Below, piece by piece: positions 1 to 64,000 of a stretch of 64,000 nucleotides of DNA. The notes under the pieces were generated by a model. It searched no databases, was not told the origin of the DNA, and worked only from the letters and a program-made list of their open reading frames with translations. Numbering within the stretch: position 1 is the stretch's first letter; the number at the start of each line of letters is the position of its first letter. The DNA is from Simplicispira hankyongi (GTDB lineage Bacteria > Pseudomonadota > Gammaproteobacteria > Burkholderiales > Burkholderiaceae_C), in contig NZ_QXJC01000003.1 in NCBI RefSeq assembly GCF_003570885.1, forward strand, positions 496,001-560,000, written 5' to 3'. The position numbers and the translations under genes were made by a program.

Positions 1-474
1 CCGTTCAAGCCCAAGGACGCCGAACTGTTCTCCATCATCAGCAACTTCGACGCCACCTACAGCGCCTACAACGGCTACCAGGCGGGCATGGAGCGCTTCT
101 GGACGCTGAAATACCTGGAGCAGAACGGCATCACCGAATTGGAGGCCACGGTCTTCAAGGAAGGCCCCGGCGGCAGTTTTCTGGTGCGCGCCGATGCGTT
201 GCCCCTGGTCTTCCCGGTGCTGGGCGCGCAGAACCTGCCGCGCGGCGCGCGCCTGCTTGTGAAGCTCGGTGAGGTGGACGAAATCACGCTCGACCTGCAC
301 GGCACGGTGCTCGAACGCCTGGACGATCCGCTGGACACCAGCGACGACGGCCTGGTGGACGACGAGGGTGGCGACGATGGCGAGGACGGCGACAGCGCCG
401 TGGCCGGCCCGATTGCCATCGCGGTGGATATGAACGAACCCGAAGCGGCCCCGGCCGACGCTGCTGCGCCGTGA
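1..474 (+). CDS. RNB-domain exoribonuclease (RNase II family), C-terminal part
   Basis: The gene is cut by the window edge; the last 157 codons are visible. RNase II/R-type enzymes degrade single-stranded RNA processively from the 3' end in the cytoplasm. The visible part starts with a stretch reading PFKPKDAELFSIISNFDATY and continues through GMERFWTLKYL, which I recognise as the end of the RNB catalytic domain in the shortened betaproteobacterial RNase II family. The catalytic aspartates would lie upstream, outside the window. After this comes a small beta-rich S1-like region and a very acidic tail (about residues 110-135, rich in D and E). The stop codon overlaps the GTG start of the next gene (GTGA), so the two are probably co-transcribed. 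The family assignment rests on the conserved end of the domain only. Confidence 0.8.
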   Translation, partial: PFKPKDAELFSIISNFDATYSAYNGYQAGMERFWTLKYLEQNGITELEATVFKEGPGGSFLVRADALPLVFPVLGAQNLPRGARLLVKLGEVDEITLDLHGTVLERLDDPLDTSDDGLVDDEGGDDGEDGDSAVAGPIAIAVDMNEPEAAPADAAAP

Positions 475-1334
475 AACTGCCCGCCTCGCTCCGCACCTTC
501 AGCACGCTGCAAATCACGCTGGCGTTTTCGGTGCTGGCGCATGCGCTGCTGCTGTCGGTGCGCTTCGTCGCACCCGAGCAGTTCGACCGGGTGTTCCAGG
601 ACACGCCGCTGGAGGTGATCCTGGTCAACGCCCGCACCCATGAGCCGCCACCCGAGAAGGCCCAGGCCATTGCCCAGCAAACGCTTGCCGGCGGCGGCGA
701 GGCGGCCAAAGGCCGCGCCACCAGCCCCCTGCCCTACTCGGCCCTCACCCGTGTGGGCGACGATTTCGAAGACGCACAGAAAAAGGCCGACGCCCTGCTG
801 GAGCAGCAAACCCAGCTGCTCGCCCAACTGCGCCGCCAGGTCGCCGCGCTGCCCCCCCCCGACCCGCGCAAACCCGCCCAGAGCGAGGGCGAGAAAGCCC
901 AGGAAGAGCGCCGCCGCCAGCTCGTCAAGATCCTGGCGGAGATCGAGCGGCGCATCAACGAAGAAAACGCCCGCCCCAAGAAGCGCTACATCAGCCCCGC
1001 CACGCGCGAAGCGGCCTACGCCGTGTACTACGACGCCCTGCGCCGCAAGGTGGAAGACAAGGGCACGCTGAACTTTCCGGAGAAGGGCGGGCAAAAGCTC
1101 TATGGCGAGCTGACCATGATCGTCACCGTCAACCACGACGGCCGCGTGCTGGAAACCGAAATCGTCCAGGGCTCGGGCAACACCCTGCTGGACCACCGTG
1201 CCGAGGCGATTACCCGCGCCGCCGGCCCCTTTGGCCCCTTCACCGCCGAGATGCGTGCCAAGGCCGACCAGATCGCGGTCGTCTCGCGCTTCAAGTTCAC
1301 GCGCGACCAGACACTGACGACCGAAGTGCGATAG
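471..1334 (+). CDS. TonB-family (energy transducer-like) protein
   Basis: This is a 287-residue inner-membrane-anchored protein. One hydrophobic segment (about residues 12-32) follows a short basic N-terminus. Next comes a charged, coiled-coil-prone periplasmic stretch (about 95-165, rich in Q, R, E and K), and then a TonB-like C-terminal domain (about 195-287) with the pattern YGELTMIVTVNHDGRVLETEI and a final RFKF strand. Such proteins couple the proton gradient to outer-membrane receptors or act in envelope assembly. No exbB/exbD lies nearby and the usual long Pro-Lys linker is missing, so a classical TonB role is uncertain. It starts at GTG, overlapping the previous stop by 4 bp, and precedes aroE by about 60 bp. 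Confidence 0.75.
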   Translation: MKLPASLRTFSTLQITLAFSVLAHALLLSVRFVAPEQFDRVFQDTPLEVILVNARTHEPPPEKAQAIAQQTLAGGGEAAKGRATSPLPYSALTRVGDDFEDAQKKADALLEQQTQLLAQLRRQVAALPPPDPRKPAQSEGEKAQEERRRQLVKILAEIERRINEENARPKKRYISPATREAAYAVYYDALRRKVEDKGTLNFPEKGGQKLYGELTMIVTVNHDGRVLETEIVQGSGNTLLDHRAEAITRAAGPFGPFTAEMRAKADQIAVVSRFKFTRDQTLTTEVR

Positions 1335-1392
1335 CGCTCCCCGGCGTCCCTGGCGCATGCCAGCCAAGATGCCTGCGCCAGGAAGAAACACC

Positions 1393-2268
1393 ATGACGTC
1401 ATCCGCCCCATCCGTCGATCTGTACTGCGTGCTCGGCAACCCCATTGCCCACAGCCGCTCGCCCTGGATTCACACCCGCTTTGCCGAACTGACGGGTGAG
1501 CGCCTGCGCTACGAGGCGCGCCTGGTGCCGCTGGACGGCTTTGCGCCCGCCATTGCCCGGCTCGCCGCCGAGGGCGCGCGCGGCTGCAACGTCACCGTGC
1601 CCTTCAAGCTCGAAGCCGTGGCCGCCGCCACCCGGTGCAGCGAACGCGTGCAACTGGCGGGCGCGGCCAACACGCTGAGTTTCGTGAACGGCGCCGTCCT
1701 GGCCGACAACACCGACGGCCTGGGCCTGGTGGCCGACATTGCCCGCAATGCCGGTTTTGGCATTGCCGGGCGCGACGTGCTGCTGATCGGTGCCGGCGGC
1801 GCCGCGGCCGGGACGCTGGCCCCACTGCTGGCAGCCGGCCCGCGCCGCGTGGTGGTGGCCAACCGCACGCTGGCCCGCGCCGAGGCGCTGGTGCGCGCCC
1901 ACAGACCGCTGGCTTTGCTACACAAAACAGAGCTGCTAGCGCAATCCACACAAGCGCTGGAGCATGATTTTGACCTCATTATCAACGCCACGGCAAGCAG
2001 CCTGGCGGGCGACGTGGTACCGGTGCCGGCGCGGGTGCTGCGCCCCGGCAGCCTGGCCTACGACATGATGTACGGCCCAGCGGCCCAGGGCTTTCTCGAC
2101 TGGGCCACTGCCGGCGGGGCGCAGGCGCGCGACGGCCTGGGCATGCTGGTGGAGCAGGCAGCAGAAGCCTTTGCCCTCTGGCGCGGCGTGCGCCCGCCCA
2201 GCGCGCAGGTGCTGCAGGAGATGCGCACTGCAAGCGCCGCCGCAGCGACCGGCGCAGCGCGGCCATGA
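1393..2268 (+). CDS. aroE: Shikimate dehydrogenase AroE
   Basis: This 291-residue enzyme reduces 3-dehydroshikimate to shikimate with NADPH in aromatic amino-acid synthesis. The shikimate-binding HSRSP motif is at residues 20-24. The catalytic Lys is K72 in the NVTVPFK stretch, with the paired Asp D108 in DNTDG. The Rossmann GAGGAA loop follows at about 132-137. The start was chosen at 1393 because an AGGAAG Shine-Dalgarno lies 8 bp upstream; an in-frame ATG at 1357 has no such site. Residues about 178-194 are encoded by a diverged copy of the dispersed palindromic repeat (1924-1973), in the strand-helix region before the INAT motif, and the reading frame is intact. The stop overlaps the mtgA start (ATGA). 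Confidence 0.95.
   Translation: MTSSAPSVDLYCVLGNPIAHSRSPWIHTRFAELTGERLRYEARLVPLDGFAPAIARLAAEGARGCNVTVPFKLEAVAAATRCSERVQLAGAANTLSFVNGAVLADNTDGLGLVADIARNAGFGIAGRDVLLIGAGGAAAGTLAPLLAAGPRRVVVANRTLARAEALVRAHRPLALLHKTELLAQSTQALEHDFDLIINATASSLAGDVVPVPARVLRPGSLAYDMMYGPAAQGFLDWATAGGAQARDGLGMLVEQAAEAFALWRGVRPPSAQVLQEMRTASAAAATGAARP
1924..1973 (+). repeat. Dispersed palindromic repeat, copy 1 (inside aroE, diverged)
   Basis: The arms GCTGCTAGCGC and AAGCGCTGGAG, with flanks AAAACA and ATTTTGA, match the family consensus, but the loop is changed. It is translated in a different frame from the other coding copies. Confidence 0.65.
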
Positions 2269-2996
2269 AAGCCGTTTGGCGCTGGGTGGCACTGGTGGCC
2301 ATGGCGTTGGTCGCGCTGCAGCTCTTCTTCGTGCTGCGCATTGCCGCTATGGCCGTGGTGGACCCGCAATCGACCAGTTTTCAGCGCAGCGAGATCTGGG
2401 CCCAACTGCACGGTGGCGGCTTGCACTGGCACCAGCAATGGCTGCCGTACGCGCAGATTGCCGAGCCCCTGAAACGCGCGGTGATCGCCTCGGAGGACGA
2501 CGGGTTCGTCAACCACGACGGCGTCGACTGGAACGCCATCGAAAAGGCCTGGGAGCGCAACAACCGCGCCGAGCAGCAGGCCGCCAAGGCCAGCGCCCGC
2601 GCGCCGGACCGCCCGGTGCGAGCCGCCAAGATCCGCGGCGGCTCCACCATCACGCAGCAACTGGCCAAGAACCTGCTGCTCTCGGGCGAGCGCACGCTGC
2701 TGCGCAAGGGCCAGGAATTCGTGTTGACCATGCTGCTGGAGCGACTGCTCTCCAAGCAGCGCATCCTGGAGATGTACCTCAACAGCGTGGAATGGGGCGA
2801 CGGCGTCTTTGGCGCCGAGGCAGCGGCGCAGCGCTACTACAGGAAAAGCGCCAGCCGCCTGAACAGCCAGGAAGCCGCGCGCCTGGCCGTCATGCTGCCG
2901 GCGCCCAAGCGCTTCGAGAAAAACCCCGGCTCGGCCTACATCGCCGGGCGCACGCGCACCATCCTGGGACGCATGGCCAGCGCGGAGCTTCCTTAG
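2265..2996 (+). CDS. mtgA: Monofunctional peptidoglycan transglycosylase MtgA
   Basis: This 243-residue inner-membrane enzyme polymerises lipid II into glycan strands on the periplasmic side. An N-terminal membrane anchor lies at about residues 7-30. The GT51 domain follows, with motif 1 SEDDGFVNHDG (catalytic Glu E77), the RGGSTITQQLAKN motif, the RKGQEF...LLSKQRILEMYLN stretch and the VEWGDGVFGAEAAAQRYY motif. There is no transpeptidase domain and the length is normal for MtgA. It overlaps aroE by 4 bp and ends 2 bp from the convergent FAH gene. The aroE-mtgA pair is common in this family. Confidence 0.95.
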   Translation: MKAVWRWVALVAMALVALQLFFVLRIAAMAVVDPQSTSFQRSEIWAQLHGGGLHWHQQWLPYAQIAEPLKRAVIASEDDGFVNHDGVDWNAIEKAWERNNRAEQQAAKASARAPDRPVRAAKIRGGSTITQQLAKNLLLSGERTLLRKGQEFVLTMLLERLLSKQRILEMYLNSVEWGDGVFGAEAAAQRYYRKSASRLNSQEAARLAVMLPAPKRFEKNPGSAYIAGRTRTILGRMASAELP

Positions 2997-2998
2997 GG

Positions 2999-3841
2999 TT
3001 ACATCAGTTGCTGGCGCTGCCGGCCCAGGCCTTCGATCTCCAGCTCCACCACGTCGCCCGCCTGCAGGTACGGGAAACGCCCCGACATCGCCACGCCCTC
3101 GGGCGTGCCGGTGAGGATGACGTCGCCGGGCTCCAGCACCAGGTACTGCGAGAGGTCGTGCACGATCTGGTCCACGTTGAAAATCATGTCGCGGGTCGAG
3201 GAATCCTGGCGCGGCTCGCCATTCACCCAGGAGCGGATGCGCAGACCGTCTGGCGAGATTTCATCGGACGTGACCAGCATGGGGCCGAGGGGGCAGAAGC
3301 CGGGCAGCGACTTGCCTTTGCCCCACTGCGAGCCGCTGCGCTCGAGCTGAAACATCCGCTCAGAGAGGTCGTTGGCGACGCAATAGCCGGCAATGTGCGC
3401 CCGGGCGGCCGCCACCGAGGGCAGGTAGCTGGCGCGCTGGCCGATGACCACTGCCAGCTCCACCTCCCAATCGATGCGCGTGGCGCCGCGCGGCACGGCC
3501 ACCGCGTCGTTCGGGCCGGCCAGGGTGTTGGGGTGCTTGAAGAACAGCACTGGCTGCTGCGGCGCCGGCATGCCGGACTCCGCCGCGTGCGCCGCGTAGT
3601 TGAGCCCGATACACAGCAGCGCCTGCGGCCGCGCCACCGGCGCGCCCACGCGCAGGGCCTGGGCGTCGTGCACCTGGGGAAGCTCGCCGCGCTGCAGCGC
3701 CTGTGCAACGCGCTCTGCACCTTGCGCACTCCAGAACGCGCCGTCGATATCCGCCGTCACGGCACGCAGGTCGAAATACTGCCCCTGCCACAGGGCCACG
3801 GGGATTTCCTGGCCCATGGGGCCAAGGCGGAGAAATTGCAT
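2999..3841 (-). CDS. Fumarylacetoacetate hydrolase (FAH) family protein
   Basis: This 280-residue enzyme belongs to the family of Mg2+/Mn2+-dependent C-C bond hydrolases and isomerases that act on 2,4-diketo acids in aromatic compound breakdown. Visible family motifs are GLNYAAHAAES at about 78-88, the metal-ligand region DWEVELAVVIG, and NDLSERMFQ. The C-terminal stretch LEPGDVILTGTPEGVAM closes the fold. The exact substrate cannot be read from sequence; ureidoglycolate lyase-like or acylpyruvase activity are both possible. It lies downstream of the broken SRPBCC gene on the same strand with an 84-bp gap. Confidence 0.88.
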   Translation of the reverse strand: MQFLRLGPMGQEIPVALWQGQYFDLRAVTADIDGAFWSAQGAERVAQALQRGELPQVHDAQALRVGAPVARPQALLCIGLNYAAHAAESGMPAPQQPVLFFKHPNTLAGPNDAVAVPRGATRIDWEVELAVVIGQRASYLPSVAAARAHIAGYCVANDLSERMFQLERSGSQWGKGKSLPGFCPLGPMLVTSDEISPDGLRIRSWVNGEPRQDSSTRDMIFNVDQIVHDLSQYLVLEPGDVILTGTPEGVAMSGRFPYLQAGDVVELEIEGLGRQRQQLM

Positions 3842-3925
3842 GGTCTCTTTCTTATGTCAGCAGGAAAAATAGGAAGCACCCAAAAGGCCAAGGGGCCCAA
3901 AGGGGCTAAAGACTTGGGCCCGCGC

Positions 3926-4634
3926 TCAACCGGTGATCTGCGGCTCCACCAGCAGCGCCAGCTGCACCAGCGATTCCTGCCAACCCAGCAGGCATTGGTC
4001 CACCGGGATCACGGCCGGCAGCCCCTCTTGCAGCACATTGAGTTCCGTGCCGCAGCCCACGGCGCGCAATTGCACGGTGGTCTGCATGTCGCCAGGCAAA
4101 TTCGGATCATCAAACCGGTCGGTGTAACGGATGCGCTCGCCAGGCACCAGTTCCAGATAGGTGCCGCCAAAGCTGTGCTTCTCGCCCCTGCCGAAGTTAG
4201 GGCCTGTTAACACTATGCAAGGGGTCGCGAAGGTCATCAGAGCCTGCCCATCAAGGCGCGCGACGCAGTGCGTGCGTCCGCACGCTCAAGGAGCGCAACG
4301 CCGAGGGACGGGCTCTGGTGACCTTCCCTTCGGGTTGCCTCGCAAAGGGGCCGTCTGCAGCGTTGCCCGCGCTTGCAAGGCACCAGCCTTGCTGTGCACG
4401 TGTGCCTTGCATACAGCCCCTTTGCGGGGCAACGCGATCCCCTTGCATAGTGTTAACAGGCCCTAATGCCATGCGGTAGTGGCCACCCACGCGGGCGTCC
4501 ATGTGCTCCACCGTGCAAGTGAAACCATGCGGCGGAAGCCATTTGGCCATGGCGGCTGGGTCGAGAAACGCGCGGTAAACGCGCTCGGGGCTGGCGCGCA
4601 GCACGCGCTGCAGGCGGACGGTGCCGGTCTCCAT
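3926..4634 (-). pseudogene. SRPBCC/AHSA1-type protein gene, disrupted by an inverted-repeat element
   Basis: The two halves of one gene are separated by a 264-bp element at 4200-4463. The N-terminal half (from ATG at 4634, with a GAGGAG ribosome site just upstream) reads through RVLRASPERVYRAFLDP and ends at VGGHYRMA. The C-terminal half resumes at NFGRGEKHSFGGTYLELVP and ends LLGWQESLVQLALLVEP. Joined, they give a complete Aha1/START-like lipid-cavity protein of the size typical for this family, whose cellular role is not established. Removing the element with a 2-bp TA duplication does not restore the frame: about 4 bases of the expected gene are missing at the junction. The gene is therefore probably dead. 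Translation of the first half would run on into the element. Confidence 0.88.
4200..4463. mobile_element. 264-bp MITE-like element with 25-30 bp terminal inverted repeats
   Basis: Both ends read GGGCCTGTTAACACTATGCA followed by AGGGG, a perfect 25-bp inverted repeat extended by TCGCG after a 1-base indel. TA dinucleotides flank both ends (4198-4199 and 4464-4465) and may be the target duplication. A second, inner inverted repeat CGCAAAGGGGC is at 4341-4351 and 4416-4426. There is no transposase gene inside, so it would need a helper element elsewhere. It interrupts the SRPBCC gene. Confidence 0.85.
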
Positions 4635-4748
4635 GTCAGGCTCCTCAAGAATCGGATGGCTTCATTTTGCAGGGACGCAGGCCGCGCTGCAATCGTCCCC
4701 GTATCATGGCCGGCGCACGCCCACCGCGTTTCCCATGCACCAAAATTT

Positions 4749-4809
4749 TTGGTCAAATCGACCTGTAGCGCTTATCCCATAAGCGCAAATAGCTCACTAT
4801 TCAATAGCA
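4749..4809 (-). repeat. Dispersed palindromic repeat, copy 2 (abuts ruvC start)
   Basis: The core TAGCGCTTATCCCATAAGCGC is flanked by AGCTCACTATTCAATAG, in reverse orientation. It ends one or two bases before the ruvC ATG and takes up the whole upstream region where a ribosome site would be expected. Confidence 0.85.
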
Positions 4810-4810
4810 A

Positions 4811-5359
4811 ATGCGCATACTCGGCATCGACCCTGGCCTGCAGACCACGGGCTTTGGCGTCGTCGACGTGGACGGCCACAAGCTCGCCTACGTGGCCAGC
4901 GGAACCATCCGCACCACGCAGCTCGCGCTGGGCGATCTGCCGGGGCGCCTGAAGGTCTTGTTCGACGGCATCAGCGAGGTGGTGGCGCGCTACCAGCCCG
5001 ACGTGGCGACCGTGGAGATCGTGTTCGTCAACGTCAACCCGCAGTCCACCCTGCTGCTCGGCCAGGCGCGCGGTGCGGCCATCACCGCGCTGGTGGCACG
5101 CGACCTTCCGGTGGCCGAATACACCGCCCTGCAAATGAAAAAAGCGGTCGTCGGCCACGGCCGCGCTGCCAAAAGCCAGGTGCAGGAGATGGTGCGCCGA
5201 CTGCTCAACCTGCCCGGCCTGCCCGGAACCGATGCGGCGGATGCCCTTGGCATGGCCATCACCCATGCCCATGCCGGGGCCGCCATGGCGCGGCTGGGCG
5301 AAGCGGCTACGCTCCACCGCCGCCAGCACGCGATGTACAAGGGCGGACGCAGCTACTGA
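4811..5359 (+). CDS. ruvC: Holliday junction endodeoxyribonuclease RuvC
   Basis: This 182-residue dimeric nuclease cuts Holliday junctions symmetrically during recombinational repair, with RuvAB. The RNase H-like fold carries the acidic catalytic set D7 (GIDPG), E69 (VEIVFVN), D141 and D144 ([12 protein letters not shown]). The basic loop [15 protein letters not shown] contacts DNA. ruvA and ruvB are not in the window. A copy of the dispersed repeat runs right up to the start codon and I see no Shine-Dalgarno sequence, so the start is chosen from the protein (MRILGIDPG is the usual N-terminus). It converges on the GGDEF gene with a 13-bp gap. Confidence 0.96.
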
Positions 5360-5372
5360 CGCTGGCCGCGGA

Positions 5373-6779
5373 TCAAGCCGAAAAGCGCGTGCCCCCGTGC
5401 GCTGGCTCGGATGCCAGCGGCGCATCACCGCGCACCTGGTTACCGCCCTCCTGCTTGGAGAGGTACATGCTGCGATCGGCATGACCGAGCAAGGCCGCCG
5501 CGTCACCACCATCGTCGGGATAAAGCGCCGTGCCAATGCTGGGATGCATGTGCAGCACGCTGCCCTCCAGATCGAACGGATGGGCGAAAGCGGCCAATAC
5601 TTTCTGCGCCACCGTCCGGGCGTGTTCCTTCTGGCGCCCGCTCTCGAGCAGCACCACGAATTCATCGCCACCCAGGCGTGCCACGGTGTCGGAGGCGCGC
5701 ACACAGCCTTGCAGGCGCCCGGCGACCCGTTGCAGCAAAAGGTCGCCCATGGCGTGCCCCAGGCTGTCGTTCACGCGCTTGAAATCGTCCAGATCGACAA
5801 ACAGCAGCGACACCAGCGTGCCATCGCGGCGCGCACGCGCCAGGGCAATCTGCAAGCGGTCCATCAGCACCATGCGATTGGGCAAGCGGGTGAGCGCGTC
5901 GAACTGCGCCATCTGCTGCAGGCGCTCGTGCGTTTGCTTGCGCTCGATGGCGGTAGCCACCTGGGTCGAGACGAACTGCAAAAGCTCCTGATCCGTGGAC
6001 GTGTAACCCCCCTCTTCGCCGTAGCTCTGCAGCACCAGAACGCCGATCACGCCGCTCTCGGAGCGCAAAGGCACGCCAAGCCAGTACCGTGCCTGGGACG
6101 CCATATCGGCAGGCGGTACCGGTGCGGACACCCCATGGCGAGCGTCTGGCGTGATCAGCAAGGTGCTGGCGGTGCGAACCACCTCGGCGCAGCGCGAATC
6201 GCTGCACCGAGGTGCGCTGGGCGCTGCCGCATGCGCGTTGGCATGGTAGGCATAGCGCAGCTCGCCATTGGTGGGATCGCGCAGCACCACCGAGAAGTTG
6301 GTTGCCACCACCAGCCGCCCGATGATTCCGTGGATGTGCTCAAAGAGCGACTCCAGGTTTTGTGCGGCATGCGCGGCTTCCGAGATGGCATAAAGCGCTG
6401 CCTGCCGGGTCTCGTGCTGCTTGCGCTCGGTGATGTCGTGCGCCACCGCCAGACGCACCTGCCGGTCGGGCAGCCAGCGTGCGGTCCAGAGGATGTGGGC
6501 AATGCGCCCGTCCTTGCGCAGGTAGCGGTTTTCAAACTGCAACTGCAAATCGCCCGCCATGATGCTGGCGACCTGGCCCTGCGTGGCGGCCTGGTCCTCG
6601 GGGTGCAACATATCGAGCATGCGCCGGCCCACGACTTCCTGCGGCGTGTAGCCAAAGATGCGCTCGAACGCGGCGCTGACGAAAACAATCCTGCTGTCTG
6701 CCTGCACGATGCATACGGCATCGAGCAGCAGGTCGATCACCTTCAGGGAAGAAATGTCGTGCATGAAACAGTCGTGCAA
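5373..6779 (-). CDS. PAS-GAF-GGDEF diguanylate cyclase
   Basis: This 468-residue predicted cytoplasmic sensor-enzyme makes cyclic di-GMP from two GTP. A PAS domain with its PAC extension covers about residues 10-120 (IFGYTPQEVVGRRMLDMLHPED, then DITERK). A GAF-like domain covers about 130-285 and the GGDEF domain about 290-455. The active-site motif GGDEF is at 370-374. The product-inhibition I-site RASD is at 361-364, exactly five residues before it, so feedback control is likely. No EAL domain and no membrane segment are seen. Two cysteines in RCSDSRCAEV of the GAF domain are worth noting. The signal sensed is unknown. It is probably a single-gene unit. Confidence 0.93.
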   Translation of the reverse strand: MHDCFMHDISSLKVIDLLLDAVCIVQADSRIVFVSAAFERIFGYTPQEVVGRRMLDMLHPEDQAATQGQVASIMAGDLQLQFENRYLRKDGRIAHILWTARWLPDRQVRLAVAHDITERKQHETRQAALYAISEAAHAAQNLESLFEHIHGIIGRLVVATNFSVVLRDPTNGELRYAYHANAHAAAPSAPRCSDSRCAEVVRTASTLLITPDARHGVSAPVPPADMASQARYWLGVPLRSESGVIGVLVLQSYGEEGGYTSTDQELLQFVSTQVATAIERKQTHERLQQMAQFDALTRLPNRMVLMDRLQIALARARRDGTLVSLLFVDLDDFKRVNDSLGHAMGDLLLQRVAGRLQGCVRASDTVARLGGDEFVVLLESGRQKEHARTVAQKVLAAFAHPFDLEGSVLHMHPSIGTALYPDDGGDAAALLGHADRSMYLSKQEGGNQVRGDAPLASEPAHGGTRFSA

Positions 6780-6855
6780 GGGCTCGGCAGTGGATGACGG
6801 GCCATTGTGCCGGTCTGCGCCGCACTGCGCTGGCGCCTGCCAGAACTGGCTGCGC

Positions 6856-7299
6856 CTACCGCTCTGCGGGCAAGGCCAGCGTCAGCGTGGCTGCAGCGCC
6901 AGAGGGACCGAGGCGCGCCTCGCGCGGCCCCAGTGCCTGGAGCACCAGATCACCATCCACGCGCGCGCCCACACGGAACGGTTTCGCGGGTTGCCCGGCG
7001 ACGGCAATCAACGCCGCGCCGCCGGTGCCATCCCGGTCGGTGAGCACGCCCAGCAGGGCATAGCGGCTGCCGGCCGTGGTGGCCGCGCCGGGCGCCGGGG
7101 GGGACGGCACCGCGCCCAGCAGCCTTGCTATCGCCTGCACATCCGGCGCGGCGACGGGAGCGGGGCTGGCGGGTGCCGCCGGTGGGGACACCGGCGTGCT
7201 CAGGCGCAAGCCCCAGAACACCGCGCTGGCGGCCGCCAGCGCCCACAGGGCAAGCGTGCTCAGGCGCACGGGCCAGGGGCTGGGGGTAAGGCGGCTCAT
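6856..7299 (-). CDS. gspC: Type II secretion protein GspC (short, HR domain only)
   Basis: This 147-residue protein has a single membrane helix (about residues 12-30), an Ala/Pro-rich periplasmic linker (about 35-60) and a C-terminal homology-region-like domain (about 75-147, starting SRYALLGVLTD and ending in ATLTLALP). GspC links the inner-membrane assembly platform to the secretin. No PDZ or coiled-coil domain follows, so this is the short form. It is transcribed away from gspG, so the 59 bp between them must hold two promoters. The ATG at 7299 was chosen as it directly precedes the basic and hydrophobic N-terminus; an alternative start lies 54 bp upstream. The identification rests mainly on position and architecture. 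Confidence 0.78.
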   Translation of the reverse strand: MSRLTPSPWPVRLSTLALWALAAASAVFWGLRLSTPVSPPAAPASPAPVAAPDVQAIARLLGAVPSPPAPGAATTAGSRYALLGVLTDRDGTGGAALIAVAGQPAKPFRVGARVDGDLVLQALGPREARLGPSGAAATLTLALPAER

Positions 7300-7358
7300 C
7301 GCACGATTATCATTCAGCGCACACGCAACCCGGCGCTCTTGCGCCCGCCCCAACCTCC

Positions 7359-7808
7359 ATGACCCTTGCTCTCAACCTTGCCCGAACCGCACGCCGGCGC
7401 CTCGCTGCCGGTTTCACCCTGATCGAGCTGATGGTGGTGCTGGTGATCATCGGTGTGCTGGCCGCGCTGATCGTGCCCAACGTGCTCGACCGCGCCGACG
7501 ATGCCCGCACCACGGCCGCGCGCACCGACGTGACCAACCTGATGCAGGCGCTCAAGCTCTACCGCCTGGACAACCAGCGCTACCCCACCGCCGAGCAGGG
7601 CCTGCAGGCGCTGGTGGCGCGGCCCAGCTCCGGCCCGCCGCCCGCCAACTGGAAGCCGTACCTGGAAAAGCTCCCCAACGACCCCTGGGGCCGGCCCTAC
7701 CAGTACCTGAACCCTGGCATCAAGGGCGAGGTGGACGTGATGTCCTTTGGCGCCGACGGCCAATCGGGAGGCGAAGGCAAGGATGCGGATATTGGCAGCT
7801 GGCAGTAA
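7359..7808 (+). CDS. gspG: Type II secretion major pseudopilin GspG
   Basis: This 149-residue protein is the main subunit of the periplasmic pseudopilus that pushes substrates through the secretin. A class III prepilin signal with cleavage after G18 gives mature F-TLIELMVV with Glu at +5. The C-terminal part has the GspG calcium-site region (NDPWGRPYQYLNPG through FGADGQSGGEG) typical of this subunit. The prepilin peptidase (GspO/PilD) is not in this window and would be shared with type IV pili elsewhere. It is the first gene of the gspGHIJKLMNDE run and overlaps gspH by 26 bp. Confidence 0.96.
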   Translation: MTLALNLARTARRRLAAGFTLIELMVVLVIIGVLAALIVPNVLDRADDARTTAARTDVTNLMQALKLYRLDNQRYPTAEQGLQALVARPSSGPPPANWKPYLEKLPNDPWGRPYQYLNPGIKGEVDVMSFGADGQSGGEGKDADIGSWQ

Positions 7809-8229
7809 AAAGCCCAACGGTTTTACCCTGCTGGAGCTGCTGCTCGTCATCAGCATCATGGCCCTGGCCACGGCCGGGGTGTCGCTGGTGCTGCGCGATC
7901 CGTCCGAAACCCAGCTGGAGCGCGAGGCCGACCGCCTGGCGGCGCTGCTGGAAGGGGCGCGGGCGCAGTCGCGGGCGGCCGGGGTGCCGGTGCGCTGGCG
8001 CCTGGCGCCCAATGGATTTCACTTTGACGGTCTGCCGGCCAGCAGCACCCTGCCCACGCAGTGGCTGGACCCCAATACGCGCGCTTTCGTCCCCGCCCCG
8101 CTGCTGCTGGGGCCGGAGCCGCTGATTCCACCGCAAACCGTGGTACTAAGCCAGGCCAGCCACCCGGAGCGGCGCTTGCAAGTGGCGACCGATGGCCTGC
8201 GGCCCTTTGCCGTGCAGGCTGCGCCTTGA
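7783..8229 (+). CDS. gspH: Type II secretion minor pseudopilin GspH
   Basis: This 148-residue protein is a minor subunit at or near the pseudopilus tip. The prepilin motif NG-FTLLELLLVISIMALA gives cleavage after G13 with Glu at +5. The body is short and beta-rich, and ends in a hydrophobic strand. The ATG at 7783 was chosen because it gives a normal 13-residue leader; it lies inside the 3' end of gspG. The stop overlaps the gspI start. Confidence 0.9.
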   Translation: MRILAAGSKKPNGFTLLELLLVISIMALATAGVSLVLRDPSETQLEREADRLAALLEGARAQSRAAGVPVRWRLAPNGFHFDGLPASSTLPTQWLDPNTRAFVPAPLLLGPEPLIPPQTVVLSQASHPERRLQVATDGLRPFAVQAAP

Positions 8230-8603
8230 TGAAATTCACATTCCGCCGTCCCCCGGCGCACGGCTTTACGCTGATCGAGGTGCTGGTGGCGCTGGGCATC
8301 GTGGCCATCGCGCTGCTCGCGGGCAGCCAGGCCACGGGCGCGCTGGTGCGCAATGGCGCGCGCCAGTCCGAAGTCATGCTGGCCCACCTGTGCGCTGAAA
8401 ACGCGCTGGTGGCGGTGCGCCTGTCGCGCCAGATGCCCGCCATTGGCGAGAGCGTGCAAGGCTGCGAGCAGGCCAGCGAACGCTTTGATCTGACGCTGGT
8501 GGTGCGGCCCACGCCCAACCCCAGTTTTCGCCGCGTCGACGCCCAGGTGCGCAGCCGGAGCGGGCCGGTGCTGCGGCTCTCGACCATCGTGGGGCGCAGT
8601 TGA
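8229..8603 (+). CDS. gspI: Type II secretion minor pseudopilin GspI
   Basis: This 124-residue protein forms the quasi-helical tip complex with GspJ and GspK. It has a prepilin leader of 12 residues ending in HG-FTLIEVLVALGIVAIAL. The conserved N-terminal helix carries an Ala/Gln-rich AGSQATGALVRNGA stretch and an LAHLCAENAL segment typical of GspI. It starts at the ATG that overlaps the gspH stop by one base. A longer reading frame extends 168 bp upstream inside gspH, but it lacks a prepilin leader and was not used. Confidence 0.93.
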   Translation: MKFTFRRPPAHGFTLIEVLVALGIVAIALLAGSQATGALVRNGARQSEVMLAHLCAENALVAVRLSRQMPAIGESVQGCEQASERFDLTLVVRPTPNPSFRRVDAQVRSRSGPVLRLSTIVGRS

Positions 8604-9298
8604 ACCGGCGCAGCCCACGTTCTGCACGCGGCTTCACGCTGATCGAGCTGCTGATCGCCATCGCTCTGCTGGGCTTGATGGCCCTGATGAGCTGGCGCGG
8701 CATCGACGGCATGGTGCGCACCCAGCAGCAGACCAAGGCGCGGGGCGACGCCCTGCTCACGCTGCAGGCCGCGCTGGGCCAATGGGGCGTTGATCTGGAT
8801 GCGCTGGTGGCGCTGCCCTACACCACACCGATTGACTGGGACGGCCAGGTGCTGCGCATCACACGGCGCAGCAGCGCGGGGGGCGAGGCAGGCGCTTTGG
8901 TGGTGGCCTGGAGCCAGCGCGAGGTGGCGGGCACCAACCAATGGCTGCGCTGGCAGTCGGCGCCGGTGACCACGCGCGGCGACTGGCAGCGCGCCTGGGA
9001 CCAGGCCGCCGTGTGGGCCCGCAGCCCAGGCGATGCCGAGCGGCGCAGCGAAGTGGCTTTACTGCCGCTGGCCGGCTGGCAGATTTTCTATTTCCGCGGC
9101 AATGCCTGGAGCAATCCGCTCTCCAGCCGTGGCACGCCCACAGCACAAAGCGTCGGCCAGGCGAGCGCCGCCGCCAAGGCGCAGGCGCTGGTGCCCGACG
9201 GCATTCGCCTGCAGCTTGATCTCGGCCCAAACGACGCACTGGCCGGGCGCCTGACGCGCGACTGGGTCAACCCGCTGAATGGGGGCGGGAAATCGTGA
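8600..9298 (+). CDS. gspJ: Type II secretion minor pseudopilin GspJ
   Basis: This 232-residue protein is part of the pseudopilus tip. The prepilin leader RG-FTLIELLIAIALLGLM gives cleavage after G11 with Glu at +5. It is followed by MSWRGIDGM, a GspJ signature, and a large beta domain with two tryptophan-rich strands. It starts at TTG, overlapping the gspI stop (TTGA), which suggests translational coupling. It ends overlapping gspK (GTGA). Confidence 0.92.
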   Translation: MNRRSPRSARGFTLIELLIAIALLGLMALMSWRGIDGMVRTQQQTKARGDALLTLQAALGQWGVDLDALVALPYTTPIDWDGQVLRITRRSSAGGEAGALVVAWSQREVAGTNQWLRWQSAPVTTRGDWQRAWDQAAVWARSPGDAERRSEVALLPLAGWQIFYFRGNAWSNPLSSRGTPTAQSVGQASAAAKAQALVPDGIRLQLDLGPNDALAGRLTRDWVNPLNGGGKS

Positions 9299-10263
9299 AC
9301 CGCCGCCTTGGACGTGCACGCACGCGCGGCGCCGCGCTGCTCGCCGCCATGCTCACCGTGACCCTGGTGGCCACCTTTGCCGCCGCCGCCATGTGGCAGC
9401 AGTGGCGCAGCATCGAGATCGAGACGGCCGAGCGCGCGCGCATCCAGTCGGCCTGGATTCTGATCGGCGCCCTGGATTGGTCGCGCCTGATCCTGCACGA
9501 GGATGCGGTCGCCGGGGGCGGTGACAACCTGGCCGAGCCCTGGGCCGTGCCACTGGAAGAAGCCCGCTTGTCCACCTTTCTTGCCGCGCAGGACGGCAAC
9601 GCGCAAAACGGTGCCAGCACCGACACGCAGGACGCATTTTTGTCGGGCCGCATCATCGACCTGCAATCGCGCCTGAACGTGGGCAGCCTGGTGGCGAGCG
9701 GTGTGGTTCAGCCCGCAGTGCACGCCCAGTTTGCCCGGCTCTTTTCGCAACTCGGCCTGCCTGCAACCCAGCTGGAGACGCTGGAGCAGGCGCTGGTGCG
9801 CGCCACCGCCCCTCAAGTGGCAGAAGGCGGCGACGCGCCCCTGATGCCCCAGCAGGTCGAGCAATTGCCATGGCTGGGGCTGCCCACGGCGACGGCGGCG
9901 CTGCTGGCACCCTACGTCACCGTGCTGCCCGAGCGCACCCCTGTCAACCTCAACACCGCCAGCCCCGAAGTGCTGCAGGCGGCCCTTGATGGGCTGGACC
10001 GCGCCGGGGCCGAGAGCTTGGGCACGGCCCGCGAGACGCGGCCCTTCCGATCGCTCGAAGACGTGCGCGCCCTGCTGCCCACGCGGCCCACACTCTCTAC
10101 CACCGAACTGAGCGTGGGCAGCAGCTACTTTGAAGTGCAGGGCCAATTGCGCCTGGGCGACGCGGTGGTGAAGGAGCGCTCGCTGGTGCACCGCATCGGC
10201 ACCCAGGTCAGCACCCTCTGGCGCACCCGCGTGGCAGACCTGGCGCCCGCCGCGACTCCCTGA
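9295..10263 (+). CDS. gspK: Type II secretion minor pseudopilin GspK
   Basis: This 322-residue protein is the largest minor pseudopilin and is thought to cap the pseudopilus tip. The leader RG-AALLAAMLTVTLVATF lacks the Glu at +5, as is usual for GspK. The signature stretches follow: GALDWSRLIL, the processed region ISGR-like LSGRIIDLQSRLNVGSLV, and VNLNTASPEVLQAALDGLD, a helix-hairpin-helix-like segment. It starts at GTG overlapping gspJ. Confidence 0.94.
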   Translation: MNRRLGRARTRGAALLAAMLTVTLVATFAAAAMWQQWRSIEIETAERARIQSAWILIGALDWSRLILHEDAVAGGGDNLAEPWAVPLEEARLSTFLAAQDGNAQNGASTDTQDAFLSGRIIDLQSRLNVGSLVASGVVQPAVHAQFARLFSQLGLPATQLETLEQALVRATAPQVAEGGDAPLMPQQVEQLPWLGLPTATAALLAPYVTVLPERTPVNLNTASPEVLQAALDGLDRAGAESLGTARETRPFRSLEDVRALLPTRPTLSTTELSVGSSYFEVQGQLRLGDAVVKERSLVHRIGTQVSTLWRTRVADLAPAATP

Positions 10264-10297
10264 GCCACACCCCTACAATGGCCCGCGAAATTCGCCC

Positions 10298-11527
10298 ATG
10301 AGCATTCTTGTCCTCACCCTACCTCTGGCCAACGGCACGCTCAGCCCTGAATACAGCTTCGCGCTGAGCCAGGACGGCCACCAGATCACCCGCCACGGCC
10401 GCGCCACCGCCGCCCTGCTGCCCGCCACTGGCCGGGCTGCGGGCGAACTGGTGGCGCTGGTGCCGGCGCAGGCGCTGTCGTGGCAGCGCGTGCAACTGCC
10501 CCCTGGCGTCGCCTTGAACAGTCCGCGCATGCGCGCCGTGCTCGAAGGCCTGCTGGAAGACCAGGTGCTTGACGAGCCCGCACGCCTGCACTTTGCGCTT
10601 GCGCCCGGCGCGGCGGCTGGTGCAAGCGCCTGGGTGGCGGTCTGCGACCGCGCCTGGCTGCGCGGCGCGCTGCAGGCCCTGGAGGCGGCGGGCCACCCGG
10701 TGGCGCGCGTGGTGCCCGAGATCGCGCCCGGTGCGAGCGCCCCCGCCCTGCACTTCGCTGGCACCGCCGAAGCGCCGCTGGTGCTGGCCACCGGCTTGCC
10801 ACCCGAGGGCGCGGTGGCCGTGCTGCCGCTCACGCCCGCGGCGCTGGCGCTGCTGCCCGCGCAGGCGCAAGGCGACGAACCGATCACCGCCACCAGCGAA
10901 AGCGCCGTGGCCAGCCTGGCCGAGCAGACCCTGGGCCGGCCTGTGGCGCTCGTCTCCGCCGGCGACCGTGCCCTGCAGGCCGCGCGCGGCCGCTGGGACC
11001 TGGCGCAATTCGACCTGGCCAGCTCGGGCCGCACCCGTGCCATGCGCAAAGCGGGGGGCTTGCTGGGCGCACTGCTGCAGGCGCCCCAGTGGCGCGCGGC
11101 GCGTTGGGCGGGCGCGCTGCTGGTCCTGGCGCAAATCGTCGGTTTGAACGCCTGGGCCTGGCAAGAGCGCTCGGCGTTGGCGACCAAAGAAGCGGCGGTG
11201 AGAAACACGCTGACCGCGACCTTCCCCAAAATCAAGGTGGTGGTCGATGCGCCGCTGCAAATGGAGCGCGAGCTGGCGCTGCTGCGCCAGGCCAGCGGGG
11301 CCCTGGCGCCGGCCGACCTGGAACCCATGCTGGCGGCTGCGGGCAGTGCGCTGGCCACACAGGGCAGCGCCAGCGCCATCGACTACAGCCCAGGCGCTTT
11401 GCAACTGCGGGGACTGGCGCTCTCGGCCGAAGCCCAGGCCGCGGCAGGCAATGCGCTGCAGGCGCAGGCCTACCAATTGAGCCACGAGAACGACAGCCTG
11501 CGGCTGCGTCTGGCGGGCCGGCCATGA
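10298..11527 (+). CDS. gspL: Type II secretion protein GspL
   Basis: This 409-residue assembly-platform protein has a cytoplasmic actin-like domain (about 1-245) that binds GspE. One membrane helix lies at about 265-285 (WAGALLVLAQIVGLNAWAW), followed by a periplasmic ferredoxin-like domain that pairs with GspM. It couples ATPase action to the pseudopilus. The sequence diverges strongly between species, so the call rests on architecture, the RVQLPPGV and LEGLLEDQVL motifs near the N-terminus, and position between gspK and gspM. Confidence 0.88.
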   Translation: MSILVLTLPLANGTLSPEYSFALSQDGHQITRHGRATAALLPATGRAAGELVALVPAQALSWQRVQLPPGVALNSPRMRAVLEGLLEDQVLDEPARLHFALAPGAAAGASAWVAVCDRAWLRGALQALEAAGHPVARVVPEIAPGASAPALHFAGTAEAPLVLATGLPPEGAVAVLPLTPAALALLPAQAQGDEPITATSESAVASLAEQTLGRPVALVSAGDRALQAARGRWDLAQFDLASSGRTRAMRKAGGLLGALLQAPQWRAARWAGALLVLAQIVGLNAWAWQERSALATKEAAVRNTLTATFPKIKVVVDAPLQMERELALLRQASGALAPADLEPMLAAAGSALATQGSASAIDYSPGALQLRGLALSAEAQAAAGNALQAQAYQLSHENDSLRLRLAGRP

Positions 11528-11588
11528 GCGCAATGCCGAACCGCCCCAACCCAGCGCGCACCGCACGGCGCTGCACGAAGATTTCCCA

Positions 11589-12152
11589 ATGAGCACGCCC
11601 AGTACCGCCGCCGCCCGCCCCGCCTGGCGCACCCGCTGGGACGCCATGGCCCCGCGCGAACGCCGCCTGGCGCTCGCCGCTGCGCTGCTGGTGGCTGCGG
11701 CGCTGGCGTGGTGGCTACTGCTGGCACCCGCCCTGCGCACCTTGCGCGAGGCGCCCGCGCGCCATGCCGCGCTGGACGCCCAACTCGAACATATGCAGAC
11801 GCTGGCCGCCGAGGCCCGCCTGCTGCAAGCCGACGCCAGCACCCGCCCCAGCCAGGCCGAGGCCCAGCGTGCACTGCAAAGCGCCACGGCGGCACTGGGG
11901 TCCGGCGCGCGGGTCAGCTTAATGGGCGAGCGCGCCACCGTTGGCCTGCAAGGCGTGCCCGCTGCGGCCATCGCCCCCTGGCTGGCCCAGGTGCGTGGCA
12001 ATGCGCGCAGCGTGCCGGTAGAGGCCCACCTGACACGCAGCAACGCCAAGCCGCCGGCCCAGCCCATCGCTGGCGCAGCGCCCCAAAAAACGGCCCCTGC
12101 AGGCGAAGCGCGCTGGGATGGTGCCATCGTGTTCGCCCTGCCCGCGCAGTAG
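11589..12152 (+). CDS. gspM: Type II secretion protein GspM
   Basis: This 187-residue bitopic inner-membrane protein stabilises GspL. After a basic segment with RWDAMAPRERRL it has one hydrophobic helix (about 34-54), then a periplasmic coiled coil (ALDAQLEHMQTLAAEARLLQ) and a ferredoxin-like domain. The ATG at 11589 was chosen; an earlier ATG overlapping gspL is in another frame and ends after 22 codons. It is followed 18 bp later by gspN. Confidence 0.87.
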   Translation: MSTPSTAAARPAWRTRWDAMAPRERRLALAAALLVAAALAWWLLLAPALRTLREAPARHAALDAQLEHMQTLAAEARLLQADASTRPSQAEAQRALQSATAALGSGARVSLMGERATVGLQGVPAAAIAPWLAQVRGNARSVPVEAHLTRSNAKPPAQPIAGAAPQKTAPAGEARWDGAIVFALPAQ

Positions 12153-12170
12153 ACCCGCACACGTCTTTGC

Positions 12171-13013
12171 ATGGCCCCCACCCCCTTCTCCCGCTCAAGC
12201 CCGCGTGCGCCCAGCGCATTGCGGCGCCGCAGCGCGCCGAGTGCGGCGCACGCACCCTGGGGCTGGGCGCTCGCCGGTGCGCTGCTGGGCGGCGGCGGCG
12301 CGTTGCTCGCGGCGCTGCCCGCGCACTGGATGGCCATGGGCGTGGCGCGCGCCAGCGGCGCGCAACTGCAACTGGCGGCGCCGCGCGGCAGCGTCTGGAA
12401 CGGCTCGGCCCAACTGGTACTGGCGGGCGGCAGCGACAGCCAAAGCACGTCCGCTTTGCCGGGGCGTGTGCACTGGCGCTTGCGTCCGAACTGGGGCGGG
12501 CTACAAGCCGAATTTTCGGCCGACTGCTGCACGCAGGCGCCCCTGCGGCTGCAGGTACAGCCGCGCTGGGGCGGCCTCCATCTGGCGCTGGCCGACGGCC
12601 AAAGCCGCTGGCCAGCCGCCGTGCTGACGGGCCTGGGAACACCCTGGAACACACTGCAACTGCAGGGCCAACTCGCCTTGCAAACACAAGGCCTGGTGAT
12701 CGAATCGGTGCGCGGCCGCGTGGTGCTGCGCGGATCGGCCCAGCTCGACGCCCTGGACGTGTCCTCGCGCCTGTCCACGCTGCGGCCCATGGGCAGCTAC
12801 CGGCTGGCGCTGGCCGGAGGCGAGGCGCCCACGCTGCAGCTCTCGACCCTGGCGGGTGCGCTGCAGCTCTCGGGCAGCGGGCAATGGGTGGGCCAGCGCC
12901 TGCGCTTTGCCGGCGAGGCGCAGGCGGCGCCGGGGCGCGAGCCGGCGCTGTCGAATCTGCTCAACATCATCGGGCGCCGCGTAGGCGCGCGCTCACTCAT
13001 TTCGCTCGGCTAA
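12171..13013 (+). CDS. gspN: Type II secretion protein GspN
   Basis: This 280-residue protein is predicted to be inner-membrane anchored and periplasmic. It is present only in some type II systems and its role is not settled. There is a basic Ala/Pro-rich N-terminal tail and one membrane helix (about 31-52, WALAGALLGGGGALLAALP). The long beta-rich body carries the GspN signatures RGSVWNGSA and GRVHWRLRP. It ends just before gspD and is part of the same run. Confidence 0.88.
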   Translation: MAPTPFSRSSPRAPSALRRRSAPSAAHAPWGWALAGALLGGGGALLAALPAHWMAMGVARASGAQLQLAAPRGSVWNGSAQLVLAGGSDSQSTSALPGRVHWRLRPNWGGLQAEFSADCCTQAPLRLQVQPRWGGLHLALADGQSRWPAAVLTGLGTPWNTLQLQGQLALQTQGLVIESVRGRVVLRGSAQLDALDVSSRLSTLRPMGSYRLALAGGEAPTLQLSTLAGALQLSGSGQWVGQRLRFAGEAQAAPGREPALSNLLNIIGRRVGARSLISLG

Positions 13014-13026
13014 CACCGCAAAACTT

Positions 13027-15303
13027 ATGTCCAGCCCCGCTCAGTACATTCCGCGCCATTGGCATCACACTATTGTTTCAATAGCTGCTTGCGCTTTATT
13101 GATAAGCGCTGGAGGCCAAATTCATGCCCAAACTGCTGCGACACCCAACCCGCAAAGCGTGCGCCCAGGCGAGCCGGTGACGCTGAACTTCGCCAACGCC
13201 GACATCGAAGCCGTGGCGCGCACCATGGCCACCATCACCGGGCGCAACGTGGTGGTGGACCCGCGCGTCAAGGGCCAGCTCAATCTGGCGACCGAGCGTG
13301 CGGTCACGCCGGCAGCGGCTTTCGAGCAGTTCCTGGCGGCGCTGCGCTTGCAGGGCTACACAGTGGTCGAAGCGGGCGGACTCTACAAGGTGGTGCCCGA
13401 GGCGGAAGGCAAACTCCAGGGCAGCAGCGTGCGCGTGTGGCAGGGCGGCGCGCCAGCCGCGGCAGGGGGCGGGCAGATCGTCACGCAGATCTTCAAGCTC
13501 AATTTCGAGAACGCCGCCAACCTGGTGCCGGTGCTGCGCCCGCTCATCAGCCCGAACAACACCATCAACGTCAACCCCGGCAACAACTCGCTGGTGATCA
13601 CCGATTACGCCGACAACCTGCAGCGGCTCGCCCGCATCGTCGCCGCGATGGACGTCTCCAACGCCAGCGACGTGGAAGTGATTCCGCTGAAGAACGCGAT
13701 CGCCTCCGACCTCGCACCCTTGGTGGCGCGGCTGATCGAGGGGGGAAGCGCTTCCTCCACCGGGGTGACGCCGGGCGCCGCGCCGGGCCAGACCGACAGC
13801 ACGTTCAAAACCACGCTGCTGGCCGATCCCAGCAGCAACTCGCTGATCCTGCGCGCCGCCAACCCGGCGCGCCTGGCCCAGGTGCGCGCGCTGGTGCAAA
13901 AGCTCGACCAGGCGCCTGCACCGGGCAGCAGCGCAGCCAGCGGCAACATTCACGTGGTGTATCTGAAGAATGCCGACGCCACCAAATTGGCCGCCACGCT
14001 GCGCGCCGCCATGGCGGCGGGCGGAGGTTCCGGTTCCAGTAGCAGCAGCAGCCCTGGACCTGCGGCAAGCAGCACCAGCGGCCTGAACAGCGCCACGGCG
14101 GGCACCAATACCGCCTCGGCCAGCAGTACGGGCATGGGGAGCAGCAGTGGCGGCGGCCTGAGCACCGGGGGCGGCAATCTGAGCGGCGCCAGCAGCGCGG
14201 CGCCGTCGACCGGCGGGCAGATCCAGGCCGATCCGGCCACCAACTCGCTCATCATCACGGCACCCGAGCCGCAATACCGGCAACTGCGCGCCGTGATCGA
14301 CCAACTCGACGGCCGGCGAGCGCAAGTGCTGGTGGAGAGCCTGATCGTGGAAGTCACGGCCAGCAAGCTGGCCGAGTTCGGCATCCAGTGGCAGGGCATC
14401 CTGGGCAAGCAGGGCGACGGAACCATCGGTGTGATCGGCACCAACTCGGCCCAGTCGGGTGCCAACATCGTGAACATCACGGCAGCGCTGGCCAGCGGCT
14501 CCACGACCACCGCGGCCTCCGCCCTGGGCACGCTGGGCAAGGGCCTGAACCTGGCGCTGGCGCCGCGCATCAACGGCCAGTACTACCTGGGGGCGCTGGC
14601 CAATTTCCTGCAAAACAGTGGCGACGCCAACGTGCTCTCCACCCCCAACCTGATGACGCTGGACAACGAAGAGGCCCGCATCATCATCGGCAACAACGTG
14701 CCCTTCGTCACCGGCTCGTATGCCGCCAGCGCAGGAACCAGCACGGTGAACCCCTTCACCACCGTCGAGCGCAAGGACGTGGGCCTGGTGCTGCGCGTGC
14801 GCCCGCAGATCAGCGAGAACGGCACGGTCAAAATGTCCATCTACCAGGAAGTGTCCAAGATCGACAGCAGCACGCTAACGAATGCCAACGGACCGACCAC
14901 CAGCAAGCGGTCCATCGAATCAAACGTGGTGGTGGACGACGGCAACATCATCGTCATTGGCGGCCTCCTGGAGGACTCCTACAGCTCGGGTGAAGACAAG
15001 GTGCCGTTGTTTGGCGACATCCCGGTCGTCGGCAACCTGTTTCGCAGCGAAAACCGCTCGCGCAACAAGACCAATCTGATGGTCTTCCTGCGGCCCACGG
15101 TGATTCGTGACAGCGCCGCCAGCAATGCACTGACGGTGGACCGCTACGAGGCGATTCGCGCGCTGCAGCAACAGGCCCAGCCCACGCCGAGCACGCTGCT
15201 GCACCCGGTGTCGGGCGCGCCGGTCCTGCCGCCGCTGCCCGCACGGCCCGCTGCGACGCAGACCAACATCGTCACACAGCCCGATTTCCCCGCAGGCAAC
15301 TGA
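13027..15303 (+). CDS. gspD: Type II secretion secretin GspD
   Basis: This 758-residue protein forms the outer-membrane secretin channel. A signal peptide of about 35 residues ends in IHAQ. N0-N3 domains follow to about residue 430, with NxI/NxL repeat motifs such as NTINVNPGNNSLVITDYADN. The N3 region holds a long Ser/Gly-rich insert at about 335-395. The secretin core (about 430-700) has the VPFVTGSYA and ISENGTVKMSIYQEVSKI motifs and the VVVDDGNIIVIGGL gate region. The hydrophobic core of the signal peptide (residues about 15-33) is encoded by a copy of the dispersed palindromic repeat. I see no clear ribosome site before the ATG, so the exact start is less sure than the identity. The TGATG overlap couples it to gspE. 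Confidence 0.96.
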   Translation: MSSPAQYIPRHWHHTIVSIAACALLISAGGQIHAQTAATPNPQSVRPGEPVTLNFANADIEAVARTMATITGRNVVVDPRVKGQLNLATERAVTPAAAFEQFLAALRLQGYTVVEAGGLYKVVPEAEGKLQGSSVRVWQGGAPAAAGGGQIVTQIFKLNFENAANLVPVLRPLISPNNTINVNPGNNSLVITDYADNLQRLARIVAAMDVSNASDVEVIPLKNAIASDLAPLVARLIEGGSASSTGVTPGAAPGQTDSTFKTTLLADPSSNSLILRAANPARLAQVRALVQKLDQAPAPGSSAASGNIHVVYLKNADATKLAATLRAAMAAGGGSGSSSSSSPGPAASSTSGLNSATAGTNTASASSTGMGSSSGGGLSTGGGNLSGASSAAPSTGGQIQADPATNSLIITAPEPQYRQLRAVIDQLDGRRAQVLVESLIVEVTASKLAEFGIQWQGILGKQGDGTIGVIGTNSAQSGANIVNITAALASGSTTTAASALGTLGKGLNLALAPRINGQYYLGALANFLQNSGDANVLSTPNLMTLDNEEARIIIGNNVPFVTGSYAASAGTSTVNPFTTVERKDVGLVLRVRPQISENGTVKMSIYQEVSKIDSSTLTNANGPTTSKRSIESNVVVDDGNIIVIGGLLEDSYSSGEDKVPLFGDIPVVGNLFRSENRSRNKTNLMVFLRPTVIRDSAASNALTVDRYEAIRALQQQAQPTPSTLLHPVSGAPVLPPLPARPAATQTNIVTQPDFPAGN
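13070..13124 (+). repeat. Dispersed palindromic repeat, copy 3 (encodes gspD signal peptide core)
   Basis: The sequence from CTATTGTTTCAATAGCTGCT through GCGCTTTATTGATAAGCGCT to GGAGGCCAAATT keeps both arms and both flanks of the family. It reads in frame as a hydrophobic alanine/leucine/isoleucine-rich stretch inside the secretin signal peptide. Confidence 0.88.
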
Positions 15304-16691
15304 TGGCCTACCCTTTGCCCTATGCGTTTGCGCGCGGAGCCCAGTTGCTGCTGGAAGCCGACGGCGAGCGGCTCGTGCTGTGGCACGGCCCGGCGCCGCA
15401 AGCCGGGCCCTTGAGCGAAGTGCTGCGCAAATACCCGGTGCAGCGCCTGCAGCCGCTCGACGCCCACACCCTGGCGCAACGCATCAGCGCCGCCTACTCG
15501 CAGCGCGAATCCAGCGCCGCCACGGTGGTCAGCGAGGTGGAAAGCGACGCCGACCTCTCGCGCATGATGCAGGAGCTTCCGGCCGTCGAAGACCTGCTCG
15601 AAGCCGCCGACGACGCGCCCATCATCCGCATGCTCAACGCCCTGCTCACGCAGGCGGCGCGCGATGGGGCGAGTGACATCCATATCGAGCCGTACGAGCG
15701 CCATTCGAGCGTGCGCTTCCGCGTGGACGGCACGCTGCGCGAGGTGGTGCAACCCAACCGTGCACTGCATGCGGCCTTGATCAGCCGCCTGAAGATCATG
15801 GCGGACCTCGATATTTCCGAAAAACGCCTGCCGCAGGACGGCCGCATCAGCCTGCGCCTGGGCACCCGCGCCATCGACGTGCGCGTCTCCACCCTGCCCA
15901 GCGCCCATGGCGAGCGCGCCGTGCTGCGCCTGCTCGACAAGAGCGAGAGCCGCCTCACGCTCGAAGCCGTGGGCATGCAGGGCCCTACACTGGCGCGCTT
16001 CGAGGGCCTGATCCGGCAGCCGCACGGCATCGTGCTGGTGACCGGCCCGACCGGCTCGGGCAAAACCACCACCCTGTACGCGGCGCTGGGCCGGCTGGAC
16101 GCGGCGCAGGCCAACATCATGACGGTGGAAGACCCGATCGAGTACGAACTGGCCGGTGTCGGCCAGACGCAGGTCAACGCCAAGATCGACCTCACCTTCG
16201 CCAAGGCTCTGCGCGCCATCCTGCGCCAGGACCCAGACGTGATCATGATCGGCGAGATTCGCGATTTCGAAACGGCGCAGATCGCCATCCAGGCCAGCCT
16301 CACCGGCCATTTGGTGCTGGCCACACTACACACCAACGACGCCGCCAGCGCCGTCAATCGCCTGACCGACATGGGGGTGGAACCCTTCCTGCTGTCGAGC
16401 TCGCTGCTCGGTGTATTGGCCCAACGCCTGGTGCGCAAAACCTGCACCGCGTGCCGCGGCCAGGGGTGCGATGCCTGCGGCCAGACGGGCTACAGCGGAC
16501 GCACCGGGCTCTTCGAACTGCTCGTGACCACCGACGCGCTGCGCGCGCAGATCCACAACCGGGCGTCGGAGGCCGACGTGCGCGCCGCGGCCCTGGCTGG
16601 CGGCATGCAACTGATGCGCGAAGACGGCGAGCGCCTGATTGCCGCGGGCGTCACCAGCCGGGAGGAAGTGCTGCGGGTGACGCGGGATTGA
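15303..16691 (+). CDS. gspE: Type II secretion ATPase GspE
   Basis: This 462-residue cytoplasmic hexameric ATPase drives pseudopilus assembly. It has an N1E-like domain, then the N2E/ASP core with SDIHIEPYE and RVDGTLREV. The Walker A loop GPTGSGKT is at 248-255 (K254). The ASP and Walker B boxes are TVEDPIEYEL and ILRQDPDVIMIGEIRD, and the HIS box is GHLVLATLHTND. The C-terminal zinc site has four cysteines (C381, C384, C389, C392), but only four residues separate the two CxxC pairs, far fewer than the roughly 29 of the classical family. gspF does not follow; it lies 5.3 kb downstream. Confidence 0.95.
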   Translation: MAYPLPYAFARGAQLLLEADGERLVLWHGPAPQAGPLSEVLRKYPVQRLQPLDAHTLAQRISAAYSQRESSAATVVSEVESDADLSRMMQELPAVEDLLEAADDAPIIRMLNALLTQAARDGASDIHIEPYERHSSVRFRVDGTLREVVQPNRALHAALISRLKIMADLDISEKRLPQDGRISLRLGTRAIDVRVSTLPSAHGERAVLRLLDKSESRLTLEAVGMQGPTLARFEGLIRQPHGIVLVTGPTGSGKTTTLYAALGRLDAAQANIMTVEDPIEYELAGVGQTQVNAKIDLTFAKALRAILRQDPDVIMIGEIRDFETAQIAIQASLTGHLVLATLHTNDAASAVNRLTDMGVEPFLLSSSLLGVLAQRLVRKTCTACRGQGCDACGQTGYSGRTGLFELLVTTDALRAQIHNRASEADVRAAALAGGMQLMREDGERLIAAGVTSREEVLRVTRD

Positions 16692-16722
16692 ACATGTGGT
16701 TGACGACAGCGCACGCCAAGGA

Positions 16723-16736
16723 ATAACATACGTTAT
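16723..16736. promoter_or_regulatory. Possible autoregulatory operator upstream of the toxin-antitoxin pair
   Basis: The interrupted palindrome ATAAC-ATAC-GTTAT lies 18 bp before the antitoxin start. AbrB-type antitoxins usually bind such sites over their own promoter. A TTGACG at 16700-16705 could be a -35 box with a weak -10 near 16723-16729, overlapping the palindrome. The function is inferred from position only. Confidence 0.4.
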
Positions 16737-16753
16737 AACTTCGAACCGCTGCT

Positions 16754-16978
16754 ATGCACACGCTCAAACTCACCCAAATCGGAAATTCAGTCGGCGCCAT
16801 TTTTCCCAAAGAATTGCTGGCACGCCTTGACCTGACCAAAGGCGACGAACTCTACGTCACCGATTCGCCTGACGGCTTGCGCATCACCACGCACAACCCC
16901 GATTTCGAAGCCCAGATGAAACTGGCGCGCGACATCATGCGTGAGCGGCGCGCGGTATTGCACGAACTGGCCAAGTAG
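16754..16978 (+). CDS. AbrB/MazE-type antitoxin
   Basis: This 74-residue protein has an N-terminal swapped-hairpin AbrB domain (KLTQIGNSVGAIFPKELLARLDLTKGDELYV, about residues 4-38). A C-terminal helical tail (about 50-74, QMKLARDIMRERRAVLHELA) probably neutralises the toxin. It would bind DNA as a dimer and repress its own operon. The partner gene for a Doc toxin starts 9 bp downstream. Doc is classically paired with a Phd-fold antitoxin, so an AbrB-fold partner is a variant pairing that is also seen in other proteobacteria. Confidence 0.88.
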   Translation: MHTLKLTQIGNSVGAIFPKELLARLDLTKGDELYVTDSPDGLRITTHNPDFEAQMKLARDIMRERRAVLHELAK

Positions 16979-16987
16979 GCCCCGCGC

Positions 16988-17377
16988 ATGGCTCACTTCC
17001 TGTGGTTGGATCGCGCCGTCATTGTTGCAGTGCACGAAGCACAGCTTGCCGAACATGGGGGCAGTGCCGGTACGCGCGATGCAGGCTTGCTCGATTCGGC
17101 GCTGGCCCGCCCCGCCAACCTGCTCGCCTACGCCGCGCCCGACGCATTCGCGCTGGCCGCAGCCTACGGTTACGGCATCTCCCGCAACCATCCTTTCATC
17201 GACGGCAACAAGCGCACCGGTTTTGTCGCCGCTGAATTGTTCCTGCGCTTGAACGGCTACCACCTTGGCGCGAGCGATGCTGACTGCGTGCTCACCATGC
17301 TCGCCGTCGCCTCAGGCGAGTTCGGCGAAGAGGCCTTTGCCACCTGGCTGCGCGAGCATGCCAAGGTAAAAGACTAG
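16988..17377 (+). CDS. doc: Fic/Doc-family toxin (death-on-curing)
   Basis: This 129-residue protein carries the Doc-type motif HPFIDGNKRTGFVAAELFL at about residues 67-85. In the Doc family the active-site His and the GNKR loop transfer phosphate or AMP to a target; Doc of phage P1 phosphorylates elongation factor Tu. The motif is complete and the length normal, so the toxin looks active. It is co-transcribed with the AbrB-type antitoxin 9 bp upstream, and its last 4 bp overlap the convergent MOSC gene. The actual target is not known from sequence. Confidence 0.92.
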   Translation: MAHFLWLDRAVIVAVHEAQLAEHGGSAGTRDAGLLDSALARPANLLAYAAPDAFALAAAYGYGISRNHPFIDGNKRTGFVAAELFLRLNGYHLGASDADCVLTMLAVASGEFGEEAFATWLREHAKVKD

Positions 17378-18075
17378 GTCTGCGCAGGCCCCTCCAGCCG
17401 CGAAACCCAGCTTTCCACCACGCCGCTGCCCAGCCGCCGATCCAGCAAACGCTGCCAATTGGCCGGCAGCGGCAGCACCCGCGCAGCACGCAGTTCGGCA
17501 ACGTCCAGACTGGGCCGGTAAAGCAGGTCGATCAGGCGCGCCAGCGGCCATTCGGGATACGGGCGTGCTTGCAGCAGCAGGTCCGCACCAGCCCAGAGCG
17601 CGCCCTCTTCCAGCACGCGGTAGTACCAGCCGGTGCGCCCAGTGCGCTGCACCTGCACGGCCATGTCAGGGCGTCCAAAGCGCTCGTTGAGCTTCCAGCA
17701 CGGCTGGCGGGCTTGCGAGACCTCCAGCAAGGCATCGCCCACGCGAAAACGGTCCCCCAGACACACGTCGGCCTCGGTCAGGCCGCTGCTGTGCAGGTTT
17801 TCGCCAAAAGCCGCCGGGGTGTCGAGCAGCGGGTGTGGCCCCAGTTCCGCACGCCAGGCGGCGCAATGCTCGCTGGGGTAGTGGTGCACCGCCTTGTCCG
17901 GCCCACCATGGACCCGAAGGTCACCTTGCTCATCGCCCACCAGACCGAGGGTGTGGCAATACACCTTGCCGGTGCGAACCTGCTTGTCGATGCCGCTGCG
18001 CGAACCGCGCGCGTAGGGCACGGCCTGCCCGGTGCAGACCGACAGGACGCGACCACAGACCGAGCGCATACCCAC
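17374..18075 (-). CDS. MOSC-domain protein (YiiM-like)
   Basis: This 233-residue protein is related to the sulfur-carrier domain of molybdenum cofactor sulfurases. YiiM-type members bind Moco and detoxify N-hydroxylated compounds. The MOSC motifs GDEQGDLRVHGGPDKAVHHYP (about 48-68), FGENLHSSGLTE and the conserved Cys in QARQPCWKLNERFG (C124 region) are all present. The C-terminal three-alpha-helix extension typical of YiiM follows. The start could be GTG at 18075 or ATG at 18069. It abuts the CZB gene directly and both are on the same strand. Confidence 0.88.
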   Translation of the reverse strand: MGMRSVCGRVLSVCTGQAVPYARGSRSGIDKQVRTGKVYCHTLGLVGDEQGDLRVHGGPDKAVHHYPSEHCAAWRAELGPHPLLDTPAAFGENLHSSGLTEADVCLGDRFRVGDALLEVSQARQPCWKLNERFGRPDMAVQVQRTGRTGWYYRVLEEGALWAGADLLLQARPYPEWPLARLIDLLYRPSLDVAELRAARVLPLPANWQRLLDRRLGSGVVESWVSRLEGPAQT

Positions 18076-18561
18076 TCAGCGCCCCAAACCACGCTTGAGC
18101 TGCTTGAGCAGCAGCACCACCTGATTCGAAGCGTGGCGGTAGCCGCCATGGAACACGCGCAGTGCACGCTCGTACTCCCCGGCACGGCTGAGCTCGACGA
18201 CCTCGACAGCCTGGGCATGAAAATAGGCATGGCGCGCTACGAGGATGTCAAAGGCCGGGTACTGGCCCAACATTTGCTGCCCGGGGCCGGCGAGCCACTG
18301 GCCCAACGGGCAGGCTTCGGGGTTGCGCAATTCGTCCAGATCGATTGGGGTATCGATCTCGCCGCTCAGTTGCTGGCGCAGCCTGTTTTTCCATGCCTCA
18401 TGCCTGCTGATGGCGGCGTCGATGTCGAATTCGAACGCCAGCGTGTTGGCGTACTCGGCATCCAGCACCAGTTCGCTCGCGTTGTCCTCGAAAGCCCAAG
18501 TGGTCTCCTGGCTTTCAGGGTCCTGCTCGCGCAGTTTGAACATTTTGCTGAAGAATCCCAT
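18076..18561 (-). CDS. Stand-alone CZB (chemoreceptor zinc-binding) domain protein
   Basis: This 161-residue soluble protein consists of a short basic and acidic N-terminus and one CZB domain (about 46-135). The zinc-ligand pattern is complete: His in ISRHEAW, Cys in PEACPLGQWLAG and the HAYFH pair. CZB domains sense zinc or hypochlorous acid through the Cys-Zn unit and usually sit in chemoreceptors or diguanylate cyclases. Here no signalling domain is attached, so a partner protein may be needed. It is immediately upstream of the MOSC gene (no gap), suggesting one transcript. Confidence 0.85.
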   Translation of the reverse strand: MGFFSKMFKLREQDPESQETTWAFEDNASELVLDAEYANTLAFEFDIDAAISRHEAWKNRLRQQLSGEIDTPIDLDELRNPEACPLGQWLAGPGQQMLGQYPAFDILVARHAYFHAQAVEVVELSRAGEYERALRVFHGGYRHASNQVVLLLKQLKRGLGR

Positions 18562-18689
18562 GGAAGTACCCGATGCGTCGCGCCAACATGGCCCATGAAG
18601 CCATCATATAGACCCTGCAGCAATTGGATACACCCGCGTCACTCACCGCCGAAAAGACCCTGTGAATGGGCCGACGCGGAATGCAAAAC

Positions 18690-18716
18690 GCCCGCCAGGG
18701 TGGCGGGCGCTTTCTT
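18690..18716 (-). terminator. Rho-independent terminator for the beta-propeller gene
   Basis: A perfect 7-bp stem GCCCGCC/GGCGGGC with a 5-base loop (18690-18708) has GTTTTGCATT following on the minus strand. A T-rich run on the plus side may let it work in both directions. Confidence 0.7.
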
Positions 18717-18730
18717 CGGGGCGTTCTCGC

Positions 18731-19792
18731 TCAGGGCCGGTCGATACTGCCCATCGCCTTCGGATAGGTCACGATGCCCCAGGGCATGCCCATCTCTCCG
18801 AGGTGCTTGGTCACCTCCAGCGAAGCGGCATCGATCACCACCAGTTCATTCGATTTGCCGCAGGCCACCAGGATCTGCTTGTCGTCAGGGGTGAAGCTGA
18901 AATGCCAGCAGCGATCACCGATCGGGATATCCTTGACCTTTTCATAGGTCTGGGCGTCGAAGACCTGGAGCAGCTTGTCCTTGTTGGAGGCCACGAAGAT
19001 GCGCGAACCGCTGCGGTCGAAGGCCACACCGTAGGGCGTCTTGGCGGTGGCGACCTCCTTGACGACATCGAACTTGTCGTTGAGCACCAGCATCTTGTCC
19101 GAAAGCTCCAGTGTGGTCACCAGCGCCTTGCCGTCGGGCGACAGCTTGATGCCGCGCGGGCGGTTGCCGTACTTGCCAAGCGGGATGCTCTTGAGCAGTT
19201 TGCCGCTTTTGGCGTCGTGCACCGTCAGCGAATTGTCCGATTCATTGGTGATGAACAGCTTCTTGCCATCCTTGGAGAACTCCAGACCCTCGGTTTCCGG
19301 CTTGCCGACGATGTCGTGAACGACCTTGCCCTGCTTCAGGTCCACGATGGCGATGTGCCCTGGGACGGCGCCATCGTCGTCCTTGGCGCCATTCTTGGAG
19401 GGCGGGCCCGACTTGGCGCTGGGTTCGTAGGTGACATAGGCATAGTGGCCCTGGACACGAACGAATTCGGGGTTCTTGCCGATCGGCACATAGCGGATTA
19501 CATGCCCTGTTTTGGTGTCGATCAGGGCAATGTTGGCGCCACCCTTGTTGGCCGTTACCAGCATGGCGCCATCGGCGGTAATGCCAATGCCGCGCGGCCC
19601 GGTGACGCCAACGTCGATGTTGTCCCTGGCCGTCATGGTGGCCAGGTCGATGACGCTCACCCCTGCTTCCTGATTCGATACATAGGCCACGCCACTGTCG
19701 GCAAACACCGGTGCAGCGCAGGACAAACCGAGGGCCAGCGGCACGGCGACCTGACCGATCGCCTTGAGCAAATACTTGTTCATTGAGTCCAC
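18731..19792 (-). CDS. Exported YVTN-type beta-propeller protein
   Basis: This 353-residue protein has a Sec signal peptide (about residues 1-32, ending VFA-D) and seven repeats of the YVTN/NHL kind. Examples are VAYVSNQEAGVSVIDLATM, KLFITNESDNSLTVHDAKSG and RIFVASNKDKLLQVFDAQT. The C-terminal part, with CWHFSFTPDDKQILVACGKSNE, resembles the beta-propeller proteins found next to PQQ-dependent alcohol oxidation genes. No such dehydrogenase lies nearby, so the role is open. A PSAKSGPPSKNGAKDDDG insert at about 125-142 is unusually charged. It is probably a single-gene unit with its own terminator. Confidence 0.85.
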   Translation of the reverse strand: MDSMNKYLLKAIGQVAVPLALGLSCAAPVFADSGVAYVSNQEAGVSVIDLATMTARDNIDVGVTGPRGIGITADGAMLVTANKGGANIALIDTKTGHVIRYVPIGKNPEFVRVQGHYAYVTYEPSAKSGPPSKNGAKDDDGAVPGHIAIVDLKQGKVVHDIVGKPETEGLEFSKDGKKLFITNESDNSLTVHDAKSGKLLKSIPLGKYGNRPRGIKLSPDGKALVTTLELSDKMLVLNDKFDVVKEVATAKTPYGVAFDRSGSRIFVASNKDKLLQVFDAQTYEKVKDIPIGDRCWHFSFTPDDKQILVACGKSNELVVIDAASLEVTKHLGEMGMPWGIVTYPKAMGSIDRP

Positions 19793-20084
19793 TCTCTTAA
19801 AAAATTTCTGGCGCCACCCATAGGTGAAAGGTACGGCGGTATTGGTCGGCCAAACTGCCGTCAGCCCACGGAAACCCGAACGCCCCCTCCACAGCGACGG
19901 CTACTGGCGCCCGGCAAGTCACCTAGGCGACTTTAGCAAGTTTCAGCGCCTGGCCCGATCCAATGGCAGCGCCCCCGATGTGCCATTGCAAGCGGACATG
20001 TGCCAGACGCGGGCGAAAATTTTGCAGCATGTCCAAGGGCTCACCTAACCCGCACGCTCCTGCAAGGCGCGCCACAATGGCGGC
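19793..20084. other. 292-bp gap between divergent genes
   Basis: This must hold the promoters of the beta-propeller gene (leftward) and the monooxygenase gene (rightward). I see no repeat copy, no tRNA, no convincing hairpin and no coding frame with support. An AAAAAATTT tract lies just before the beta-propeller start. Confidence 0.5.
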
Positions 20085-21107
20085 ATGACGGCTTCCATTC
20101 CTACCGCGCTCTCCCTGCTCGACCTCGTGGCCGTGCGCGAGGGCGGCAGTGTGCGCGATGCGCTCGCCATAGCGCTGGCGACGGCCCGGCATGCCGAGTC
20201 TCTGGGTTTCAAGCGCTACTGGCTGGCCGAACACCACAACATGGACGGCATTGCCAGCTCGGCAACGGCGGTACTGGTGGGCCACATCGCCGCTGGCACC
20301 GAGCGCATGCGCGTCGGCTCGGGCGGTGTCATGCTGCCCAACCACGCACCGTTGGTGGTGGCCGAGGCCTTTGGCACGCTGGCCGAACTGTTCCCCGGCC
20401 GCATCGACCTGGGGCTGGGGCGCGCGCCGGGGACCGACCCGCTCACCATGCGCGCGCTGCGCCGCGACCGGCCCGAGACGCAGGAGGACTTCCCGCGCGA
20501 CGTGGCCGAACTGCAGCGCCTGCTGGCGCCCCCCGAGCCAGGCCAGCGCCTGGTGGCCACGCCCGGAGCGGGCACCAACGTTCCCATCTGGCTGCTCGGC
20601 TCCAGTCTGTTTTCCGCCCAGCTCGCGGCCGAGCGCGGCCTGCCTTACGCATTTGCCTCGCACTTCGCACCGCGTTTGCTGCTGCAGGCGATAGACCTGT
20701 ATCGGCGCCTGTACAAACCCTCGGCACACTGGCCCAAGCCCTATGTGGTGATTGGCGTACCGCTCATTGCCGCACCGACCGACGAGGAGGCGCAATTCCT
20801 CGCCAGCAGCACCTACCAGCGCGTGCTGGGCATCCTCAAGGGCGAGCGGCGCAAGCTGGCGCCACCGGTAGCTGGGCTGGTGGAACACCTGTCGCCCCAG
20901 GAACGTGCCGCCATTGGTGAATTCCTCGCGGCAGCCGTCATCGGCGGGCCCGACTCCGTGCGCTCCGGGATGGAGGCGCTGCTCAAGGCGACACAGGCCG
21001 ACGAACTGATGCTGGTGTGCGACGTGTTCGATCCGGCCTTGCGCCTGCGCTCGCTCGACATTGCCGCCGCCGCCCGGGCACAGCTACAAGCCACGGGCAA
21101 TTTTTAA
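20085..21107 (+). CDS. Luciferase-like flavin-dependent monooxygenase
   Basis: This 340-residue TIM-barrel protein belongs to the bacterial luciferase superfamily (the MsnO8-like group). It is expected to use reduced FMN and oxygen. Conserved stretches are [38 protein letters not shown] and [37 protein letters not shown] follows them. The substrate is unknown. The stop codon lies at the edge of a dispersed palindromic repeat, which fills the 63-bp gap to the convergent SDR gene. Confidence 0.9.
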
Positions 21108-21170
21108 CTATTATTTCAATAGCTGCATGCGCTTTACTAGCAAGCGCTAGCGGCCATTTTTGCTCTAAAT
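21108..21170 (+). repeat. Dispersed palindromic repeat, copy 4 (convergent gap)
   Basis: It fills the whole gap between the convergent monooxygenase and SDR genes. It carries CTATTATTTCAATAGCTGC, the two AGCGCT-type arms (first arm GCGCTTTACTAG diverged, second CAAGCGCTAGCGGCC) and a TTTTTGCTCTAAATTT end. Confidence 0.85.
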
Positions 21171-21920
21171 TTAGCGCGCCAGATAGCCGCCGTCCACCGG
21201 GTAGTACGAACCCGTCACAAACGAGGCCTTGCTGCTCGCGAGCCAGAGCACCAGTTCGGCCACTTCCTCAGCACGGCCCAGCCGGCCGATGGGGTGGGCG
21301 GCGACCAGCATGCCGTTGACGGCCTGGTTCTCTTCCAGCGCGCTGATCATGGGCGTGTGGATGAAGCCCGGCCCGACGGCGTTGATGCGCACGCCCTGCG
21401 CGCTGTATTCCAGCGCTGCCGCCTGGGTCAGCCCTACGACTCCGTGCTTGGCTGCGGTGTACGCCGGTGCTCCGGCAAAACCCACGGCCCCCAGAATGGA
21501 CGCCATGTTGACGATGGCGCCGCCGCCATTCTTGAGCATGGCCGGCAACTGGTACTTCATGCCATAGAACACACCCGAGAGGTTGATGCCAATCACCTGC
21601 GCCCAGCCGTCCAGCGGGTAGTCGGCCGTGGGCGCCTGCGGGCCGCCAATGCCGGCGTTGTTGCAGGCAATGTCGAGACGCCCGAACTTCTCCACAGCGC
21701 GCTGCACCAGCGCTTCGCAATCCTGCGGCTGGCTCACATCAGCGGTCACAAACAGCGCCTCGCCGCCAAGCCCACGCACCTGGGCCACGGTTTGCTCGCC
21801 GCCGTCACGGTTGGTGTCGGAGACCACCACGCGCGCACCCTCGCGCGCCCAGGCCAGGGCAACGGCGCGACCAATGCCCGAGGAACCGCCGGTGATCAAT
21901 GCGACTTTGTCTTTCAACAT
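21171..21920 (-). CDS. SDR-family NAD(P)-dependent oxidoreductase
   Basis: This 249-residue classical short-chain dehydrogenase has the cofactor loop TGGSSGIG at about 12-19 and an acidic residue after beta-2 (VVSDTN), which suggests NAD preference. NNAGIGG, the catalytic Ser in MASILG and the YTAAK Tyr/Lys pair follow. The C-terminal GSYYPVDGGY motif is typical. The start at 21920 has AAGGAG just upstream; the longer frame to 22022 has no support. The substrate is unknown. It faces gspF divergently across 122 bp. Confidence 0.92.
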   Translation of the reverse strand: MLKDKVALITGGSSGIGRAVALAWAREGARVVVSDTNRDGGEQTVAQVRGLGGEALFVTADVSQPQDCEALVQRAVEKFGRLDIACNNAGIGGPQAPTADYPLDGWAQVIGINLSGVFYGMKYQLPAMLKNGGGAIVNMASILGAVGFAGAPAYTAAKHGVVGLTQAAALEYSAQGVRINAVGPGFIHTPMISALEENQAVNGMLVAAHPIGRLGRAEEVAELVLWLASSKASFVTGSYYPVDGGYLAR

Positions 21921-22042
21921 GGGAACTCCTTGCGGCCCCGGACCAAGCGCCGAGGCTTGCAGGCCATTGTGGACTGGGCGAACGCGTCCGGCCAGTGTGC
22001 AGCGGCTACTATTGCGGCCCATGCCGATTTCTTACACCGCCC

Positions 22043-23269
22043 ATGCCCGCCTTTGCCTTTGAAGCGCTCGATGCCCAGGGCCAGACGCGCACCGGCATGC
22101 TGGAAGCCGACAACGCCAAGGCCGCCCGCAGCCAGCTGCGGGCGCAGGCGCTGGTTCCGCTCGCGGTCTCGCCCGCGGCGCAATCGGGTGCGGCAGACGG
22201 CTCGCGCACCGCTGGCGGCTGGCTGCAGCGGCCGGTGTTTGGCAGCACGGGGCTGGCCATCTGGACGCGCCAGGTGGCGGGACTGGTCTCCTCCGGGCTC
22301 ACGCTGGAGCGGGCGCTGACCGCCCTTTCCGACGAGGCCGACGACGAGCGCCAGCGCCACCTGGTCGCGGTGCTGCGCGCCGAAGTCAACGCCGGCGCGC
22401 CCTTTGCCCAGGCACTGGCCCAGCACCCGCGCGAGTTTTCCGACATCTACTGCGCCGTAATTGGCGCTGGCGAGCACAGCGGCAGGCTCGGCCTGGTGCT
22501 CGAACGCCTGGCCGACGACCTGGAGGAGCGCCAGGCGCTCAAGGCCAAGCTGGTCGGCGCCGCGCTCTACCCCGCCATCGTCACGCTGGTGGCCATCGCC
22601 ATTGTGATTTTTCTCGTCAGCTACGTCGTACCGCAGGTCGCTGGCGTGTTTGCCGGCTCGCGCCGCGCATTGCCCTTCCTGACGGTGGCCATGCTGGCGG
22701 TGAGCGCTTTCGTGCGCCACTACGGTATCTGGCTGCTGATTGCTATTGTTATTGCAGCTATTAGCGCACGCTACGCTTACGCTAGAGCCGCTTTTCGTTC
22801 AAAATTTGACGCTGCCTTTCTGCGCCTTCCCATCCTTGGCCGCCTGGCACGCGGCTACAACGCAGCGCGCTTTGCCAGCACGCTGGCCATGCTGGCGGGT
22901 GCGGGCGTTCCCATCCTCAAAGCCTTGCAGGCGGCCGCCGAAACCCTGAACAACCGCGCCATGCGTGCCGACGCGCTGGACGCGCTGGTGCAGGTGCGCG
23001 AAGGCGCGCCGCTGGCCTCGGCGCTGGCGCAAAGAAAGCGCTTTCCGAGCCTGCTGTCCATGTTCGCCCGTCTGGGCGAGCAGACCGGGCAACTGCCGCT
23101 CATGCTGCAGCGCGCTGCCGTGCAGCTCAGCACCGAGGTGCAGCGCCGCGCCGTGCAACTGGCAACCGTGCTGGAGCCCCTTCTGATCGTCGTGATGGGA
23201 CTGGTGGTGATGCTGATCGTTCTGGCCGTTCTGCTGCCCATCATTCAGCTCAACCAGTTCGTCAAATAA
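22043..23269 (+). CDS. gspF: Type II secretion inner-membrane protein GspF
   Basis: This 408-residue polytopic platform protein contacts GspE and GspL. It begins MPAFAFEALDAQGQTRTG, the usual GspF start. Two GspF domains follow, each with the typical FARQLATLL-like helix pair: TRQVAGLVSSGLTLERAL at about 75-92 and RFASTLAMLAGAGVPILKAL at about 275-294. Membrane segments lie at about 175-200, 212-245 and 380-402. Residues about 233-256 are encoded by a dispersed repeat copy and include the end of the second membrane region. The gene is separated from gspE by seven unrelated genes, so it must have its own promoter. A 5'-nucleotidase gene follows 10 bp later. Confidence 0.95.
   Translation: MPAFAFEALDAQGQTRTGMLEADNAKAARSQLRAQALVPLAVSPAAQSGAADGSRTAGGWLQRPVFGSTGLAIWTRQVAGLVSSGLTLERALTALSDEADDERQRHLVAVLRAEVNAGAPFAQALAQHPREFSDIYCAVIGAGEHSGRLGLVLERLADDLEERQALKAKLVGAALYPAIVTLVAIAIVIFLVSYVVPQVAGVFAGSRRALPFLTVAMLAVSAFVRHYGIWLLIAIVIAAISARYAYARAAFRSKFDAAFLRLPILGRLARGYNAARFASTLAMLAGAGVPILKALQAAAETLNNRAMRADALDALVQVREGAPLASALAQRKRFPSLLSMFARLGEQTGQLPLMLQRAAVQLSTEVQRRAVQLATVLEPLLIVVMGLVVMLIVLAVLLPIIQLNQFVK
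22740..22810 (+). repeat. Dispersed palindromic repeat, copy 5 (inside gspF, diverged)
   Basis: CTATTGTTATTGCAGCTATTAGCGC, GCTTACGCTAGAGCC and GTTCAAAATTTGA follow the family order with base changes and a 3-base insertion that keeps the frame. It is translated in the same frame as copies 3 and 9. Confidence 0.75.
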
Positions 23270-23279
23270 GGGGCATGCG

Positions 23280-24182
23280 ATGCCGGTAAGCCTGCAAGAC
23301 AAACTGGTGGTCGCGATTTCCTCGCGCGCGCTGTTTGATTTCGAAGAAGAAAACCGCGTGTTCGACGCGCAGAACCCGCTCGCCTACATGCGTTTGCAGC
23401 AGGAGCGCCTGGCGGTGCCCGCAAAGCCGGGGGTCGCATTTCCGCTGGTGCACAAGCTGCTGGCCTTCAACACCGACGCGGTGCAGCGCGTGGAAGTGGT
23501 GATGCTCTCGCGCAACGACCCGGTGACGGCGCTGCGCATCTTCCGCTCGGTGCAAAGCGCCGGGCTGCAGCTCGAGCGCGGCGTGTTCACGCAGGGGCGC
23601 GACCCCTTTCGCTACTTGCGGCCACTGGGCGCGCACCTGTTCCTCTCTGCCAACGAACGCGATGTCAGCGAGGCGCTGCACCTGGGTTTTCCAGCCGCAA
23701 GGGTATTGACCGAATCGGTTGCCGCCGGCATCAACTACCCCAACGAACTGCGCATTGCCTTTGACGGCGACGCCGTGCTGTTCTCGGACGAAGCCGAGCG
23801 GGTCTACCAGGAAGGTGGGCTGGAAGCCTTTGTCTCGCACGAAACCAGCAAGGCCGCCCTTCCGCTGTCTGGCGGGCCTTTCAAGCCGCTGCTCGCCGCG
23901 CTGCACCAACTCCAGCAGCAGGCGGATGTCTCGGGTATGCGGCTGCGCATTGCACTCGTCACGGCCCGCAGTGCGCCAGCGCATGAGCGCGCCATCAACA
24001 CCCTCATGAAGTGGAACCTGGCGGTGGACGAGGCGATGTTTTTGGGCGGGCTGGAGAAGGGCCCGTTCCTGCGCGAATTCGAACCGGATTTCTTTTTTGA
24101 TGACCAGACCGGTCACGTCCGCTCGGCGGCGCGCCATGTACCGGCCGGCCACGTGCGCAGCCTCCCGGGAGCAGCGCCTTAA
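23280..24182 (+). CDS. 5'-nucleotidase (bacterial NT5C-like family)
   Basis: This 300-residue cytoplasmic protein is of the family that removes phosphate from nucleoside 5'-monophosphates. It opens with KLVVAISSRALFDFEEENRVF, in which the family's N-terminal catalytic region appears. The family stretches VEVVMLSRNDPVTALRIF, LFLSANERDV, FDGDAVLFSDEAERVY and the C-terminal PFLREFEPDFFFDDQTGHV are conserved. The second aspartates of FDGDAVLFSDE probably bind the metal. It follows gspF by 10 bp and may share its transcript. It overlaps the convergent next gene by 4 bp. Confidence 0.88.
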   Translation: MPVSLQDKLVVAISSRALFDFEEENRVFDAQNPLAYMRLQQERLAVPAKPGVAFPLVHKLLAFNTDAVQRVEVVMLSRNDPVTALRIFRSVQSAGLQLERGVFTQGRDPFRYLRPLGAHLFLSANERDVSEALHLGFPAARVLTESVAAGINYPNELRIAFDGDAVLFSDEAERVYQEGGLEAFVSHETSKAALPLSGGPFKPLLAALHQLQQQADVSGMRLRIALVTARSAPAHERAINTLMKWNLAVDEAMFLGGLEKGPFLREFEPDFFFDDQTGHVRSAARHVPAGHVRSLPGAAP

Positions 24183-24613
24183 AGCCCCGTAGTGCGCTTG
24201 ACCGTGGGGTCCGAGTAGGTCAACGGCTCATTCTTGGCCTGCTGAGCCAGGCGCTCCGCCAGCGTGGTTTTGTTCACGTCCTGGGCCATCTCAATGGCAC
24301 TACCGCTGGCGCGCCACATGGACTGGATGAATTCAATCATCACCTTATAGAGCGGCGGCTCCTTGGGCGGCTCGGGAGGAATCTTCAGCTCTTTTTTGTC
24401 AGCCCCCTCGGTCCAGTCGCGATTGGCCTGATCGGGGCTGGATGACTTTTCGGGCGTCTTGACGATGGCCCCCTCTCCCAGTCGGTCCATCGACTCGACC
24501 GGCGTGGCCGCATTGATGGGTCGCACCGGAACCGCCCCCGATGCCCCGGTGGAGTAAAGGTCGGCGCCCTGGGGACGCCAGCTTGTCGATCGGTCAACAG
24601 GTGGCAGTTGCAT
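24179..24613 (-). CDS. Unrecognised 144-residue protein
   Basis: I do not recognise this family. The N-terminal two thirds are low-complexity and proline/serine-rich (about residues 1-80, with KELKIPPEPPKEPPLYK). The C-terminal third has one amphipathic helix (VMIEFIQSMWRASGSAIEMAQDVNK) and a basic end. No signal peptide is seen and no membrane helix is certain. The ATG at 24613 was chosen for the GAGGA ribosome site about 8 bases upstream; an in-frame TTG start at 24718 would add 35 residues. It overlaps the convergent 5'-nucleotidase by 4 bp and lies 141 bp from the DUF1854 gene. Confidence 0.6.
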   Translation of the reverse strand: MQLPPVDRSTSWRPQGADLYSTGASGAVPVRPINAATPVESMDRLGEGAIVKTPEKSSSPDQANRDWTEGADKKELKIPPEPPKEPPLYKVMIEFIQSMWRASGSAIEMAQDVNKTTLAERLAQQAKNEPLTYSDPTVKRTTGL

Positions 24614-24754
24614 GGCAGAGTCCTCAGTTAGACGGAGCGAGCCGGATTCCCCCCCGTCTCGTAACTCTATTTCGGCGAAAAGAGGGGCAACTTGAGCCCT
24701 TTTCTCCGAATTGGCCAAAATTTAAGGGTAAACACCTATTAAGTGCCACTCCTG

Positions 24755-25228
24755 CTACAAAAATCGCTCCAGCAAGCGCAGCGAATGCCGGTCGAGCGCC
24801 CGCGTATCGGCGATGCGGTACTGCACGCCCTCGGCACTCGCCACCATCAACCGGGTGCGGCCGGCCAGGCGGCGGATGTCTTCCTCGGCCTTCAAGGTGA
24901 ACTGGGTGTCACCTCGGTCGGTGACGACCTGCCAGGTGCTGGGCGTGGAGAAGCTCGACACCGAGACGATGCGCGTGATTTCGGGGGAAAACTCGCGCAC
25001 CGCGAGTTCTTCCTCAACCAGCGCACGCACGCCAGCGGGCAAATCGGTCAGACGGTCCACCCACAGCCGCTCATGCCCGTCTTGTCCCAGCAGCGAAATT
25101 CCTTCGTCCGGTGCGCCGATAGGAAACGCGCGCACGGGCTGCACGCCCACATGCTCGCTCCCGTCGGCCAACGTGAGCACCAGTCGGCCATGGCTGTCGC
25201 GCTGCAGCGAAATGTTCGAGGTGCTCAT
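24755..25228 (-). CDS. DUF1854 protein associated with cyanophycin metabolism
   Basis: This 157-residue soluble protein of unknown biochemical function is of the DUF1854 type that accompanies cyanophycin synthetases and a specific ABC transporter in betaproteobacteria. It has a beta-rich start (LVLTLADGSEHVGVQPVRAFPIG), a middle with EFSPEITRIVSVSSFSTPSTWQV, and an EDIRRL stretch near residue 117. Its start overlaps the stop of the ABC transporter gene (ATGA), so the two are one transcript, divergent from cphA'. A role together with the transporter is inferred. Confidence 0.82.
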   Translation of the reverse strand: MSTSNISLQRDSHGRLVLTLADGSEHVGVQPVRAFPIGAPDEGISLLGQDGHERLWVDRLTDLPAGVRALVEEELAVREFSPEITRIVSVSSFSTPSTWQVVTDRGDTQFTLKAEEDIRRLAGRTRLMVASAEGVQYRIADTRALDRHSLRLLERFL

Positions 25229-27537
25229 GACTGGCCTGCAGGGTGTGCGGAATGGGAAAGTGCTTCGGGCAGCACGCCCGCTGCTTGGGCGTCTTCCTCG
25301 GCGCGGCGCGCCTGGGCTTCGTACAGGCGCCAGTAAGCGCCTTGTCGCTCCATGAGGGTATCGTGCGGCCCGACTTCGACGATCTCGCCGCGGTCCATGA
25401 CCACCAGGCGGTCGGCTTTGCGCAAAGTGGACAGGCGGTGGGCAATAGCGATCGTGGTCCGGCCCTGCACCAGGTTGTCGAGCGCGCGCTGGATTTCCTT
25501 TTCCGTTTCGGTATCCACCGCCGACGTGGCTTCGTCAAGGATGAGGATGCGCGGGTCGATCAGCAGCGCGCGCGCAATGCTGATGCGCTGGCGCTCGCCG
25601 CCCGAGAGCCCTTGACCACGCTCACCGACCAGTGAGTCGTAGCCATGCGGCAGTCGCAGGATGAATTCGTGCGCGTGCGCGGCGCGCGCGGCCACAATGA
25701 TTTCGCCGCGCGTCGCGTCTGGCTTGCCATAGGCAATGTTCTCGGCAATCGTGCCGAAGAACAGGAACGGCTCCTGCAGCACCAGGCCAATATGGCGCCG
25801 GTAGTCCGCCACAGCAAACCGCCGGATGTCGGTGCCGTCGAGCGCAATCACCCCTTCGGTGACGTCGTAAAAGCGGCAGATCAGATTCACCAGCGTGCTT
25901 TTGCCCGAGCCGCTGTGGCCCACCAGGCCAATCATTTCGCCGGGCCGGATCTCCAGATCGAGTCCTTTGATGACGGCACGGCTGCCGTAGCGGAAACCCA
26001 CACCGCGCAGCGCAATGGCGCCCTGTACCCGCTCCATGTGCACCGGGTGGGCCGGTTCGGGCACGTTGCTGACGTGGTCCAGGATGTCAAAGATGCGCTT
26101 GGCGCCCGCAGCGGCCTTTTGCGTGACCGACACGATGCGGCTCATCGAGTCCAGCCGGCCATAGAAGCGCCCGATGTAGGCGATGAACGCCGTCAGCACA
26201 CCCACCGTGATCTGGCTTTTCGATACCAGCCAGATGCCAAAGCCCCATACCACCAACAGACCGATTTCCGTCAGCAGCGAGACTGTGGGCGTGAACAGCG
26301 CCCAGGTCTTGTTGAGCTTGTCGTTGACCTGCAGGTTGTGCTGGTTGGCGTCGTAAAACCGCCGGGCCTCACGCTTTTCCTGAGCAAAGGCCTTGACCAC
26401 GCGGATGCCGGGGATGGTGTCGGCCAGCACGTTGGTCACTTCGCTCCAGACCCTGTCGATCTTCTCGAAGCCGGTGCGCAACCGGTCGCGCACGGTGTGA
26501 ATCATCCAGCCTATGAACGGCAGTGGCACCAGCGTGACCAGCGCCAGCCAGGGGCTGATCGAAAACAGGATCGCCGCCGTCATGAGAATCATCAGCACGT
26601 CGGTGACGAAATCGAGCGCATGCAGCGACAGGAACACGTTGATGCGGTCGGTCTCGGCGCCGATGCGCGACATCAGGTCGCCCGTGCGCTTGCCTCCAAA
26701 ATAGTCCAGCGACAGGCGCAGCAAATGCTCATAGGTCGTGGTGCGCAAATCGGCGCCAATGCGCTCAGACACCAACGCCAGGATGTAGGTGCGCGCCCAG
26801 CCCAAGCCCCAGGCGAGCAGCGCGGAGGCGAGCAGCCCCCCGAGATACAGCAGCACCAGGCCTGGCTCGATCTGCTTGCCGTTCTGGAACGGAATCAGGA
26901 TGTCGTCCATCAGCGGGATGGTCAGGTACGGCGGCACCAGCGTGGCGGCGGTAGAGGCCAGCGTCAAGCCAAAACCGGTGGCCAGTTGCTTGCGGTAGGG
27001 GCGCGCAAAGCGCCAGAGCCGCAGCAGCACCCAGGTGGAGGGCTGGGGCGGCTGGGCACGGGCGCAAACCGGGCATTCTTCGGTATCTGGCGAGAGCTCG
27101 CTGTGGCAGACCGGGCACAGGGCGTCTGCCTCCACTGCCGCATGCGGCACCAAGCCGCCATGCGCAATCTGGACGATGCGCAACTCGAACTGCCGCACCA
27201 AGCGCTGTGCCGCTGGATTGATTGCCAGCGTGAAGTGCCAGAGCGCCAGGCGGTTGCGGTCATCGTGCAACTCCAGCGTGCCCACGCCGCCATGGTCCAG
27301 CAGTCGCAGCCCTATGCCAGGCGCCAGCGCCCACTCGCGCCACTCACCGCCCTGGGTACAGGCCAGCAACCGGGCGCTGGTCAAGGCAAGCAGGTTGCTC
27401 GTGAACTGCAGCGCGTCACTGAGGTCAACCTGCAGGGTGGCGAGCACGTTTTCATTGGGCACAAGCCGACGACCCAGTTCTGCCTCGAAAGGTCGGGACG
27501 CGGCGTCAGTTTCGGCCGCACGGTGGTGATGTTGCAT
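25225..27537 (-). CDS. ABC exporter-type protein associated with cyanophycin metabolism
   Basis: This 770-residue half-transporter has an unusual N-terminal extension. Residues 1-135 form a soluble beta-rich region, followed by a zinc-ribbon-like CPVC-x12-CPVC pair at about 141-160. A six-helix exporter domain (about 180-480) follows. The nucleotide-binding domain (about 510-750) has Walker A GHSGSGKST, Q-loop LQEPFLFFGT, signature LSGGERQRISIARALL, Walker B ILILDEATSAVD and the H-loop AHRLST. It should work as a dimer. The substrate is unknown; linkage to cphA suggests a role with cyanophycin or its precursors. The ATG at 27537 was chosen; an upstream in-frame extension of 39 codons has no support. 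Confidence 0.9.
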   Translation of the reverse strand: MQHHHRAAETDAASRPFEAELGRRLVPNENVLATLQVDLSDALQFTSNLLALTSARLLACTQGGEWREWALAPGIGLRLLDHGGVGTLELHDDRNRLALWHFTLAINPAAQRLVRQFELRIVQIAHGGLVPHAAVEADALCPVCHSELSPDTEECPVCARAQPPQPSTWVLLRLWRFARPYRKQLATGFGLTLASTAATLVPPYLTIPLMDDILIPFQNGKQIEPGLVLLYLGGLLASALLAWGLGWARTYILALVSERIGADLRTTTYEHLLRLSLDYFGGKRTGDLMSRIGAETDRINVFLSLHALDFVTDVLMILMTAAILFSISPWLALVTLVPLPFIGWMIHTVRDRLRTGFEKIDRVWSEVTNVLADTIPGIRVVKAFAQEKREARRFYDANQHNLQVNDKLNKTWALFTPTVSLLTEIGLLVVWGFGIWLVSKSQITVGVLTAFIAYIGRFYGRLDSMSRIVSVTQKAAAGAKRIFDILDHVSNVPEPAHPVHMERVQGAIALRGVGFRYGSRAVIKGLDLEIRPGEMIGLVGHSGSGKSTLVNLICRFYDVTEGVIALDGTDIRRFAVADYRRHIGLVLQEPFLFFGTIAENIAYGKPDATRGEIIVAARAAHAHEFILRLPHGYDSLVGERGQGLSGGERQRISIARALLIDPRILILDEATSAVDTETEKEIQRALDNLVQGRTTIAIAHRLSTLRKADRLVVMDRGEIVEVGPHDTLMERQGAYWRLYEAQARRAEEDAQAAGVLPEALSHSAHPAGQS

Positions 27538-27712
27538 CTTGAATTGAATACGCGCGAATTGCGCAGAACAGCCAGCACAGTGGCAGCAGCCGAATTTTCC
27601 CCCAAACACGCGAGCGACCGTCAACGGTATGCTTGCGCCCATGCTATCTGGCACGCAACGGCCCGGCCGATGCGCCTGCCTTCAACGGACTACGCACCCG
27701 GTGCGCTGACCC
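27538..27712. promoter_or_regulatory. Divergent control region between the ABC transporter and cphA' genes
   Basis: These 175 bp separate two divergently transcribed operons of the same pathway and so should hold both promoters. The part near the transporter contains AATTGAATACGCGCGAATTGCGCAG, with the inverted repeat GCGCGAATTGCGC. I cannot assign -10/-35 boxes with confidence. Confidence 0.45.
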
Positions 27713-29941
27713 ATGACCACATTTAAAGACATCGACCTGCTGCGCATCCACTACCTTCGTGGCCCAAACATCTGGACCTACCGCCCGGTGCTGGAGGTCT
27801 GGCTGGACCTTGGCCCGCTGGAGGATCACCCTTCGCACCAATTGCCGGGATTCAACGAGCGGCTCACCACCTGGCTGCCGGCGCTGATCGAGCACCACTG
27901 CGGCGTAGGCGAGCGCGGCGGTTTCCTGCAGCGCCTGGAGGAGGGCACTTGGTGCGGCCACGTGCTGGAGCATATCGTCATCGAACTGCTCAACCTGGCG
28001 GGCATGCCCACGGGGTTTGGCCAGACGCGCAGTACCTCGCGGCACGGCATCTACCGCATGGTGTTCCGGGCCCGCGAGGAGCAGGTCGCGCGCAGCGCGC
28101 TGGCCGAAGGCCACGCGCTCCTCATGGCGGCACTCAATGACCAGCCTTTTGACGTGAACGCCGCCGTCGCCCGCGTGCGTACGGTGGTGGACGACCGCTA
28201 CCTCGGCCCAAGCACGGCCTGCATCGTCACCGCAGCCGCCGATCGCGGCATTCCGCACATCCGCCTGAACGACGGTAATTTGGTGCAGCTGGGTTACGGC
28301 GCCGCCCAGCGCCGCATCTGGACAGCCGAGACCGAATTCACCAGCGCCATCGCCGAGGGCATTGCCAGCGACAAGGATCTAACCAAAAGCCTGCTCAAGG
28401 CCTGCGGCGTGCCGGTGCCCGAGGGCCAGGTTGTGGCTAGCCCGCAAGCCGCCTGGGAGGCCGCCCAGGACATTGGCCTGCCGGTGGTGGTCAAACCCTC
28501 CAACGGCAACCATGCGCGCGGCGTCACGCTCGACCTGCGCAAGCGCGAAGATATCGAAGCCGCGTGGCACGTGGCCGAGCCCGAAGGCAGCGAGGTCATG
28601 GTCGAGCGCTTCATCCCCGGCGACGAGCACCGCATTCTGGTGGTCGGCGGCAAGGTGGCGGCCGCCGCGCGCGGCGAGGTGGTCAGCATCACCGGCAACG
28701 GCCGCTCCACCGTCCAGGAACTCATCGACAGCCAGCTCAACTCCGACCCGCGCCGCGGCTACGAGGAGGAATACCCGCTGGAGATCATCGACCTGACGCA
28801 GGACGCCAAGGTGCAGCTTGAACTCATGCGCCAGGACCTGGGCGCCGATTCCGTCCCCGCCGCCGGCCGCCAGGTGGTGATCCAGCGCAACGGCAATGTG
28901 GCGGTGGACTGCACCGACGAAGTTCACCCCGAGGTGGCCTACATCGCGGCACTGGCCGCCAAGGTCGTAGGTCTGGACATCGCTGGCATCGACATGGTGG
29001 CGCAAGACATTTCAAAGCCTCTGCACGCGCAGGGGGGTGCCATTGTGGAAGTCAACGCCGGACCCGGTTTGCTGATGCACCTCAAGCCCGCCATCGGTGC
29101 ACCGCGCCCGGTGGGCCAGGCCATTGCCGAGCACCTGTTCCCGCTGGCCGACGATGCCTCTGTCGACGACACTGTCGGCCGCATTCCGGTCGTCGGGGTC
29201 GCGGGCACACGCTCAAGCGCCACCATTGCCCGCCTGGTCGCGTGGCTGTTGCATCTGGGGGGTCGCTACACAGGCCTGGCCTGCAGCGAAGGTCTGTTTC
29301 TGAACGAGCGCTGCGTGGACACCCGCCCCAGCGCCCACTGGGAAGGCGCGCGCCGCTTGCTCACCAGCCAGATGGTGCAAGCCGCCGTGATGGAAAACGA
29401 CGCGCGCGCCATCCTGCAGGACGGCCTGGCCTACGACCGCTGCACCGTCGGCGTGGTGACCGACATGGATGGATGGGAAGCACTGGCCGAATTTGACGTG
29501 CTGTCCGCCGAGCAGATGCCGCGCGTGCTGCGCACCCAGGTCGATGTGGTCCTTGCCAGCGGCGCGGCGGTGCTGAACGCCGACGAGCCGGAAGTGGCCG
29601 AACTGGCCCGCTTGTGCGACGGCGCCGTGGTGCTGACCTCCACCGACGCGCTCAACGCTGCCGTGGCGGCCCACCGCGCCAAGGACCATGGCCGTGCGGT
29701 GCTTCTGCAAGGCGGCCAGGTAGTGCTGGCGCAGGGAGCCAGCGAAAAGCCCTTGGGCGAGCTGGCGCGCCTGACTCAGGGCCAGGCAGCTGCATCGGTG
29801 CCCGTACCGGCCCTGCTGGCGGCAATTGGCGCCGCCTGGGCGCTGGACATTGCCCCCGACCTGATTGCCGCAGGCGTCAAAACCTTCGAACCCGTATTGG
29901 CAGGCGCCAATGCGCCGCGCATTCCCGTACTGCCGCTGTAA
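27713..29941 (+). CDS. cphA': Cyanophycin synthetase paralogue CphA' with degenerate Mur-ligase site
   Basis: This 742-residue protein is of the cyanophycin synthetase family, which builds the Asp-Arg storage polymer. The N-terminal domain and ATP-grasp domain (about 1-470) look intact, with KPSNGNHARGVTLDL and VEVNAGPGLLMHL. In the C-terminal Mur-like domain the P-loop reads GTRSSAT at 498-504 instead of GTNGKTT, so the key lysine is lost. The family motif ETARGGILREG has become ENDARAILQDG, and the end is about 115 residues shorter than in the next gene. The second ATP site is therefore probably dead. The protein may do only one half-reaction or support CphA. It lies 15 bp before cphA. Confidence 0.9.
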   Translation: MTTFKDIDLLRIHYLRGPNIWTYRPVLEVWLDLGPLEDHPSHQLPGFNERLTTWLPALIEHHCGVGERGGFLQRLEEGTWCGHVLEHIVIELLNLAGMPTGFGQTRSTSRHGIYRMVFRAREEQVARSALAEGHALLMAALNDQPFDVNAAVARVRTVVDDRYLGPSTACIVTAAADRGIPHIRLNDGNLVQLGYGAAQRRIWTAETEFTSAIAEGIASDKDLTKSLLKACGVPVPEGQVVASPQAAWEAAQDIGLPVVVKPSNGNHARGVTLDLRKREDIEAAWHVAEPEGSEVMVERFIPGDEHRILVVGGKVAAAARGEVVSITGNGRSTVQELIDSQLNSDPRRGYEEEYPLEIIDLTQDAKVQLELMRQDLGADSVPAAGRQVVIQRNGNVAVDCTDEVHPEVAYIAALAAKVVGLDIAGIDMVAQDISKPLHAQGGAIVEVNAGPGLLMHLKPAIGAPRPVGQAIAEHLFPLADDASVDDTVGRIPVVGVAGTRSSATIARLVAWLLHLGGRYTGLACSEGLFLNERCVDTRPSAHWEGARRLLTSQMVQAAVMENDARAILQDGLAYDRCTVGVVTDMDGWEALAEFDVLSAEQMPRVLRTQVDVVLASGAAVLNADEPEVAELARLCDGAVVLTSTDALNAAVAAHRAKDHGRAVLLQGGQVVLAQGASEKPLGELARLTQGQAAASVPVPALLAAIGAAWALDIAPDLIAAGVKTFEPVLAGANAPRIPVLPL

Positions 29942-29956
29942 TCCCGAAAGATTTCC

Positions 29957-32524
29957 ATGGATGTATCCCGTACCCGGGCCCTGCGCGGCCCCAACCTGTG
30001 GAGCCGCAACACCGCCATTGAGGCCGTGGTGCGTTGCACCGACGACGAATTGGCGATGGCGCAGATGGCCGGTTTCGAAGCCCGCTTGCGTGCTCTGTTC
30101 CCGGCCATAGGCACCCTGCTGCCCGAGGGCAGCGAGAACGATATTTCGCTCGCCCACGTGCTGCAATCGGCGGTGCTGGCGCTGCAGGCGCAGGCCGGCT
30201 GCCCCGTGACGTTCAGCCGCACCGCGCACACGCCAGAGCGCGGTGTGTTCCAGGTCATCGTCGAATACACCGAAGAAGCGGTAGGTCGCCAGGCGTTCGA
30301 AGACGCTCAGGCGTTGGTAGCCGCCGCGCAGCAAGGCGGCGCATTCGACTGCGAAGCCGTGGTGGCCCGTCTGCGCGAGCTCGATGAAGACGAGCGCCTG
30401 GGCCCCAGCACGGGTGCCATTGTGGAAGCCGCTGCGGCACGCGGCATCCCATGGCGCCGGCTCACGCAAGGCAGCCTGGTGCAGTTTGGCTGGGGTTCGC
30501 GCCAGCGGCGCATCCAGGCGGCTGAAGTCGATGTGACCAGCGCCGTGGCCGAGTCCATCGCGCAGGACAAAGACCTGACCAAACGCCTGCTGCACGCCGC
30601 CGGCGTCCCGGTGCCCATGGGGCGACCCGCTGCCACCACGGACGACGCCTGGGCCGTGGCGCTTGATGTCGGCTTGCCGGTGGTGGTCAAGCCCCAGGAC
30701 GGCAATCAGGGAAAGGGCGTCACGGTCAATATCACCGAACGATCGCAGCTTGATGAAGCCTTTCGCGTGGCCGCCGAATACGGCGAGGTCATGGTCGAGC
30801 GCTTTCTGCCAGGCCACGACTTCCGCTTGCTGGTGGTCGGCAACCAGTTGGTGGCCGCCGCGCGGCGCGAGCCGCCCCAGGTGCTGGGCGACGATATCCA
30901 CACGGTGCGCGAACTGGTCGACCTGGTGAACCTTGATCCGCGGCGGGGCGAAGGCCACTCCACGCCACTGACAAAAATTCGCCTGGACGACATTGCCGTA
31001 GCGCGCCTCACCACACAGGGCATGACGCCCGATTCGGTGCCGCCCAAAGGCCAACGCATCATCCTGCGCAACAACGCCAACCTCTCTACCGGCGGCTCGG
31101 CCACCGATGTGACCGACGACGTGCACCCCGACGTAGCAGCGCGCGCCGTGGCGGCCGCGCAAATGGTGGGGCTGCACATCTGCGGCGTCGATCTGGTGTG
31201 CGAGAGCGTGCTGCACCCGATCGAGGAACAAAACGGCGGCATTGTCGAAGTCAACGCCGCGCCCGGCCTGCGCATGCACCTGGCGCCGTCCTACGGCAAG
31301 CCGCGCGCGATTGGCCAGGCCATGGTGGACCTGGTGTTCCCGCCCGGCAACGACGGACGGATTCCGGTGGTGGCCGTCACTGGCACCAATGGCAAAACCA
31401 CGACGGCGCGCCTGATTGCCCACCTCTTTTCCGCCCACGGCCTGCGGGTCGGCATGACCAACACCGATGGCGTGTACGTCAACGGCCGCCAGATCGACAG
31501 CGGCGACTGCAGCGGCCCGAAAAGCGCGCGCAACGTGCTGCTGCACCCCGAGGTGGATGCGGCGGTGTTCGAAACGGCGCGTGGCGGCATCTTGCGCGAG
31601 GGCCTGGGCTTTGACCGCTGCACCGTGGCGGTGGTCACCAACATCGGTGAGGGCGACCACCTGGGGCTGAACTTCATCACCACGGTGGAAGACCTGGCGG
31701 TGCTCAAGCGCGTCATCGTGCAGAACGTGGCGCCCGATGGCTATGCGGTGCTCAACGCCGCCGACCCCATCGTCGCGGCCATGGCGCCGGCCTGCCCCGG
31801 CAAGATCATCTTCTTTGCCGCCGATCGCCACCATCCCGTGATGGCCACGCACCGTGCCCAGGGCAACCGGTCGGTCTATGTCGATGGCGATTCGGTCGTG
31901 GCGGCCGAAGGCTCCTGGCGCGAGGCAATTGATCTGCGCGATGTGCCCATCACGCGCGGCGGCAAGATTGGTTTTCAGGTGGAAAACGTCATGGCCTCGG
32001 TGGCCGCCGCCTGGGGCGCGGGCCTGTCGTGGGAGACGATCCGCCGCGGCCTCTCGGGTTTCGTCAACGACAGCGACAACGCGCCCGGGCGCTTCAACCT
32101 GATGGATTTCAAAGGCGCCACGGTCATTGCCGACTATGGCCACAACCCCGACGCCATGCGCGCCCTGGTGAGCGCCGTGAATGCACTGCCGGCCAAGCGC
32201 CGCAGCGTTGTCATCAGCGGTGCGGGCGACCGGCGCGACGAGGACATCCGCGCGCAGACCGTGATTCTCGGCGCCGCTTTTGACGACGTGCTGCTGTACC
32301 AGGACGCCGCCCAGCGCGGCCGCGCCGATGGCGAGGTGATGCGCCTGCTGCGCGAAGGCCTTGCTGGCGCCGGGCGCACCCAGCATGTGGAGGAAATTCG
32401 CGGCGAATTCATCGCCATCGACACCGCTCTGGCGCGCCTGGCGCCCGGCGACCTGTGCCTGGTGCTGGTGGACCAGGTGGAAGAAGCGCTGGCGCATCTG
32501 GCCCGCCGCTGCGCTGAAGCATGA
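29957..32524 (+). CDS. cphA: Cyanophycin synthetase CphA
   Basis: This 855-residue enzyme polymerises aspartate and arginine into cyanophycin using two ATP sites. Residues 1-160 form the N domain. The ATP-grasp domain (about 170-470) adds aspartate, with KPQDGNQGKGVTVNI and VEVNAAPGLRMHLAPS. The Mur-ligase-like domain (about 475-855) adds arginine, with P-loop GTNGKTTT at 476-483 (K480), the SGDCSGPKSARNVL loop, ETARGGILREGLGFDRC and NIGEGDHLGL. All key residues are present, so it should be active. No cyanophycinase gene is in the window. The stop overlaps creA (ATGA). Confidence 0.96.
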   Translation: MDVSRTRALRGPNLWSRNTAIEAVVRCTDDELAMAQMAGFEARLRALFPAIGTLLPEGSENDISLAHVLQSAVLALQAQAGCPVTFSRTAHTPERGVFQVIVEYTEEAVGRQAFEDAQALVAAAQQGGAFDCEAVVARLRELDEDERLGPSTGAIVEAAAARGIPWRRLTQGSLVQFGWGSRQRRIQAAEVDVTSAVAESIAQDKDLTKRLLHAAGVPVPMGRPAATTDDAWAVALDVGLPVVVKPQDGNQGKGVTVNITERSQLDEAFRVAAEYGEVMVERFLPGHDFRLLVVGNQLVAAARREPPQVLGDDIHTVRELVDLVNLDPRRGEGHSTPLTKIRLDDIAVARLTTQGMTPDSVPPKGQRIILRNNANLSTGGSATDVTDDVHPDVAARAVAAAQMVGLHICGVDLVCESVLHPIEEQNGGIVEVNAAPGLRMHLAPSYGKPRAIGQAMVDLVFPPGNDGRIPVVAVTGTNGKTTTARLIAHLFSAHGLRVGMTNTDGVYVNGRQIDSGDCSGPKSARNVLLHPEVDAAVFETARGGILREGLGFDRCTVAVVTNIGEGDHLGLNFITTVEDLAVLKRVIVQNVAPDGYAVLNAADPIVAAMAPACPGKIIFFAADRHHPVMATHRAQGNRSVYVDGDSVVAAEGSWREAIDLRDVPITRGGKIGFQVENVMASVAAAWGAGLSWETIRRGLSGFVNDSDNAPGRFNLMDFKGATVIADYGHNPDAMRALVSAVNALPAKRRSVVISGAGDRRDEDIRAQTVILGAAFDDVLLYQDAAQRGRADGEVMRLLREGLAGAGRTQHVEEIRGEFIAIDTALARLAPGDLCLVLVDQVEEALAHLARRCAEA

Positions 32525-33039
32525 GACGCAGCATGGCATCCAAGCAACGCTCCGTTCCCGCCCACTTGCTGCGTGCAGCCTTGGCAACCTTGTGCCTGGC
32601 TGGCGCCACAGCAGGCCAGGCGGCCGACAAGATCGGCACGGTAGACACGGCTTTCCAGTTGCTTGGCCGCGACCACGACATCATTGTCGAGGCCTACGAC
32701 GACCCGGGCGTCTCGGGCGTGACCTGCTACGTCTCGCGCGCCCGCATCGGCGGCATCAAGGGCACGCTGGGCCTGGCCGAAGACCGGGCCGAGGCATCCA
32801 TCGCCTGCCGCCAGACCGGACCCCTTTCGTTCGCCAAACCGCTGCGCCAGCAGCAAGAGATTTTCTCCGAGCGCATGTCGCTGCTCTTCAAGCGCCTGCG
32901 TGTGGTGCGCATGGTGGACGCACCGCGCAACACCCTGGTGTACCTGAGCTACTCGGACAAACTCATTGACGGCTCGCCGCAGAACAGCGTCACCGCCGTC
33001 CCGGTGGACCGCGCCACGCCAATCCCGCTGGACAAGTGA
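32521..33039 (+). CDS. creA: CreA family exported protein
   Basis: This 172-residue protein has a Sec-type signal peptide (about 1-35, ending GQA-A). The body is the conserved CreA domain (IGTVDTAFQLLGRDHDIIVEAYDDPGVSGVTCYVSRA, GGIKGTLGLAEDRAEASIACRQ). Its function in Escherichia coli is unknown despite the name. There are two conserved cysteines, one in VTCYVSR and one in IACRQ, that could form a disulfide. It overlaps cphA by 4 bp, a link that is hard to explain by function alone. An alternative start at the second Met (12 bp downstream) is equally possible. Confidence 0.92.
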   Translation: MRRSMASKQRSVPAHLLRAALATLCLAGATAGQAADKIGTVDTAFQLLGRDHDIIVEAYDDPGVSGVTCYVSRARIGGIKGTLGLAEDRAEASIACRQTGPLSFAKPLRQQQEIFSERMSLLFKRLRVVRMVDAPRNTLVYLSYSDKLIDGSPQNSVTAVPVDRATPIPLDK

Positions 33040-33051
33040 TTGCCCACGGAA

Positions 33052-33114
33052 ATTTTAGGCAAAAAATGCCTCTAGCGCTTATCCCATAAGCGCCAGCAGC
33101 TATCAATTCTATAG
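33052..33114 (-). repeat. Dispersed palindromic repeat, copy 6 (convergent gap)
   Basis: GCCTCTAGCGCTTATCCCATAAGCGCCAGCAGCTATCAATTCTATAG lies in reverse orientation and takes up most of the 77-bp gap between convergent creA and the DsbA-family gene. Confidence 0.9.
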
Positions 33115-33116
33115 TT

Positions 33117-33764
33117 CTAGGCTTCTGCTGCAATCTGCCGCAGCGCCTGCTCGAACACCTCCACCGGCTGGCCGCCCTGAATCAGGTGACGCTCGTTGAT
33201 GACGATGGCCGGCACGGAGTGGATGCCTTGTTGCAGGTAGAACTGCTCGCGCTCACGCACGTCGGCCGCGTAGCGATCCGATTGCAGCAAGGCGCGTGCC
33301 TCTGCCACGTCCAGCCCCACCTCGCCAGCCAGGCGCACCAGCAATGCCTGGTTGCTCGGGTCTTCTCCGTCGGTGAAATAGGCCTTGAACAGCGCGTTCT
33401 TGAGCGCCTCCTGGTGCCCCTGCAGCTCAGCCCAGTGCAGCAGGCGGTGCGCGTCGAAGGTGTTGTAGATGCGGCCGCGCGCACCAGGAGTGAAGGTGAA
33501 GCCCAGCTCGGCACCGCGTGCAGCAATGGCGGCGCGGGTGGCTTCGCGCTGCGCGTCGGACGCGCCATATTTCTGCTGCAGGTGTTCGCCGATGTCCTGG
33601 CCGTCTGGCCCCATCTGCGGATTGAGTTCAAACGGCTGGAAGTGCAGATCGAGCTGCACCTCACCGGCCAGGCGCTCGGCAGCCTGCTTCAGCGCGCGCA
33701 GGCCGATCACGCACCAGGGGCAGGACACATCAGAAACAAAGTCGACTTTGAGGGTGGTTGGCAT
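33117..33764 (-). CDS. DsbA family oxidoreductase (FrnE-like)
   Basis: This 215-residue thioredoxin-fold protein has the active-site motif SCPWC at about residues 14-18, with the DsbA-type helical insertion (about 60-150) and the cis-Pro loop GIHSVPAIVIN. It has no signal peptide, so it acts in the cytoplasm like FrnE proteins, which are linked to oxidative stress and polyketide or glutathione-related chemistry. The start at 33764 was chosen because GGAG lies about 6 bases upstream. The substrate is unknown. Confidence 0.92.
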   Translation of the reverse strand: MPTTLKVDFVSDVSCPWCVIGLRALKQAAERLAGEVQLDLHFQPFELNPQMGPDGQDIGEHLQQKYGASDAQREATRAAIAARGAELGFTFTPGARGRIYNTFDAHRLLHWAELQGHQEALKNALFKAYFTDGEDPSNQALLVRLAGEVGLDVAEARALLQSDRYAADVREREQFYLQQGIHSVPAIVINERHLIQGGQPVEVFEQALRQIAAEA

Positions 33765-34012
33765 CGGTGGCTCCAAAAAACATCGGCCTATTCTGAAACG
33801 AATCTGTTTTGGATGCGCGGCAGGCCTTTGGATTCACATCAAAAACCAGAACAGTCAGTTTCATACCGAGTAGTTTTTCTTTGGACGATGAAGGAATACA
33901 GTTCAACCCATCGATGAGACGACGCCGCAAGGACCTCATCGAACCCGGCCTCGCAGGCACTTTGCCACCCATGCGGAACCGGTCTACTTGTTGCTCTTGA
34001 AGGATATTGACC

Positions 34013-34303
34013 ATGAATGCCACCCGCCTCTTCTCCGTTGCCGCTGTCGCTGCCTTTGCCTCCTTTGCCGCCCAAGCCGGCAGCGCCTACGGCGATCTCT
34101 ACGGCGCCAACTTTGACGCCAGCGTGCAATCGACCCGTGCCAGCGCCGAAGTCCGCGCCGAAGGCGCGGCCGCCCTCCCCGCCCAAAAGAATTTTGTGGT
34201 GCTGCAAGCGAGCCAGCCCTCGCAGCTCAGCCGTCTTGATGTGCGCGCCGAAGCGGTGACTGCGGCCCGCGCCGGCGAAATCGCCACCGGTAACCGCAGC
34301 TAA
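34013..34303 (+). CDS. Small exported alanine-rich protein
   Basis: This 96-residue protein has a clear signal peptide (about 1-22, ending AAQA-G) and a short mature part with two similar motifs: STRASAEVRAEGAAAL and LSRLDVRAEAVTAARAGEIATG. Proteins of this kind (related to DUF4148) are common in multiple copies in Burkholderiales, and their role is unknown. A GAAGGA ribosome site lies 8 bases before the ATG. A strong terminator follows, so it is a single-gene unit. The 248 bp upstream contain its promoter but I see no distinct element there. Confidence 0.78.
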   Translation: MNATRLFSVAAVAAFASFAAQAGSAYGDLYGANFDASVQSTRASAEVRAEGAAALPAQKNFVVLQASQPSQLSRLDVRAEAVTAARAGEIATGNRS

Positions 34304-34336
34304 GCTGCTTCCCTGACGCGCTACGTGCGCGCTAGC

Positions 34337-34373
34337 AAACCCCGCCGGGCCCAGTCCGTCGGGGTTTTTTCTT
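34337..34373 (+). terminator. Rho-independent terminator after the small exported protein gene
   Basis: AAACCCCGCCGG pairs imperfectly with CCGTCGGGGTTT around a short GC-rich loop and is followed by a run of six T and TCTTTCT. Confidence 0.85.
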
Positions 34374-34404
34374 TCTGCTCGCGCGCTGGGCGCATCTACC
34401 TTCA

Positions 34405-34463
34405 TACTCTCTAATCAATAGCGCAATGCGCATACACAACAAGCGCTACAGGCCGATCTGATT
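34405..34463 (+). repeat. Dispersed palindromic repeat, copy 7 (diverged)
   Basis: The order CTCTAATCAATAGCGCAATGCGCATAC, AAGCGCTACAGGCC follows the family, but the first arm has decayed. It lies between a terminator and the start of the SPOR-domain gene. Confidence 0.65.
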
Positions 34464-34510
34464 GTTAAAACAGGCATTCACAGAAGCGGCACCCCATGCC
34501 AGAATGCCGC

Positions 34511-35791
34511 ATGCCAACTCCCGATGTAAGGCCGCAGGCCGCCAGCGACAGCGCCATGGACGCGCTCTACCGCGCCGCCCTTGGCCCGGTGCAGCTACCG
34601 CGCTATCTGGCACTGTTCGAGCGCTTCGACCGAGCCGGCCGGGCACCCGCCGGCTGGAATCTGGCCTCCAGCCTGGCCACGCTCAATTGGATGCTGCTGC
34701 ACCACCTCTGGAGTGCCGCACTGGTGTATGTCGCCTTGGTCGAAGGCTTGGCGCTGCTGGTTTTTGGCGTCGGACGGCCACTGTTGCACTGGCCCGAGCA
34801 GATCGAGTGGGGCCTGTTTGCCGCGTTTGCCATGTTTGCCATCGCGCTGCCAGGCCTGTTTGGCGACGCCCTGCTGCACCACGAGATTCGCAAGCGCATT
34901 GCGCACGCACTGGTGGCGGCGCACACCATGCCCGAAGCCCATTCCCTGTTGGCACGCCAGGCCAGCAGTTGGCGGCGCCTGGCCTGGATCGCGACCGCCA
35001 ACGTCCTGCTGTTTGCCGCCATTGCCTTGACCTGGGCGCTGGTGCCTGCCGGCAGCGGGAGCGCGTCCAGCACTGCGGTCAGGCAAGTCGCAACGGGCGC
35101 GGTGCAGACCACGGCGCCCGTCCTCCCGTCCGCATTGAAGGCCTCGGCAACGGCGAACCCGGCATTGCCAGCCGCATCGCCCGCTTCCGAGGCACGGCCA
35201 ATAGCAGAAATGGCGGAAGCCGCGGTTCCGGGCAAGGATTTGGCACCGCCGCCCCCACCACTCCTGGCGCAGCACAATGCCCATTCGCAGGCACCCGCTG
35301 CCCCACCGCAAACACCCGCCAGCACGCAGGCTGCGCCGATTCTCCCGCCAAAGGCGCTTCCGACACCCACCCACGCCGCTCCTGCTGCGCCAGCCCCCAA
35401 GGCAACAGGTTTGCCGGCTTCCCCTGCATCAGGCAAGCGGAGCGCCCAACCGGCCGCCGCAACCTCCACGTCCGCAGCCAAGGTGGCCGCCACCACCAGC
35501 CCATCTGCCGCCGCGCCAAAGCCGGCCGCCAGCACCCCCAGCCCGGTAGGCAGTGCGCCGGGTTACTACCTCAACGTGGGTCTGTTCGCCGAAGAAGCCA
35601 ATGCACGCCGCACGCAGGCCAAGCTGCTCAACGCCAATCTACCGGCATTTCGCCAGACCTTTGCCACCCAGAACGGCGAGCGCACCCGCGTGCGCGTCGG
35701 CCCCTTCGCGACCCCAGCCAAGGCACAGAAGGCCGCCGCGCAAATCCGCAGCATGCAGCTCGACGCAGTGATGTACCGGCAGCGCGGCTGA
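34511..35791 (+). CDS. SPOR-domain membrane protein
   Basis: This 426-residue protein has a cytoplasmic N-terminal part of about 55 residues (RYLALFERFDRAGRAPAGWN) and then two or three membrane helices: about 65-90, 97-120 and 150-172. A long Ala/Pro/Ser-rich periplasmic linker (about 175-350) follows, and a C-terminal SPOR domain (about 352-426, YYLNVGLFAEEANARRTQAKLL and RVRVGPFATPAKAQKAA). SPOR domains bind denuded peptidoglycan at the division septum. The membrane part resembles the DUF2628-like N-terminus seen in related proteins. The start is the second in-frame ATG; the first, 15 bp upstream, is also possible. No neighbour suggests an operon. Confidence 0.85.
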   Translation: MPTPDVRPQAASDSAMDALYRAALGPVQLPRYLALFERFDRAGRAPAGWNLASSLATLNWMLLHHLWSAALVYVALVEGLALLVFGVGRPLLHWPEQIEWGLFAAFAMFAIALPGLFGDALLHHEIRKRIAHALVAAHTMPEAHSLLARQASSWRRLAWIATANVLLFAAIALTWALVPAGSGSASSTAVRQVATGAVQTTAPVLPSALKASATANPALPAASPASEARPIAEMAEAAVPGKDLAPPPPPLLAQHNAHSQAPAAPPQTPASTQAAPILPPKALPTPTHAAPAAPAPKATGLPASPASGKRSAQPAAATSTSAAKVAATTSPSAAAPKPAASTPSPVGSAPGYYLNVGLFAEEANARRTQAKLLNANLPAFRQTFATQNGERTRVRVGPFATPAKAQKAAAQIRSMQLDAVMYRQRG

Positions 35792-35826
35792 GGGCGCGCG
35801 CCATGGCGCCACCCGAATGGCTTGCG

Positions 35827-36837
35827 TCAGGCGGCGGGCGCGCGGCGGCCCGTCAGCGGATAAGCCGGGTCGGTAAATCCGGGCGTCGAAGGGTGCCCCG
35901 GCGCCACCAGCGCATCCACGAGCGCCTCATCCTCGGCATCGACCACGTAATTGAGCGCGGGGAAGTAATCCGTCCATTGCGCCAGGGTGCGCGGCCCGGC
36001 AATCACTGCGCTCACACTGCGGTTGGCAAGCACCCAGGCAGTCGCAAATTGCGCCAGCGATACCCCCTTGGCAGACGCATGCGCCTTGAGTTTCTGTGCA
36101 ATGGCGAGGGATTCCTCGCGAAACTCGGTTTCCCGCATGCGCCGGTCACCTCGACCCGCGCGAGTGCCCTGTTCAGGAGCTGCTCCTGGTGCGTATTTGC
36201 CCGTCAACACGCCGCGGGCAATTGGGCTGTAAGGCACCACGCCAATCCCGTAGTACTCGCATGCAGCCAGAATTTCGACCTCAGGCATCCGATTGAGCAA
36301 GTTGTAGTACGGCTGGCAGACCACCGGGCCAGGCATGCCGATGCGAGCCGCAAGATGCACCATTTCGGCGATACGCCAGCCACGGAAATTGGAAATACCC
36401 CAATAGCGCACCTTGCCGCTGCGGATCATGTCGTCCAGTGCCCGCAAGGGCTCTTCAAGGTTCATGCCCGCAAAGTCGCGGTGCAGGTAGTAGATATCAA
36501 TATGGTCAGTTTGCAGGCGCCGCAAGCTGCTCTCAAGCTCCCGCAGCATCCAGGCCCTGGAATAGTGGCTCTCGTTCACCCGCTCTGACATCTTGTTGCC
36601 GAGCTTGGTGGCCAATATCCAGTCGTGCCTGGTGGCCTTGATCAGCGACCCAAGCATCGCTTCTGACGCGCCCGCGGTGTACACATCGGCGGTATCGAGG
36701 AAGTTGACGCCATGCTCGTGTGCATGCGCGACGATCCGCTGCGCCTCGTCCTGCTCGGTTTGGTCACCGAACATCATCGTACCCAGGCAGAGTGCGGATA
36801 CCTTGAGATTGCTGCTACCGAGGTTTTTGTATTCCAT
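35827..36837 (-). CDS. Aldo/keto reductase
   Basis: This 336-residue TIM-barrel NADPH-dependent reductase is of the YajO/Tas-like group. The catalytic Asp and Tyr sit in DTADVYTAGASE (about 47-58), Lys in ILATKLGNK and His in YYLHRDF. The phosphate-binding part is SAVIAGPRTLAQW near the C-terminus. The natural substrate is not predictable. The start at 36837 gives the usual MEYKNLGSSNLKVSALCLGT N-terminus; the upstream extension of 17 codons was rejected. It converges on the SPOR gene with a 35-bp gap. Confidence 0.92.
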   Translation of the reverse strand: MEYKNLGSSNLKVSALCLGTMMFGDQTEQDEAQRIVAHAHEHGVNFLDTADVYTAGASEAMLGSLIKATRHDWILATKLGNKMSERVNESHYSRAWMLRELESSLRRLQTDHIDIYYLHRDFAGMNLEEPLRALDDMIRSGKVRYWGISNFRGWRIAEMVHLAARIGMPGPVVCQPYYNLLNRMPEVEILAACEYYGIGVVPYSPIARGVLTGKYAPGAAPEQGTRAGRGDRRMRETEFREESLAIAQKLKAHASAKGVSLAQFATAWVLANRSVSAVIAGPRTLAQWTDYFPALNYVVDAEDEALVDALVAPGHPSTPGFTDPAYPLTGRRAPAA

Positions 36838-36976
36838 GACCAACTGTAAGCGGATTGCGGCAGGAACACCTGCGGCTTTCTCTATCAAGAGATGTACGGC
36901 ACCCGTGTGACGCAGCCCATCGGTTGCAGTTGCAGGCTGAAAGTGACGTGTAGAAGCTTGGGCGCAATTGTAGAAA

Positions 36977-37006
36977 CGCCCCAGGACCCTTTCGGGCGCT
37001 GGGGCG
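36977..37006 (-). terminator. Terminator for the CAU tRNA gene
   Basis: The 8-bp stem CGCCCCAG/CTGGGGCG, with an inner GCCCGAAAGGGT hairpin, lies just past the tRNA 3' end on the minus strand and is followed by TTTCTACAATT. Confidence 0.6.
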
Positions 37007-37015
37007 CATGAACAC

Positions 37016-37092
37016 TGGTAGGCCGTGTAGGACTTGAACCTACGACCAAAGGATTATGAGTCCTCTGCTCTAACCAACTGAGCTAACGGCCC
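37016..37092 (-). tRNA. tRNA with CAU anticodon (elongator Met or Ile2)
   Basis: The 77-nt gene includes an encoded CCA. The acceptor GGGCCGT/ACGGCCT contains one G-U pair at position 1-72. It has the D-loop AGCTCAGTTGGTTAGAGC, the anticodon loop CTCATAA and the T-arm GTAGGTTCAAGTCCTAC. CAU reads Met, or Ile (AUA) if the C is changed to lysidine; the sequence alone does not decide between them. Confidence 0.93.
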
Positions 37093-37142
37093 CCGTTCGT
37101 GCGGCAATCAGCCGCCTGAAACCAATCGGCGATTGTAGGGGC

Positions 37143-38153
37143 TCAGAATTTGTTCTCGGTTCGATGGCTGAGCGCATTCGAGACCAAGCGTGAAGTGATA
37201 TCAACAATCTGGATCATCTTGTCGTAGGGCATGCGCATCGGCCCAATGACCCCCAGGGTGCCCACCACTTGCCCATCCACCTCATAGGGTGCACTCACCA
37301 CCGACAGTTCTTCAAACGGAACCACCTGGCTTTCCCCGCCAATAAAAATGCGCACGCCCTCGGCCTGGGAGGACACATCAAGAAGGCGCAGCAATTGCGT
37401 CTTTTGTTCAAACATGTCAAAGGCGCGCCGCAAATTGCCCATGTCCTTGGAAAAATCACTGACGGCCAGCAGGTTGCGTTCGCCGGAAATGACGACTTCG
37501 TCTTGCGCATCAGCGCCTCCCCCAACCTGCACCGCCGCCTGCATGAGATCGGCGATTTCCCCTTGCAGCATTGCCACCTCGGTTTTGAGACTCTCGCGGA
37601 CCTGCTCCATGGCCAGCCCGCTGTAGTGGCTGTTGAGGTAGTTGGCCGCCTCGGTGAGCTGCGTTTGCGACAGGTCACTCTGGACAAAAATCACCCGGTT
37701 CTGCACATCTCCCTCGGGGGAAACGAGGATCACCAGCACGCGGCGCTCCGACAGGCGAAGAAACTCGATGTGCCTGAATACCGACGCGCGGCGCGGGGCC
37801 ATTACCACGCCAACGAATTGCGACAGGCTGGAGAGAAGATTGGCCGCGTTGGCAATGACCTTCTGAGGCTGCTCGGCCGCCAGCGAATGCGGGGTGATGC
37901 GATCGCGCTGCACGGTGAGCATGGTGTCCACGAACAGACGGTAGCCTTTGGCGGTCGGGATGCGCCCTGCTGACGTGTGCGGGCTGGCGATCAAGCCCAA
38001 CTCTTCCAGATCTGCCATGACGTTGCGAATCGTGGCGGGCGAGAGTTCCAGGCCACTGGCACGCGAGAGCGTCCTGGAGCCGACAGGCTGTCCATCCTCG
38101 ATATAGCGCTCGACCAGCGCTTTGAGCAACAACTTGGCGCGCGCATCCAGCAT
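37143..38153 (-). CDS. hrcA: Heat-inducible transcription repressor HrcA
   Basis: This 336-residue repressor binds CIRCE operators of groE/dnaK operons and is kept active by GroEL. The winged-helix N-terminal domain (about 1-75) has [44 protein letters not shown]. The GAF-like domain and dimer region follow, with the conserved [18 protein letters not shown] stretch and the end [17 protein letters not shown]. It is divergent from nadK with only a 29-bp gap. I see no CIRCE inverted repeat in that gap, so autoregulation by CIRCE is not indicated here. Confidence 0.96.
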
Positions 38154-38182
38154 GCAATCATTTTAGTGATGTAATTTCAATC

Positions 38183-39079
38183 ATGACCCCCTCGTTTCAC
38201 CATGTGGCGTTAATAGGCAAGTACCACCATGCGGAGACTGGCACGGTAGCGCCGGGTTCGCGCGAAGTGCTAGAGCACATTGCTGCCTTTCTGGTTGGAC
38301 AGGGGTGCCGCGTGTCAATGGAAATGCAAACCGCGGACAACGGTGGCTTCTCGGGGCACGCCGCGCTGACACCACAGGAGATCGGCGAGCAATGTGATCT
38401 CGGCCTGGTTGTGGGGGGCGACGGCACGATGCTGAGCATCGGCCGCAAGCTGGCGCGATTCAGTACGCCGCTCATCGGCATCAACCAGGGGCGGCTGGGG
38501 TTTGTAACCGACATCCCTCTAGAAGAACTCAAGACAACGCTGACGCCCATGCTGCATGGGGAGTTCGAGGAAGACCGCCGGCAGTTGATGCACGGGCAGG
38601 TGCTGCGCAACGGCGAATGCGTTTTCGACGCGCTGGCGATGAACGATGTGGTCGTCAACCGCGGGGCGACTTCGGGCATGGTGGAGCTGCGCGTCGAGGT
38701 GGACGGGCATTTCGTCGCCAACCAGCGCGCCGACGGCTTGATCGTGGCCTCGCCTACGGGCTCCACGGCCTACGCACTGTCGGCCGGCGGCCCCATGCTG
38801 CATCCATCCATTCCCGGCTGGGTGCTGGTGCCGATTGCACCACACACGCTGTCCAACCGCCCGATCGTTCTTTCGGACAGTGCTGAAATTGCCATCGAAC
38901 TCGTCAATGGCCGCGACGCTAGTGCCAGCTTCGATATGCAGTCGCTTGCCGCATTGCACAAAGGCGATCGCATTCTGGTGCGCCGCTCTGAATATTGCGT
39001 TCGTTTTCTACACCCGCGCGGCTGGAACTATTTCGATACCTTGCGACGCAAGCTGCGCTGGAACGAAGGAGGTTCCTGA
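38183..39079 (+). CDS. nadK: NAD kinase
   Basis: This 298-residue enzyme phosphorylates NAD to NADP. The ATP/catalytic motif GGDGT is at 78-82 (D80), the NAD-site MNDVVVNRG follows, and the glycine-rich [21 protein letters not shown] loop is complete. The fold and length are normal. It is followed by recN, whose ATG lies 2 bp after the nadK stop and whose AGGAGG ribosome site is inside the end of nadK. This coupling of nadK and recN is widespread. Confidence 0.96.
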
Positions 39080-39081
39080 CC

Positions 39082-40749
39082 ATGTCGCTGCGGCACATGA
39101 GCTTGCGTGATTTCGTCATCGTCGAATCCTTGGAAATCGATTTTGAGCCTGGCTTCACGGCCCTGACGGGCGAGACGGGCGCAGGCAAATCGATCCTCAT
39201 CGACGCACTGCAGCTGGTGCTGGGCGCACGCGCCGACGCTGGCATCGTGCGCGAAGGCGCGGCGCGTGCGGAACTGAGCGCGGAGTTTGACCTGCCACAG
39301 GAGGTGGTGCCATGGCTCCAGCGCGGGGGATTTGAGGCAGATGGCGAGCTACTGCTGCGCCGCACCGTCGACAGCAGCGGTAAAAGCCGCGGCTGGATCA
39401 ATGGAACACCGGCAACAGCGGCGCAATTGCGTGAACTGGCTTCGGCCTTGCTGGATATCCATGGCCAGCACGCCTGGCAGCAGCTCACCCGCCCCGGAGC
39501 GGTGCGCGAGTTGGTCGACGCCTATGCCCATACCGACACCGGGCGCGTGCAACAGGCCTGGACCACCTGGCGCACTGCCGTTGAAGCACTGTCCGCGGCT
39601 CGCGAAGCCCAGGAGTCTGCAGGTGCAGAACGTGAACGGCTGCAATGGCAGATCGCAGAACTCGACAAGCTCGCCCCGCAACTTAACGAGTGGGACGCTC
39701 TGAACGAGGAACACACCCGACTCGGACATGCACAGTCCTTGATGGAAGCCGCACTGGCTGCGGCCCACCATCTGGACCATGAAGATGGCGGGGCATGCTC
39801 AGCATTGGCACAGGCCCTCGCCGTGTTGACTGCACAAGAGCACCTCGAACCCCAATTCCGCGAAACGGTGCTCCTGTTGGCGGACAGCGTCGCCCAGACA
39901 GAGGAAGCCCTGCGCGGCCTGCATACGTACCTGCGCCGCGATGCCCTCGATGCCGCGCAGATGCAGACCTTGGATGAACGCGTTGCCCTCTGGCTCAGCC
40001 TGGCGCGCCGCTTCAAGCAGCCGCCAGGAGATCTGGCGCAAGTGCACAAGGGCTGGAAAACCGCACTGGCCCAATTGGAAGCAGGCCACGATTTGCAGGC
40101 CCTGGCAGCTGCAGAGCACGACGCCGCCAGCCGCTACCAAGCAGCAGCGAAAGCGCTGACGCGCCAGCGCAGCGCGGCAGCACCGCGCCTGGCAGAAGCC
40201 GTCACCTCGATGATGCAGGATCTGGGCATGGTCGGTGGACAGTTCGTCGTACAACTCACTGCAGCGGCGCAGCCTGGCTCAGCGGGCCTGGACGACATCG
40301 AGTTCCACATTGCTGGCCATGCTGGGCAGACGCCAAAATTGCTCGGCAAGGTGGCTTCTGGCGGAGAACTCTCACGCATTGCGCTCGCTATCGCCGTGAC
40401 CACCAGCGCCAGGGGAAGCGCTGGGACGCTCATTTTTGACGAGGTGGACGCAGGGGTTGGAGGCGCAGTAGCAGAAACCGTGGGGCGGTTGATGCAACAA
40501 CTGGGGCGCGAGCGCCAAGTGCTGGCCGTGACCCACCTGCCTCAGGTCGCAGCCTGTGCCGACCACCACCTTGTCGTATCAAAAAACCAGACCCTGCAAG
40601 GAGCGAACAGCACCGTCGTGCCCGCCAAAGGGACGCAGCGGGTTGCGGAAGTGGCACGCATGATGGGAGGAGAAAAAATCTCACGGGCGAGCATCGCACA
40701 TGCCCAGGAAATGCTGGGCGATGGCGCCCGGGAAAACGCACTGGAGTAG
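39082..40749 (+). CDS. recN: DNA repair protein RecN
   Basis: This 555-residue SMC-like protein acts in double-strand break repair. The Walker A loop is GETGAGKSI (about 29-37). A coiled-coil middle (about 150-400) is rich in Q, A, E and L. The C-terminal signature [17 protein letters not shown], Walker [14 protein letters not shown] and the D-loop region with [14 protein letters not shown] follow. The ATG at 39082 was chosen for the AGGAGG 8 bases upstream; a longer frame back into nadK is not used. rapZ starts 4 bp after the stop. Confidence 0.96.
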
Positions 40750-40753
40750 GTCA

Positions 40754-41623
40754 GTGGCCATTGAAATCGTCTTGATTACGGGCATGTCCGGTTCGGGCAA
40801 ATCGGTGGCCCTGCGCGCCTACGAGGATGCAGGTTATTACTGCGTGGACAACCTGCCACCCGAGCTGCTTTTGAGTTTCGTTGCGCTGGAACACGCCCAC
40901 CATGGCAATCGTTTCGCCATTGCCATGGATGTGCGCAGCCGCACCTCCTTGCCGATGGTGCCCGAGAAACTGCGTGAGTTGCGCGCGCAGGGCTGCACGG
41001 TGCACTCCGTCTTTCTGGATGCCAATACCGATACGCTGGTGCGCCGTTTTTCAGAAACACGCAGGCGCCATCCACTGACGGACAGCATGTCTCCCCAGGG
41101 GCCGCGCGGACTGATGCAGGTCATTGAACTTGAGCGCGAGCTGCTGGCCGATTTGCGCGAAAGCGCGCAGGTGGTCGATACCAGCACCATCCGCGCATCG
41201 CAGCTGCAAAGCTACATCAAGAGCCTGATGGCGAAGCCGCCCAATCCGCTGTCCCTGGTCTTCCAGTCGTTTGCTTTCAAACGCGGCGTTCCCCTGGATG
41301 CGGACTATGTATTCGACGTGCGCATGCTTCCCAACCCACATTACGAAGCCGCCCTGCGCGACCTGACGGGTCGAGATGGGCCCGTCATTGATTTTCTGGC
41401 CGCGCATACCGAGGTCGCGCGCATGGAAACCGACATTGCGCGGTTTCTGTCTGAATGGCTGGATGCCCTTGCGCAAAACCATCGCAGCTACGTGACCGTT
41501 GCCATTGGCTGCACAGGCGGGCAACACCGCTCCGTGTACCTGGTCGAACATCTGTCGAAGCGCTTTGCCAGCCGCTGGCCCACTGTGACGCGCCACCGGG
41601 AACTCGATACGCAGAACGCATGA
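40754..41623 (+). CDS. rapZ: RNase adapter RapZ
   Basis: This 289-residue protein binds small RNA (GlmZ in enteric bacteria) and recruits RNase E. It also senses glucosamine-6-phosphate through its C-terminal domain. Walker [12 protein letters not shown] (about 10-20) and Walker B-like MDVRS are present. The C-terminal [16 protein letters not shown] motif (about 252-267) is the known ligand site. GTG at 40754 was chosen because [15 protein letters not shown] is the normal N-terminus. It is probably part of the nadK-recN-rapZ transcript. Confidence 0.94.
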
Positions 41624-41639
41624 GGCGCCGTGCAGTACC

Positions 41640-42683
41640 TCATGCACCGTTTTCCAACAAAATGCGTACAGGGGCGGGCAGGCCTAACACCGGCCATTCT
41701 TCGGGTGTGAACCAGGCACCTTCTGCCTCTTGCGCGGTACACCGGCCTTCGAACAAGCCTAACCGCACCGGGTGCAGCACCAGTTCGCGGTGCGTAAGTG
41801 CATGCCGAAATGGCACCATATTTTCGATTTCGGCGGCGCCCCAGCGTGCGGCATGCGCGCGCAAGGCCATCTCGTCAGCAAACACAGGCGTGCAGTAAAG
41901 CCCAGCCCATATGCCAGGCGCAGGCCGCCGCTGCAACCAGATGCGCCCGCTCGCATCGCGCAAAACCAAGAGCCACCAGCTTTCCTGCTTGCGCAGCACC
42001 TTGCGTGAGCGCACAGGAAACTGCTCCACATTGCCGCTGCGCCGTGCAGCACACGCCATCGCCAAGGGACAGGTACCGCAAGACGGCCGACGTGACGTGC
42101 AGACCGAGGCTCCCAAATCCATCATGCCTTGCGTGTAAGCCGGCATATCACTGGCAGCCTGGGGAACCATCTCGGCGGCCAGCGCCCAAAGGGCCCGTTC
42201 ATTGGCAGGGCGAGCGAGATCGTGCTCGAACGCAAGAAAACGGGTGAGGACGCGCCGGACGTTGGCATCCAGAATTGGCACCCGTTCATCGAAGCAGAAA
42301 GCTGCAATGGCGGCCGCAGTGGAACGCCCTACGCCCGGCAGCTGCGCCAACTGTGCCGCAGTGTCCGGAAATTTCCCGCCGTGCTTCAAAACTACCCTCT
42401 GCGCGGCCTTGTGGAGGTTGCGCGCCCGGCTGTAGTAGCCCAACCCGCTCCACAGCGCAAGCACCGCATCCTCAGGCGCAGCAGCCAAGGCGCCCACATC
42501 GGGAAAATGCTCCAGAAACCGGCTGTAATAGCCAAGCACCGTAACCACCTGCGTTTGTTGCAGCATGATTTCCGAGAGCCATACGCGGTACGGGTCGCGC
42601 GTGTTTTGCCAAGGTAGCGCACGACGCCCATGCTGTTGCTGCCAACTCACGACAGCCTGCGCAAACCCCTGGCCAAGCGTCAT
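41640..42683 (-). CDS. mutY: Adenine DNA glycosylase MutY
   Basis: This 347-residue repair enzyme removes adenine paired with 8-oxoguanine. Helix-hairpin-helix LPGVGRSTAAAI, the catalytic Asp in ILDANVRRVL, and the 4Fe-4S cluster cysteines in the pattern C-x6-C-x2-C-x5-C (CTSRRPSCGTCPLAMAC) are all visible. A NUDIX-like C-terminal domain (about 225-347) recognises 8-oxoG. It is the last gene of the mutM-dynamin-mutY run and overlaps the dynamin-like gene by 4 bp. MutM and MutY act in the same 8-oxoG repair route. Confidence 0.96.
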   Translation of the reverse strand: MTLGQGFAQAVVSWQQQHGRRALPWQNTRDPYRVWLSEIMLQQTQVVTVLGYYSRFLEHFPDVGALAAAPEDAVLALWSGLGYYSRARNLHKAAQRVVLKHGGKFPDTAAQLAQLPGVGRSTAAAIAAFCFDERVPILDANVRRVLTRFLAFEHDLARPANERALWALAAEMVPQAASDMPAYTQGMMDLGASVCTSRRPSCGTCPLAMACAARRSGNVEQFPVRSRKVLRKQESWWLLVLRDASGRIWLQRRPAPGIWAGLYCTPVFADEMALRAHAARWGAAEIENMVPFRHALTHRELVLHPVRLGLFEGRCTAQEAEGAWFTPEEWPVLGLPAPVRILLENGA

Positions 42684-44689
42684 GCCTGCACTGGAAGCGG
42701 CAACGGAGTTGAAGCCGATGCGTCGTCGTCACTCAAAGGCTCGGAGAACGACCGCAGGGACAGCGTAAGGGATTCCAACTGCTCACTCAGACTGTCCAGA
42801 GCCTGTTGGCCCTCTTCAATTTCGGCAATGCGTTCTTCCAAGCCAGAAGCGGCAGCCTGTATGCGGTCCACCGCATCGATCCGTCTGCTGAAACTTCGCT
42901 TGCGCTCGCGCAACTGAGCATCCAGCTGCGCCATCGCCGCATTGCTCCACAGCTCCAGGTCGTTGGCTGCAGACTCGTAGATGGCACGCAACCTCGTCGA
43001 GAGCGCACGGGCAAGTCGCTCGGCAAATTCCGACTGCACCAGCTTCAAGACATTGCCCACATTGAGGTATTGCACATGACTGCGTTCAATGCGAACCAGA
43101 TCGAGCACAAACTGATCCAACTGAATTGGTTGCGGAACCTGCAGAGAAAACCCGAACTCCGCGTTCAATTGCCGAAAAGTGCCCGCCAGCATGGCCTGGA
43201 CTTCCGTGGCGTTGGCCTGTGCCTCGTCAAGCACACCACGCAAGCGATCGAAGGTATCCGCATAGTGTTTCTTGACACCTAGCTTGAGGCCCTTTTGCCG
43301 CAGCGCGTGCACCAGATCTGCAAGCAGCCCTTTCAGAGCCTTGGCGCTCAAGCGATCAAAGATGTCTCGCAACAACTTGAGGTGCACGGCGCGAACCGCC
43401 TGTATTTTGGCGGCACATTGCCCAAATTCGTCACGCTCATGCTCGATGCGCTGGCGCATCGCCGCAATGACGGCCGCATTCTTTCCCCGCAGACTGCCCA
43501 ATTCGATCATTTGGTCATCCAGATCGCGGCGGCGGATATTGAGCACGCGCGCTGTCTCACTGCGTACCCCCGCCAGGGCAACGCCAATGGCAGAGCGCAA
43601 AATGCTCTGCCGCTGACCCATGATGCCCTGGGCCAGCGCATCTTCGAGTTCGGGCAAGCCACTCGACTCCAGCATGACGTCGTCGCAGGAGATTTTTGCT
43701 ACCAATCCTTTCTGTGCCGAAACCAGCAGCACCTGCTCGGGAGCAACTCCAAGAGTTTCCGCCGAGCTTAGGCGCTGACGCTGGAGTTGCGCCCGCACTT
43801 GTTCGGCCGAACTCAATGTGTCCCACAGGGTGTCAATCTTGTTGAGAACCACCAGACGTGCTTCCGCGCTGTCGGAAGTGCCTGCAAGATGCTCGCGCCA
43901 GATGGCGAGATCGGATCGGGTGACTCCGGTGTCCGCCGCAAGAATAAAGACTACCGCGTGGGCTTGCGGAATCAGGTTGACGGTCAATTCCGGCTCGGCG
44001 CCGATTGCATTCAGGCCTGGCGTATCAAGAATCACCAAGCCGTGCTGCAGCAAGGGATGGGGCAGATTAACGATGGCATGGCGCCACCTCGGAACTTCCA
44101 CCAGGCCCTCTGCCGTTTGCGGTGGATTTTCCTGAGGCAATTCGTCGTGCCAAAACCCGAGGGAGCGCGCTTCGTCTACGCTGACAGCACGCACCTCCGC
44201 CACCTTTGCGATGGCGGCAGCAATTTGCGCGCCATCATTGGCATCCAGGGCGATCTCCCGCCAGCTGTCAGGCAAGGCGCGCCAATCGGCCAGCCCCCTG
44301 GGCGACAGGCGTGTCTCTATCGGCAACAGTCGCAGGGTGGGCGCCAGGGCCGCGTCATATCCCAATTCGGTCGGACACATGGTGGTGCGCCCAGCGCTTG
44401 CCGGCATGATGCGCCGCCCATAGCCGGCAAAGAAAATCGCATTGATGAGCTCAGATTTACCGCGTGAAAATTCCGCGACAAAAGCCACCATGACTTTGTC
44501 GGTGCGAACCTGCGCTTCGAGCCGCTGCATTCTCTCGCGCACCGACTCGTCCATCAGATCGTGAGACGACAACCAGTCGGCCAACTGGCGCAGCCGACGC
44601 GAAAAATCGCGCCGCCATACGTCGTGTTGCTCGAATTGCTCGTTGAAAGAAGGTCCCACGGTGGCTTTCGGGTTGTCAGTGCAACGCAA
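42680..44689 (-). CDS. Dynamin-like GTPase
   Basis: This 669-residue large GTPase has the G1 loop AEFSRGKS at about 71-78, where the first Gly of GxxxxGKS is replaced by Ala. G2 is at ASAGRTTMCPTE, G3 at LDTPGLNAIG and G4 at VVLNKIDTLWD. A long helical stalk (about 380-640) with coiled-coil character follows, and an acidic tail. No sure membrane helix is seen. Bacterial dynamins reshape or protect membranes. Homologues with this exact G1 are familiar in Burkholderiales, but the role is unknown. The start is unclear: a TTG at 44689 or a GTG 30 bp later; neither has a good ribosome site. It lies between mutM and mutY on the same strand. Confidence 0.87.
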   Translation of the reverse strand: MRCTDNPKATVGPSFNEQFEQHDVWRRDFSRRLRQLADWLSSHDLMDESVRERMQRLEAQVRTDKVMVAFVAEFSRGKSELINAIFFAGYGRRIMPASAGRTTMCPTELGYDAALAPTLRLLPIETRLSPRGLADWRALPDSWREIALDANDGAQIAAAIAKVAEVRAVSVDEARSLGFWHDELPQENPPQTAEGLVEVPRWRHAIVNLPHPLLQHGLVILDTPGLNAIGAEPELTVNLIPQAHAVVFILAADTGVTRSDLAIWREHLAGTSDSAEARLVVLNKIDTLWDTLSSAEQVRAQLQRQRLSSAETLGVAPEQVLLVSAQKGLVAKISCDDVMLESSGLPELEDALAQGIMGQRQSILRSAIGVALAGVRSETARVLNIRRRDLDDQMIELGSLRGKNAAVIAAMRQRIEHERDEFGQCAAKIQAVRAVHLKLLRDIFDRLSAKALKGLLADLVHALRQKGLKLGVKKHYADTFDRLRGVLDEAQANATEVQAMLAGTFRQLNAEFGFSLQVPQPIQLDQFVLDLVRIERSHVQYLNVGNVLKLVQSEFAERLARALSTRLRAIYESAANDLELWSNAAMAQLDAQLRERKRSFSRRIDAVDRIQAAASGLEERIAEIEEGQQALDSLSEQLESLTLSLRSFSEPLSDDDASASTPLPLPVQA

Positions 44690-44761
44690 GACGCGTCGTC
44701 AAAATATAGTGCATCGTTGCCATGGCACGCATTCGTCTGCTGCAGACGTTGCATCCTCGCA

Positions 44762-45577
44762 TCACGGCCTTTGGCAAACGGGGCAATAAAAACTGCTGCG
44801 CTGCCCCTGCCGCACCATTTTGATGGGCGCGGCGCAAGTATGACAGGGCGCGCCTGCCCGGCCATACACATGGGCACTGAGCTGGAAGTGCCCCGCGCTG
44901 CCATCGGCCGACTGGAAATCCCGCAAGGTGCTTCCGCCTGCCGCAACGGCCTCGGCCAAAACCGAGCGGATGGCCGCATGCAAGCGCTTGGCGCGCAGCG
45001 GTCCAATACGTCTGGCCTGCGTGGTGGGCCGAATGCCGGCTAGGAAAAGTGCCTCTGAGGCATAAATGTTCCCAACTCCGACAACCAGCTTTCCCGACAA
45101 CAGTACTTGCTTGATGGGCGCCCGGCTGGACTTCAGTCCGGCACTGAAGTCCGCCAGAGAAAAAACCTCTGAAAGCGGCTCTACACCGAGGTGGCCCAGC
45201 AATTTGCGCAGCACGGGAGCATCATCGTCCGGCGCCCAGACTACTGCACCAAAGCGGCGTGGGTCATGCAAACGCAGATGCCCGCGATCGGTCTGCAAAT
45301 CAAAATGGTCGTGCGGCCCACTGGGCGGCAGATTCAGCGCGAACGACAGACTGCCCGACATGCCCAGGTGCACGAGCAGGAGCCCTTGATCCAGGCGCAG
45401 GAGAAGGTATTTGCCGCGTCGGTCCACACAGGTAACACGTCGCCCCACCAAGGATTCGAGGCTGCAGCCCAGAGGCCAGCGCAGCGGCTTTCCAAGCGTT
45501 GCGTCCACAATCCGGGCGCCTGCAATGCGGTCCGCAAAGCTGCGCCGGGTGACTTCGACCTCAGGCAACTCGGGCAT
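44762..45577 (-). CDS. mutM: Formamidopyrimidine-DNA glycosylase MutM
   Basis: This 271-residue enzyme excises 8-oxoguanine paired with cytosine and cuts the AP site. The N-terminal Pro nucleophile and Glu are in MPELPEVE. The conserved Lys is in LGMSGSL/RGKYLLL, and the H2TH region is in [14 protein letters not shown]. The C-terminal zinc finger C-x2-C-x16-C-x2-C (CHTC to CPVC) is complete. The start at 45577 is fixed by the need for Pro at position 2. It is divergent from the TPR lipoprotein gene. Confidence 0.97.
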
Positions 45578-45606
45578 AGGAACGCGTGTACAGACAAGGG
45601 TTTCGC

Positions 45607-47388
45607 ATGGATTATTATGGCTTGATGCCTTCCTCCTTACGTCTTCTGGCGGCCCCGCTGCTGGCCTGCTCCCTGGCGGCGTGCGCCGTTCAGGCGCAGA
45701 ACACACCACCGGCTACTTCTCTGCCTACCGCCAGCGCTCCCACGGCACAAGAGAACGGCGCAGAACTCGACGCCGAACTGTTTTATGAAATCTTTACTGG
45801 CGAGCTCTCCGCCCGTTCAGGGGACCCGGGTGCAGGCTACTCGCTGCTGCTCGAAGCTGCACGCCGCAATCAGGACGAAAAACTGTTTCAGCGCGCCACG
45901 GACATCGCACTGCAATCGCGCTCCGGAGAGGCTGCGCTTGCGGCAGCGCACGCCTGGGTAGACGCCTGGCCGACATCGCATACGGCACAGCGCTATCTGT
46001 TGCAGATCTTGCTGGCACTGAACCGTACGGCAGAGACGGCTGCGCCGCTGGCACAGTTCCTGAGCACCGCTGAGCCCTCGGCGCGACAAGGATTGGTGCT
46101 TTCGCTGCCACTCTTGTACCGGCGGGCGAGCGACAAGGCGCTGGCGGCAACGGTCGTATCCGAAGCACTGAAGCCTTATTTCGCCGATCCTGCTCTCGGT
46201 CCTGCGGCCCTGGTCTCCAGCGGCCGCACATTGCTGGTTGCGGGCGACGCCGCCGGGGCACTAGCGGCGGCAGAACAAGCCGCCGCACTTGCCCCTGATT
46301 CAGACGAGCTGGCCTCATTTGCACTGGATTTGCTGGAAGCCAAAGTAGTGGGTGCCGACGCACTGGTGCAAAGAGCGTTCTCCAGCAGCCGCTCGGCGCA
46401 GCTTCACATGACCTACGCACGGGTGCTGCTCGAACTGCAGCGCTATTCGCTTGCCCAAGCCCAGATTGAAACGGTGACCAAGGAGCATCCCGAACTCTCC
46501 CAGCCCTGGCTGGCACTTGCGGCCCTGCAAGTGCAGAACGGAGAGACCGACGGAGCAGAAGCCTCGCTGGCCCGCTTTGCACAAGCGGCGAGCAGCATGG
46601 CAGATTCACCAGAGAAAGATGCCGCAAAATCGCAAACCTATCTGCTGCAATCCGAAATCGCCGAAAAACGGGGCCAATTGGACGAGGCAGAGGCGTGGTT
46701 GGCGAAAATCAGCGACGCCGACTCGCGCTTTGACGTTCAGGTTCGCCGTGCCTCGCTGTTGGCGCGGCGCGGCAAGCTCTCGTATGCTCGCGCGCTGATC
46801 CAAAGCTTGCCCGACAACTCCCCCGAAGAGAAACGGCGCAAGCTGGTGGCCGAAGTGCAGTTGCTGCGCGACAACGGGCAATATGCCGACGCCTATGCCC
46901 TGCAGGGTGAATTGGTCAAGCAAGCGCCTAGTGACCCCGATCTGCTTTATGACCAGGCCATGTTGGCGGAAAAGGCGGGGGACCACGCCACCATGGAACG
47001 CCTGCTGCGCAAGCTCATTGCCGCCAGACCCGACTTTCACCATGCGTACAACGCGCTGGGCTACTCTTTTGCCGAACGCGGCATTCATCTGGCCGAGGCG
47101 CGCAAGCTGGTGGAAACCGCTCTGCGCCTGGCCCCGGGGGATCCTTTCATCACCGACAGTCTGGCCTGGGTGGAGTTTCGCTCAGGCAACAAACAGCGCG
47201 CCCTGGAACTTCTCGAAAGTGCTTTTGCCGCCCGCAAAGACCCAGAAATAGCGGCCCATTTTGGTGAAGTGCTTTGGGCTGCAGGCGATCATGAGCGCGC
47301 GCAGGCCATCTGGCGCGAAGGCCTGCGCAGCGACGCCAAAAATACCACGCTGCTGGAGACGCTCAAGCGACTGGGCGTTGCACTTTGA
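45607..47388 (+). CDS. TPR-repeat lipoprotein
   Basis: This 593-residue exported protein has a signal peptide with a lipobox LAAC (about residues 23-26), so it is probably an outer-membrane or periplasmic lipoprotein. The mature part is a long series of tetratricopeptide repeats from about 60 to the end (for example [28 protein letters not shown] and [19 protein letters not shown]). TPR proteins act as assembly scaffolds. It directly precedes lolB, which inserts lipoproteins in the outer membrane; the pair is conserved in this family and may work together. The ATG at 45607 was chosen for the AAGGG 7 bases upstream; ATG 45625 also fits. Confidence 0.87.
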
Positions 47389-47903
47389 CGCCACAAGCGG
47401 CATTGATGCGGCCCCTGCCGTGGCCACGCTGGGTCGGCGCCTTGCTGATCACGCTGCTGCTGGCGGCCTGCGCCCTGCCCCCACGCACCGCCGTGAGTAC
47501 CAACGCACCCGACCTATGGAGCGGCCGCATGGCCCTGACCGTGGAAGGAGATGCGGGGCAATCGTTTTCCGGCCTATTTGTTCTCGAAGGCGGGCCTGAG
47601 CACGGCAATTTGGCGCTCAGCACCCCGCTTGGCACGGTGCTGGCAGCGTTGCGCTGGGCACCGGGACATGCCGAACTCCGATCATCCCACGGCGTGCAAA
47701 CGGCCGATTCCCTCGATGCACTGCTCCGCGACGCCCTGGGCAGCACAATTCCCATCCAAGCCTTGTTCGCCTGGCTGCGTGGCGATGCAGCCACAGCCGC
47801 CGACTGGCAGGCCGACCTGAGCCAGATCAATGACGGTCGCCTCACTGCGGTGCGCGCCCAGCCCCTGCCCCGCGCCACTTTGCGCATTGCGCTCGACCAC
47901 TGA
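47385..47903 (+). CDS. lolB: Outer-membrane lipoprotein receptor LolB
   Basis: This 172-residue lipoprotein takes lipoproteins from LolA and inserts them into the outer membrane. Signal peptide with lipobox LLAAC (about 25-29). The mature domain starts with WSGRMALTVEGDAGQSFSGLFVLEG, the unclosed-barrel strands typical of LolB, and a later LFAWLRGDAA. TTG at 47385 overlaps the previous stop; an ATG 21 bp later is also possible. It leads into ispE 7 bp after its stop, the widespread lolB-ispE arrangement. Confidence 0.92.
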   Translation: MTPQAALMRPLPWPRWVGALLITLLLAACALPPRTAVSTNAPDLWSGRMALTVEGDAGQSFSGLFVLEGGPEHGNLALSTPLGTVLAALRWAPGHAELRSSHGVQTADSLDALLRDALGSTIPIQALFAWLRGDAATAADWQADLSQINDGRLTAVRAQPLPRATLRIALDH

Positions 47904-47910
47904 GCCCGGT

Positions 47911-48762
47911 ATGCAAAGCCTGTACGACGTTCCCGCTCCTGCCAAGCTCAATCTCTTTCTGCACATCACGGGCAAGCGCCCGGACGGCTACCACCTGCTG
48001 CAATCGGCGTTCATGCTGATCGACTGGTGCGACACCTTGCACTTCGAGCTGCGGCCGGACGGCCGCATCACGCGCGAAGATTTGGCAGGCGATCTGCCTG
48101 AAGACGATCTGAGCGTGCGTGCGGCACGGTCCCTGCAGCAGGCCTGCCATTGCCCCCTTGGTGTGCACATTGGCGTGCTCAAACGCATCCCTGCACAGGC
48201 GGGTATGGGCGGCGGTTCTTCGGATGCGGCGACCACCCTGCTCGCGCTCAACCGTCTCTGGGACCTGGGGCTCAGTCGCCGGGAGCTGATGACCCTGGCG
48301 GCCCCACTGGGTGCCGACGTCCCTTTTTTTCTCTGCGGATCCAACGCCTGGGTCGAAGGGATTGGCGAGCAGCTAACCCCTCTTGAAGGACCCAAAGCTC
48401 TCCCGCCGCAACGCTTTGTGGTCGTAAAACCCGAAGCCGGACTACCCACATCAAGAATTTTTTCTCAAATAACGGCAAAAGATTATTCTGGCAATGCTAG
48501 AATCTCAGGCTTTGCTGCAGACCCATTTGGCTTTGGCCGAAACGACTTGCAGGGCATCGCCGAGATGCTGTGCCCCGAGCTTGCTCAAGCCCTTGATTGG
48601 CTGATGGCTCAGGGATTACATGGCAGAATGACAGGCTCTGGAAGTGCGGTGTTTGCAGCCGCATCGCATGCTGCTCATCTACCCGCACCACCCGGTGTAT
48701 GGCAGGTGAAGGTTTGCGATAATCTGTTGGTTCACCCTCTGGCAGGTTGGGCAACGGAATGA
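47911..48762 (+). CDS. ispE: 4-diphosphocytidyl-2-C-methyl-D-erythritol kinase IspE
   Basis: This 283-residue GHMP kinase phosphorylates CDP-methylerythritol in the MEP isoprenoid route. The catalytic Lys is near the start in APAKLNLFLHITGKRPDGYH. The ATP loop PAQAGMGGGSSDAATTLLALN is at about 92-112, the catalytic Asp is in GADVPFFL, and the C-terminal MTGSGSAVFA loop is present. The downstream part (about 48430-48530) is more AT-rich than its surroundings but the frame is intact. tRNA-Gln follows. Confidence 0.96.
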   Translation: MQSLYDVPAPAKLNLFLHITGKRPDGYHLLQSAFMLIDWCDTLHFELRPDGRITREDLAGDLPEDDLSVRAARSLQQACHCPLGVHIGVLKRIPAQAGMGGGSSDAATTLLALNRLWDLGLSRRELMTLAAPLGADVPFFLCGSNAWVEGIGEQLTPLEGPKALPPQRFVVVKPEAGLPTSRIFSQITAKDYSGNARISGFAADPFGFGRNDLQGIAEMLCPELAQALDWLMAQGLHGRMTGSGSAVFAAASHAAHLPAPPGVWQVKVCDNLLVHPLAGWATE

Positions 48763-48801
48763 GTTTTGGGTACACAGCCACCTATGGTTGTGCACCTGTG
48801 T

Positions 48802-48878
48802 AGGGGAGTCGCCAAGCTGGTTAAGGCACTGGATTTTGATTCCAGCATGCAAAGGTTCGAATCCTTTCTCCCCTGCCA
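48802..48878 (+). tRNA. tRNA-Gln (UUG anticodon)
   Basis: The 77-nt gene includes an encoded CCA. The acceptor AGGGGAG pairs with CTCCCCT, the anticodon stem-loop is CTGGATTTTGATTCCAG (anticodon TTG), and the T-arm is AAAGGTTCGAATCCTTT. It lies between ispE and prs, as in many betaproteobacteria. Confidence 0.97.
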
Positions 48879-48926
48879 AATGCTTGTCCCGAATACGGAC
48901 AATATTTTCTAAAAGCTGGGACGCTC

Positions 48927-49901
48927 ATGCAGGCCAACCACCCCGATTTCATGGTCTTCACCGGCAACGCCAATCCGCAGCTTGCCGCTGAAATCGCACA
49001 GCATCTCGGCATCGGCCTCGGCGCCGCCCATGTAGGACGCTTCTCCGACGGCGAAGTGACCGTGGAAATCAAGCAGAACGTGCGCGCACGGGATGTGTTC
49101 GTCGTGCAGTCCACCTGCGCGCCGACCAACGACAGCCTGATGGAACTGCTCATCATGGTCGATGCGCTCAAGCGCGCGTCGGCCGAGCGCATCAGCGCCG
49201 TCATTCCCTATTTCGGCTACGCCCGGCAAGACCGCAGGCCGCGCTCGACCCGCGTGCCGATCAGCGCCAAGGTCGTGGCCAACATGCTGCAAGCCGTCGG
49301 TGTAGCCCGCGTGCTGACCATGGATTTGCATGCCGACCAGATTCAGGGTTTCTTCGACATCCCGGTCGACAACATTTACGCCTCGCCCGTGCTGTTGGGC
49401 GATCTGCGCCAGAAGGACTACCACGACCTCATCGTCGTCTCGCCCGACGTCGGCGGCGTGGTGCGCGCCCGGGCACTGGCCAAGCAACTCAATTGCGATC
49501 TGGCCATCATCGACAAGCGCCGCCCCAAGGCCAACGTGTCCGAGGTGATGCACGTCATCGGCGAAATCGAAGGCCGCAACTGCGTCGTCATGGACGACAT
49601 GATCGACACCGCGGGCACCTTGGTCAAAGCGGCCGAAGTGCTCAAGGAGCGCGGCGCCAAGAAGGTCTACGCCTATTGCACGCACCCGATTTTTTCAGGT
49701 CCGGCCATCGAGCGCATCACGCAAGGCGCCGCACTCGACGAAGTCGTCGTCACCAACACCATTCCCTTGAGCGAGGCGGCACGCGCCTGCCCCAAGATTC
49801 GCCAGGTTTCCGTGGCTCCGCTGTTCGCCGAGACGATCCAGCGCATTGCCCGCGGCGACTCGGTCATGAGTTTGTTCTCGGATCAGGAAAATCTTTTTTA
49901 G
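48927..49901 (+). CDS. prs: Ribose-phosphate pyrophosphokinase Prs
   Basis: This 324-residue enzyme makes PRPP from ribose-5-phosphate and ATP for purine, pyrimidine, His, Trp and NAD synthesis. The [10 protein letters not shown] start, the ATP-loop [22 protein letters not shown], the metal site [12 protein letters not shown], and the PRPP-binding loop [13 protein letters not shown] are complete. Class I length. It is followed after a 113-bp gap by rplY, which has its own ribosome site GGAGAG. Confidence 0.97.
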
Positions 49902-50014
49902 ATTTCTACAAAACCTTTTCTGATTCGTGACAAGAAGCCGGGCAGCCTATCAGGCGGCCCACCAACCAACCGGAAGTGACACTGGTCGCGGTGCACTTCA
50001 TTTCGGAGAGAACT

Positions 50015-50653
50015 ATGAACTTCGTCGCTTTTGAGCGCGCCAAGCAAGGTACGGGTGCGAGCCGCCGTCTGCGCAATTCGGGCCGCACGCCCGGCATCGT
50101 CTACGGCGGTGCTGCTGAACCCCAAGCCATTGAGCTGGACCACAACGCTTTGTGGCACGCCCTCAAGAAGGAAGCCTTTCATTCGAGCGTGCTCGAAATG
50201 GAAATTGCCGGCGCCACGAGCAAAGTGCTGCTGCGCGACGTGCAGTACCACCCCTACAAACAGCTCGTGCTGCACGTGGACTTCCAGCGCGTGGACGCCA
50301 AGACCCGTTTGCACATGAAGGTGCCACTGCACTTCATCAATGCGGAAGAATCGCCTGCCATGAAAGTAGACCATTGCACGGTCAACCACGTGGTGACCGA
50401 GCTGGACGTGGCCTGCATGCCCTCCGAGCTGCCCGAATTCATCACCGTGGACCTGAGCGAGCTGAAGAAAGGCTCGTCGCTGCACTTGAAGGACATCAAG
50501 CTGCCCAAGGGCGTCAACGCCGTGACCAAGGGTTCTGCCAACAACCCGGTCGTGGTGACCGCCATCCCGCCTCTGGTCATCGAGGAAGCGCCTGCCGCCG
50601 ACGCAGCGGCTGCCGATGCAGCTCCTGCCAAGGGCAAGGGCAAGAAGAAGTAA
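50015..50653 (+). CDS. rplY: 50S ribosomal protein L25/general stress protein Ctc
   Basis: This 212-residue protein binds 5S rRNA in the large subunit. The N-terminal L25 domain (about 1-95) has [16 protein letters not shown] and [21 protein letters not shown]. The C-terminal TL5/Ctc domain (about 100-190) and an Ala-rich basic tail (KGKGKKK) follow. The start at 50015 was chosen because MNFVAFER is the usual N-terminus. A strong terminator follows. Confidence 0.95.
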
Positions 50654-50695
50654 TCGCTTCTTCGCCTTGCCAGTCGCAGCATGCGGCTGGCCCGC

Positions 50696-50724
50696 AACGG
50701 CCCACCCCGCGTGGGCCGTTTGTC
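50696..50724 (+). terminator. Rho-independent terminator after rplY
   Basis: A perfect 10-bp stem AACGGCCCAC/GTGGGCCGTT has a 5-base loop and is followed by TGTCATT. The T-run is short. It lies between rplY and pth, which suggests partial termination or attenuation before pth. Confidence 0.7.
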
Positions 50725-50776
50725 ATTGTGCTGGCACACACCGCCAGCACACCTCTCGCTGCGGATAATCCTTGCC

Positions 50777-51388
50777 ATGATCAAACTGGTGGTGGGCCTG
50801 GGCAACCCAGGCCCGGAATACGAGGCCACGCGGCACAACGCGGGCTTCTGGTGGGTGGACGCGCTGGCGCGCGAACTCAAGGTGCAACTGGTGCCCGAAC
50901 GCAGCTACTGGGGTCTGGCCGCGCGTGCCACAGTCGATGGCCAGCCGGTATGGCTGCTGGAGCCACAGACCTTCATGAACCTCTCGGGCAAGGCGGTTGC
51001 GGCACTGGCGCGTTTTTTCAAGATTGCGCCGAACGAGGTGCTGGTCGTGCACGACGAACTGGACTTGCAGCCCGGCCAGGCCAAGCTCAAGCGCGGCGGC
51101 GGGCATGCGGGCCACAACGGGCTGCGCGACATCCACGCGCAGCTCGGCACGCCCGACTACTGGCGGCTGCGCATCGGCATTGGGCACCCGGGTGATCGTG
51201 CCGAGGTGGCCAACTGGGTGCTCAAGCGCCCGCCACAGGAGCAGCGCACGCTGATCGAAGACAGCATCGCCCACTCGCTCAAGGCCTGGCCTGCATTGCT
51301 GGCGGCCGACATGGACAAGGCGGCGCAGCAGATCCACACCACCAAGCCGCCCAGGCCCAAACCACCCCGGCCTGTCGAGTCCGCTTGA
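50777..51388 (+). CDS. pth: Peptidyl-tRNA hydrolase
   Basis: This 203-residue enzyme recycles tRNA from prematurely released peptidyl-tRNA. It has [20 protein letters not shown] with catalytic His H20, FMNLSGKAV, the HDELDL Asp, and [17 protein letters not shown]. The Pro/Lys-rich C-terminal tail ([14 protein letters not shown]) is an addition to the core. The in-frame region upstream of 50777 was not used because [15 protein letters not shown] is the standard N-terminus. Confidence 0.96.
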
Positions 51389-51450
51389 TACTATTATTCT
51401 TATAGCTTCTAGCGCTTACTGCATAAGTGCTAGAGGTCTAAAACACCTAA
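51389..51450 (+). repeat. Dispersed palindromic repeat, copy 8 (convergent gap)
   Basis: CTATTATTCTTATAGCTTCTAGCGCTTACTGCATAAGTGCTAGAGGTCTAAAA starts at the pth stop codon and ends just before the ferredoxin stop. It fills the gap between convergent genes. Confidence 0.9.
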
Positions 51451-51453
51451 CTT

Positions 51454-51759
<306 letters not shown>

Positions 51760-51848
51760 TTATCCCGTGCGGGCCAACGCACTACAGAGCGTGCTGGCTT
51801 TGCCGTTAAGCTGCAGACGTAGAGTTTGCCGTTCTGGCCCGTACCTCC

Positions 51849-52811
51849 ATGCGCCTGTTCCTTCTGCGTCGCTTTGTCACCTTGCTGCTCACGCTCGCCG
51901 CCGCGTCCGCCGTGGTGTTCGTCGTGCTCGATGTGCTGCCGGGCAACGCCGCACAAACCATGATGGGGCCGGACGCCGCACCCGAGGCCGTTGCCGAGCT
52001 GGCGCGCCAGCTGGGGCTCGACCAACCCGCCTGGCAGCGCTATGGCACATGGGTGCAAGGCCTGCTGCACGGCGACATGGGCGAGAGCTATGCCTACGGC
52101 AGCCCCGTGGGCGAATTGGTGGCCGAGCGGCTGGCGGTCACCGTGCCGCTGGCGCTGATCGCGATGGCGCTGGCCGTGGCCATGGCACTTGCCGCGGGCA
52201 TGTTTGCCGCCGCGCACCACAACCGCGCGGGCGACACCGGCGTGATGGCGCTGGTGCAGCTCGGCATTGCAGTGCCCAATTTCTGGCTGGCTATTCTTTT
52301 GATCCTGCTGTTTGCGGTGCGCCTGCAATGGCTGCCGGCGGGGGGCTTCCCGGGCTGGCAGGCCCAGGAGGGCGGCGGTTTCTGGCCGGCGCTGCAGGCC
52401 CTGCTGCTGCCCGCTGTGGCGCTGGCCGTGGTGCAGGGAGCGATCCTGGCGCGCATCACGCGCTCGGCCCTGCTCGAAGTGCTGCGCGAGGATTTCGTGC
52501 GCACCGCACGCGCCAAGGGACTCTCCCGCCGCGCCGCGCTGTGGCGCCATGTGCTGAGGAACGCCCTGGTGCCCGTGCTCACCGTGATGGGCCTGCAATT
52601 TGCCGGGCTGCTGGCGGGCACCATCGTGGTCGAGAACGTGTTTGCTCTGCCGGGCCTGGGGCGGCTGGTGTTCCAGTCGATCGCCAACCGCGACGTGATT
52701 GTGGTGCGCAACTGCGTTCTGCTGCTGGCCGGCATGGTGGTTGTCGTCAATTTTGCGGTGGACGTGCTGGCCGCGTTCATTGATCCGCGGCTCGCCCGCC
52801 GCGCCGCATGA
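51849..52811 (+). CDS. Peptide/nickel-type ABC transporter permease (DppB-like)
   Basis: This 320-residue inner-membrane permease has six predicted helices. It has the N-terminal RFVTLLLTLAAASAVVFVVLDVLPGNAA of the DppB/OppB type. The EAA-like coupling motif VRTARAKGLSRRAALWRHVLRNALVPVLT is at about 220-248. It is the first gene of a five-gene importer operon that continues with the second permease (4-bp overlap), two ATPases, the binding protein and an amidase. The substrate, di/oligopeptide or another solute, is not set by sequence. Confidence 0.93.
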   Translation: MRLFLLRRFVTLLLTLAAASAVVFVVLDVLPGNAAQTMMGPDAAPEAVAELARQLGLDQPAWQRYGTWVQGLLHGDMGESYAYGSPVGELVAERLAVTVPLALIAMALAVAMALAAGMFAAAHHNRAGDTGVMALVQLGIAVPNFWLAILLILLFAVRLQWLPAGGFPGWQAQEGGGFWPALQALLLPAVALAVVQGAILARITRSALLEVLREDFVRTARAKGLSRRAALWRHVLRNALVPVLTVMGLQFAGLLAGTIVVENVFALPGLGRLVFQSIANRDVIVVRNCVLLLAGMVVVVNFAVDVLAAFIDPRLARRAA

Positions 52812-53662
52812 GCGGCCGCGCCCTTCCCCGCCGCCCTTGGCAGCGCGCGCTGCGCCACCCCAGCTTTCTAGCGGGCAGCCTGCTGGCGCTGCTGGTGCTG
52901 GGTGCAGCGCTCTTATCGCTATGGTGGACGCCCTGGTCGCCCTACGCCATGGACATGGCGCAGCGCCTGGCACCGCCTGGCGGCGCGCACTGGCTGGGCA
53001 CCGATGCCTTTGGCCGCGATGTGGCCTCGCTGCTGCTGGTGGGCGCGCGCAGCAGCCTGCTGGCCGGCTTGGTGGCCGTAGGCATTGGGCTGGTGGTGGG
53101 CACCGCGCTCGGCCTGCTGGCCGCCGCGCGGCGCGGCTGGGTCGAAGAACTGGTGATGCGGCTGGCCGATTTCAGCTTCGCCTTCCCGGCGGTGCTCTCG
53201 GCCATCTTGTTCACGGCGGCCTGGGGCGCAGGGCTGGTCAACGCCATTGCGGCCATTGGCATTTTCAACATTCCGGTGTTTGCCCGCGTGGCGCGCGCGG
53301 GGGCGCTCGGTGTGTGGTCGCGCGACTACGTGCTGGCGGCGCGCGCCTGCGGCAAGGGGATACTCCGCATCACACTGGAGCATGTGCTGCCCAACATCGC
53401 CTCTGCCCTCATCGTGCAGGCCACGGTGCAGTTTGCGCTGGCGATTCTGGCCGAGGCGGCGCTGTCTTACCTGGGCCTGGGCACGCAGCCGCCGCAGCCA
53501 TCGTGGGGCCGCATGCTGGCCGATGCGCAAACATTGATGTACCAGGCGCCGCTGCTGGCCGTGTGGCCCGGTGCGGCCATTGCCTGTGCGGTACTGGGCT
53601 TGAACCTGCTGGGCGACGGCCTGCGCGACTTACTTGATCCGCGCCTGGCCCGTTCCCGCTGA
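52808..53662 (+). CDS. Peptide/nickel-type ABC transporter permease (DppC-like)
   Basis: This 284-residue permease has an N-terminal helix (about 20-42), the motif LGTDAFGRDVASLLLVGARSSLLAGLVAV and the coupling loop YVLAARACGKGILRITLEHVLPNIAS. LAEAALSYLGLGTQPPQPSWG follows, all typical of DppC/OppC. It forms the channel with the DppB-like subunit and overlaps it by 4 bp. Confidence 0.94.
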   Translation: MSGRALPRRPWQRALRHPSFLAGSLLALLVLGAALLSLWWTPWSPYAMDMAQRLAPPGGAHWLGTDAFGRDVASLLLVGARSSLLAGLVAVGIGLVVGTALGLLAAARRGWVEELVMRLADFSFAFPAVLSAILFTAAWGAGLVNAIAAIGIFNIPVFARVARAGALGVWSRDYVLAARACGKGILRITLEHVLPNIASALIVQATVQFALAILAEAALSYLGLGTQPPQPSWGRMLADAQTLMYQAPLLAVWPGAAIACAVLGLNLLGDGLRDLLDPRLARSR

Positions 53663-53671
53663 GAAAACTCG

Positions 53672-54874
53672 ATGTCGCTCCTCACCGTCTTGAACCTGCG
53701 TATTGCGCTCGCCACGCCGTACGGCACGGTGGACGCCGTGCGCGGCATCGACTTCTCGCTGCCTGCCGGCGGCACCCTGGGCCTGATTGGCGAATCGGGC
53801 TGCGGCAAATCGCTGACCGCGCTGGCGCTGATGGGCCTGCTGCCCGAGGGCGCCAGTGTGAGCGGCAGCATGCGCCTGGGCGGGCAGGAACTGGTGGGGC
53901 TTGGCGAGAGCGCCCTGTGCGCCCTGCGCGGCAACCGCATCGCCATGGTGTTCCAGGAGCCCATGGCCGCGCTCAACCCGCTGCACCGCGTGGGCGACCA
54001 GGTGGCCGAGCCGCTGCGCATCCACCAAGGCCTTGCGCGCAGCCAGGCGCGCAAGGAGGCGAAAATCTTGTTGGAGCGCGTCGGCATTGCCGACGCCGCA
54101 CGCCGCATGGACGGCTACCCGCACGAGTTTTCGGGCGGCCAGCGCCAGCGCATCTGCATTGCCATGGCGCTCGCCTGCGGGCCGGATCTGCTGGTGGCCG
54201 ACGAACCCACCACCGCGCTGGACACCGAAGTGCAGGCGCAAATTCTCGCCCTGCTGGCTGAACTGGTGGCCGAGCGCGGCATGGCGCTGCTGCTGATCTC
54301 CCACGACCTGGCCGTGGTAGCACGGCACACGGCCAACATGCTGGTGATGTACGGCGGCACCGTCGTCGAGGCCGGCCCAACGCAAGAGGTCTTCGCCCGC
54401 ATGGCCCACCCGTACACGCGTGGCCTGCTCGCGGCCCGCCCGGTGCTAGGAGTCTGTCGGACTTGGAGCGTCGAAAGCGAAAACCGGAGGTTTCACCAAA
54501 ATCAGCCCCAGCGAGGGCAGTTTTTGCCGGATTTGCAGCCCCATAGCCCGGCTATGGGGCAAAAAGACGGTGTTCTCGAAGAGCGGCGAAGCCAAAAATG
54601 GACCGCTGCGGCAGATTTGCAGCCGACGATTTCCAAGTCCGACAGGCTCCTAGGCAGCCACGCGAGCACCCGCGCCGCGCTGCGCCCGCCCCTGCCCACC
54701 ATTGCCGGCAGCGTGCCATCCCTGCAGGCGCTGCCGCCGGGCTGCCCCTTTGCCGGGCGCTGCGCCTTCACCATCGAAGCCTGCCACGCCGCGCCGCCGC
54801 CGGCGGTGGATGTGGGCCATGGCCACCGCGTGCGCTGCATCCGGCCAGAAGCCATGGCGGGCGATGCACCATGA
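53672..54874 (+). CDS. Peptide ABC transporter ATPase (DppD-like) with in-frame MITE insertion
   Basis: This 400-residue ATPase has Walker [10 protein letters not shown] at about 37-45, the Q-loop [15 protein letters not shown], signature [15 protein letters not shown], Walker [13 protein letters not shown] and the C-terminal oligopeptide-transporter region with [16 protein letters not shown]. Residues about 260-327 come from a 200-bp inverted-repeat element plus its 4-bp CTAG duplication (204 bp, 68 codons), inserted in frame without a stop between the core and the C-terminal region. Without it the protein would be 332 residues, the normal size. The insert is rich in Q, S and R and has no recognisable fold. 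Activity may be kept or lost. Confidence 0.92.
54450..54649. mobile_element. 200-bp MITE-like element with CTAG target duplication
   Basis: The ends are GAGTCTGTCGGACTTGGA and its complement with one mismatch. They are flanked by CTAG at 54446-54449 and 54650-54653. Inside is a perfect 9-bp hairpin CCCCATAGC/GCTATGGGG (54538-54558) and no transposase. A 4-bp CTAG duplication is the kind made by some DDE transposases of the IS5 or related families; I do not assign the family. The inserted length is a multiple of three. Confidence 0.9.
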
Positions 54875-55785
54875 ACACGATGACTCCTGAAACAATAGCT
54901 GCTAGCGCTTATGCAGTAAGCGCTAGAGGCCATTTTGAGCACGAAAATGGCGGCGTGCCGCTGCTCCAGGTACGCAACCTGGCGCACCACTACGCCCTGC
55001 CGCGTACGCAGCTGTGGGGGCCGCGTCCACAGGTCACGGCGCTGCAAGATATCAACCTCACGCTGCATGCGGGGCAGAGCCTGGGCATCGTCGGCGCCTC
55101 GGGCTCGGGCAAGTCCACGCTGGCGCGGCTGGTGATGGCGCTCGACATGCCCAGCAGCGGCCGCGTGCTGTGGGCCGGCCAGAACCCCCAACAAATGGGC
55201 GCGGGCGAACTGCGCCGCGCACGCCGCCATATCCAGATGGTGTTCCAGGACCCTTTCGGCGCACTGGACCCACGCCAGCGCATTGCCCGCACCGTCGCCG
55301 AACCCCTGGCTGCGCAAGGCGACACGACCCGCACCGAACAGCGCCGCCGCGCCGCCGAGGTGCTGGAGCAAGTGGGACTGCGCGCCGAAGCGCTGGACCA
55401 GTACCCGCACGAATTTTCCGGCGGCCAGCGCCAGCGCATCGCCATTGCGCGCGCGCTCATCACGCGGCCGCGCGTCATCGTGGCCGACGAACCGGTCAGC
55501 GCGCTGGACGTATCCGTGCAGGCCCAGGTGCTCAACCTGATGCAGCAGCTGGCGCGCGATTTCGGCGTGACCTATCTGCTCATCAGCCACGACCTGGCGG
55601 TGGTGAACCACCTGTGCGACGAGGTGGCTGTGCTGCACCAGGGCCGCATCGTCGAGCAGGGGCCGCCCGCGCAGCTCTTTCAATCGCCCACACACCCGTA
55701 CACCCGCGCTCTGGTGGCAGCGATGCCGCTGGCGCCAACTGGTGTACAAAAGCCCTTTTTTCCGCCCTCGGAGAACGCCCCATGA
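54871..55785 (+). CDS. Peptide ABC transporter ATPase (DppF-like) with repeat-encoded N-terminus
   Basis: This 304-residue ATPase pairs with the DppD-like protein. It has Walker A GASGSGKSTLA, Q-loop VFQDPFGALDPRQ, signature [15 protein letters not shown], Walker B VIVADEPVSALD and the H-loop [10 protein letters not shown]. Residues about 6-27 are encoded by a dispersed palindromic repeat, giving an alanine-rich N-terminal stretch ahead of the true domain start at VPLLQVRNLAHHY. The start at 54871 overlaps the upstream stop; no other in-frame start between the repeat and the domain was found that would clearly replace it. Confidence 0.93.
   Translation: MNTMTPETIAASAYAVSARGHFEHENGGVPLLQVRNLAHHYALPRTQLWGPRPQVTALQDINLTLHAGQSLGIVGASGSGKSTLARLVMALDMPSSGRVLWAGQNPQQMGAGELRRARRHIQMVFQDPFGALDPRQRIARTVAEPLAAQGDTTRTEQRRRAAEVLEQVGLRAEALDQYPHEFSGGQRQRIAIARALITRPRVIVADEPVSALDVSVQAQVLNLMQQLARDFGVTYLLISHDLAVVNHLCDEVAVLHQGRIVEQGPPAQLFQSPTHPYTRALVAAMPLAPTGVQKPFFPPSENAP
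54887..54949 (+). repeat. Dispersed palindromic repeat, copy 9 (encodes DppF-like N-terminus)
   Basis: AAACAATAGCTGCTAGCGCTTATGCAGTAAGCGCTAGAGGCCATTTTGAGC is close to the family consensus and is read in frame at the start of the ATPase gene. Confidence 0.92.
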
Positions 55786-57269
55786 TGAACCGCCGCACCG
55801 CCCTGGCCGCCACGCTGGCCGCTGCACCGCTCACCGGCCCGCTGTCCGCCTGGGCCAAGGACGGTGGCGCGCGCATGGTGCTCGCCCTCACGCTCGAACC
55901 CCCGGGGCTGGACCCGACGGCCAACGCCGCCTCGTCGATTGGCGAAGTGGTGCACTACAACGTCTTCGAGTCGCTCACCAAGATCAACGCCGACGGCAGC
56001 GTCTCCCCCCTGCTGGCCGAGAGCTGGGAGGTCTCGCCCGACCTCAAGACCACCACCTTCAGGCTGCGCAAGGGCGTCAAGTTCCACAACGGCGAGCCCT
56101 TCAATGCCGAAAGCGTGAAGTTCTCGCTCGACCGTGCCGGCGGCGACAAAAGCACCAACAAGGACAAGCGCAGCTTTGCCAAGGTGAGCACGCATGTGGT
56201 GGATAAGCACACCGTGGTGCTGATCAACGAAGACATCGACCCCGATTTCCTCTTCGTGCTGGGCCAGGCCACGGCCATCATGGTCGAGCCCAAAAGCGCC
56301 GCCAGCAACGCCACCCAGCCGGTCGGCACGGGGCCGTACCAGCTCGCGCAGTGGCGGCGCGGCGCCTCGGTGACACTCGAGCGCTGGCCCGGGCACCGCG
56401 ATGCCAAGAAGGTGCAGATTGCCCGCGCCACCTTCCGCTTCATCTCCGACCCGGCCGCGCAGGTGGCCGCCCTGCTGGCCGGCGACGTGGACGTGTTTGC
56501 CCGCGTCACGCCGCGCAGCGTGGCGCAGTTCAAGGGCCAGCCGCGCTACCAGGTGGTGGTGAGCGGCTCGCGCGCCAAGACCATCCTGGCCATGAACAAC
56601 GGGCGCAAGCCCCTCACCGATGTGCGCGTGCGCCGCGCCATCGCCGCCGCCATCGACCGCAAGGCCGTGATCCAGGGCGCGGCCGAGGGCTATGGCGTGC
56701 CGATTGGCAGCCACTACGTGCCGGGAGCGTTTGGCTACGTGGACACCACCGGCATCAACCCCTACGACCCCGCCAAGGCGAAAAGCCTGCTGGAAGAAGC
56801 CGGTATCCGCACACCCCTTGAACTCACCATGACGCTGCCGCCGCCGCCCTACGCGCGCCAGGGCGGCGAAATCATCGCCGCACAGCTGGCGCAGGTGGGC
56901 ATCGTCGCCAAACTGCAGAACGTGGAATGGGCGCAGTGGCTCTCCGGCACCTACGGCAACAAGAACTACGACCTGACGCTCATTTCGCACGTCGAGCCCT
57001 TTGACCTGGGCAACTTCGCCAAGCCCGACTACTACTGGCAGTACCACTCGGAGGCGTTCAACACGCTGTTCGACAAAATCCAGCACACCGCCCGCCCCGC
57101 CGACCGCGCCCGCCTGCTGGGCGAGGCGCAGCGCCTGCTGGCGACCGACTGCGTGCATGCCTTTTTGTACCAGCCGCAGTGGGTCACGGTGGCCAACCAG
57201 CGCGTGCGCGGCTTGTGGAAGGACATGCCGATTTTCGTCAACGACCTTTCCGGGCTTTCCTGGGCATGA
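55782..57269 (+). CDS. Peptide-type ABC transporter substrate-binding protein
   Basis: This 495-residue periplasmic solute-binding protein is of the SBP family 5 (DppA/OppA) kind. It has an N-terminal signal peptide (about 1-26, RRTALAATLAAAPLTGPLSAWA-K). The family start MVLALTLEPPGLDPTANAAS, LAESWEVSPDLKTTTFRLRKGVKFHNGEPFNAESV and VGTGPYQLAQW are all present. The ATG at 55782 (a second ATG follows at once) overlaps the ATPase stop. It comes last among the transporter genes rather than first. The ligand is not predicted; the amidase next to it suggests an amide or peptide-like compound. Confidence 0.93.
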   Translation: MMNRRTALAATLAAAPLTGPLSAWAKDGGARMVLALTLEPPGLDPTANAASSIGEVVHYNVFESLTKINADGSVSPLLAESWEVSPDLKTTTFRLRKGVKFHNGEPFNAESVKFSLDRAGGDKSTNKDKRSFAKVSTHVVDKHTVVLINEDIDPDFLFVLGQATAIMVEPKSAASNATQPVGTGPYQLAQWRRGASVTLERWPGHRDAKKVQIARATFRFISDPAAQVAALLAGDVDVFARVTPRSVAQFKGQPRYQVVVSGSRAKTILAMNNGRKPLTDVRVRRAIAAAIDRKAVIQGAAEGYGVPIGSHYVPGAFGYVDTTGINPYDPAKAKSLLEEAGIRTPLELTMTLPPPPYARQGGEIIAAQLAQVGIVAKLQNVEWAQWLSGTYGNKNYDLTLISHVEPFDLGNFAKPDYYWQYHSEAFNTLFDKIQHTARPADRARLLGEAQRLLATDCVHAFLYQPQWVTVANQRVRGLWKDMPIFVNDLSGLSWA

Positions 57270-58669
57270 CCGACGCTCTGCACAATCTCGGTGCGCGCAC
57301 CTTGCAGCAGGGCTACGCCTCTGGCGCGTTTTCGCCAGTCGACGTAGCCAAGGCCGTGCTCGCCCGCATCGAGCGCTGGGAGCCGCACCTGCACGCCACC
57401 TGGCTGTTGCGGCCCGAGCTGGCGCTGGTCCAGGCACGCGAGAGCGAAGCGCGCTGGCAGCGCGGCGCCCCGCTCTCGCCGCTGGACGGCGTGCCCATGA
57501 CGCTCAAGGACAACCTCGCCACGCAGGGCGATCCGACGCCGCTGGGCACCGCCGCCGCGCCGCTGTTCCCGGCACTGGCGGACGCGCCGCCCGCTGCGCG
57601 CCTGCGCGAAGCCGGCGCGGTGCTGGTGTCCAAGACCACCATGCCCGACTACGGCATGCTCTCCTCCGGCCTGTCGAGCTTTCACGCGCTCGCCCGCAAC
57701 CCCTGGGACCTCAGCAAAGGCCCGGGCGGCTCCAGCGCGGGTGCGGGCGCCGCTGCGGCCGCCGGCTACGGGCCCTTGCATGTGGGCACCGACATTGGCG
57801 GTTCGCTGCGCCTGCCGGCTTCGTGGTGCGGCATCTTCTCGCTCAAACCCAGCCTGGGCCGCATTCCCATCGACCCGCCCTACACCGGCCGCGCCGCCGG
57901 CCCCATGACGCGCAGCGTGGAAGACGCGGCGCTGATGATGGCGGTGCTGTCACAGCCCGACGCGCGCGACAGCATGCAACTCCCGCCGCAGGACATTGCC
58001 TGGCACGACTTCGAGCGCAGCCCCGAGCATTTGCGCGGCCTGCGCATCGGTTTGTTGCTGGACGCCGGCTGCGGCCTGCCCGTGGACCCGCAGGTGCGCG
58101 CAGCCATCACGCAGGCGGCCCGGCTGTTCGAGAGCGCCGGCGCCACCGTCACGCCCATGCAGCCGTTCCTCGCGCCCGAGATGCTCGCCGGCATGGACCA
58201 GTTCTGGCGCATGCGCTCGCACCTGGACATGGCTGCCCTGCCGCCCGAGCGCAAGGCGCGCGTGCTGCCCTTCATTCAGGCCTGGGCCGACAGCGCCGCG
58301 GGCCTCTCGGGCACCCAGGTGTTCCACGCCGCCCAGCAGTTCCACGCGACACGCGTGGCCACCGTGGCGGCCTGCAGCGCATTCGACTATGTGCTCTCGC
58401 CCGTCGCGCCGATCACCGCCTTTGCCGCCGAGCTGGCCAGCCCGACCGACGACCCGCTGCGCGCGCTGGAGCACATTGCGTTCACCGTGCCGTTCAACAT
58501 GTCGGAGCAGCCGGCAGCCTCCATCAACTGCGGCTACAGCGACGAGGGCTTGCCCATTGGCCTGCAGATTGCCGGCGCCCGCTTTGACGACCTGGGCGTG
58601 CTGCGGGTGGCGCGCGCCTTCGAGCAGTTGCGCGGGCCGCAGCGCCCCTGGCCCGAGCCACCAGGGTAG
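57266..58669 (+). CDS. Amidase (amidase signature family)
   Basis: This 467-residue enzyme splits amide bonds with a Ser-cisSer-Lys triad. The Lys is in MTLKDN at about 82-87, the cis-Ser in GPGGSSAGAGAAAAAGYGPL, and the nucleophile Ser in GTDIGGSLRLPASWCGIFSLKP (about 174-195). The C-terminal VPFNMSEQPAASINCGYSDEGLPIGLQI motif is conserved. It is fused by a 4-bp overlap to the transporter operon, so it probably processes the imported solute in the cytoplasm; no signal peptide is seen. Confidence 0.94.
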   Translation: MTDALHNLGARTLQQGYASGAFSPVDVAKAVLARIERWEPHLHATWLLRPELALVQARESEARWQRGAPLSPLDGVPMTLKDNLATQGDPTPLGTAAAPLFPALADAPPAARLREAGAVLVSKTTMPDYGMLSSGLSSFHALARNPWDLSKGPGGSSAGAGAAAAAGYGPLHVGTDIGGSLRLPASWCGIFSLKPSLGRIPIDPPYTGRAAGPMTRSVEDAALMMAVLSQPDARDSMQLPPQDIAWHDFERSPEHLRGLRIGLLLDAGCGLPVDPQVRAAITQAARLFESAGATVTPMQPFLAPEMLAGMDQFWRMRSHLDMAALPPERKARVLPFIQAWADSAAGLSGTQVFHAAQQFHATRVATVAACSAFDYVLSPVAPITAFAAELASPTDDPLRALEHIAFTVPFNMSEQPAASINCGYSDEGLPIGLQIAGARFDDLGVLRVARAFEQLRGPQRPWPEPPG

Positions 58670-58736
58670 AAAATATTGATCAAAACAGCCTCTAGCGCTT
58701 ATCCCATAAGCGCTAGTAGCTATCAACTAAATAGCA
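58670..58736 (-). repeat. Dispersed palindromic repeat, copy 10 (convergent gap)
   Basis: GCCTCTAGCGCTTATCCCATAAGCGCTAGTAGCTATCAACTAAATAG is the most regular copy, with perfect 10-bp arms and a CCC loop. It fills the whole gap between the convergent amidase and LysE genes. Confidence 0.95.
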
Positions 58737-59402
58737 TCAGGTCGCAGCGCGGCTGATCGTCGCCAGGCGCACGGCCAGACCCAGAAACACCACGCCGGCC
58801 GCCCGGTTGAGCCAGCGTTGCGCGCGCGCCGAGCGCAGCAGCAACGTGCCAAAGGTGCCCGAGAACACGGCAATGGCGCCAAACACCAGCAGCGTGGCCA
58901 GCATGAAGACGATGCCCAGCAGCATGATCTGCGGCGCCACGCTGCCCAGCGCCGGGTTGGCAAACTGGGGCAGGAAGGCAAGGAAAAAGATCACCACCTT
59001 GGGGTTGGTCAGGTTCATCACCATGCCGCGCCCGACCATGCGCCAGGCGCTGGCGGCAGGCCGCTCGGAGGGGCTGGGTGCCCTGTCGGGGTCCGCCCCG
59101 TCCTGCGATGCCTGTGCGCGCGGGCGCAGCGACTGCCAGGCCAGCCATCCCAGATACGCCGCACCCAGGTACTTGAGCACCGTGAACGCCGTGGCCGAAG
59201 CGGCAAACAGCGCCGCCAGCCCCAGCGCCACGGCCGCCGTGTGCACCACCAGCCCCACGCACAGCCCCACCACCACCGCCATGCCGGCGCGCCAGCCGCG
59301 CTGGGCCGATTGCACCAACACAAACAGGTTGTCGGGGCCGGGCGTGATGCCCAGCAGCAGGGAGACACCAAAAAAGGCAAGCAGAGTGTCGAGGGTGGGC
59401 AT
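58737..59402 (-). CDS. LysE/RhtB family exporter
   Basis: This 221-residue inner-membrane protein has six predicted helices and the family pattern LLGITPGPDNLFVLVQSAQRG near the N-terminus, GLAALFAASATAFTVLKYLGAAYLGWLAW in the middle, and NLTNPKVVIFFLAFLPQF. Members export amino acids or related compounds by proton exchange. A polar loop (about 92-118, rich in D, P and S) is longer than usual. The stop lies at the edge of the dispersed repeat. Confidence 0.93.
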   Translation of the reverse strand: MPTLDTLLAFFGVSLLLGITPGPDNLFVLVQSAQRGWRAGMAVVVGLCVGLVVHTAAVALGLAALFAASATAFTVLKYLGAAYLGWLAWQSLRPRAQASQDGADPDRAPSPSERPAASAWRMVGRGMVMNLTNPKVVIFFLAFLPQFANPALGSVAPQIMLLGIVFMLATLLVFGAIAVFSGTFGTLLLRSARAQRWLNRAAGVVFLGLAVRLATISRAAT

Positions 59403-59465
59403 GGCAGAACGGGCAGCGCAAAAATGCCATTGTGGAGCAGCGCAGCCGGTTGGTTGAAGCGTGCA

Positions 59466-59684
59466 TCAGCGCATGGGAACGACAAAGACACGCGGTTTCG
59501 GTGCGCAGCCCGGGCCTTGGTAGGGCCCGCCATCGCGCTCCCAGCCCGTACCCGGTGAGATCTGGGCGCAGAGGCGCGTGCCATCGACCTTGCTGCGCCA
59601 CCAGTACCAGGGCGCGGGTGCGGCCCAGGCCAGTTGCGCCAGCAGCAAGGCGCCGATCGTGGCCAGGCGCGCAGCAAGGTTCAT
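59466..59684 (-). CDS. Small exported protein
   Basis: This 72-residue protein has a signal peptide of about 22 residues (MNLAARLATIGALLLAQLAWA) and a compact mature part with two cysteines and a WYWWRSKVDG stretch. It resembles short single-domain periplasmic proteins of Burkholderiales; I do not know its function. The ATG overlaps the stop of the upstream esterase (ATGA), so it is translated from the same message. It ends 63 bp before the LysE start. Confidence 0.72.
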   Translation of the reverse strand: MNLAARLATIGALLLAQLAWAAPAPWYWWRSKVDGTRLCAQISPGTGWERDGGPYQGPGCAPKPRVFVVPMR

Positions 59685-60643
59685 CGCGGCGCCCAGGCGG
59701 CAAAGCGGCTCAGAAACCCATCCACCGCCTGCGTATACGCACCGGCTTGGCCCAGTTGCGCATTGATTTGCCCATGCGAGAGGGGCTGCGGCAACACCTC
59801 GGCCTGCCCGCCCTGCGCCTGGCTTTTGCGCGCATACGCCTGCGCTTGCGTACAGGAATCGCGGCGCGGCGACGAACACACCAGCAGCGTGGGCGGCAAG
59901 GCGGCGTGCAACTGCTGCAGGGGCGAGACCCGCAGCCAGTACGCCGGGTCGCTGCCAAACGCCTGATCGAACAGGCGCGCATGGCGCTCGTTCATGATTT
60001 CCGGCACGTCCAGCGCGCCGCTGTCGAGCAGCACCAGGGCCTGCGGCGCGCGCGCGCCTGCAGCGCGCAACCACTGCGGATCGCCTGCCACCAATGCCGC
60101 CAGATGCGCGCCGGCCGAATGGCCCATGAGCACGAATCGCCCGGCGTCCGCTCCCCAGCCGGGCGCTTGCTGCTGCGCCCAGGCCAAGGCCTGGGCCACG
60201 TCCTGGGCCTGCAGGTCCGGCGCGGCCTGCGGCAGCATCCGGTAGTTGATGGAGACCACCACCACGCCGCGCGGCAGCCAGTGCGCGAGCTTCTGGTCGA
60301 TCAGCCGGCCGTGCGTCTTGTCGCCCCGCCGCCAGCCGCCGCCGTGCACCAGAAACAGCACCGGCGCTGCCTGGGCGTGCGCGGGCAGGTACACATCCAT
60401 GCGCTGCAGCCGATCCGGCCCATAGGCGAGGTCGCGCAGCACGCGGGTGCCGGCAGGCAGAACCGGCGCCGGCTGCGAGCGGCTGCTATCCGCCTCATCG
60501 TCCCAGAGCTGCGCCTGCAGCGCGCGCTGCTGCAGGCGTTCGCGCAGCGGGCCGCCATGGGCTGCAGGTACGAATCCGGCGATGGCGGTAAAGAGCAGCG
60601 CCGCCAGGCACTGGACACCACGATTCTTTGGCAGGGAGTTCAT
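59681..60643 (-). CDS. Alpha/beta-hydrolase (esterase/lipase-like)
   Basis: This 320-residue hydrolase has a signal peptide (about 1-28). The oxyanion-hole motif HGGGWRRGDK is at about 108-117. The nucleophile Ser is in GHSAGAH, with the Asp/His partners towards the C-terminus (LSHGQINAQLG has the probable His). This places it in the HSL/carboxylesterase-like group that acts on short esters in the periplasm. The start at 60643 has GAGG about 10 bases upstream. It is followed by the small exported protein with a 4-bp overlap. Confidence 0.88.
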   Translation of the reverse strand: MNSLPKNRGVQCLAALLFTAIAGFVPAAHGGPLRERLQQRALQAQLWDDEADSSRSQPAPVLPAGTRVLRDLAYGPDRLQRMDVYLPAHAQAAPVLFLVHGGGWRRGDKTHGRLIDQKLAHWLPRGVVVVSINYRMLPQAAPDLQAQDVAQALAWAQQQAPGWGADAGRFVLMGHSAGAHLAALVAGDPQWLRAAGARAPQALVLLDSGALDVPEIMNERHARLFDQAFGSDPAYWLRVSPLQQLHAALPPTLLVCSSPRRDSCTQAQAYARKSQAQGGQAEVLPQPLSHGQINAQLGQAGAYTQAVDGFLSRFAAWAPR

Positions 60644-60711
60644 GCTGAACCTCGAAAAAAAAGTCTGCCGATTGTGCGCAGCGCCCATGAACGCTGTGCC
60701 GTGCCGAAGTT

Positions 60712-61530
60712 TCAAGCCGTAACAATCCACCCTTCCAAGGGGTCCATCGCGGGCGGCAGGCCGTAGAGCGCGTCGCCTTCGGCATGGCGGCGCTCGCCCC
60801 AGGCGGCTTGCAGCAGGCACAGTACTGCGTCCAGGCTGTCGCCGCTGGCGTCCTGCACCAGCGTCTCGGCCTGCACCGGGCGCAGCTGCAGGCGCAGGCC
60901 CAGACGCGTACGGCCTGCCTCCAGCGCAGTGAGCAGGTCTTTGCGCGCAATCAAGCGCTCGGGCGTTTGCCCGGCGCGGCTGTCGCTCTTGTAGCTGCGC
61001 CGGCCGATGAGTTCGCGTGCCAACAGACCGGGATAGGCCTCCAGCGCCACGCGCGCCGGGTCGCCCGCGTGCAGACCCGGCAGGTGCACCCCCGCTTGCA
61101 GCAGCAGCGGCACGCCGGCGTGCAGCATGAAGGCGACGGGGGGGTTCACCCATTTCATGCTCGGGCTCGAGCCTGCGGGGCCATCGGTGGCGCGGTGGGC
61201 GAACTTGCCGCCCACAGGCCGCGCAGCGCAAAAGGCGGAAAACCGCGCGCGGATGTCTTCCCGCTCAAGGCGGGCATAGTGCTGCATGCAGGCCTGCCAG
61301 CCTGTCGGCCAGCCCAGATGCGCGACCAGTTCGCGCGGCAGGCCAAAAGGCAAATCAAAGCCACCCACCCAGGCGCGGGGTTCGGCCAGCCAGGCGGCCC
61401 AGGCCGACAAGTGATCGAAAGATTCAAGCGCATGCAACCGCACGGCCGCGCCGCGGCGCTCGCCCAGCGCCAGCACGATGCGCTTGCGGCGGCTCGGGCT
61501 GCTGCTGAAATCGCAGCCGATCAGCAGCAC
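60712..61530 (-). CDS. DUF429 protein (predicted RNase H-like fold)
   Basis: This 272-residue soluble protein is of the DUF429 family. The N-terminus has the acidic CDFSSSPSRRKRIVLALG strand region, an FDLPFGLPRELV motif at about 58-69, and the EAYPGLLARELIGRRSYK stretch with the conserved Glu and Tyr. The family is predicted to have an RNase H-like fold, but no activity is established. It lies 8 bp after the BLUF gene and so is likely to be its co-transcribed third member. Confidence 0.82.
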   Translation of the reverse strand: MLLIGCDFSSSPSRRKRIVLALGERRGAAVRLHALESFDHLSAWAAWLAEPRAWVGGFDLPFGLPRELVAHLGWPTGWQACMQHYARLEREDIRARFSAFCAARPVGGKFAHRATDGPAGSSPSMKWVNPPVAFMLHAGVPLLLQAGVHLPGLHAGDPARVALEAYPGLLARELIGRRSYKSDSRAGQTPERLIARKDLLTALEAGRTRLGLRLQLRPVQAETLVQDASGDSLDAVLCLLQAAWGERRHAEGDALYGLPPAMDPLEGWIVTA

Positions 61531-61538
61531 CAGTTGCT

Positions 61539-61961
61539 CTACACCCGGCCGATGATGGAGGCGGTGGCCATCAGCTCTTCGAGCAGGGCAAACGACACGG
61601 CGCCCGAGACGCTGTAGGGATCGAGCTCGGGCTTTTCGGAATACTTCAGCAGGATGGAGTGGTTGATTTTGCTGAGGTTGACCTTGCCCATGGTCCAGCC
61701 GCCAAAGCGCCGCTCAGAGATCTCCTCGTAGTGCAGCAGCTCCACGTCCTTGTGGCGTACGTCGCGCTGGATGTGGCCGTACAGCTCGTTCACCGCCGAG
61801 CGCCCGCCCTCGATGGCCTGCAGGAACACGCCGCCGCCGTAGCAGAGGATGCCGGTGATGCCGCAACCCGGGTTGTGCTCGCGCGATTGCGTGAGGATGG
61901 CGTCGATGGCTTCTGGCGAATTGTCGACGGCGCGGCTGGCGTAGAGCAGGCGTACGAGCAT
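61539..61961 (-). CDS. BLUF blue-light photoreceptor
   Basis: This 140-residue protein consists of one FAD-binding BLUF domain. The light-reaction Tyr is Y7 in RLLYASRA. The Asn is N30 in EHNPGCGITGILCYGGGVFLQAIEGG, and Gln (Q48) lies in FLQ. The tail has the usual WTMGKVNL stretch. No output domain is attached, so it must act through a partner protein. It starts 7 bp after the folE stop on the same strand, and DUF429 follows, giving a likely folE-BLUF-DUF429 transcript. Confidence 0.93.
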   Translation of the reverse strand: MLVRLLYASRAVDNSPEAIDAILTQSREHNPGCGITGILCYGGGVFLQAIEGGRSAVNELYGHIQRDVRHKDVELLHYEEISERRFGGWTMGKVNLSKINHSILLKYSEKPELDPYSVSGAVSFALLEELMATASIIGRV

Positions 61962-61968
61962 GGTCGGT

Positions 61969-62691
61969 TCACTTTCCAGGGATGAGCGAGAGGAATTCGC
62001 GGCGCAGCGAGGCGTCTTTCAGGAACACGCCGCGCATCACCGAGTTGAGCATCTTGCTGTCCATCTCTTTCACGCCGCGCCAGGACATGCAGAAGTGGCT
62101 GGCCTCCATGACGATGGCCAGGCCATCGGGCTGGGTTTTTTCCATGATCAGATCGGCCAGCTGCACCACGGCTTCCTCCTGGATTTGCGGGCGGCCCATG
62201 ACCCAGTCGACCAGGCGCGCGTACTTCGACAAGCCGATCACGTTGGTGTGCTCGTTGGGCATGACGCCGATCCAGATCTTGCCGATCACCGGGCACAGGT
62301 GGTGGCTGCAGGCGCTGCGCACCGTGAGCGGGCCGACGATCATCAGCTCATTCAAGTGCTCGGCATTGGGGAATTCGGTGATCGAGGGCGACTCGATGTA
62401 GCGGCCCTTGAAGACTTCGCTCAAGTACATCTTGGCCACCCGGCGCGCGGTGGCCTGCGTGTTGTGGTCACCGTGGGTGTCGATCACCATGCTGTCGAGC
62501 ACGCCCTGCATCTTGACCTCGACCTCGTCGAGCAAGGCTTCCAGCTCGCCGGGCTCGATGAACTGGGCGATGTTGTCGTTGGCGTTGAAGCGCTTGCGGG
62601 CCGCGACAATGCGCTCGCGAATCTTCACGGAGACGGGAACGCCCTCGTCGTGGGCTTCGGGGCGGGTCTCAAAGGGTTCGGAGCGCTGCAT
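61969..62691 (-). CDS. folE: GTP cyclohydrolase I (FolE)
   Basis: This 240-residue enzyme makes 7,8-dihydroneopterin triphosphate from GTP, the first step to tetrahydrofolate. It has the zinc-site motif CSHHLCPVIGKIWIGVMP at about 131-148, SKYARLVDWVMGRPQIQEE and a C-terminal MEASHFCMSWRGVKEMDS with the third zinc Cys. The acidic N-terminal tail (about 1-30) is longer than in Escherichia coli. It is transcribed with the BLUF gene. A dispersed repeat lies between it and the upstream cardiolipin synthase. Confidence 0.96.
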   Translation of the reverse strand: MQRSEPFETRPEAHDEGVPVSVKIRERIVAARKRFNANDNIAQFIEPGELEALLDEVEVKMQGVLDSMVIDTHGDHNTQATARRVAKMYLSEVFKGRYIESPSITEFPNAEHLNELMIVGPLTVRSACSHHLCPVIGKIWIGVMPNEHTNVIGLSKYARLVDWVMGRPQIQEEAVVQLADLIMEKTQPDGLAIVMEASHFCMSWRGVKEMDSKMLNSVMRGVFLKDASLRREFLSLIPGK

Positions 62692-62730
62692 GGGCGAATG
62701 GTAACAGCCGCGCGGAGCCTTTGCTTATGA

Positions 62731-62791
62731 AGGTTTTTTGGCCTCTAGCGCTTATTCAGCATGCGCTTCCAGCTATTTAAAGCATAGCATC
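62731..62791 (-). repeat. Dispersed palindromic repeat, copy 11
   Basis: GGCCTCTAGCGCTTATTCAGCATGCGCTTCCAGCTATTTAAAGCATAG has one intact arm and one altered arm. It lies in the 113-bp gap upstream of folE and downstream of the cardiolipin synthase gene, both read leftwards. Confidence 0.85.
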
Positions 62792-62804
62792 AGTGCGAAA
62801 TGGC

Positions 62805-64000
62805 TCAGTAGGTCTTGCCCGTGAGCCACAAGGCGCTGCGCACCAGTGCAAGGGCCAAACGGTCAAGCACACGCGCCCGCCACGGCCGCGCGGCGTAGGC
62901 AGCGCTGTCGATCTGCCGACCTGCGTGCTCCATGGCGTCCACCAGGCGCTTGCGCAAATTCTGGGCGAACTCGGCATCGGCCACCGCCACGTTCGCCTCG
63001 CGGGCCAGCAGCAGGCTCAGGGGGTCGAGGTTGGACGAGCCCACCGTCGCCCAGGGGTGCGATCCTTCGGCATCGATCACGGCCACCTTGGCGTGCAAAA
63101 AGCTCGGCGCGTATTCGTGAATTTCAACACCTGCCTTCAATAGCAGGCCGTACACCGGCCGGGCTGCGTGGTACTGCAAAAAATACTCGTAGCGCCCCTG
63201 CAGCAGCAGGCGCACGCGCACCCCGCGCCGGGCCGCGTGCACCAGCGCGCGGCGAAGCCGCCGGCCGGGCACGAAATAGGCGTTGGCAATGATGATTTCC
63301 TCCCGCGCCTGGGCAATCGCGCGCAGGTAGGCGCGCTCGATCACCGCGCGGTGCAGGACGTTGTCGCGCAGCAGCAGGGCAGCGCGCACGCCGCTGCGCT
63401 CCTGCGGCGCAGCCGCCTTGGTTCGCGCCACCTGCCGCGCCGCGAAGAAATCGCGCCGCGCCTCGCCCAGGTGGCGCAAGCGCGCGGCGCTGACCGCCTG
63501 CATACGCCACCAGGCGATCTGCATCGCGGCATTCGCCTGCGCCGTGATGGGGCCGCGCACCTCAACCGCGAAGTCGAGCCGGGGCGCTTCGAGCCGCCCG
63601 TAATTCGGGTCATAAAAGTCGTCGAGCAGGTTGATGCCGCCGCAAAACAGCACCGCACCATCCACCACACACAGCTTGCGGTGCAGCCGGCGCCAGCGCT
63701 GCGGCAAGAGCAGCCCCAGCGGCCCAAGCGGCGCGAACGCCTGGTACTGCACGCCGGCGGCGCGCAGGCGCTCCAGCCAACCAGCATCCAGGCCGCCTGT
63801 GCCAAAGCCATCGACCAGCAACTGCACCTGCACGCCACGCCGTGCCGCGCGCTCCAGTGCCGCGCCAATGCTGGCCCCGCTGTCGGTGAAGTCGCAGATA
63901 TAGGTTTCAAACCGCACGCTTTGCGCCGCGCCATCCATGGCTCGCACCAGCGCGGGAAACAGCTCCTGAGCCCCCTGCAGGAGCGCCACGCTGTGGCCGG
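62805..64000 (-). CDS. clsB: Cardiolipin synthase B-type phospholipase D family enzyme, partial
   Basis: The gene runs off the right edge; about 398 codons are visible without the start. The protein has two HKD motifs of the phospholipase D superfamily: HRKLCVVD with CGGIN downstream, and HAKVAVID with VGSSNLDP downstream. ClsB-type enzymes join phosphatidyl groups to make cardiolipin at the membrane. The basic C-terminus (RPWRARVLDRLALALVRSALWL) may bind membranes. The N-terminal region visible (GHSVALLQGAQELFPAL) fits the ClsB start region. Confidence 0.88.
   Translation of the reverse strand, partial: GHSVALLQGAQELFPALVRAMDGAAQSVRFETYICDFTDSGASIGAALERAARRGVQVQLLVDGFGTGGLDAGWLERLRAAGVQYQAFAPLGPLGLLLPQRWRRLHRKLCVVDGAVLFCGGINLLDDFYDPNYGRLEAPRLDFAVEVRGPITAQANAAMQIAWWRMQAVSAARLRHLGEARRDFFAARQVARTKAAAPQERSGVRAALLLRDNVLHRAVIERAYLRAIAQAREEIIIANAYFVPGRRLRRALVHAARRGVRVRLLLQGRYEYFLQYHAARPVYGLLLKAGVEIHEYAPSFLHAKVAVIDAEGSHPWATVGSSNLDPLSLLLAREANVAVADAEFAQNLRKRLVDAMEHAGRQIDSAAYAARPWRARVLDRLALALVRSALWLTGKTY

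Follow-up and report, generated by a model that had tools for sequence, protein, structure and literature searches.

A 64,000-nucleotide stretch of the Simplicispira hankyongi genome (the window) carries eleven copies of a short palindromic repeat, some of them inside genes, which raises the question of what kind of element this is and how its dispersed copies stay alike.

Structure and placement of the window copies

The repeat is ~70 bp long and comprises hairpin 1 (GCTAT-N7-ATAGCT), hairpin 2 (TAGCGCTTAT-N-ATAAGCGCTA in the S. hankyongi window) and an AT-rich tail, with a GC content of 39% (0.32–0.52 among 42 copies). Its consensus ends, (A/T)TGCTAT on the left and AAAATTT on the right, do not mirror each other as the terminal inverted repeats of a MITE would. 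Many copies are imperfect and several have perfect hairpins. Two details of the original prediction need correcting: the loop of hairpin 2 is ~5 nt, and the reported flank, 'AGCTATTGAAATA', belongs to a second hairpin (GCTAT-N7-ATAGC). The eleven copies, listed here with scores from a position weight matrix (PWM), align without gaps across 71 columns:

Copy 1: 1915–1985, + strand, inside aroE (shikimate dehydrogenase), sense frame 1, ..LLHKTELLAQSTQALEHD..; 53.8 bits
Copy 2: 4740–4810, − strand, ends at the ruvC start codon (4811); 85.5 bits
Copy 3: 13067–13137, + strand, gspD 5′ end, frame 3, putative signal-peptide core ..TIVSIAACALLISAGGQIHA..; 63.0 bits
Copy 4: 21105–21175, + strand, convergent junction of a luciferase-like and an SDR gene; 80.9 bits
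Copy 5: 22740–22810, + strand, inside gspF (T2SSF), sense frame 3; 40.9 bits
Copy 6: 33047–33117, − strand, convergent junction beside a DSBA-like gene; 92.2 bits
Copy 7: 34404–34474, + strand, intergenic, upstream of a SPOR-domain gene; 52.2 bits
Copy 8: 51388–51458, + strand, begins at the pth (peptidyl-tRNA hydrolase) stop codon; 68.4 bits
Copy 9: 54881–54951, + strand, between two ABC-ATPase genes, forms the N-terminus of the second in frame (predicted start); 69.4 bits
Copy 10: 58667–58737, − strand, convergent junction after an amidase gene, perfect hairpin 2; 91.7 bits
Copy 11: 62720–62790, − strand, after the stop of a PLD-domain gene and before the next gene's start; 69.3 bits

These positions agree with those predicted to within a few bases. 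The check suggested at the time, a covariance model trained on the 11 window copies, recovered the same 11 in the window at 59.7–77.5 bits, together with six weaker matches (≤25.9 bits) that are the same copies read on the opposite strand. As a test independent of the window, we trained the PWM on 42 copies taken elsewhere in this genome, from a separate 400-kb region. The window copies scored 40.9–92.2 bits; apart from opposite-strand readings of three of them, nothing else in the window exceeded 10 bits. In a reversed-sequence control (400 kb on two strands), a single position scored positive and no position passed 5 bits. The outside-trained matrix, set against this control, rules out a chance origin, and we confirm that the repeat family in the window is real.

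Four copies (1, 3, 5 and 9) lie in genes, as predicted. Our simple gene caller places only the aroE and gspF copies in coding sequence (CDS); the gspD and ABC-transporter ATPase copies fall within genes through starts inferred from a long open reading frame and from relatives. The aroE gene matches Pfam Shikimate_dh_N among others, and Pfam searches with the open frame of the repeat and with three in-gene stretches assigned the repeat peptide to no family. Copy 4 overlaps both stop codons at its junction (distances −2 and −4), and in copy 5 the hairpin-2 arms have diverged, contributing only 2.0 of its 40.9 bits.

Abundance, taxonomic range and the DUF1010 family

Genome-wide, the pattern AGCGCTTN7AAGCGCTA with at most two mismatches occurs 292 and 293 times on the two strands, against 6 and 6 for the reversed pattern; as it is a near-palindrome, one copy may count on both strands. 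We found 64 copies in a 400-kb sample, from which a whole-genome total of ~590 was extrapolated because genome-wide scoring covered 150 of 2018 candidates. Most copies (61 of 75) lie outside called CDS, and the 14 inside comprise 6 in sense frame 3, 3 in sense frame 1, 5 antisense and none in sense frame 2. Tandem junctions showed no orientation bias (23 sense versus 18 antisense, P = 0.53), and convergent junctions were enriched (15 of 53 junctions with an element versus 59 of all 391; Fisher P = 0.007). Median gaps with and without an element were 115 and 29 at tandem and 98 and 33 at convergent junctions. The coefficient of variation (CV) of spacing was 0.80 (P = 0.04 against a uniform and 0.12 against a gene-junction null; 0.25 and 0.34 at a 40-bit threshold).

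Among 200 genomes of the GTDB family, the hairpin-1 pattern matched at least once in 63 and at least five times in the forward sense in 39, the reversed control reaching at most 2 in any genome. The hairpin-2 pattern had at least 40 forward matches in 21 of the 200, its counts varying widely even within genera (473 versus 24, 199 versus 12), and some genera include genomes at background level. These genome-wide and family-wide counts bear out the prediction of an orientable Comamonadaceae repeat family with in-gene copies.

The repeat also bears on an annotated protein family. The first ~20–25 of the 66 positions of DUF1010 (Pfam PF06231) read as an antisense translation of the repeat (FLASSAY..ASSY); the remaining positions, which may be an attC site, gave no match to repeat translations. 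We found the repeat in 4 of 4 DUF1010 integron cassettes examined, and it seems to have been mistaken there for part of a protein. With one DUF1010 class 1 integron cassette as query, 1,788 of 72,556 plasmid records matched. Comamonadaceae-like DNA may have been the source of these cassettes.

Shared sites and lineage-specific hairpin 2

For ten of the 11 copies in the window, other species or genera carry a counterpart at the matching site. In G200, the closest relative (relatives carry our genome labels), every one of the 8 copies with alignable flank is shared. The aroE site of copy 1 scores >5 bits in 25 of 55 relatives. At the ruvC site (copy 2), 26 of 80 relatives score >5 bits in a scan of the window copy's strand; a scan of both strands with a model trained on window copies (R1) gave 22 matches, all on that strand. 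Copy 3 is common to G200, G206, G202 and G204 and also stands at gspD in Rhodoferax 338R, and the gspF site of copy 5 scores >10 bits in only 6 of 27 relatives. Counterparts of copies 4, 6 and 8–11 were judged from the DNA itself, with PWM scores in support. That of copy 4 is present in G200 and G206, diverged in G202 and absent in G210; that of copy 6 is present in G201, and in G206 and G204 its anchors are separated by longer, other DNA (3449 and 1500 bp). Copy 8 is matched after pth in every one of the 7 relatives (17.4–90.2 bits), with 0.2–0.4 kb of other DNA in between in G205 and G210. Copy 9 has counterparts in G200, G204, G212 and G201, is absent in G203 and G210, and was unplaced in G205. 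Copy 10 has a counterpart in G212, a version split by another insertion in G200, and in G201 and G204 one that adjoins the right-hand neighbour with 1.5–2 kb of other DNA on the left; three relatives were unplaced. Copy 11 is matched in G200, G204 and G203, with four relatives unplaced, and copy 7 found no placement in any of 13 relative sequences tried.

At ruvC, single lineages may have gained their copy independently, by insertions into one narrow gap; the in-gene aroE copy is the firm case for a shared site. The inspected sites, whose flanks are too diverged, showed neither a target-site duplication nor a clean empty site. Judged from these comparisons, the repeat does not look freshly mobile, and the shared sites lend no support to recent mobility. 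The same sites in distant genera had been proposed as a sign that no mobile family exists. Such sites do occur, but they indicate age and not a false family, since copy number varies widely and the sequence is lineage-specific.

That specificity resides in hairpin 2. Hairpin 1 is nearly constant, and hairpin 2 has lineage-specific versions, such as AGCGCTT/AAGCGCT in the window genome and GCCGGCG/CGCCGGC in Xylophilus. Ten of 11 shared-site copies, including those in aroE, score best under the hairpin-2 profile of their own genome. The Xylophilus ruvC copy scores 26.4 bits under the Xylophilus profile and −18.7 under that of the window genome, and the CG2_30_57 aroE copy 23.3 under its own versus 8.7; the margin is small for the CG2_30_57 ruvC copy (25.1 versus 22.6). 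The exception is the window genome's gspF copy, which fits another genome's profile better. These scores suggest concerted evolution of dispersed, fixed sites, each mostly following the version of its own genome.

Within aroE, third-position GC is 0.46 in the element and 0.85 in the rest, and codons with a conserved A/T-ending majority number 4 of 8 scorable in the element versus 3 of 182 elsewhere, as constraint at the DNA level would produce. The element exceeds the rest only slightly in mean synonymous identity (0.73 over 8 codons versus 0.64 over 182). This test used 28 element-bearing genes picked by eye, including two scoring <5 bits (L064 and L069). Evidence of covariation is modest. 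Copies at the ruvC site gave a score of 0.235 versus 0.177 when shuffled, a value reached by 0 of 500 shuffles. Pairs changed on both sides did not exceed shuffles there (295 of 500 reached the observed number), RNAalifold predicted no consensus structure for these copies, and within-genome covariation was weak (33 of 500 shuffles reached it).

Known elements and competing explanations

The ERIC or intergenic repeat units of enterobacteria are similar in being short imperfect palindromes without a transposase, found at gene junctions and at sites common to related genera; the present repeat is likewise palindromic, mostly intergenic and shared in its sites across genera. Compared by features, ERIC is ~127 bp, whereas the present repeat is ~70 bp with two separate hairpins, another sequence, a lineage-specific hairpin 2 and in-frame copies in aroE, gspD and gspF. 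The original prediction likened the coding copies to Rickettsia palindromic elements of different sequence. The likeness holds for in-frame copies within protein genes; sequence and taxon differ, and our repeat is mostly intergenic and its consensus lacks the CGTC end tag that the part of PMC3733652 drawn on here gives for the Rickettsia elements. The same text describes GTAG REPs with RAYT transposases, which are also palindromic, in high copy number, sometimes in genes and accompanied by a RAYT in the genome. The present repeat differs from them in having no GTAG at either consensus end, no RAYT association and sites shared across genera, and the terms Acidovorax, Delftia, Polaromonas, Comamona and Burkholderiales are absent from the main text of that paper. 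The Beta-proteobacterial repeat element (BRE; Hot et al. 2011, PMC3110155) also occurs in Comamonadaceae, with some copies in CDS. As described in the passages used, Bordetella BREs average 69.0% GC (63.7–78.9) with a full length of 75–91 bp, some loci are tandem, and genomes hold at most 29 copies; the present repeat, with its 39% GC, ~70 bp and hundreds of copies, differs from this description. Three 14-letter strings of the repeat had no occurrence in open-access papers, and no name for it was found in that literature, as anticipated.

On balance we think it probable, if not strongly so, that the repeat is an old, Comamonadaceae-wide, non-autonomous interspersed element of the ERIC/REP type, fixed and homogenised. 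We infer its mode of spread, of staying alike and of action as follows. Copies would have come in long ago by insertion and now be mostly fixed. Their likeness may be kept by gene-conversion-like exchange among dispersed copies or, alternatively, by repeated overwriting of old copies by new ones; ordinary recombination, however, works poorly on 70-bp copies that differ by 20–30%. Since copies show no preferred direction with respect to transcription, the retained feature is probably at the DNA level, as a hairpin, cruciform or protein-bound palindrome. In-gene copies would persist where the frame is open (sense frames 1 and 3), trimmed towards the original length, and some may now be protein sequence, as in the putative GspD signal peptide.

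It is unlikely, in our estimate, that the copies are instead genome-wide sites (two adjacent inverted repeats) for a nucleoid or regulatory protein whose specificity shifted between lineages. Inverted repeats at shared sites, the division into a near-constant and a lineage-specific hairpin and the background-level genomes in some genera would suit such sites, but hundreds of them must change one at a time, and many copies are imperfect.

Somewhat more doubtful is a two-hairpin DNA uptake signal, or dialect marker, of Comamonadaceae natural transformation, with uptake preference (molecular drive) homogenising hundreds of fixed sites. It would agree with shared sites that carry lineage-specific versions even in genes, and with the lack of strand bias. 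The consulted portion of PMC4212676 reports natural competence in Acidovorax temperans, A. facilis and Verminephrobacter eiseniae, no detectable uptake by tested Acidovorax of DNA from different Acidovorax species, and suggested sequence-specific uptake in V. eiseniae, and names no uptake signal for these bacteria. Spacing, however, is not clearly more even than random, the sites are far fewer and longer than known DUS/USS, and only the 14 of 75 copies noted above lie in CDS.

We regard as improbable an active REP/MITE family moved by a resident Y1 (RAYT-type) transposase. Congeners do differ in hairpin-2 count, and Y1_Tnp occurs in 17 of 18 element-bearing genomes searched. Of five RAYT loci re-inspected, picked by score, four have a strong copy overlapping or adjoining the gene: at its 3′ end in L198 (43.9 bits) and L199 (66.5), and just upstream in L201 (65.0) and L205 (46.6). 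Among named genomes, however, Y1_Tnp is found in 21 of 23 with the element and 25 of 27 without, which is no co-occurrence. Both Xylophilus and G141 bear elements with no Y1_Tnp at E 0.001, although draft incompleteness may explain this. The genome's own RAYT locus (3.3 kb) contains no model match and has a GGGGTCAGA motif instead. This distribution, that locus and the age of the shared sites disfavour active RAYT-driven mobility.

An RNA-level element (terminator, mRNA stabiliser or small RNA) is very improbable: convergent-junction enrichment and the perfect hairpins of several copies would fit, but orientation is unbiased, the consensus has no T-run directly 3′ of the hairpin, the window's only Rfam matches at gathering scores are two tRNAs, and copies stand in frame inside genes. 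Phage cargo was rejected for the one copy tested, which had no match in 50,697 phage records; viral contigs gave 0 exact matches of one long repeat pattern.

Where hundreds of structured sites per genome are shared and yet change their letters together by lineage, even in a housekeeping gene, some mechanism of copying or drive is needed. To our knowledge, no other short bacterial repeat is known for such a mechanism except uptake signals. For annotation, the antisense reading of the DUF1010 start bears on that Pfam family. The uptake-signal reading, if true, would account for the missing transformation between Acidovorax species reported in the cited part of PMC4212676. Two questions become testable with this repeat: by what means dispersed 70-bp copies remain similar, and what restricts interspecies transformation in Acidovorax.

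Repeat structure and placement

The eleven copies in the window align without gaps over 71 columns, with letters taken straight from the sequence (rough consensus, TTGCTATTnnnTTnATAGCTGCTAGCGCTTATnnnATAAGCGCTAGAGGCCAATTTTnCTTnAAAATTT). The repeat has three parts.

Parts of the repeat
Hairpin 1: GCTAT-N7-ATAGC
Hairpin 2: arms of 10 bp, loop of about 5 nt
Tail: AT-rich

Because circularity was to be avoided, we built a position matrix from 42 copies in 400 kb of the Simplicispira hankyongi genome beyond the window. This matrix scored all 11 window copies at 40.9–92.2 bits, bearing out the original prediction of a real eleven-copy family; within the window nothing else passed 10 bits except opposite-strand readings of three of the 11. 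In the reversed-sequence control, one position exceeded 0 bits and none exceeded 5. Against this control, scores of 53.8 bits for the aroE copy (copy 1) and 40.9 bits for the gspF copy (copy 5) identify both as genuine; hairpin 2 contributes just 2.0 bits to the latter. The family also stood clear of chance in the genome scan, with 292 and 293 matches to the hairpin-2 pattern on the two strands of the 3.71-Mb genome against 6 and 6 in the reversed control, and the 400-kb sample held 64 copies above 10 bits.

Placement was assessed for 75 copies from the 400-kb sample and the window, which showed no strand bias (35/75). Fourteen lay within called genes (six in sense frame 3, three in sense frame 1, none in sense frame 2 and five antisense) and the remaining 61 at junctions (41 tandem, 16 convergent and 4 divergent). 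With a slightly different assignment and a 25-bit threshold, convergent junctions were enriched for the element (15/53, P = 0.007); tandem and divergent junctions showed no significant difference (P = 0.34 and 0.14, respectively), and tandem junctions no sense/antisense bias (23:18). Gaps holding the element were wider by 86 nt (tandem) and 65 nt (convergent), about one element length.

Age of the repeat sites

The original prediction allowed for a mobile repeat family. Comparison of orthologous loci does not support recent mobility, finding the same sites in other species and genera; in the closest relative (G200; G numbers denote genomes of the GTDB family), 8/8 scored copies with alignable flank are common to the window genome, and for five further copies the surrounding DNA has no equivalent in the window. 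We conclude that the repeat sites are old.

The copy at the ruvC start codon (copy 2) exceeded 5 bits in 26/80 relatives in a scan of one strand, ending at most 5 bases from the start codon in 23 and 10–34 bases off in three; scanning both strands gave 22 matches, every one on the strand of the window copy. The aroE copy, at the same codons and in the same reading frame, exceeded 5 bits in 25/55 relatives whose locus holds aroE. Local length equals that of copy-free relatives in 18 of these 25, and aroE is longer, with more of the repeat tail kept, at loci L035, L038, L049, L050, L059, L060 and L071; such longer genes suggest that the copy was inserted and later trimmed. The gspF copy exceeded 10 bits in 6/27 distinct relatives, and the aligned segment differed in length in none of the 27. 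The gspD copy (copy 3) is common to G200, G206, G202 and G204, where frame 3 of the repeat would read, in translation, as a signal-peptide core (for example, AIQIIASSALLASATGPIHA). Rhodoferax 338R also has a gspD copy (..AIVSIAACALCTCGTAIFSINA..), in a gene matching gspD at 61% identity.

Counterparts of the other window copies in relatives
Copy 4 (luciferase-like/SDR): G200, G206; diverged in G202 (hairpin 1 GCTCC/GGAGC); none in G210
Copy 6 (DSBA-like): G201; other DNA there in G206 and G204
Copy 7 (SPOR-domain): no placement achieved in relatives
Copy 8 (pth): after pth in 7/7 relatives, 17.4–90.2 bits; 0.2–0.4 kb of other DNA intervenes in G205 and G210
Copy 9 (ABC-ATPase): G200, G204, G212, G201; none in G203 or G210; G205 unplaced
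Copy 10 (amidase): G212; beside the right neighbour only in G201 and G204; three relatives unplaced
Copy 11 (PLD-domain gene): G200, G204, G203; four relatives unplaced

The copy-10 element of G200 (L301) is split by an insertion of about 150 bp with inverted ends.

Lineage-specific hairpin 2

By RuvC, the nearest named relative is a Giesbergeria MAG (99%). Among 200 genomes of the GTDB family, including that of S. hankyongi, 21 had at least 40 forward hairpin-2 matches, each well over its own control, and counts diverged strongly between congeners (for example, 473 versus 24 and 199 versus 12). The hairpin-1 pattern, with one mismatch allowed, had at least one match in 63/200 genomes, lone matches being no better than chance (the reversed control reaches 2), and at least five forward matches in 39/200. 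Because hairpin 2 is lineage-specific, the AGCGCT arms are scarce in some genomes where hairpin 1 abounds: G035 (120/131 versus 7/4), G039 (137/121 versus 29/25) and G099 (38/29 versus 4/5).

Versions of hairpin 2
S. hankyongi: AGCGCTT..AAGCGCT
Xylophilus Leaf220: GCCGGCG..CGCCGGC
Rhodoferax 338R: GcGcA..TGCGC
G035: GAGCAGTATTTAC..GGGC, poor pairing

With two mismatches allowed, 23 of 50 named genomes had 30–262 forward matches and 27 had at most 8 (controls, 2–15). Among the bearers are Acidovorax, Giesbergeria, Simplicispira, Extensimonas, Comamonas, Xylophilus, Rhodoferax and two Curvibacter; genomes lacking the element include Variovorax, Ramlibacter, Paracidovorax, Roseateles and Lampropedia, as well as A. 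soli strain S00198, one Comamonas, one Giesbergeria and two Curvibacter.

We scored copies at shared sites with four hairpin-2 profiles, each drawn from one genome (41, 37, 51 and 18 copies), leaving each tested copy and its near-duplicates out of the profile. The profile of the copy's own genome was best for 10/11 (ruvC 4/4, aroE 2/2, gspD 2/2 and gspF 2/3), the exception being the window gspF copy, which fits the Rhodoferax profile better; for the ruvC copy of one relative, CG2_30_57, the margin was small (25.1 versus 22.6). As a baseline, the own profile was best for 32/41, 35/37, 45/51 and 14/18 of each genome's copies. The aroE pair is the firmest case of concerted change, since its codons give orthology: the S. 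hankyongi copy scores 21.6 under its own profile, 8.8 under that of CG2_30_57 and 17.1 under that of Rhodoferax, and the CG2_30_57 copy 23.3 under its own lineage's profile versus 8.7 under the window genome's. How the copies are kept alike is something we infer.

Codon use in aroE points to constraint at the DNA level. In 28 element-bearing genes, picked by eye, GC3 was 0.46 in the element and 0.85 elsewhere, versus 0.84 and 0.87 in 28 genes without it; a conserved A/T-ending majority occurred at 4/8 scorable codons in the element versus 3/182 elsewhere, and mean synonymous identity was barely higher in the element (0.73 versus 0.64). Base-pair covariation was modest at the ruvC site and weak within the genome, and RNAalifold found no consensus structure in the ruvC copies.

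Cassettes, mobile DNA and known repeats

Plasmid searches matched class 1 integron cassettes annotated DUF1010 (PF06231), which we take to be gcuD/gcuF. The repeat was present in 4/4 fetched (50.2, 37.8, 37.4 and 47.3 bits), all of which came up because their sequences resemble the repeat or each other.

Repeat in DUF1010 cassettes (model matches)
L348:2488–2557, antisense to the annotated frame
L348:1292–1362, antisense
L350:990–1060, antisense
L352:1337–1407, antisense

Two cassette proteins match PF06231 at full length (E = 4.9e-33 and 1.9e-31). Antisense translations of chromosomal copies matched positions 1–25 only, in 4/6 tried of 22 available, and too weakly to pass Pfam's cut-off (E = 0.0017–0.0092); a seventh, of 26 residues, had no match. 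Because of these matches, the N-terminal part of DUF1010 can be read as the repeat translated in antisense; the C terminus may be an attC site. A one-cassette query matched 1,788/72,556 plasmid records, 1,725 at 80–90% identity, and the one representative of this group checked holds the repeat.

The S. hankyongi genome has one match to the Y1 transposase domain (Y1_Tnp). Its RAYT locus carries motifs of the GGGGTCAGA type, and the repeat model finds no copy there. Y1_Tnp occurs in 21/23 element-bearing and 25/27 element-lacking named genomes, and in 17/18 element-bearing genomes of a second, partly overlapping set; it is missing from both Xylophilus and from G141, although these carry the element. 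A repeat copy overlaps the RAYT 3′ end in L198 and L199 and lies just upstream of RAYT in L201 and L205. We read these as ordinary sites, because repeat density is high and shared sites are old; the repeat may nevertheless have had a past link to RAYT. Target duplication was not seen at the sites inspected, and how the repeat spread we infer.

The RAYT-type gene, usually one per genome, is flanked by GGGGTCAGA/TCTGACCCC-type motifs (L031 and, for example, L194, L195, L197, L198, L200, L202–L205 and L207); it occurs whether or not a genome has the repeat, and its downstream neighbours are alike in many relatives. Within the window, 4197–4466 holds a MITE-like pair of perfect 28-bp inverted arms separated by 214 bp, and neighbouring long ORFs at 27713–29941 and 29957–32524, with common repeated stretches at 71–82% identity, are apparently a tandem gene duplication.

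The repeat works like ERIC, whose short palindromes occupy gene junctions that are stable and shared. REPs (PMC3733652) bear a GTAG tag and often accompany RAYTs; the present repeat has neither the tag nor a RAYT association. Beta-proteobacterial repeat elements (BREs) are GC-rich, partly tandem and in at most 29 copies (PMC3110155), whereas the repeat described here has 39% GC. A second, GC-rich palindromic family (CCCCCTGAG..CTTCCCCC..GGGGGACG..GCGGCCCTTGC; S. hankyongi sample L112–L131, offsets near 225074 and 281945 (+), with more reverse-strand matches; also L305 and L307) is a candidate for the published BRE. The repeat is a real, old family of a known general kind, apparently undescribed so far, that evolves in an unusual way. 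Its distinguishing feature is a lineage-specific hairpin 2 common to a genome's sites. The study of natural transformation in PMC4212676 means that an uptake-signal reading can be tested in bacteria of this same group.
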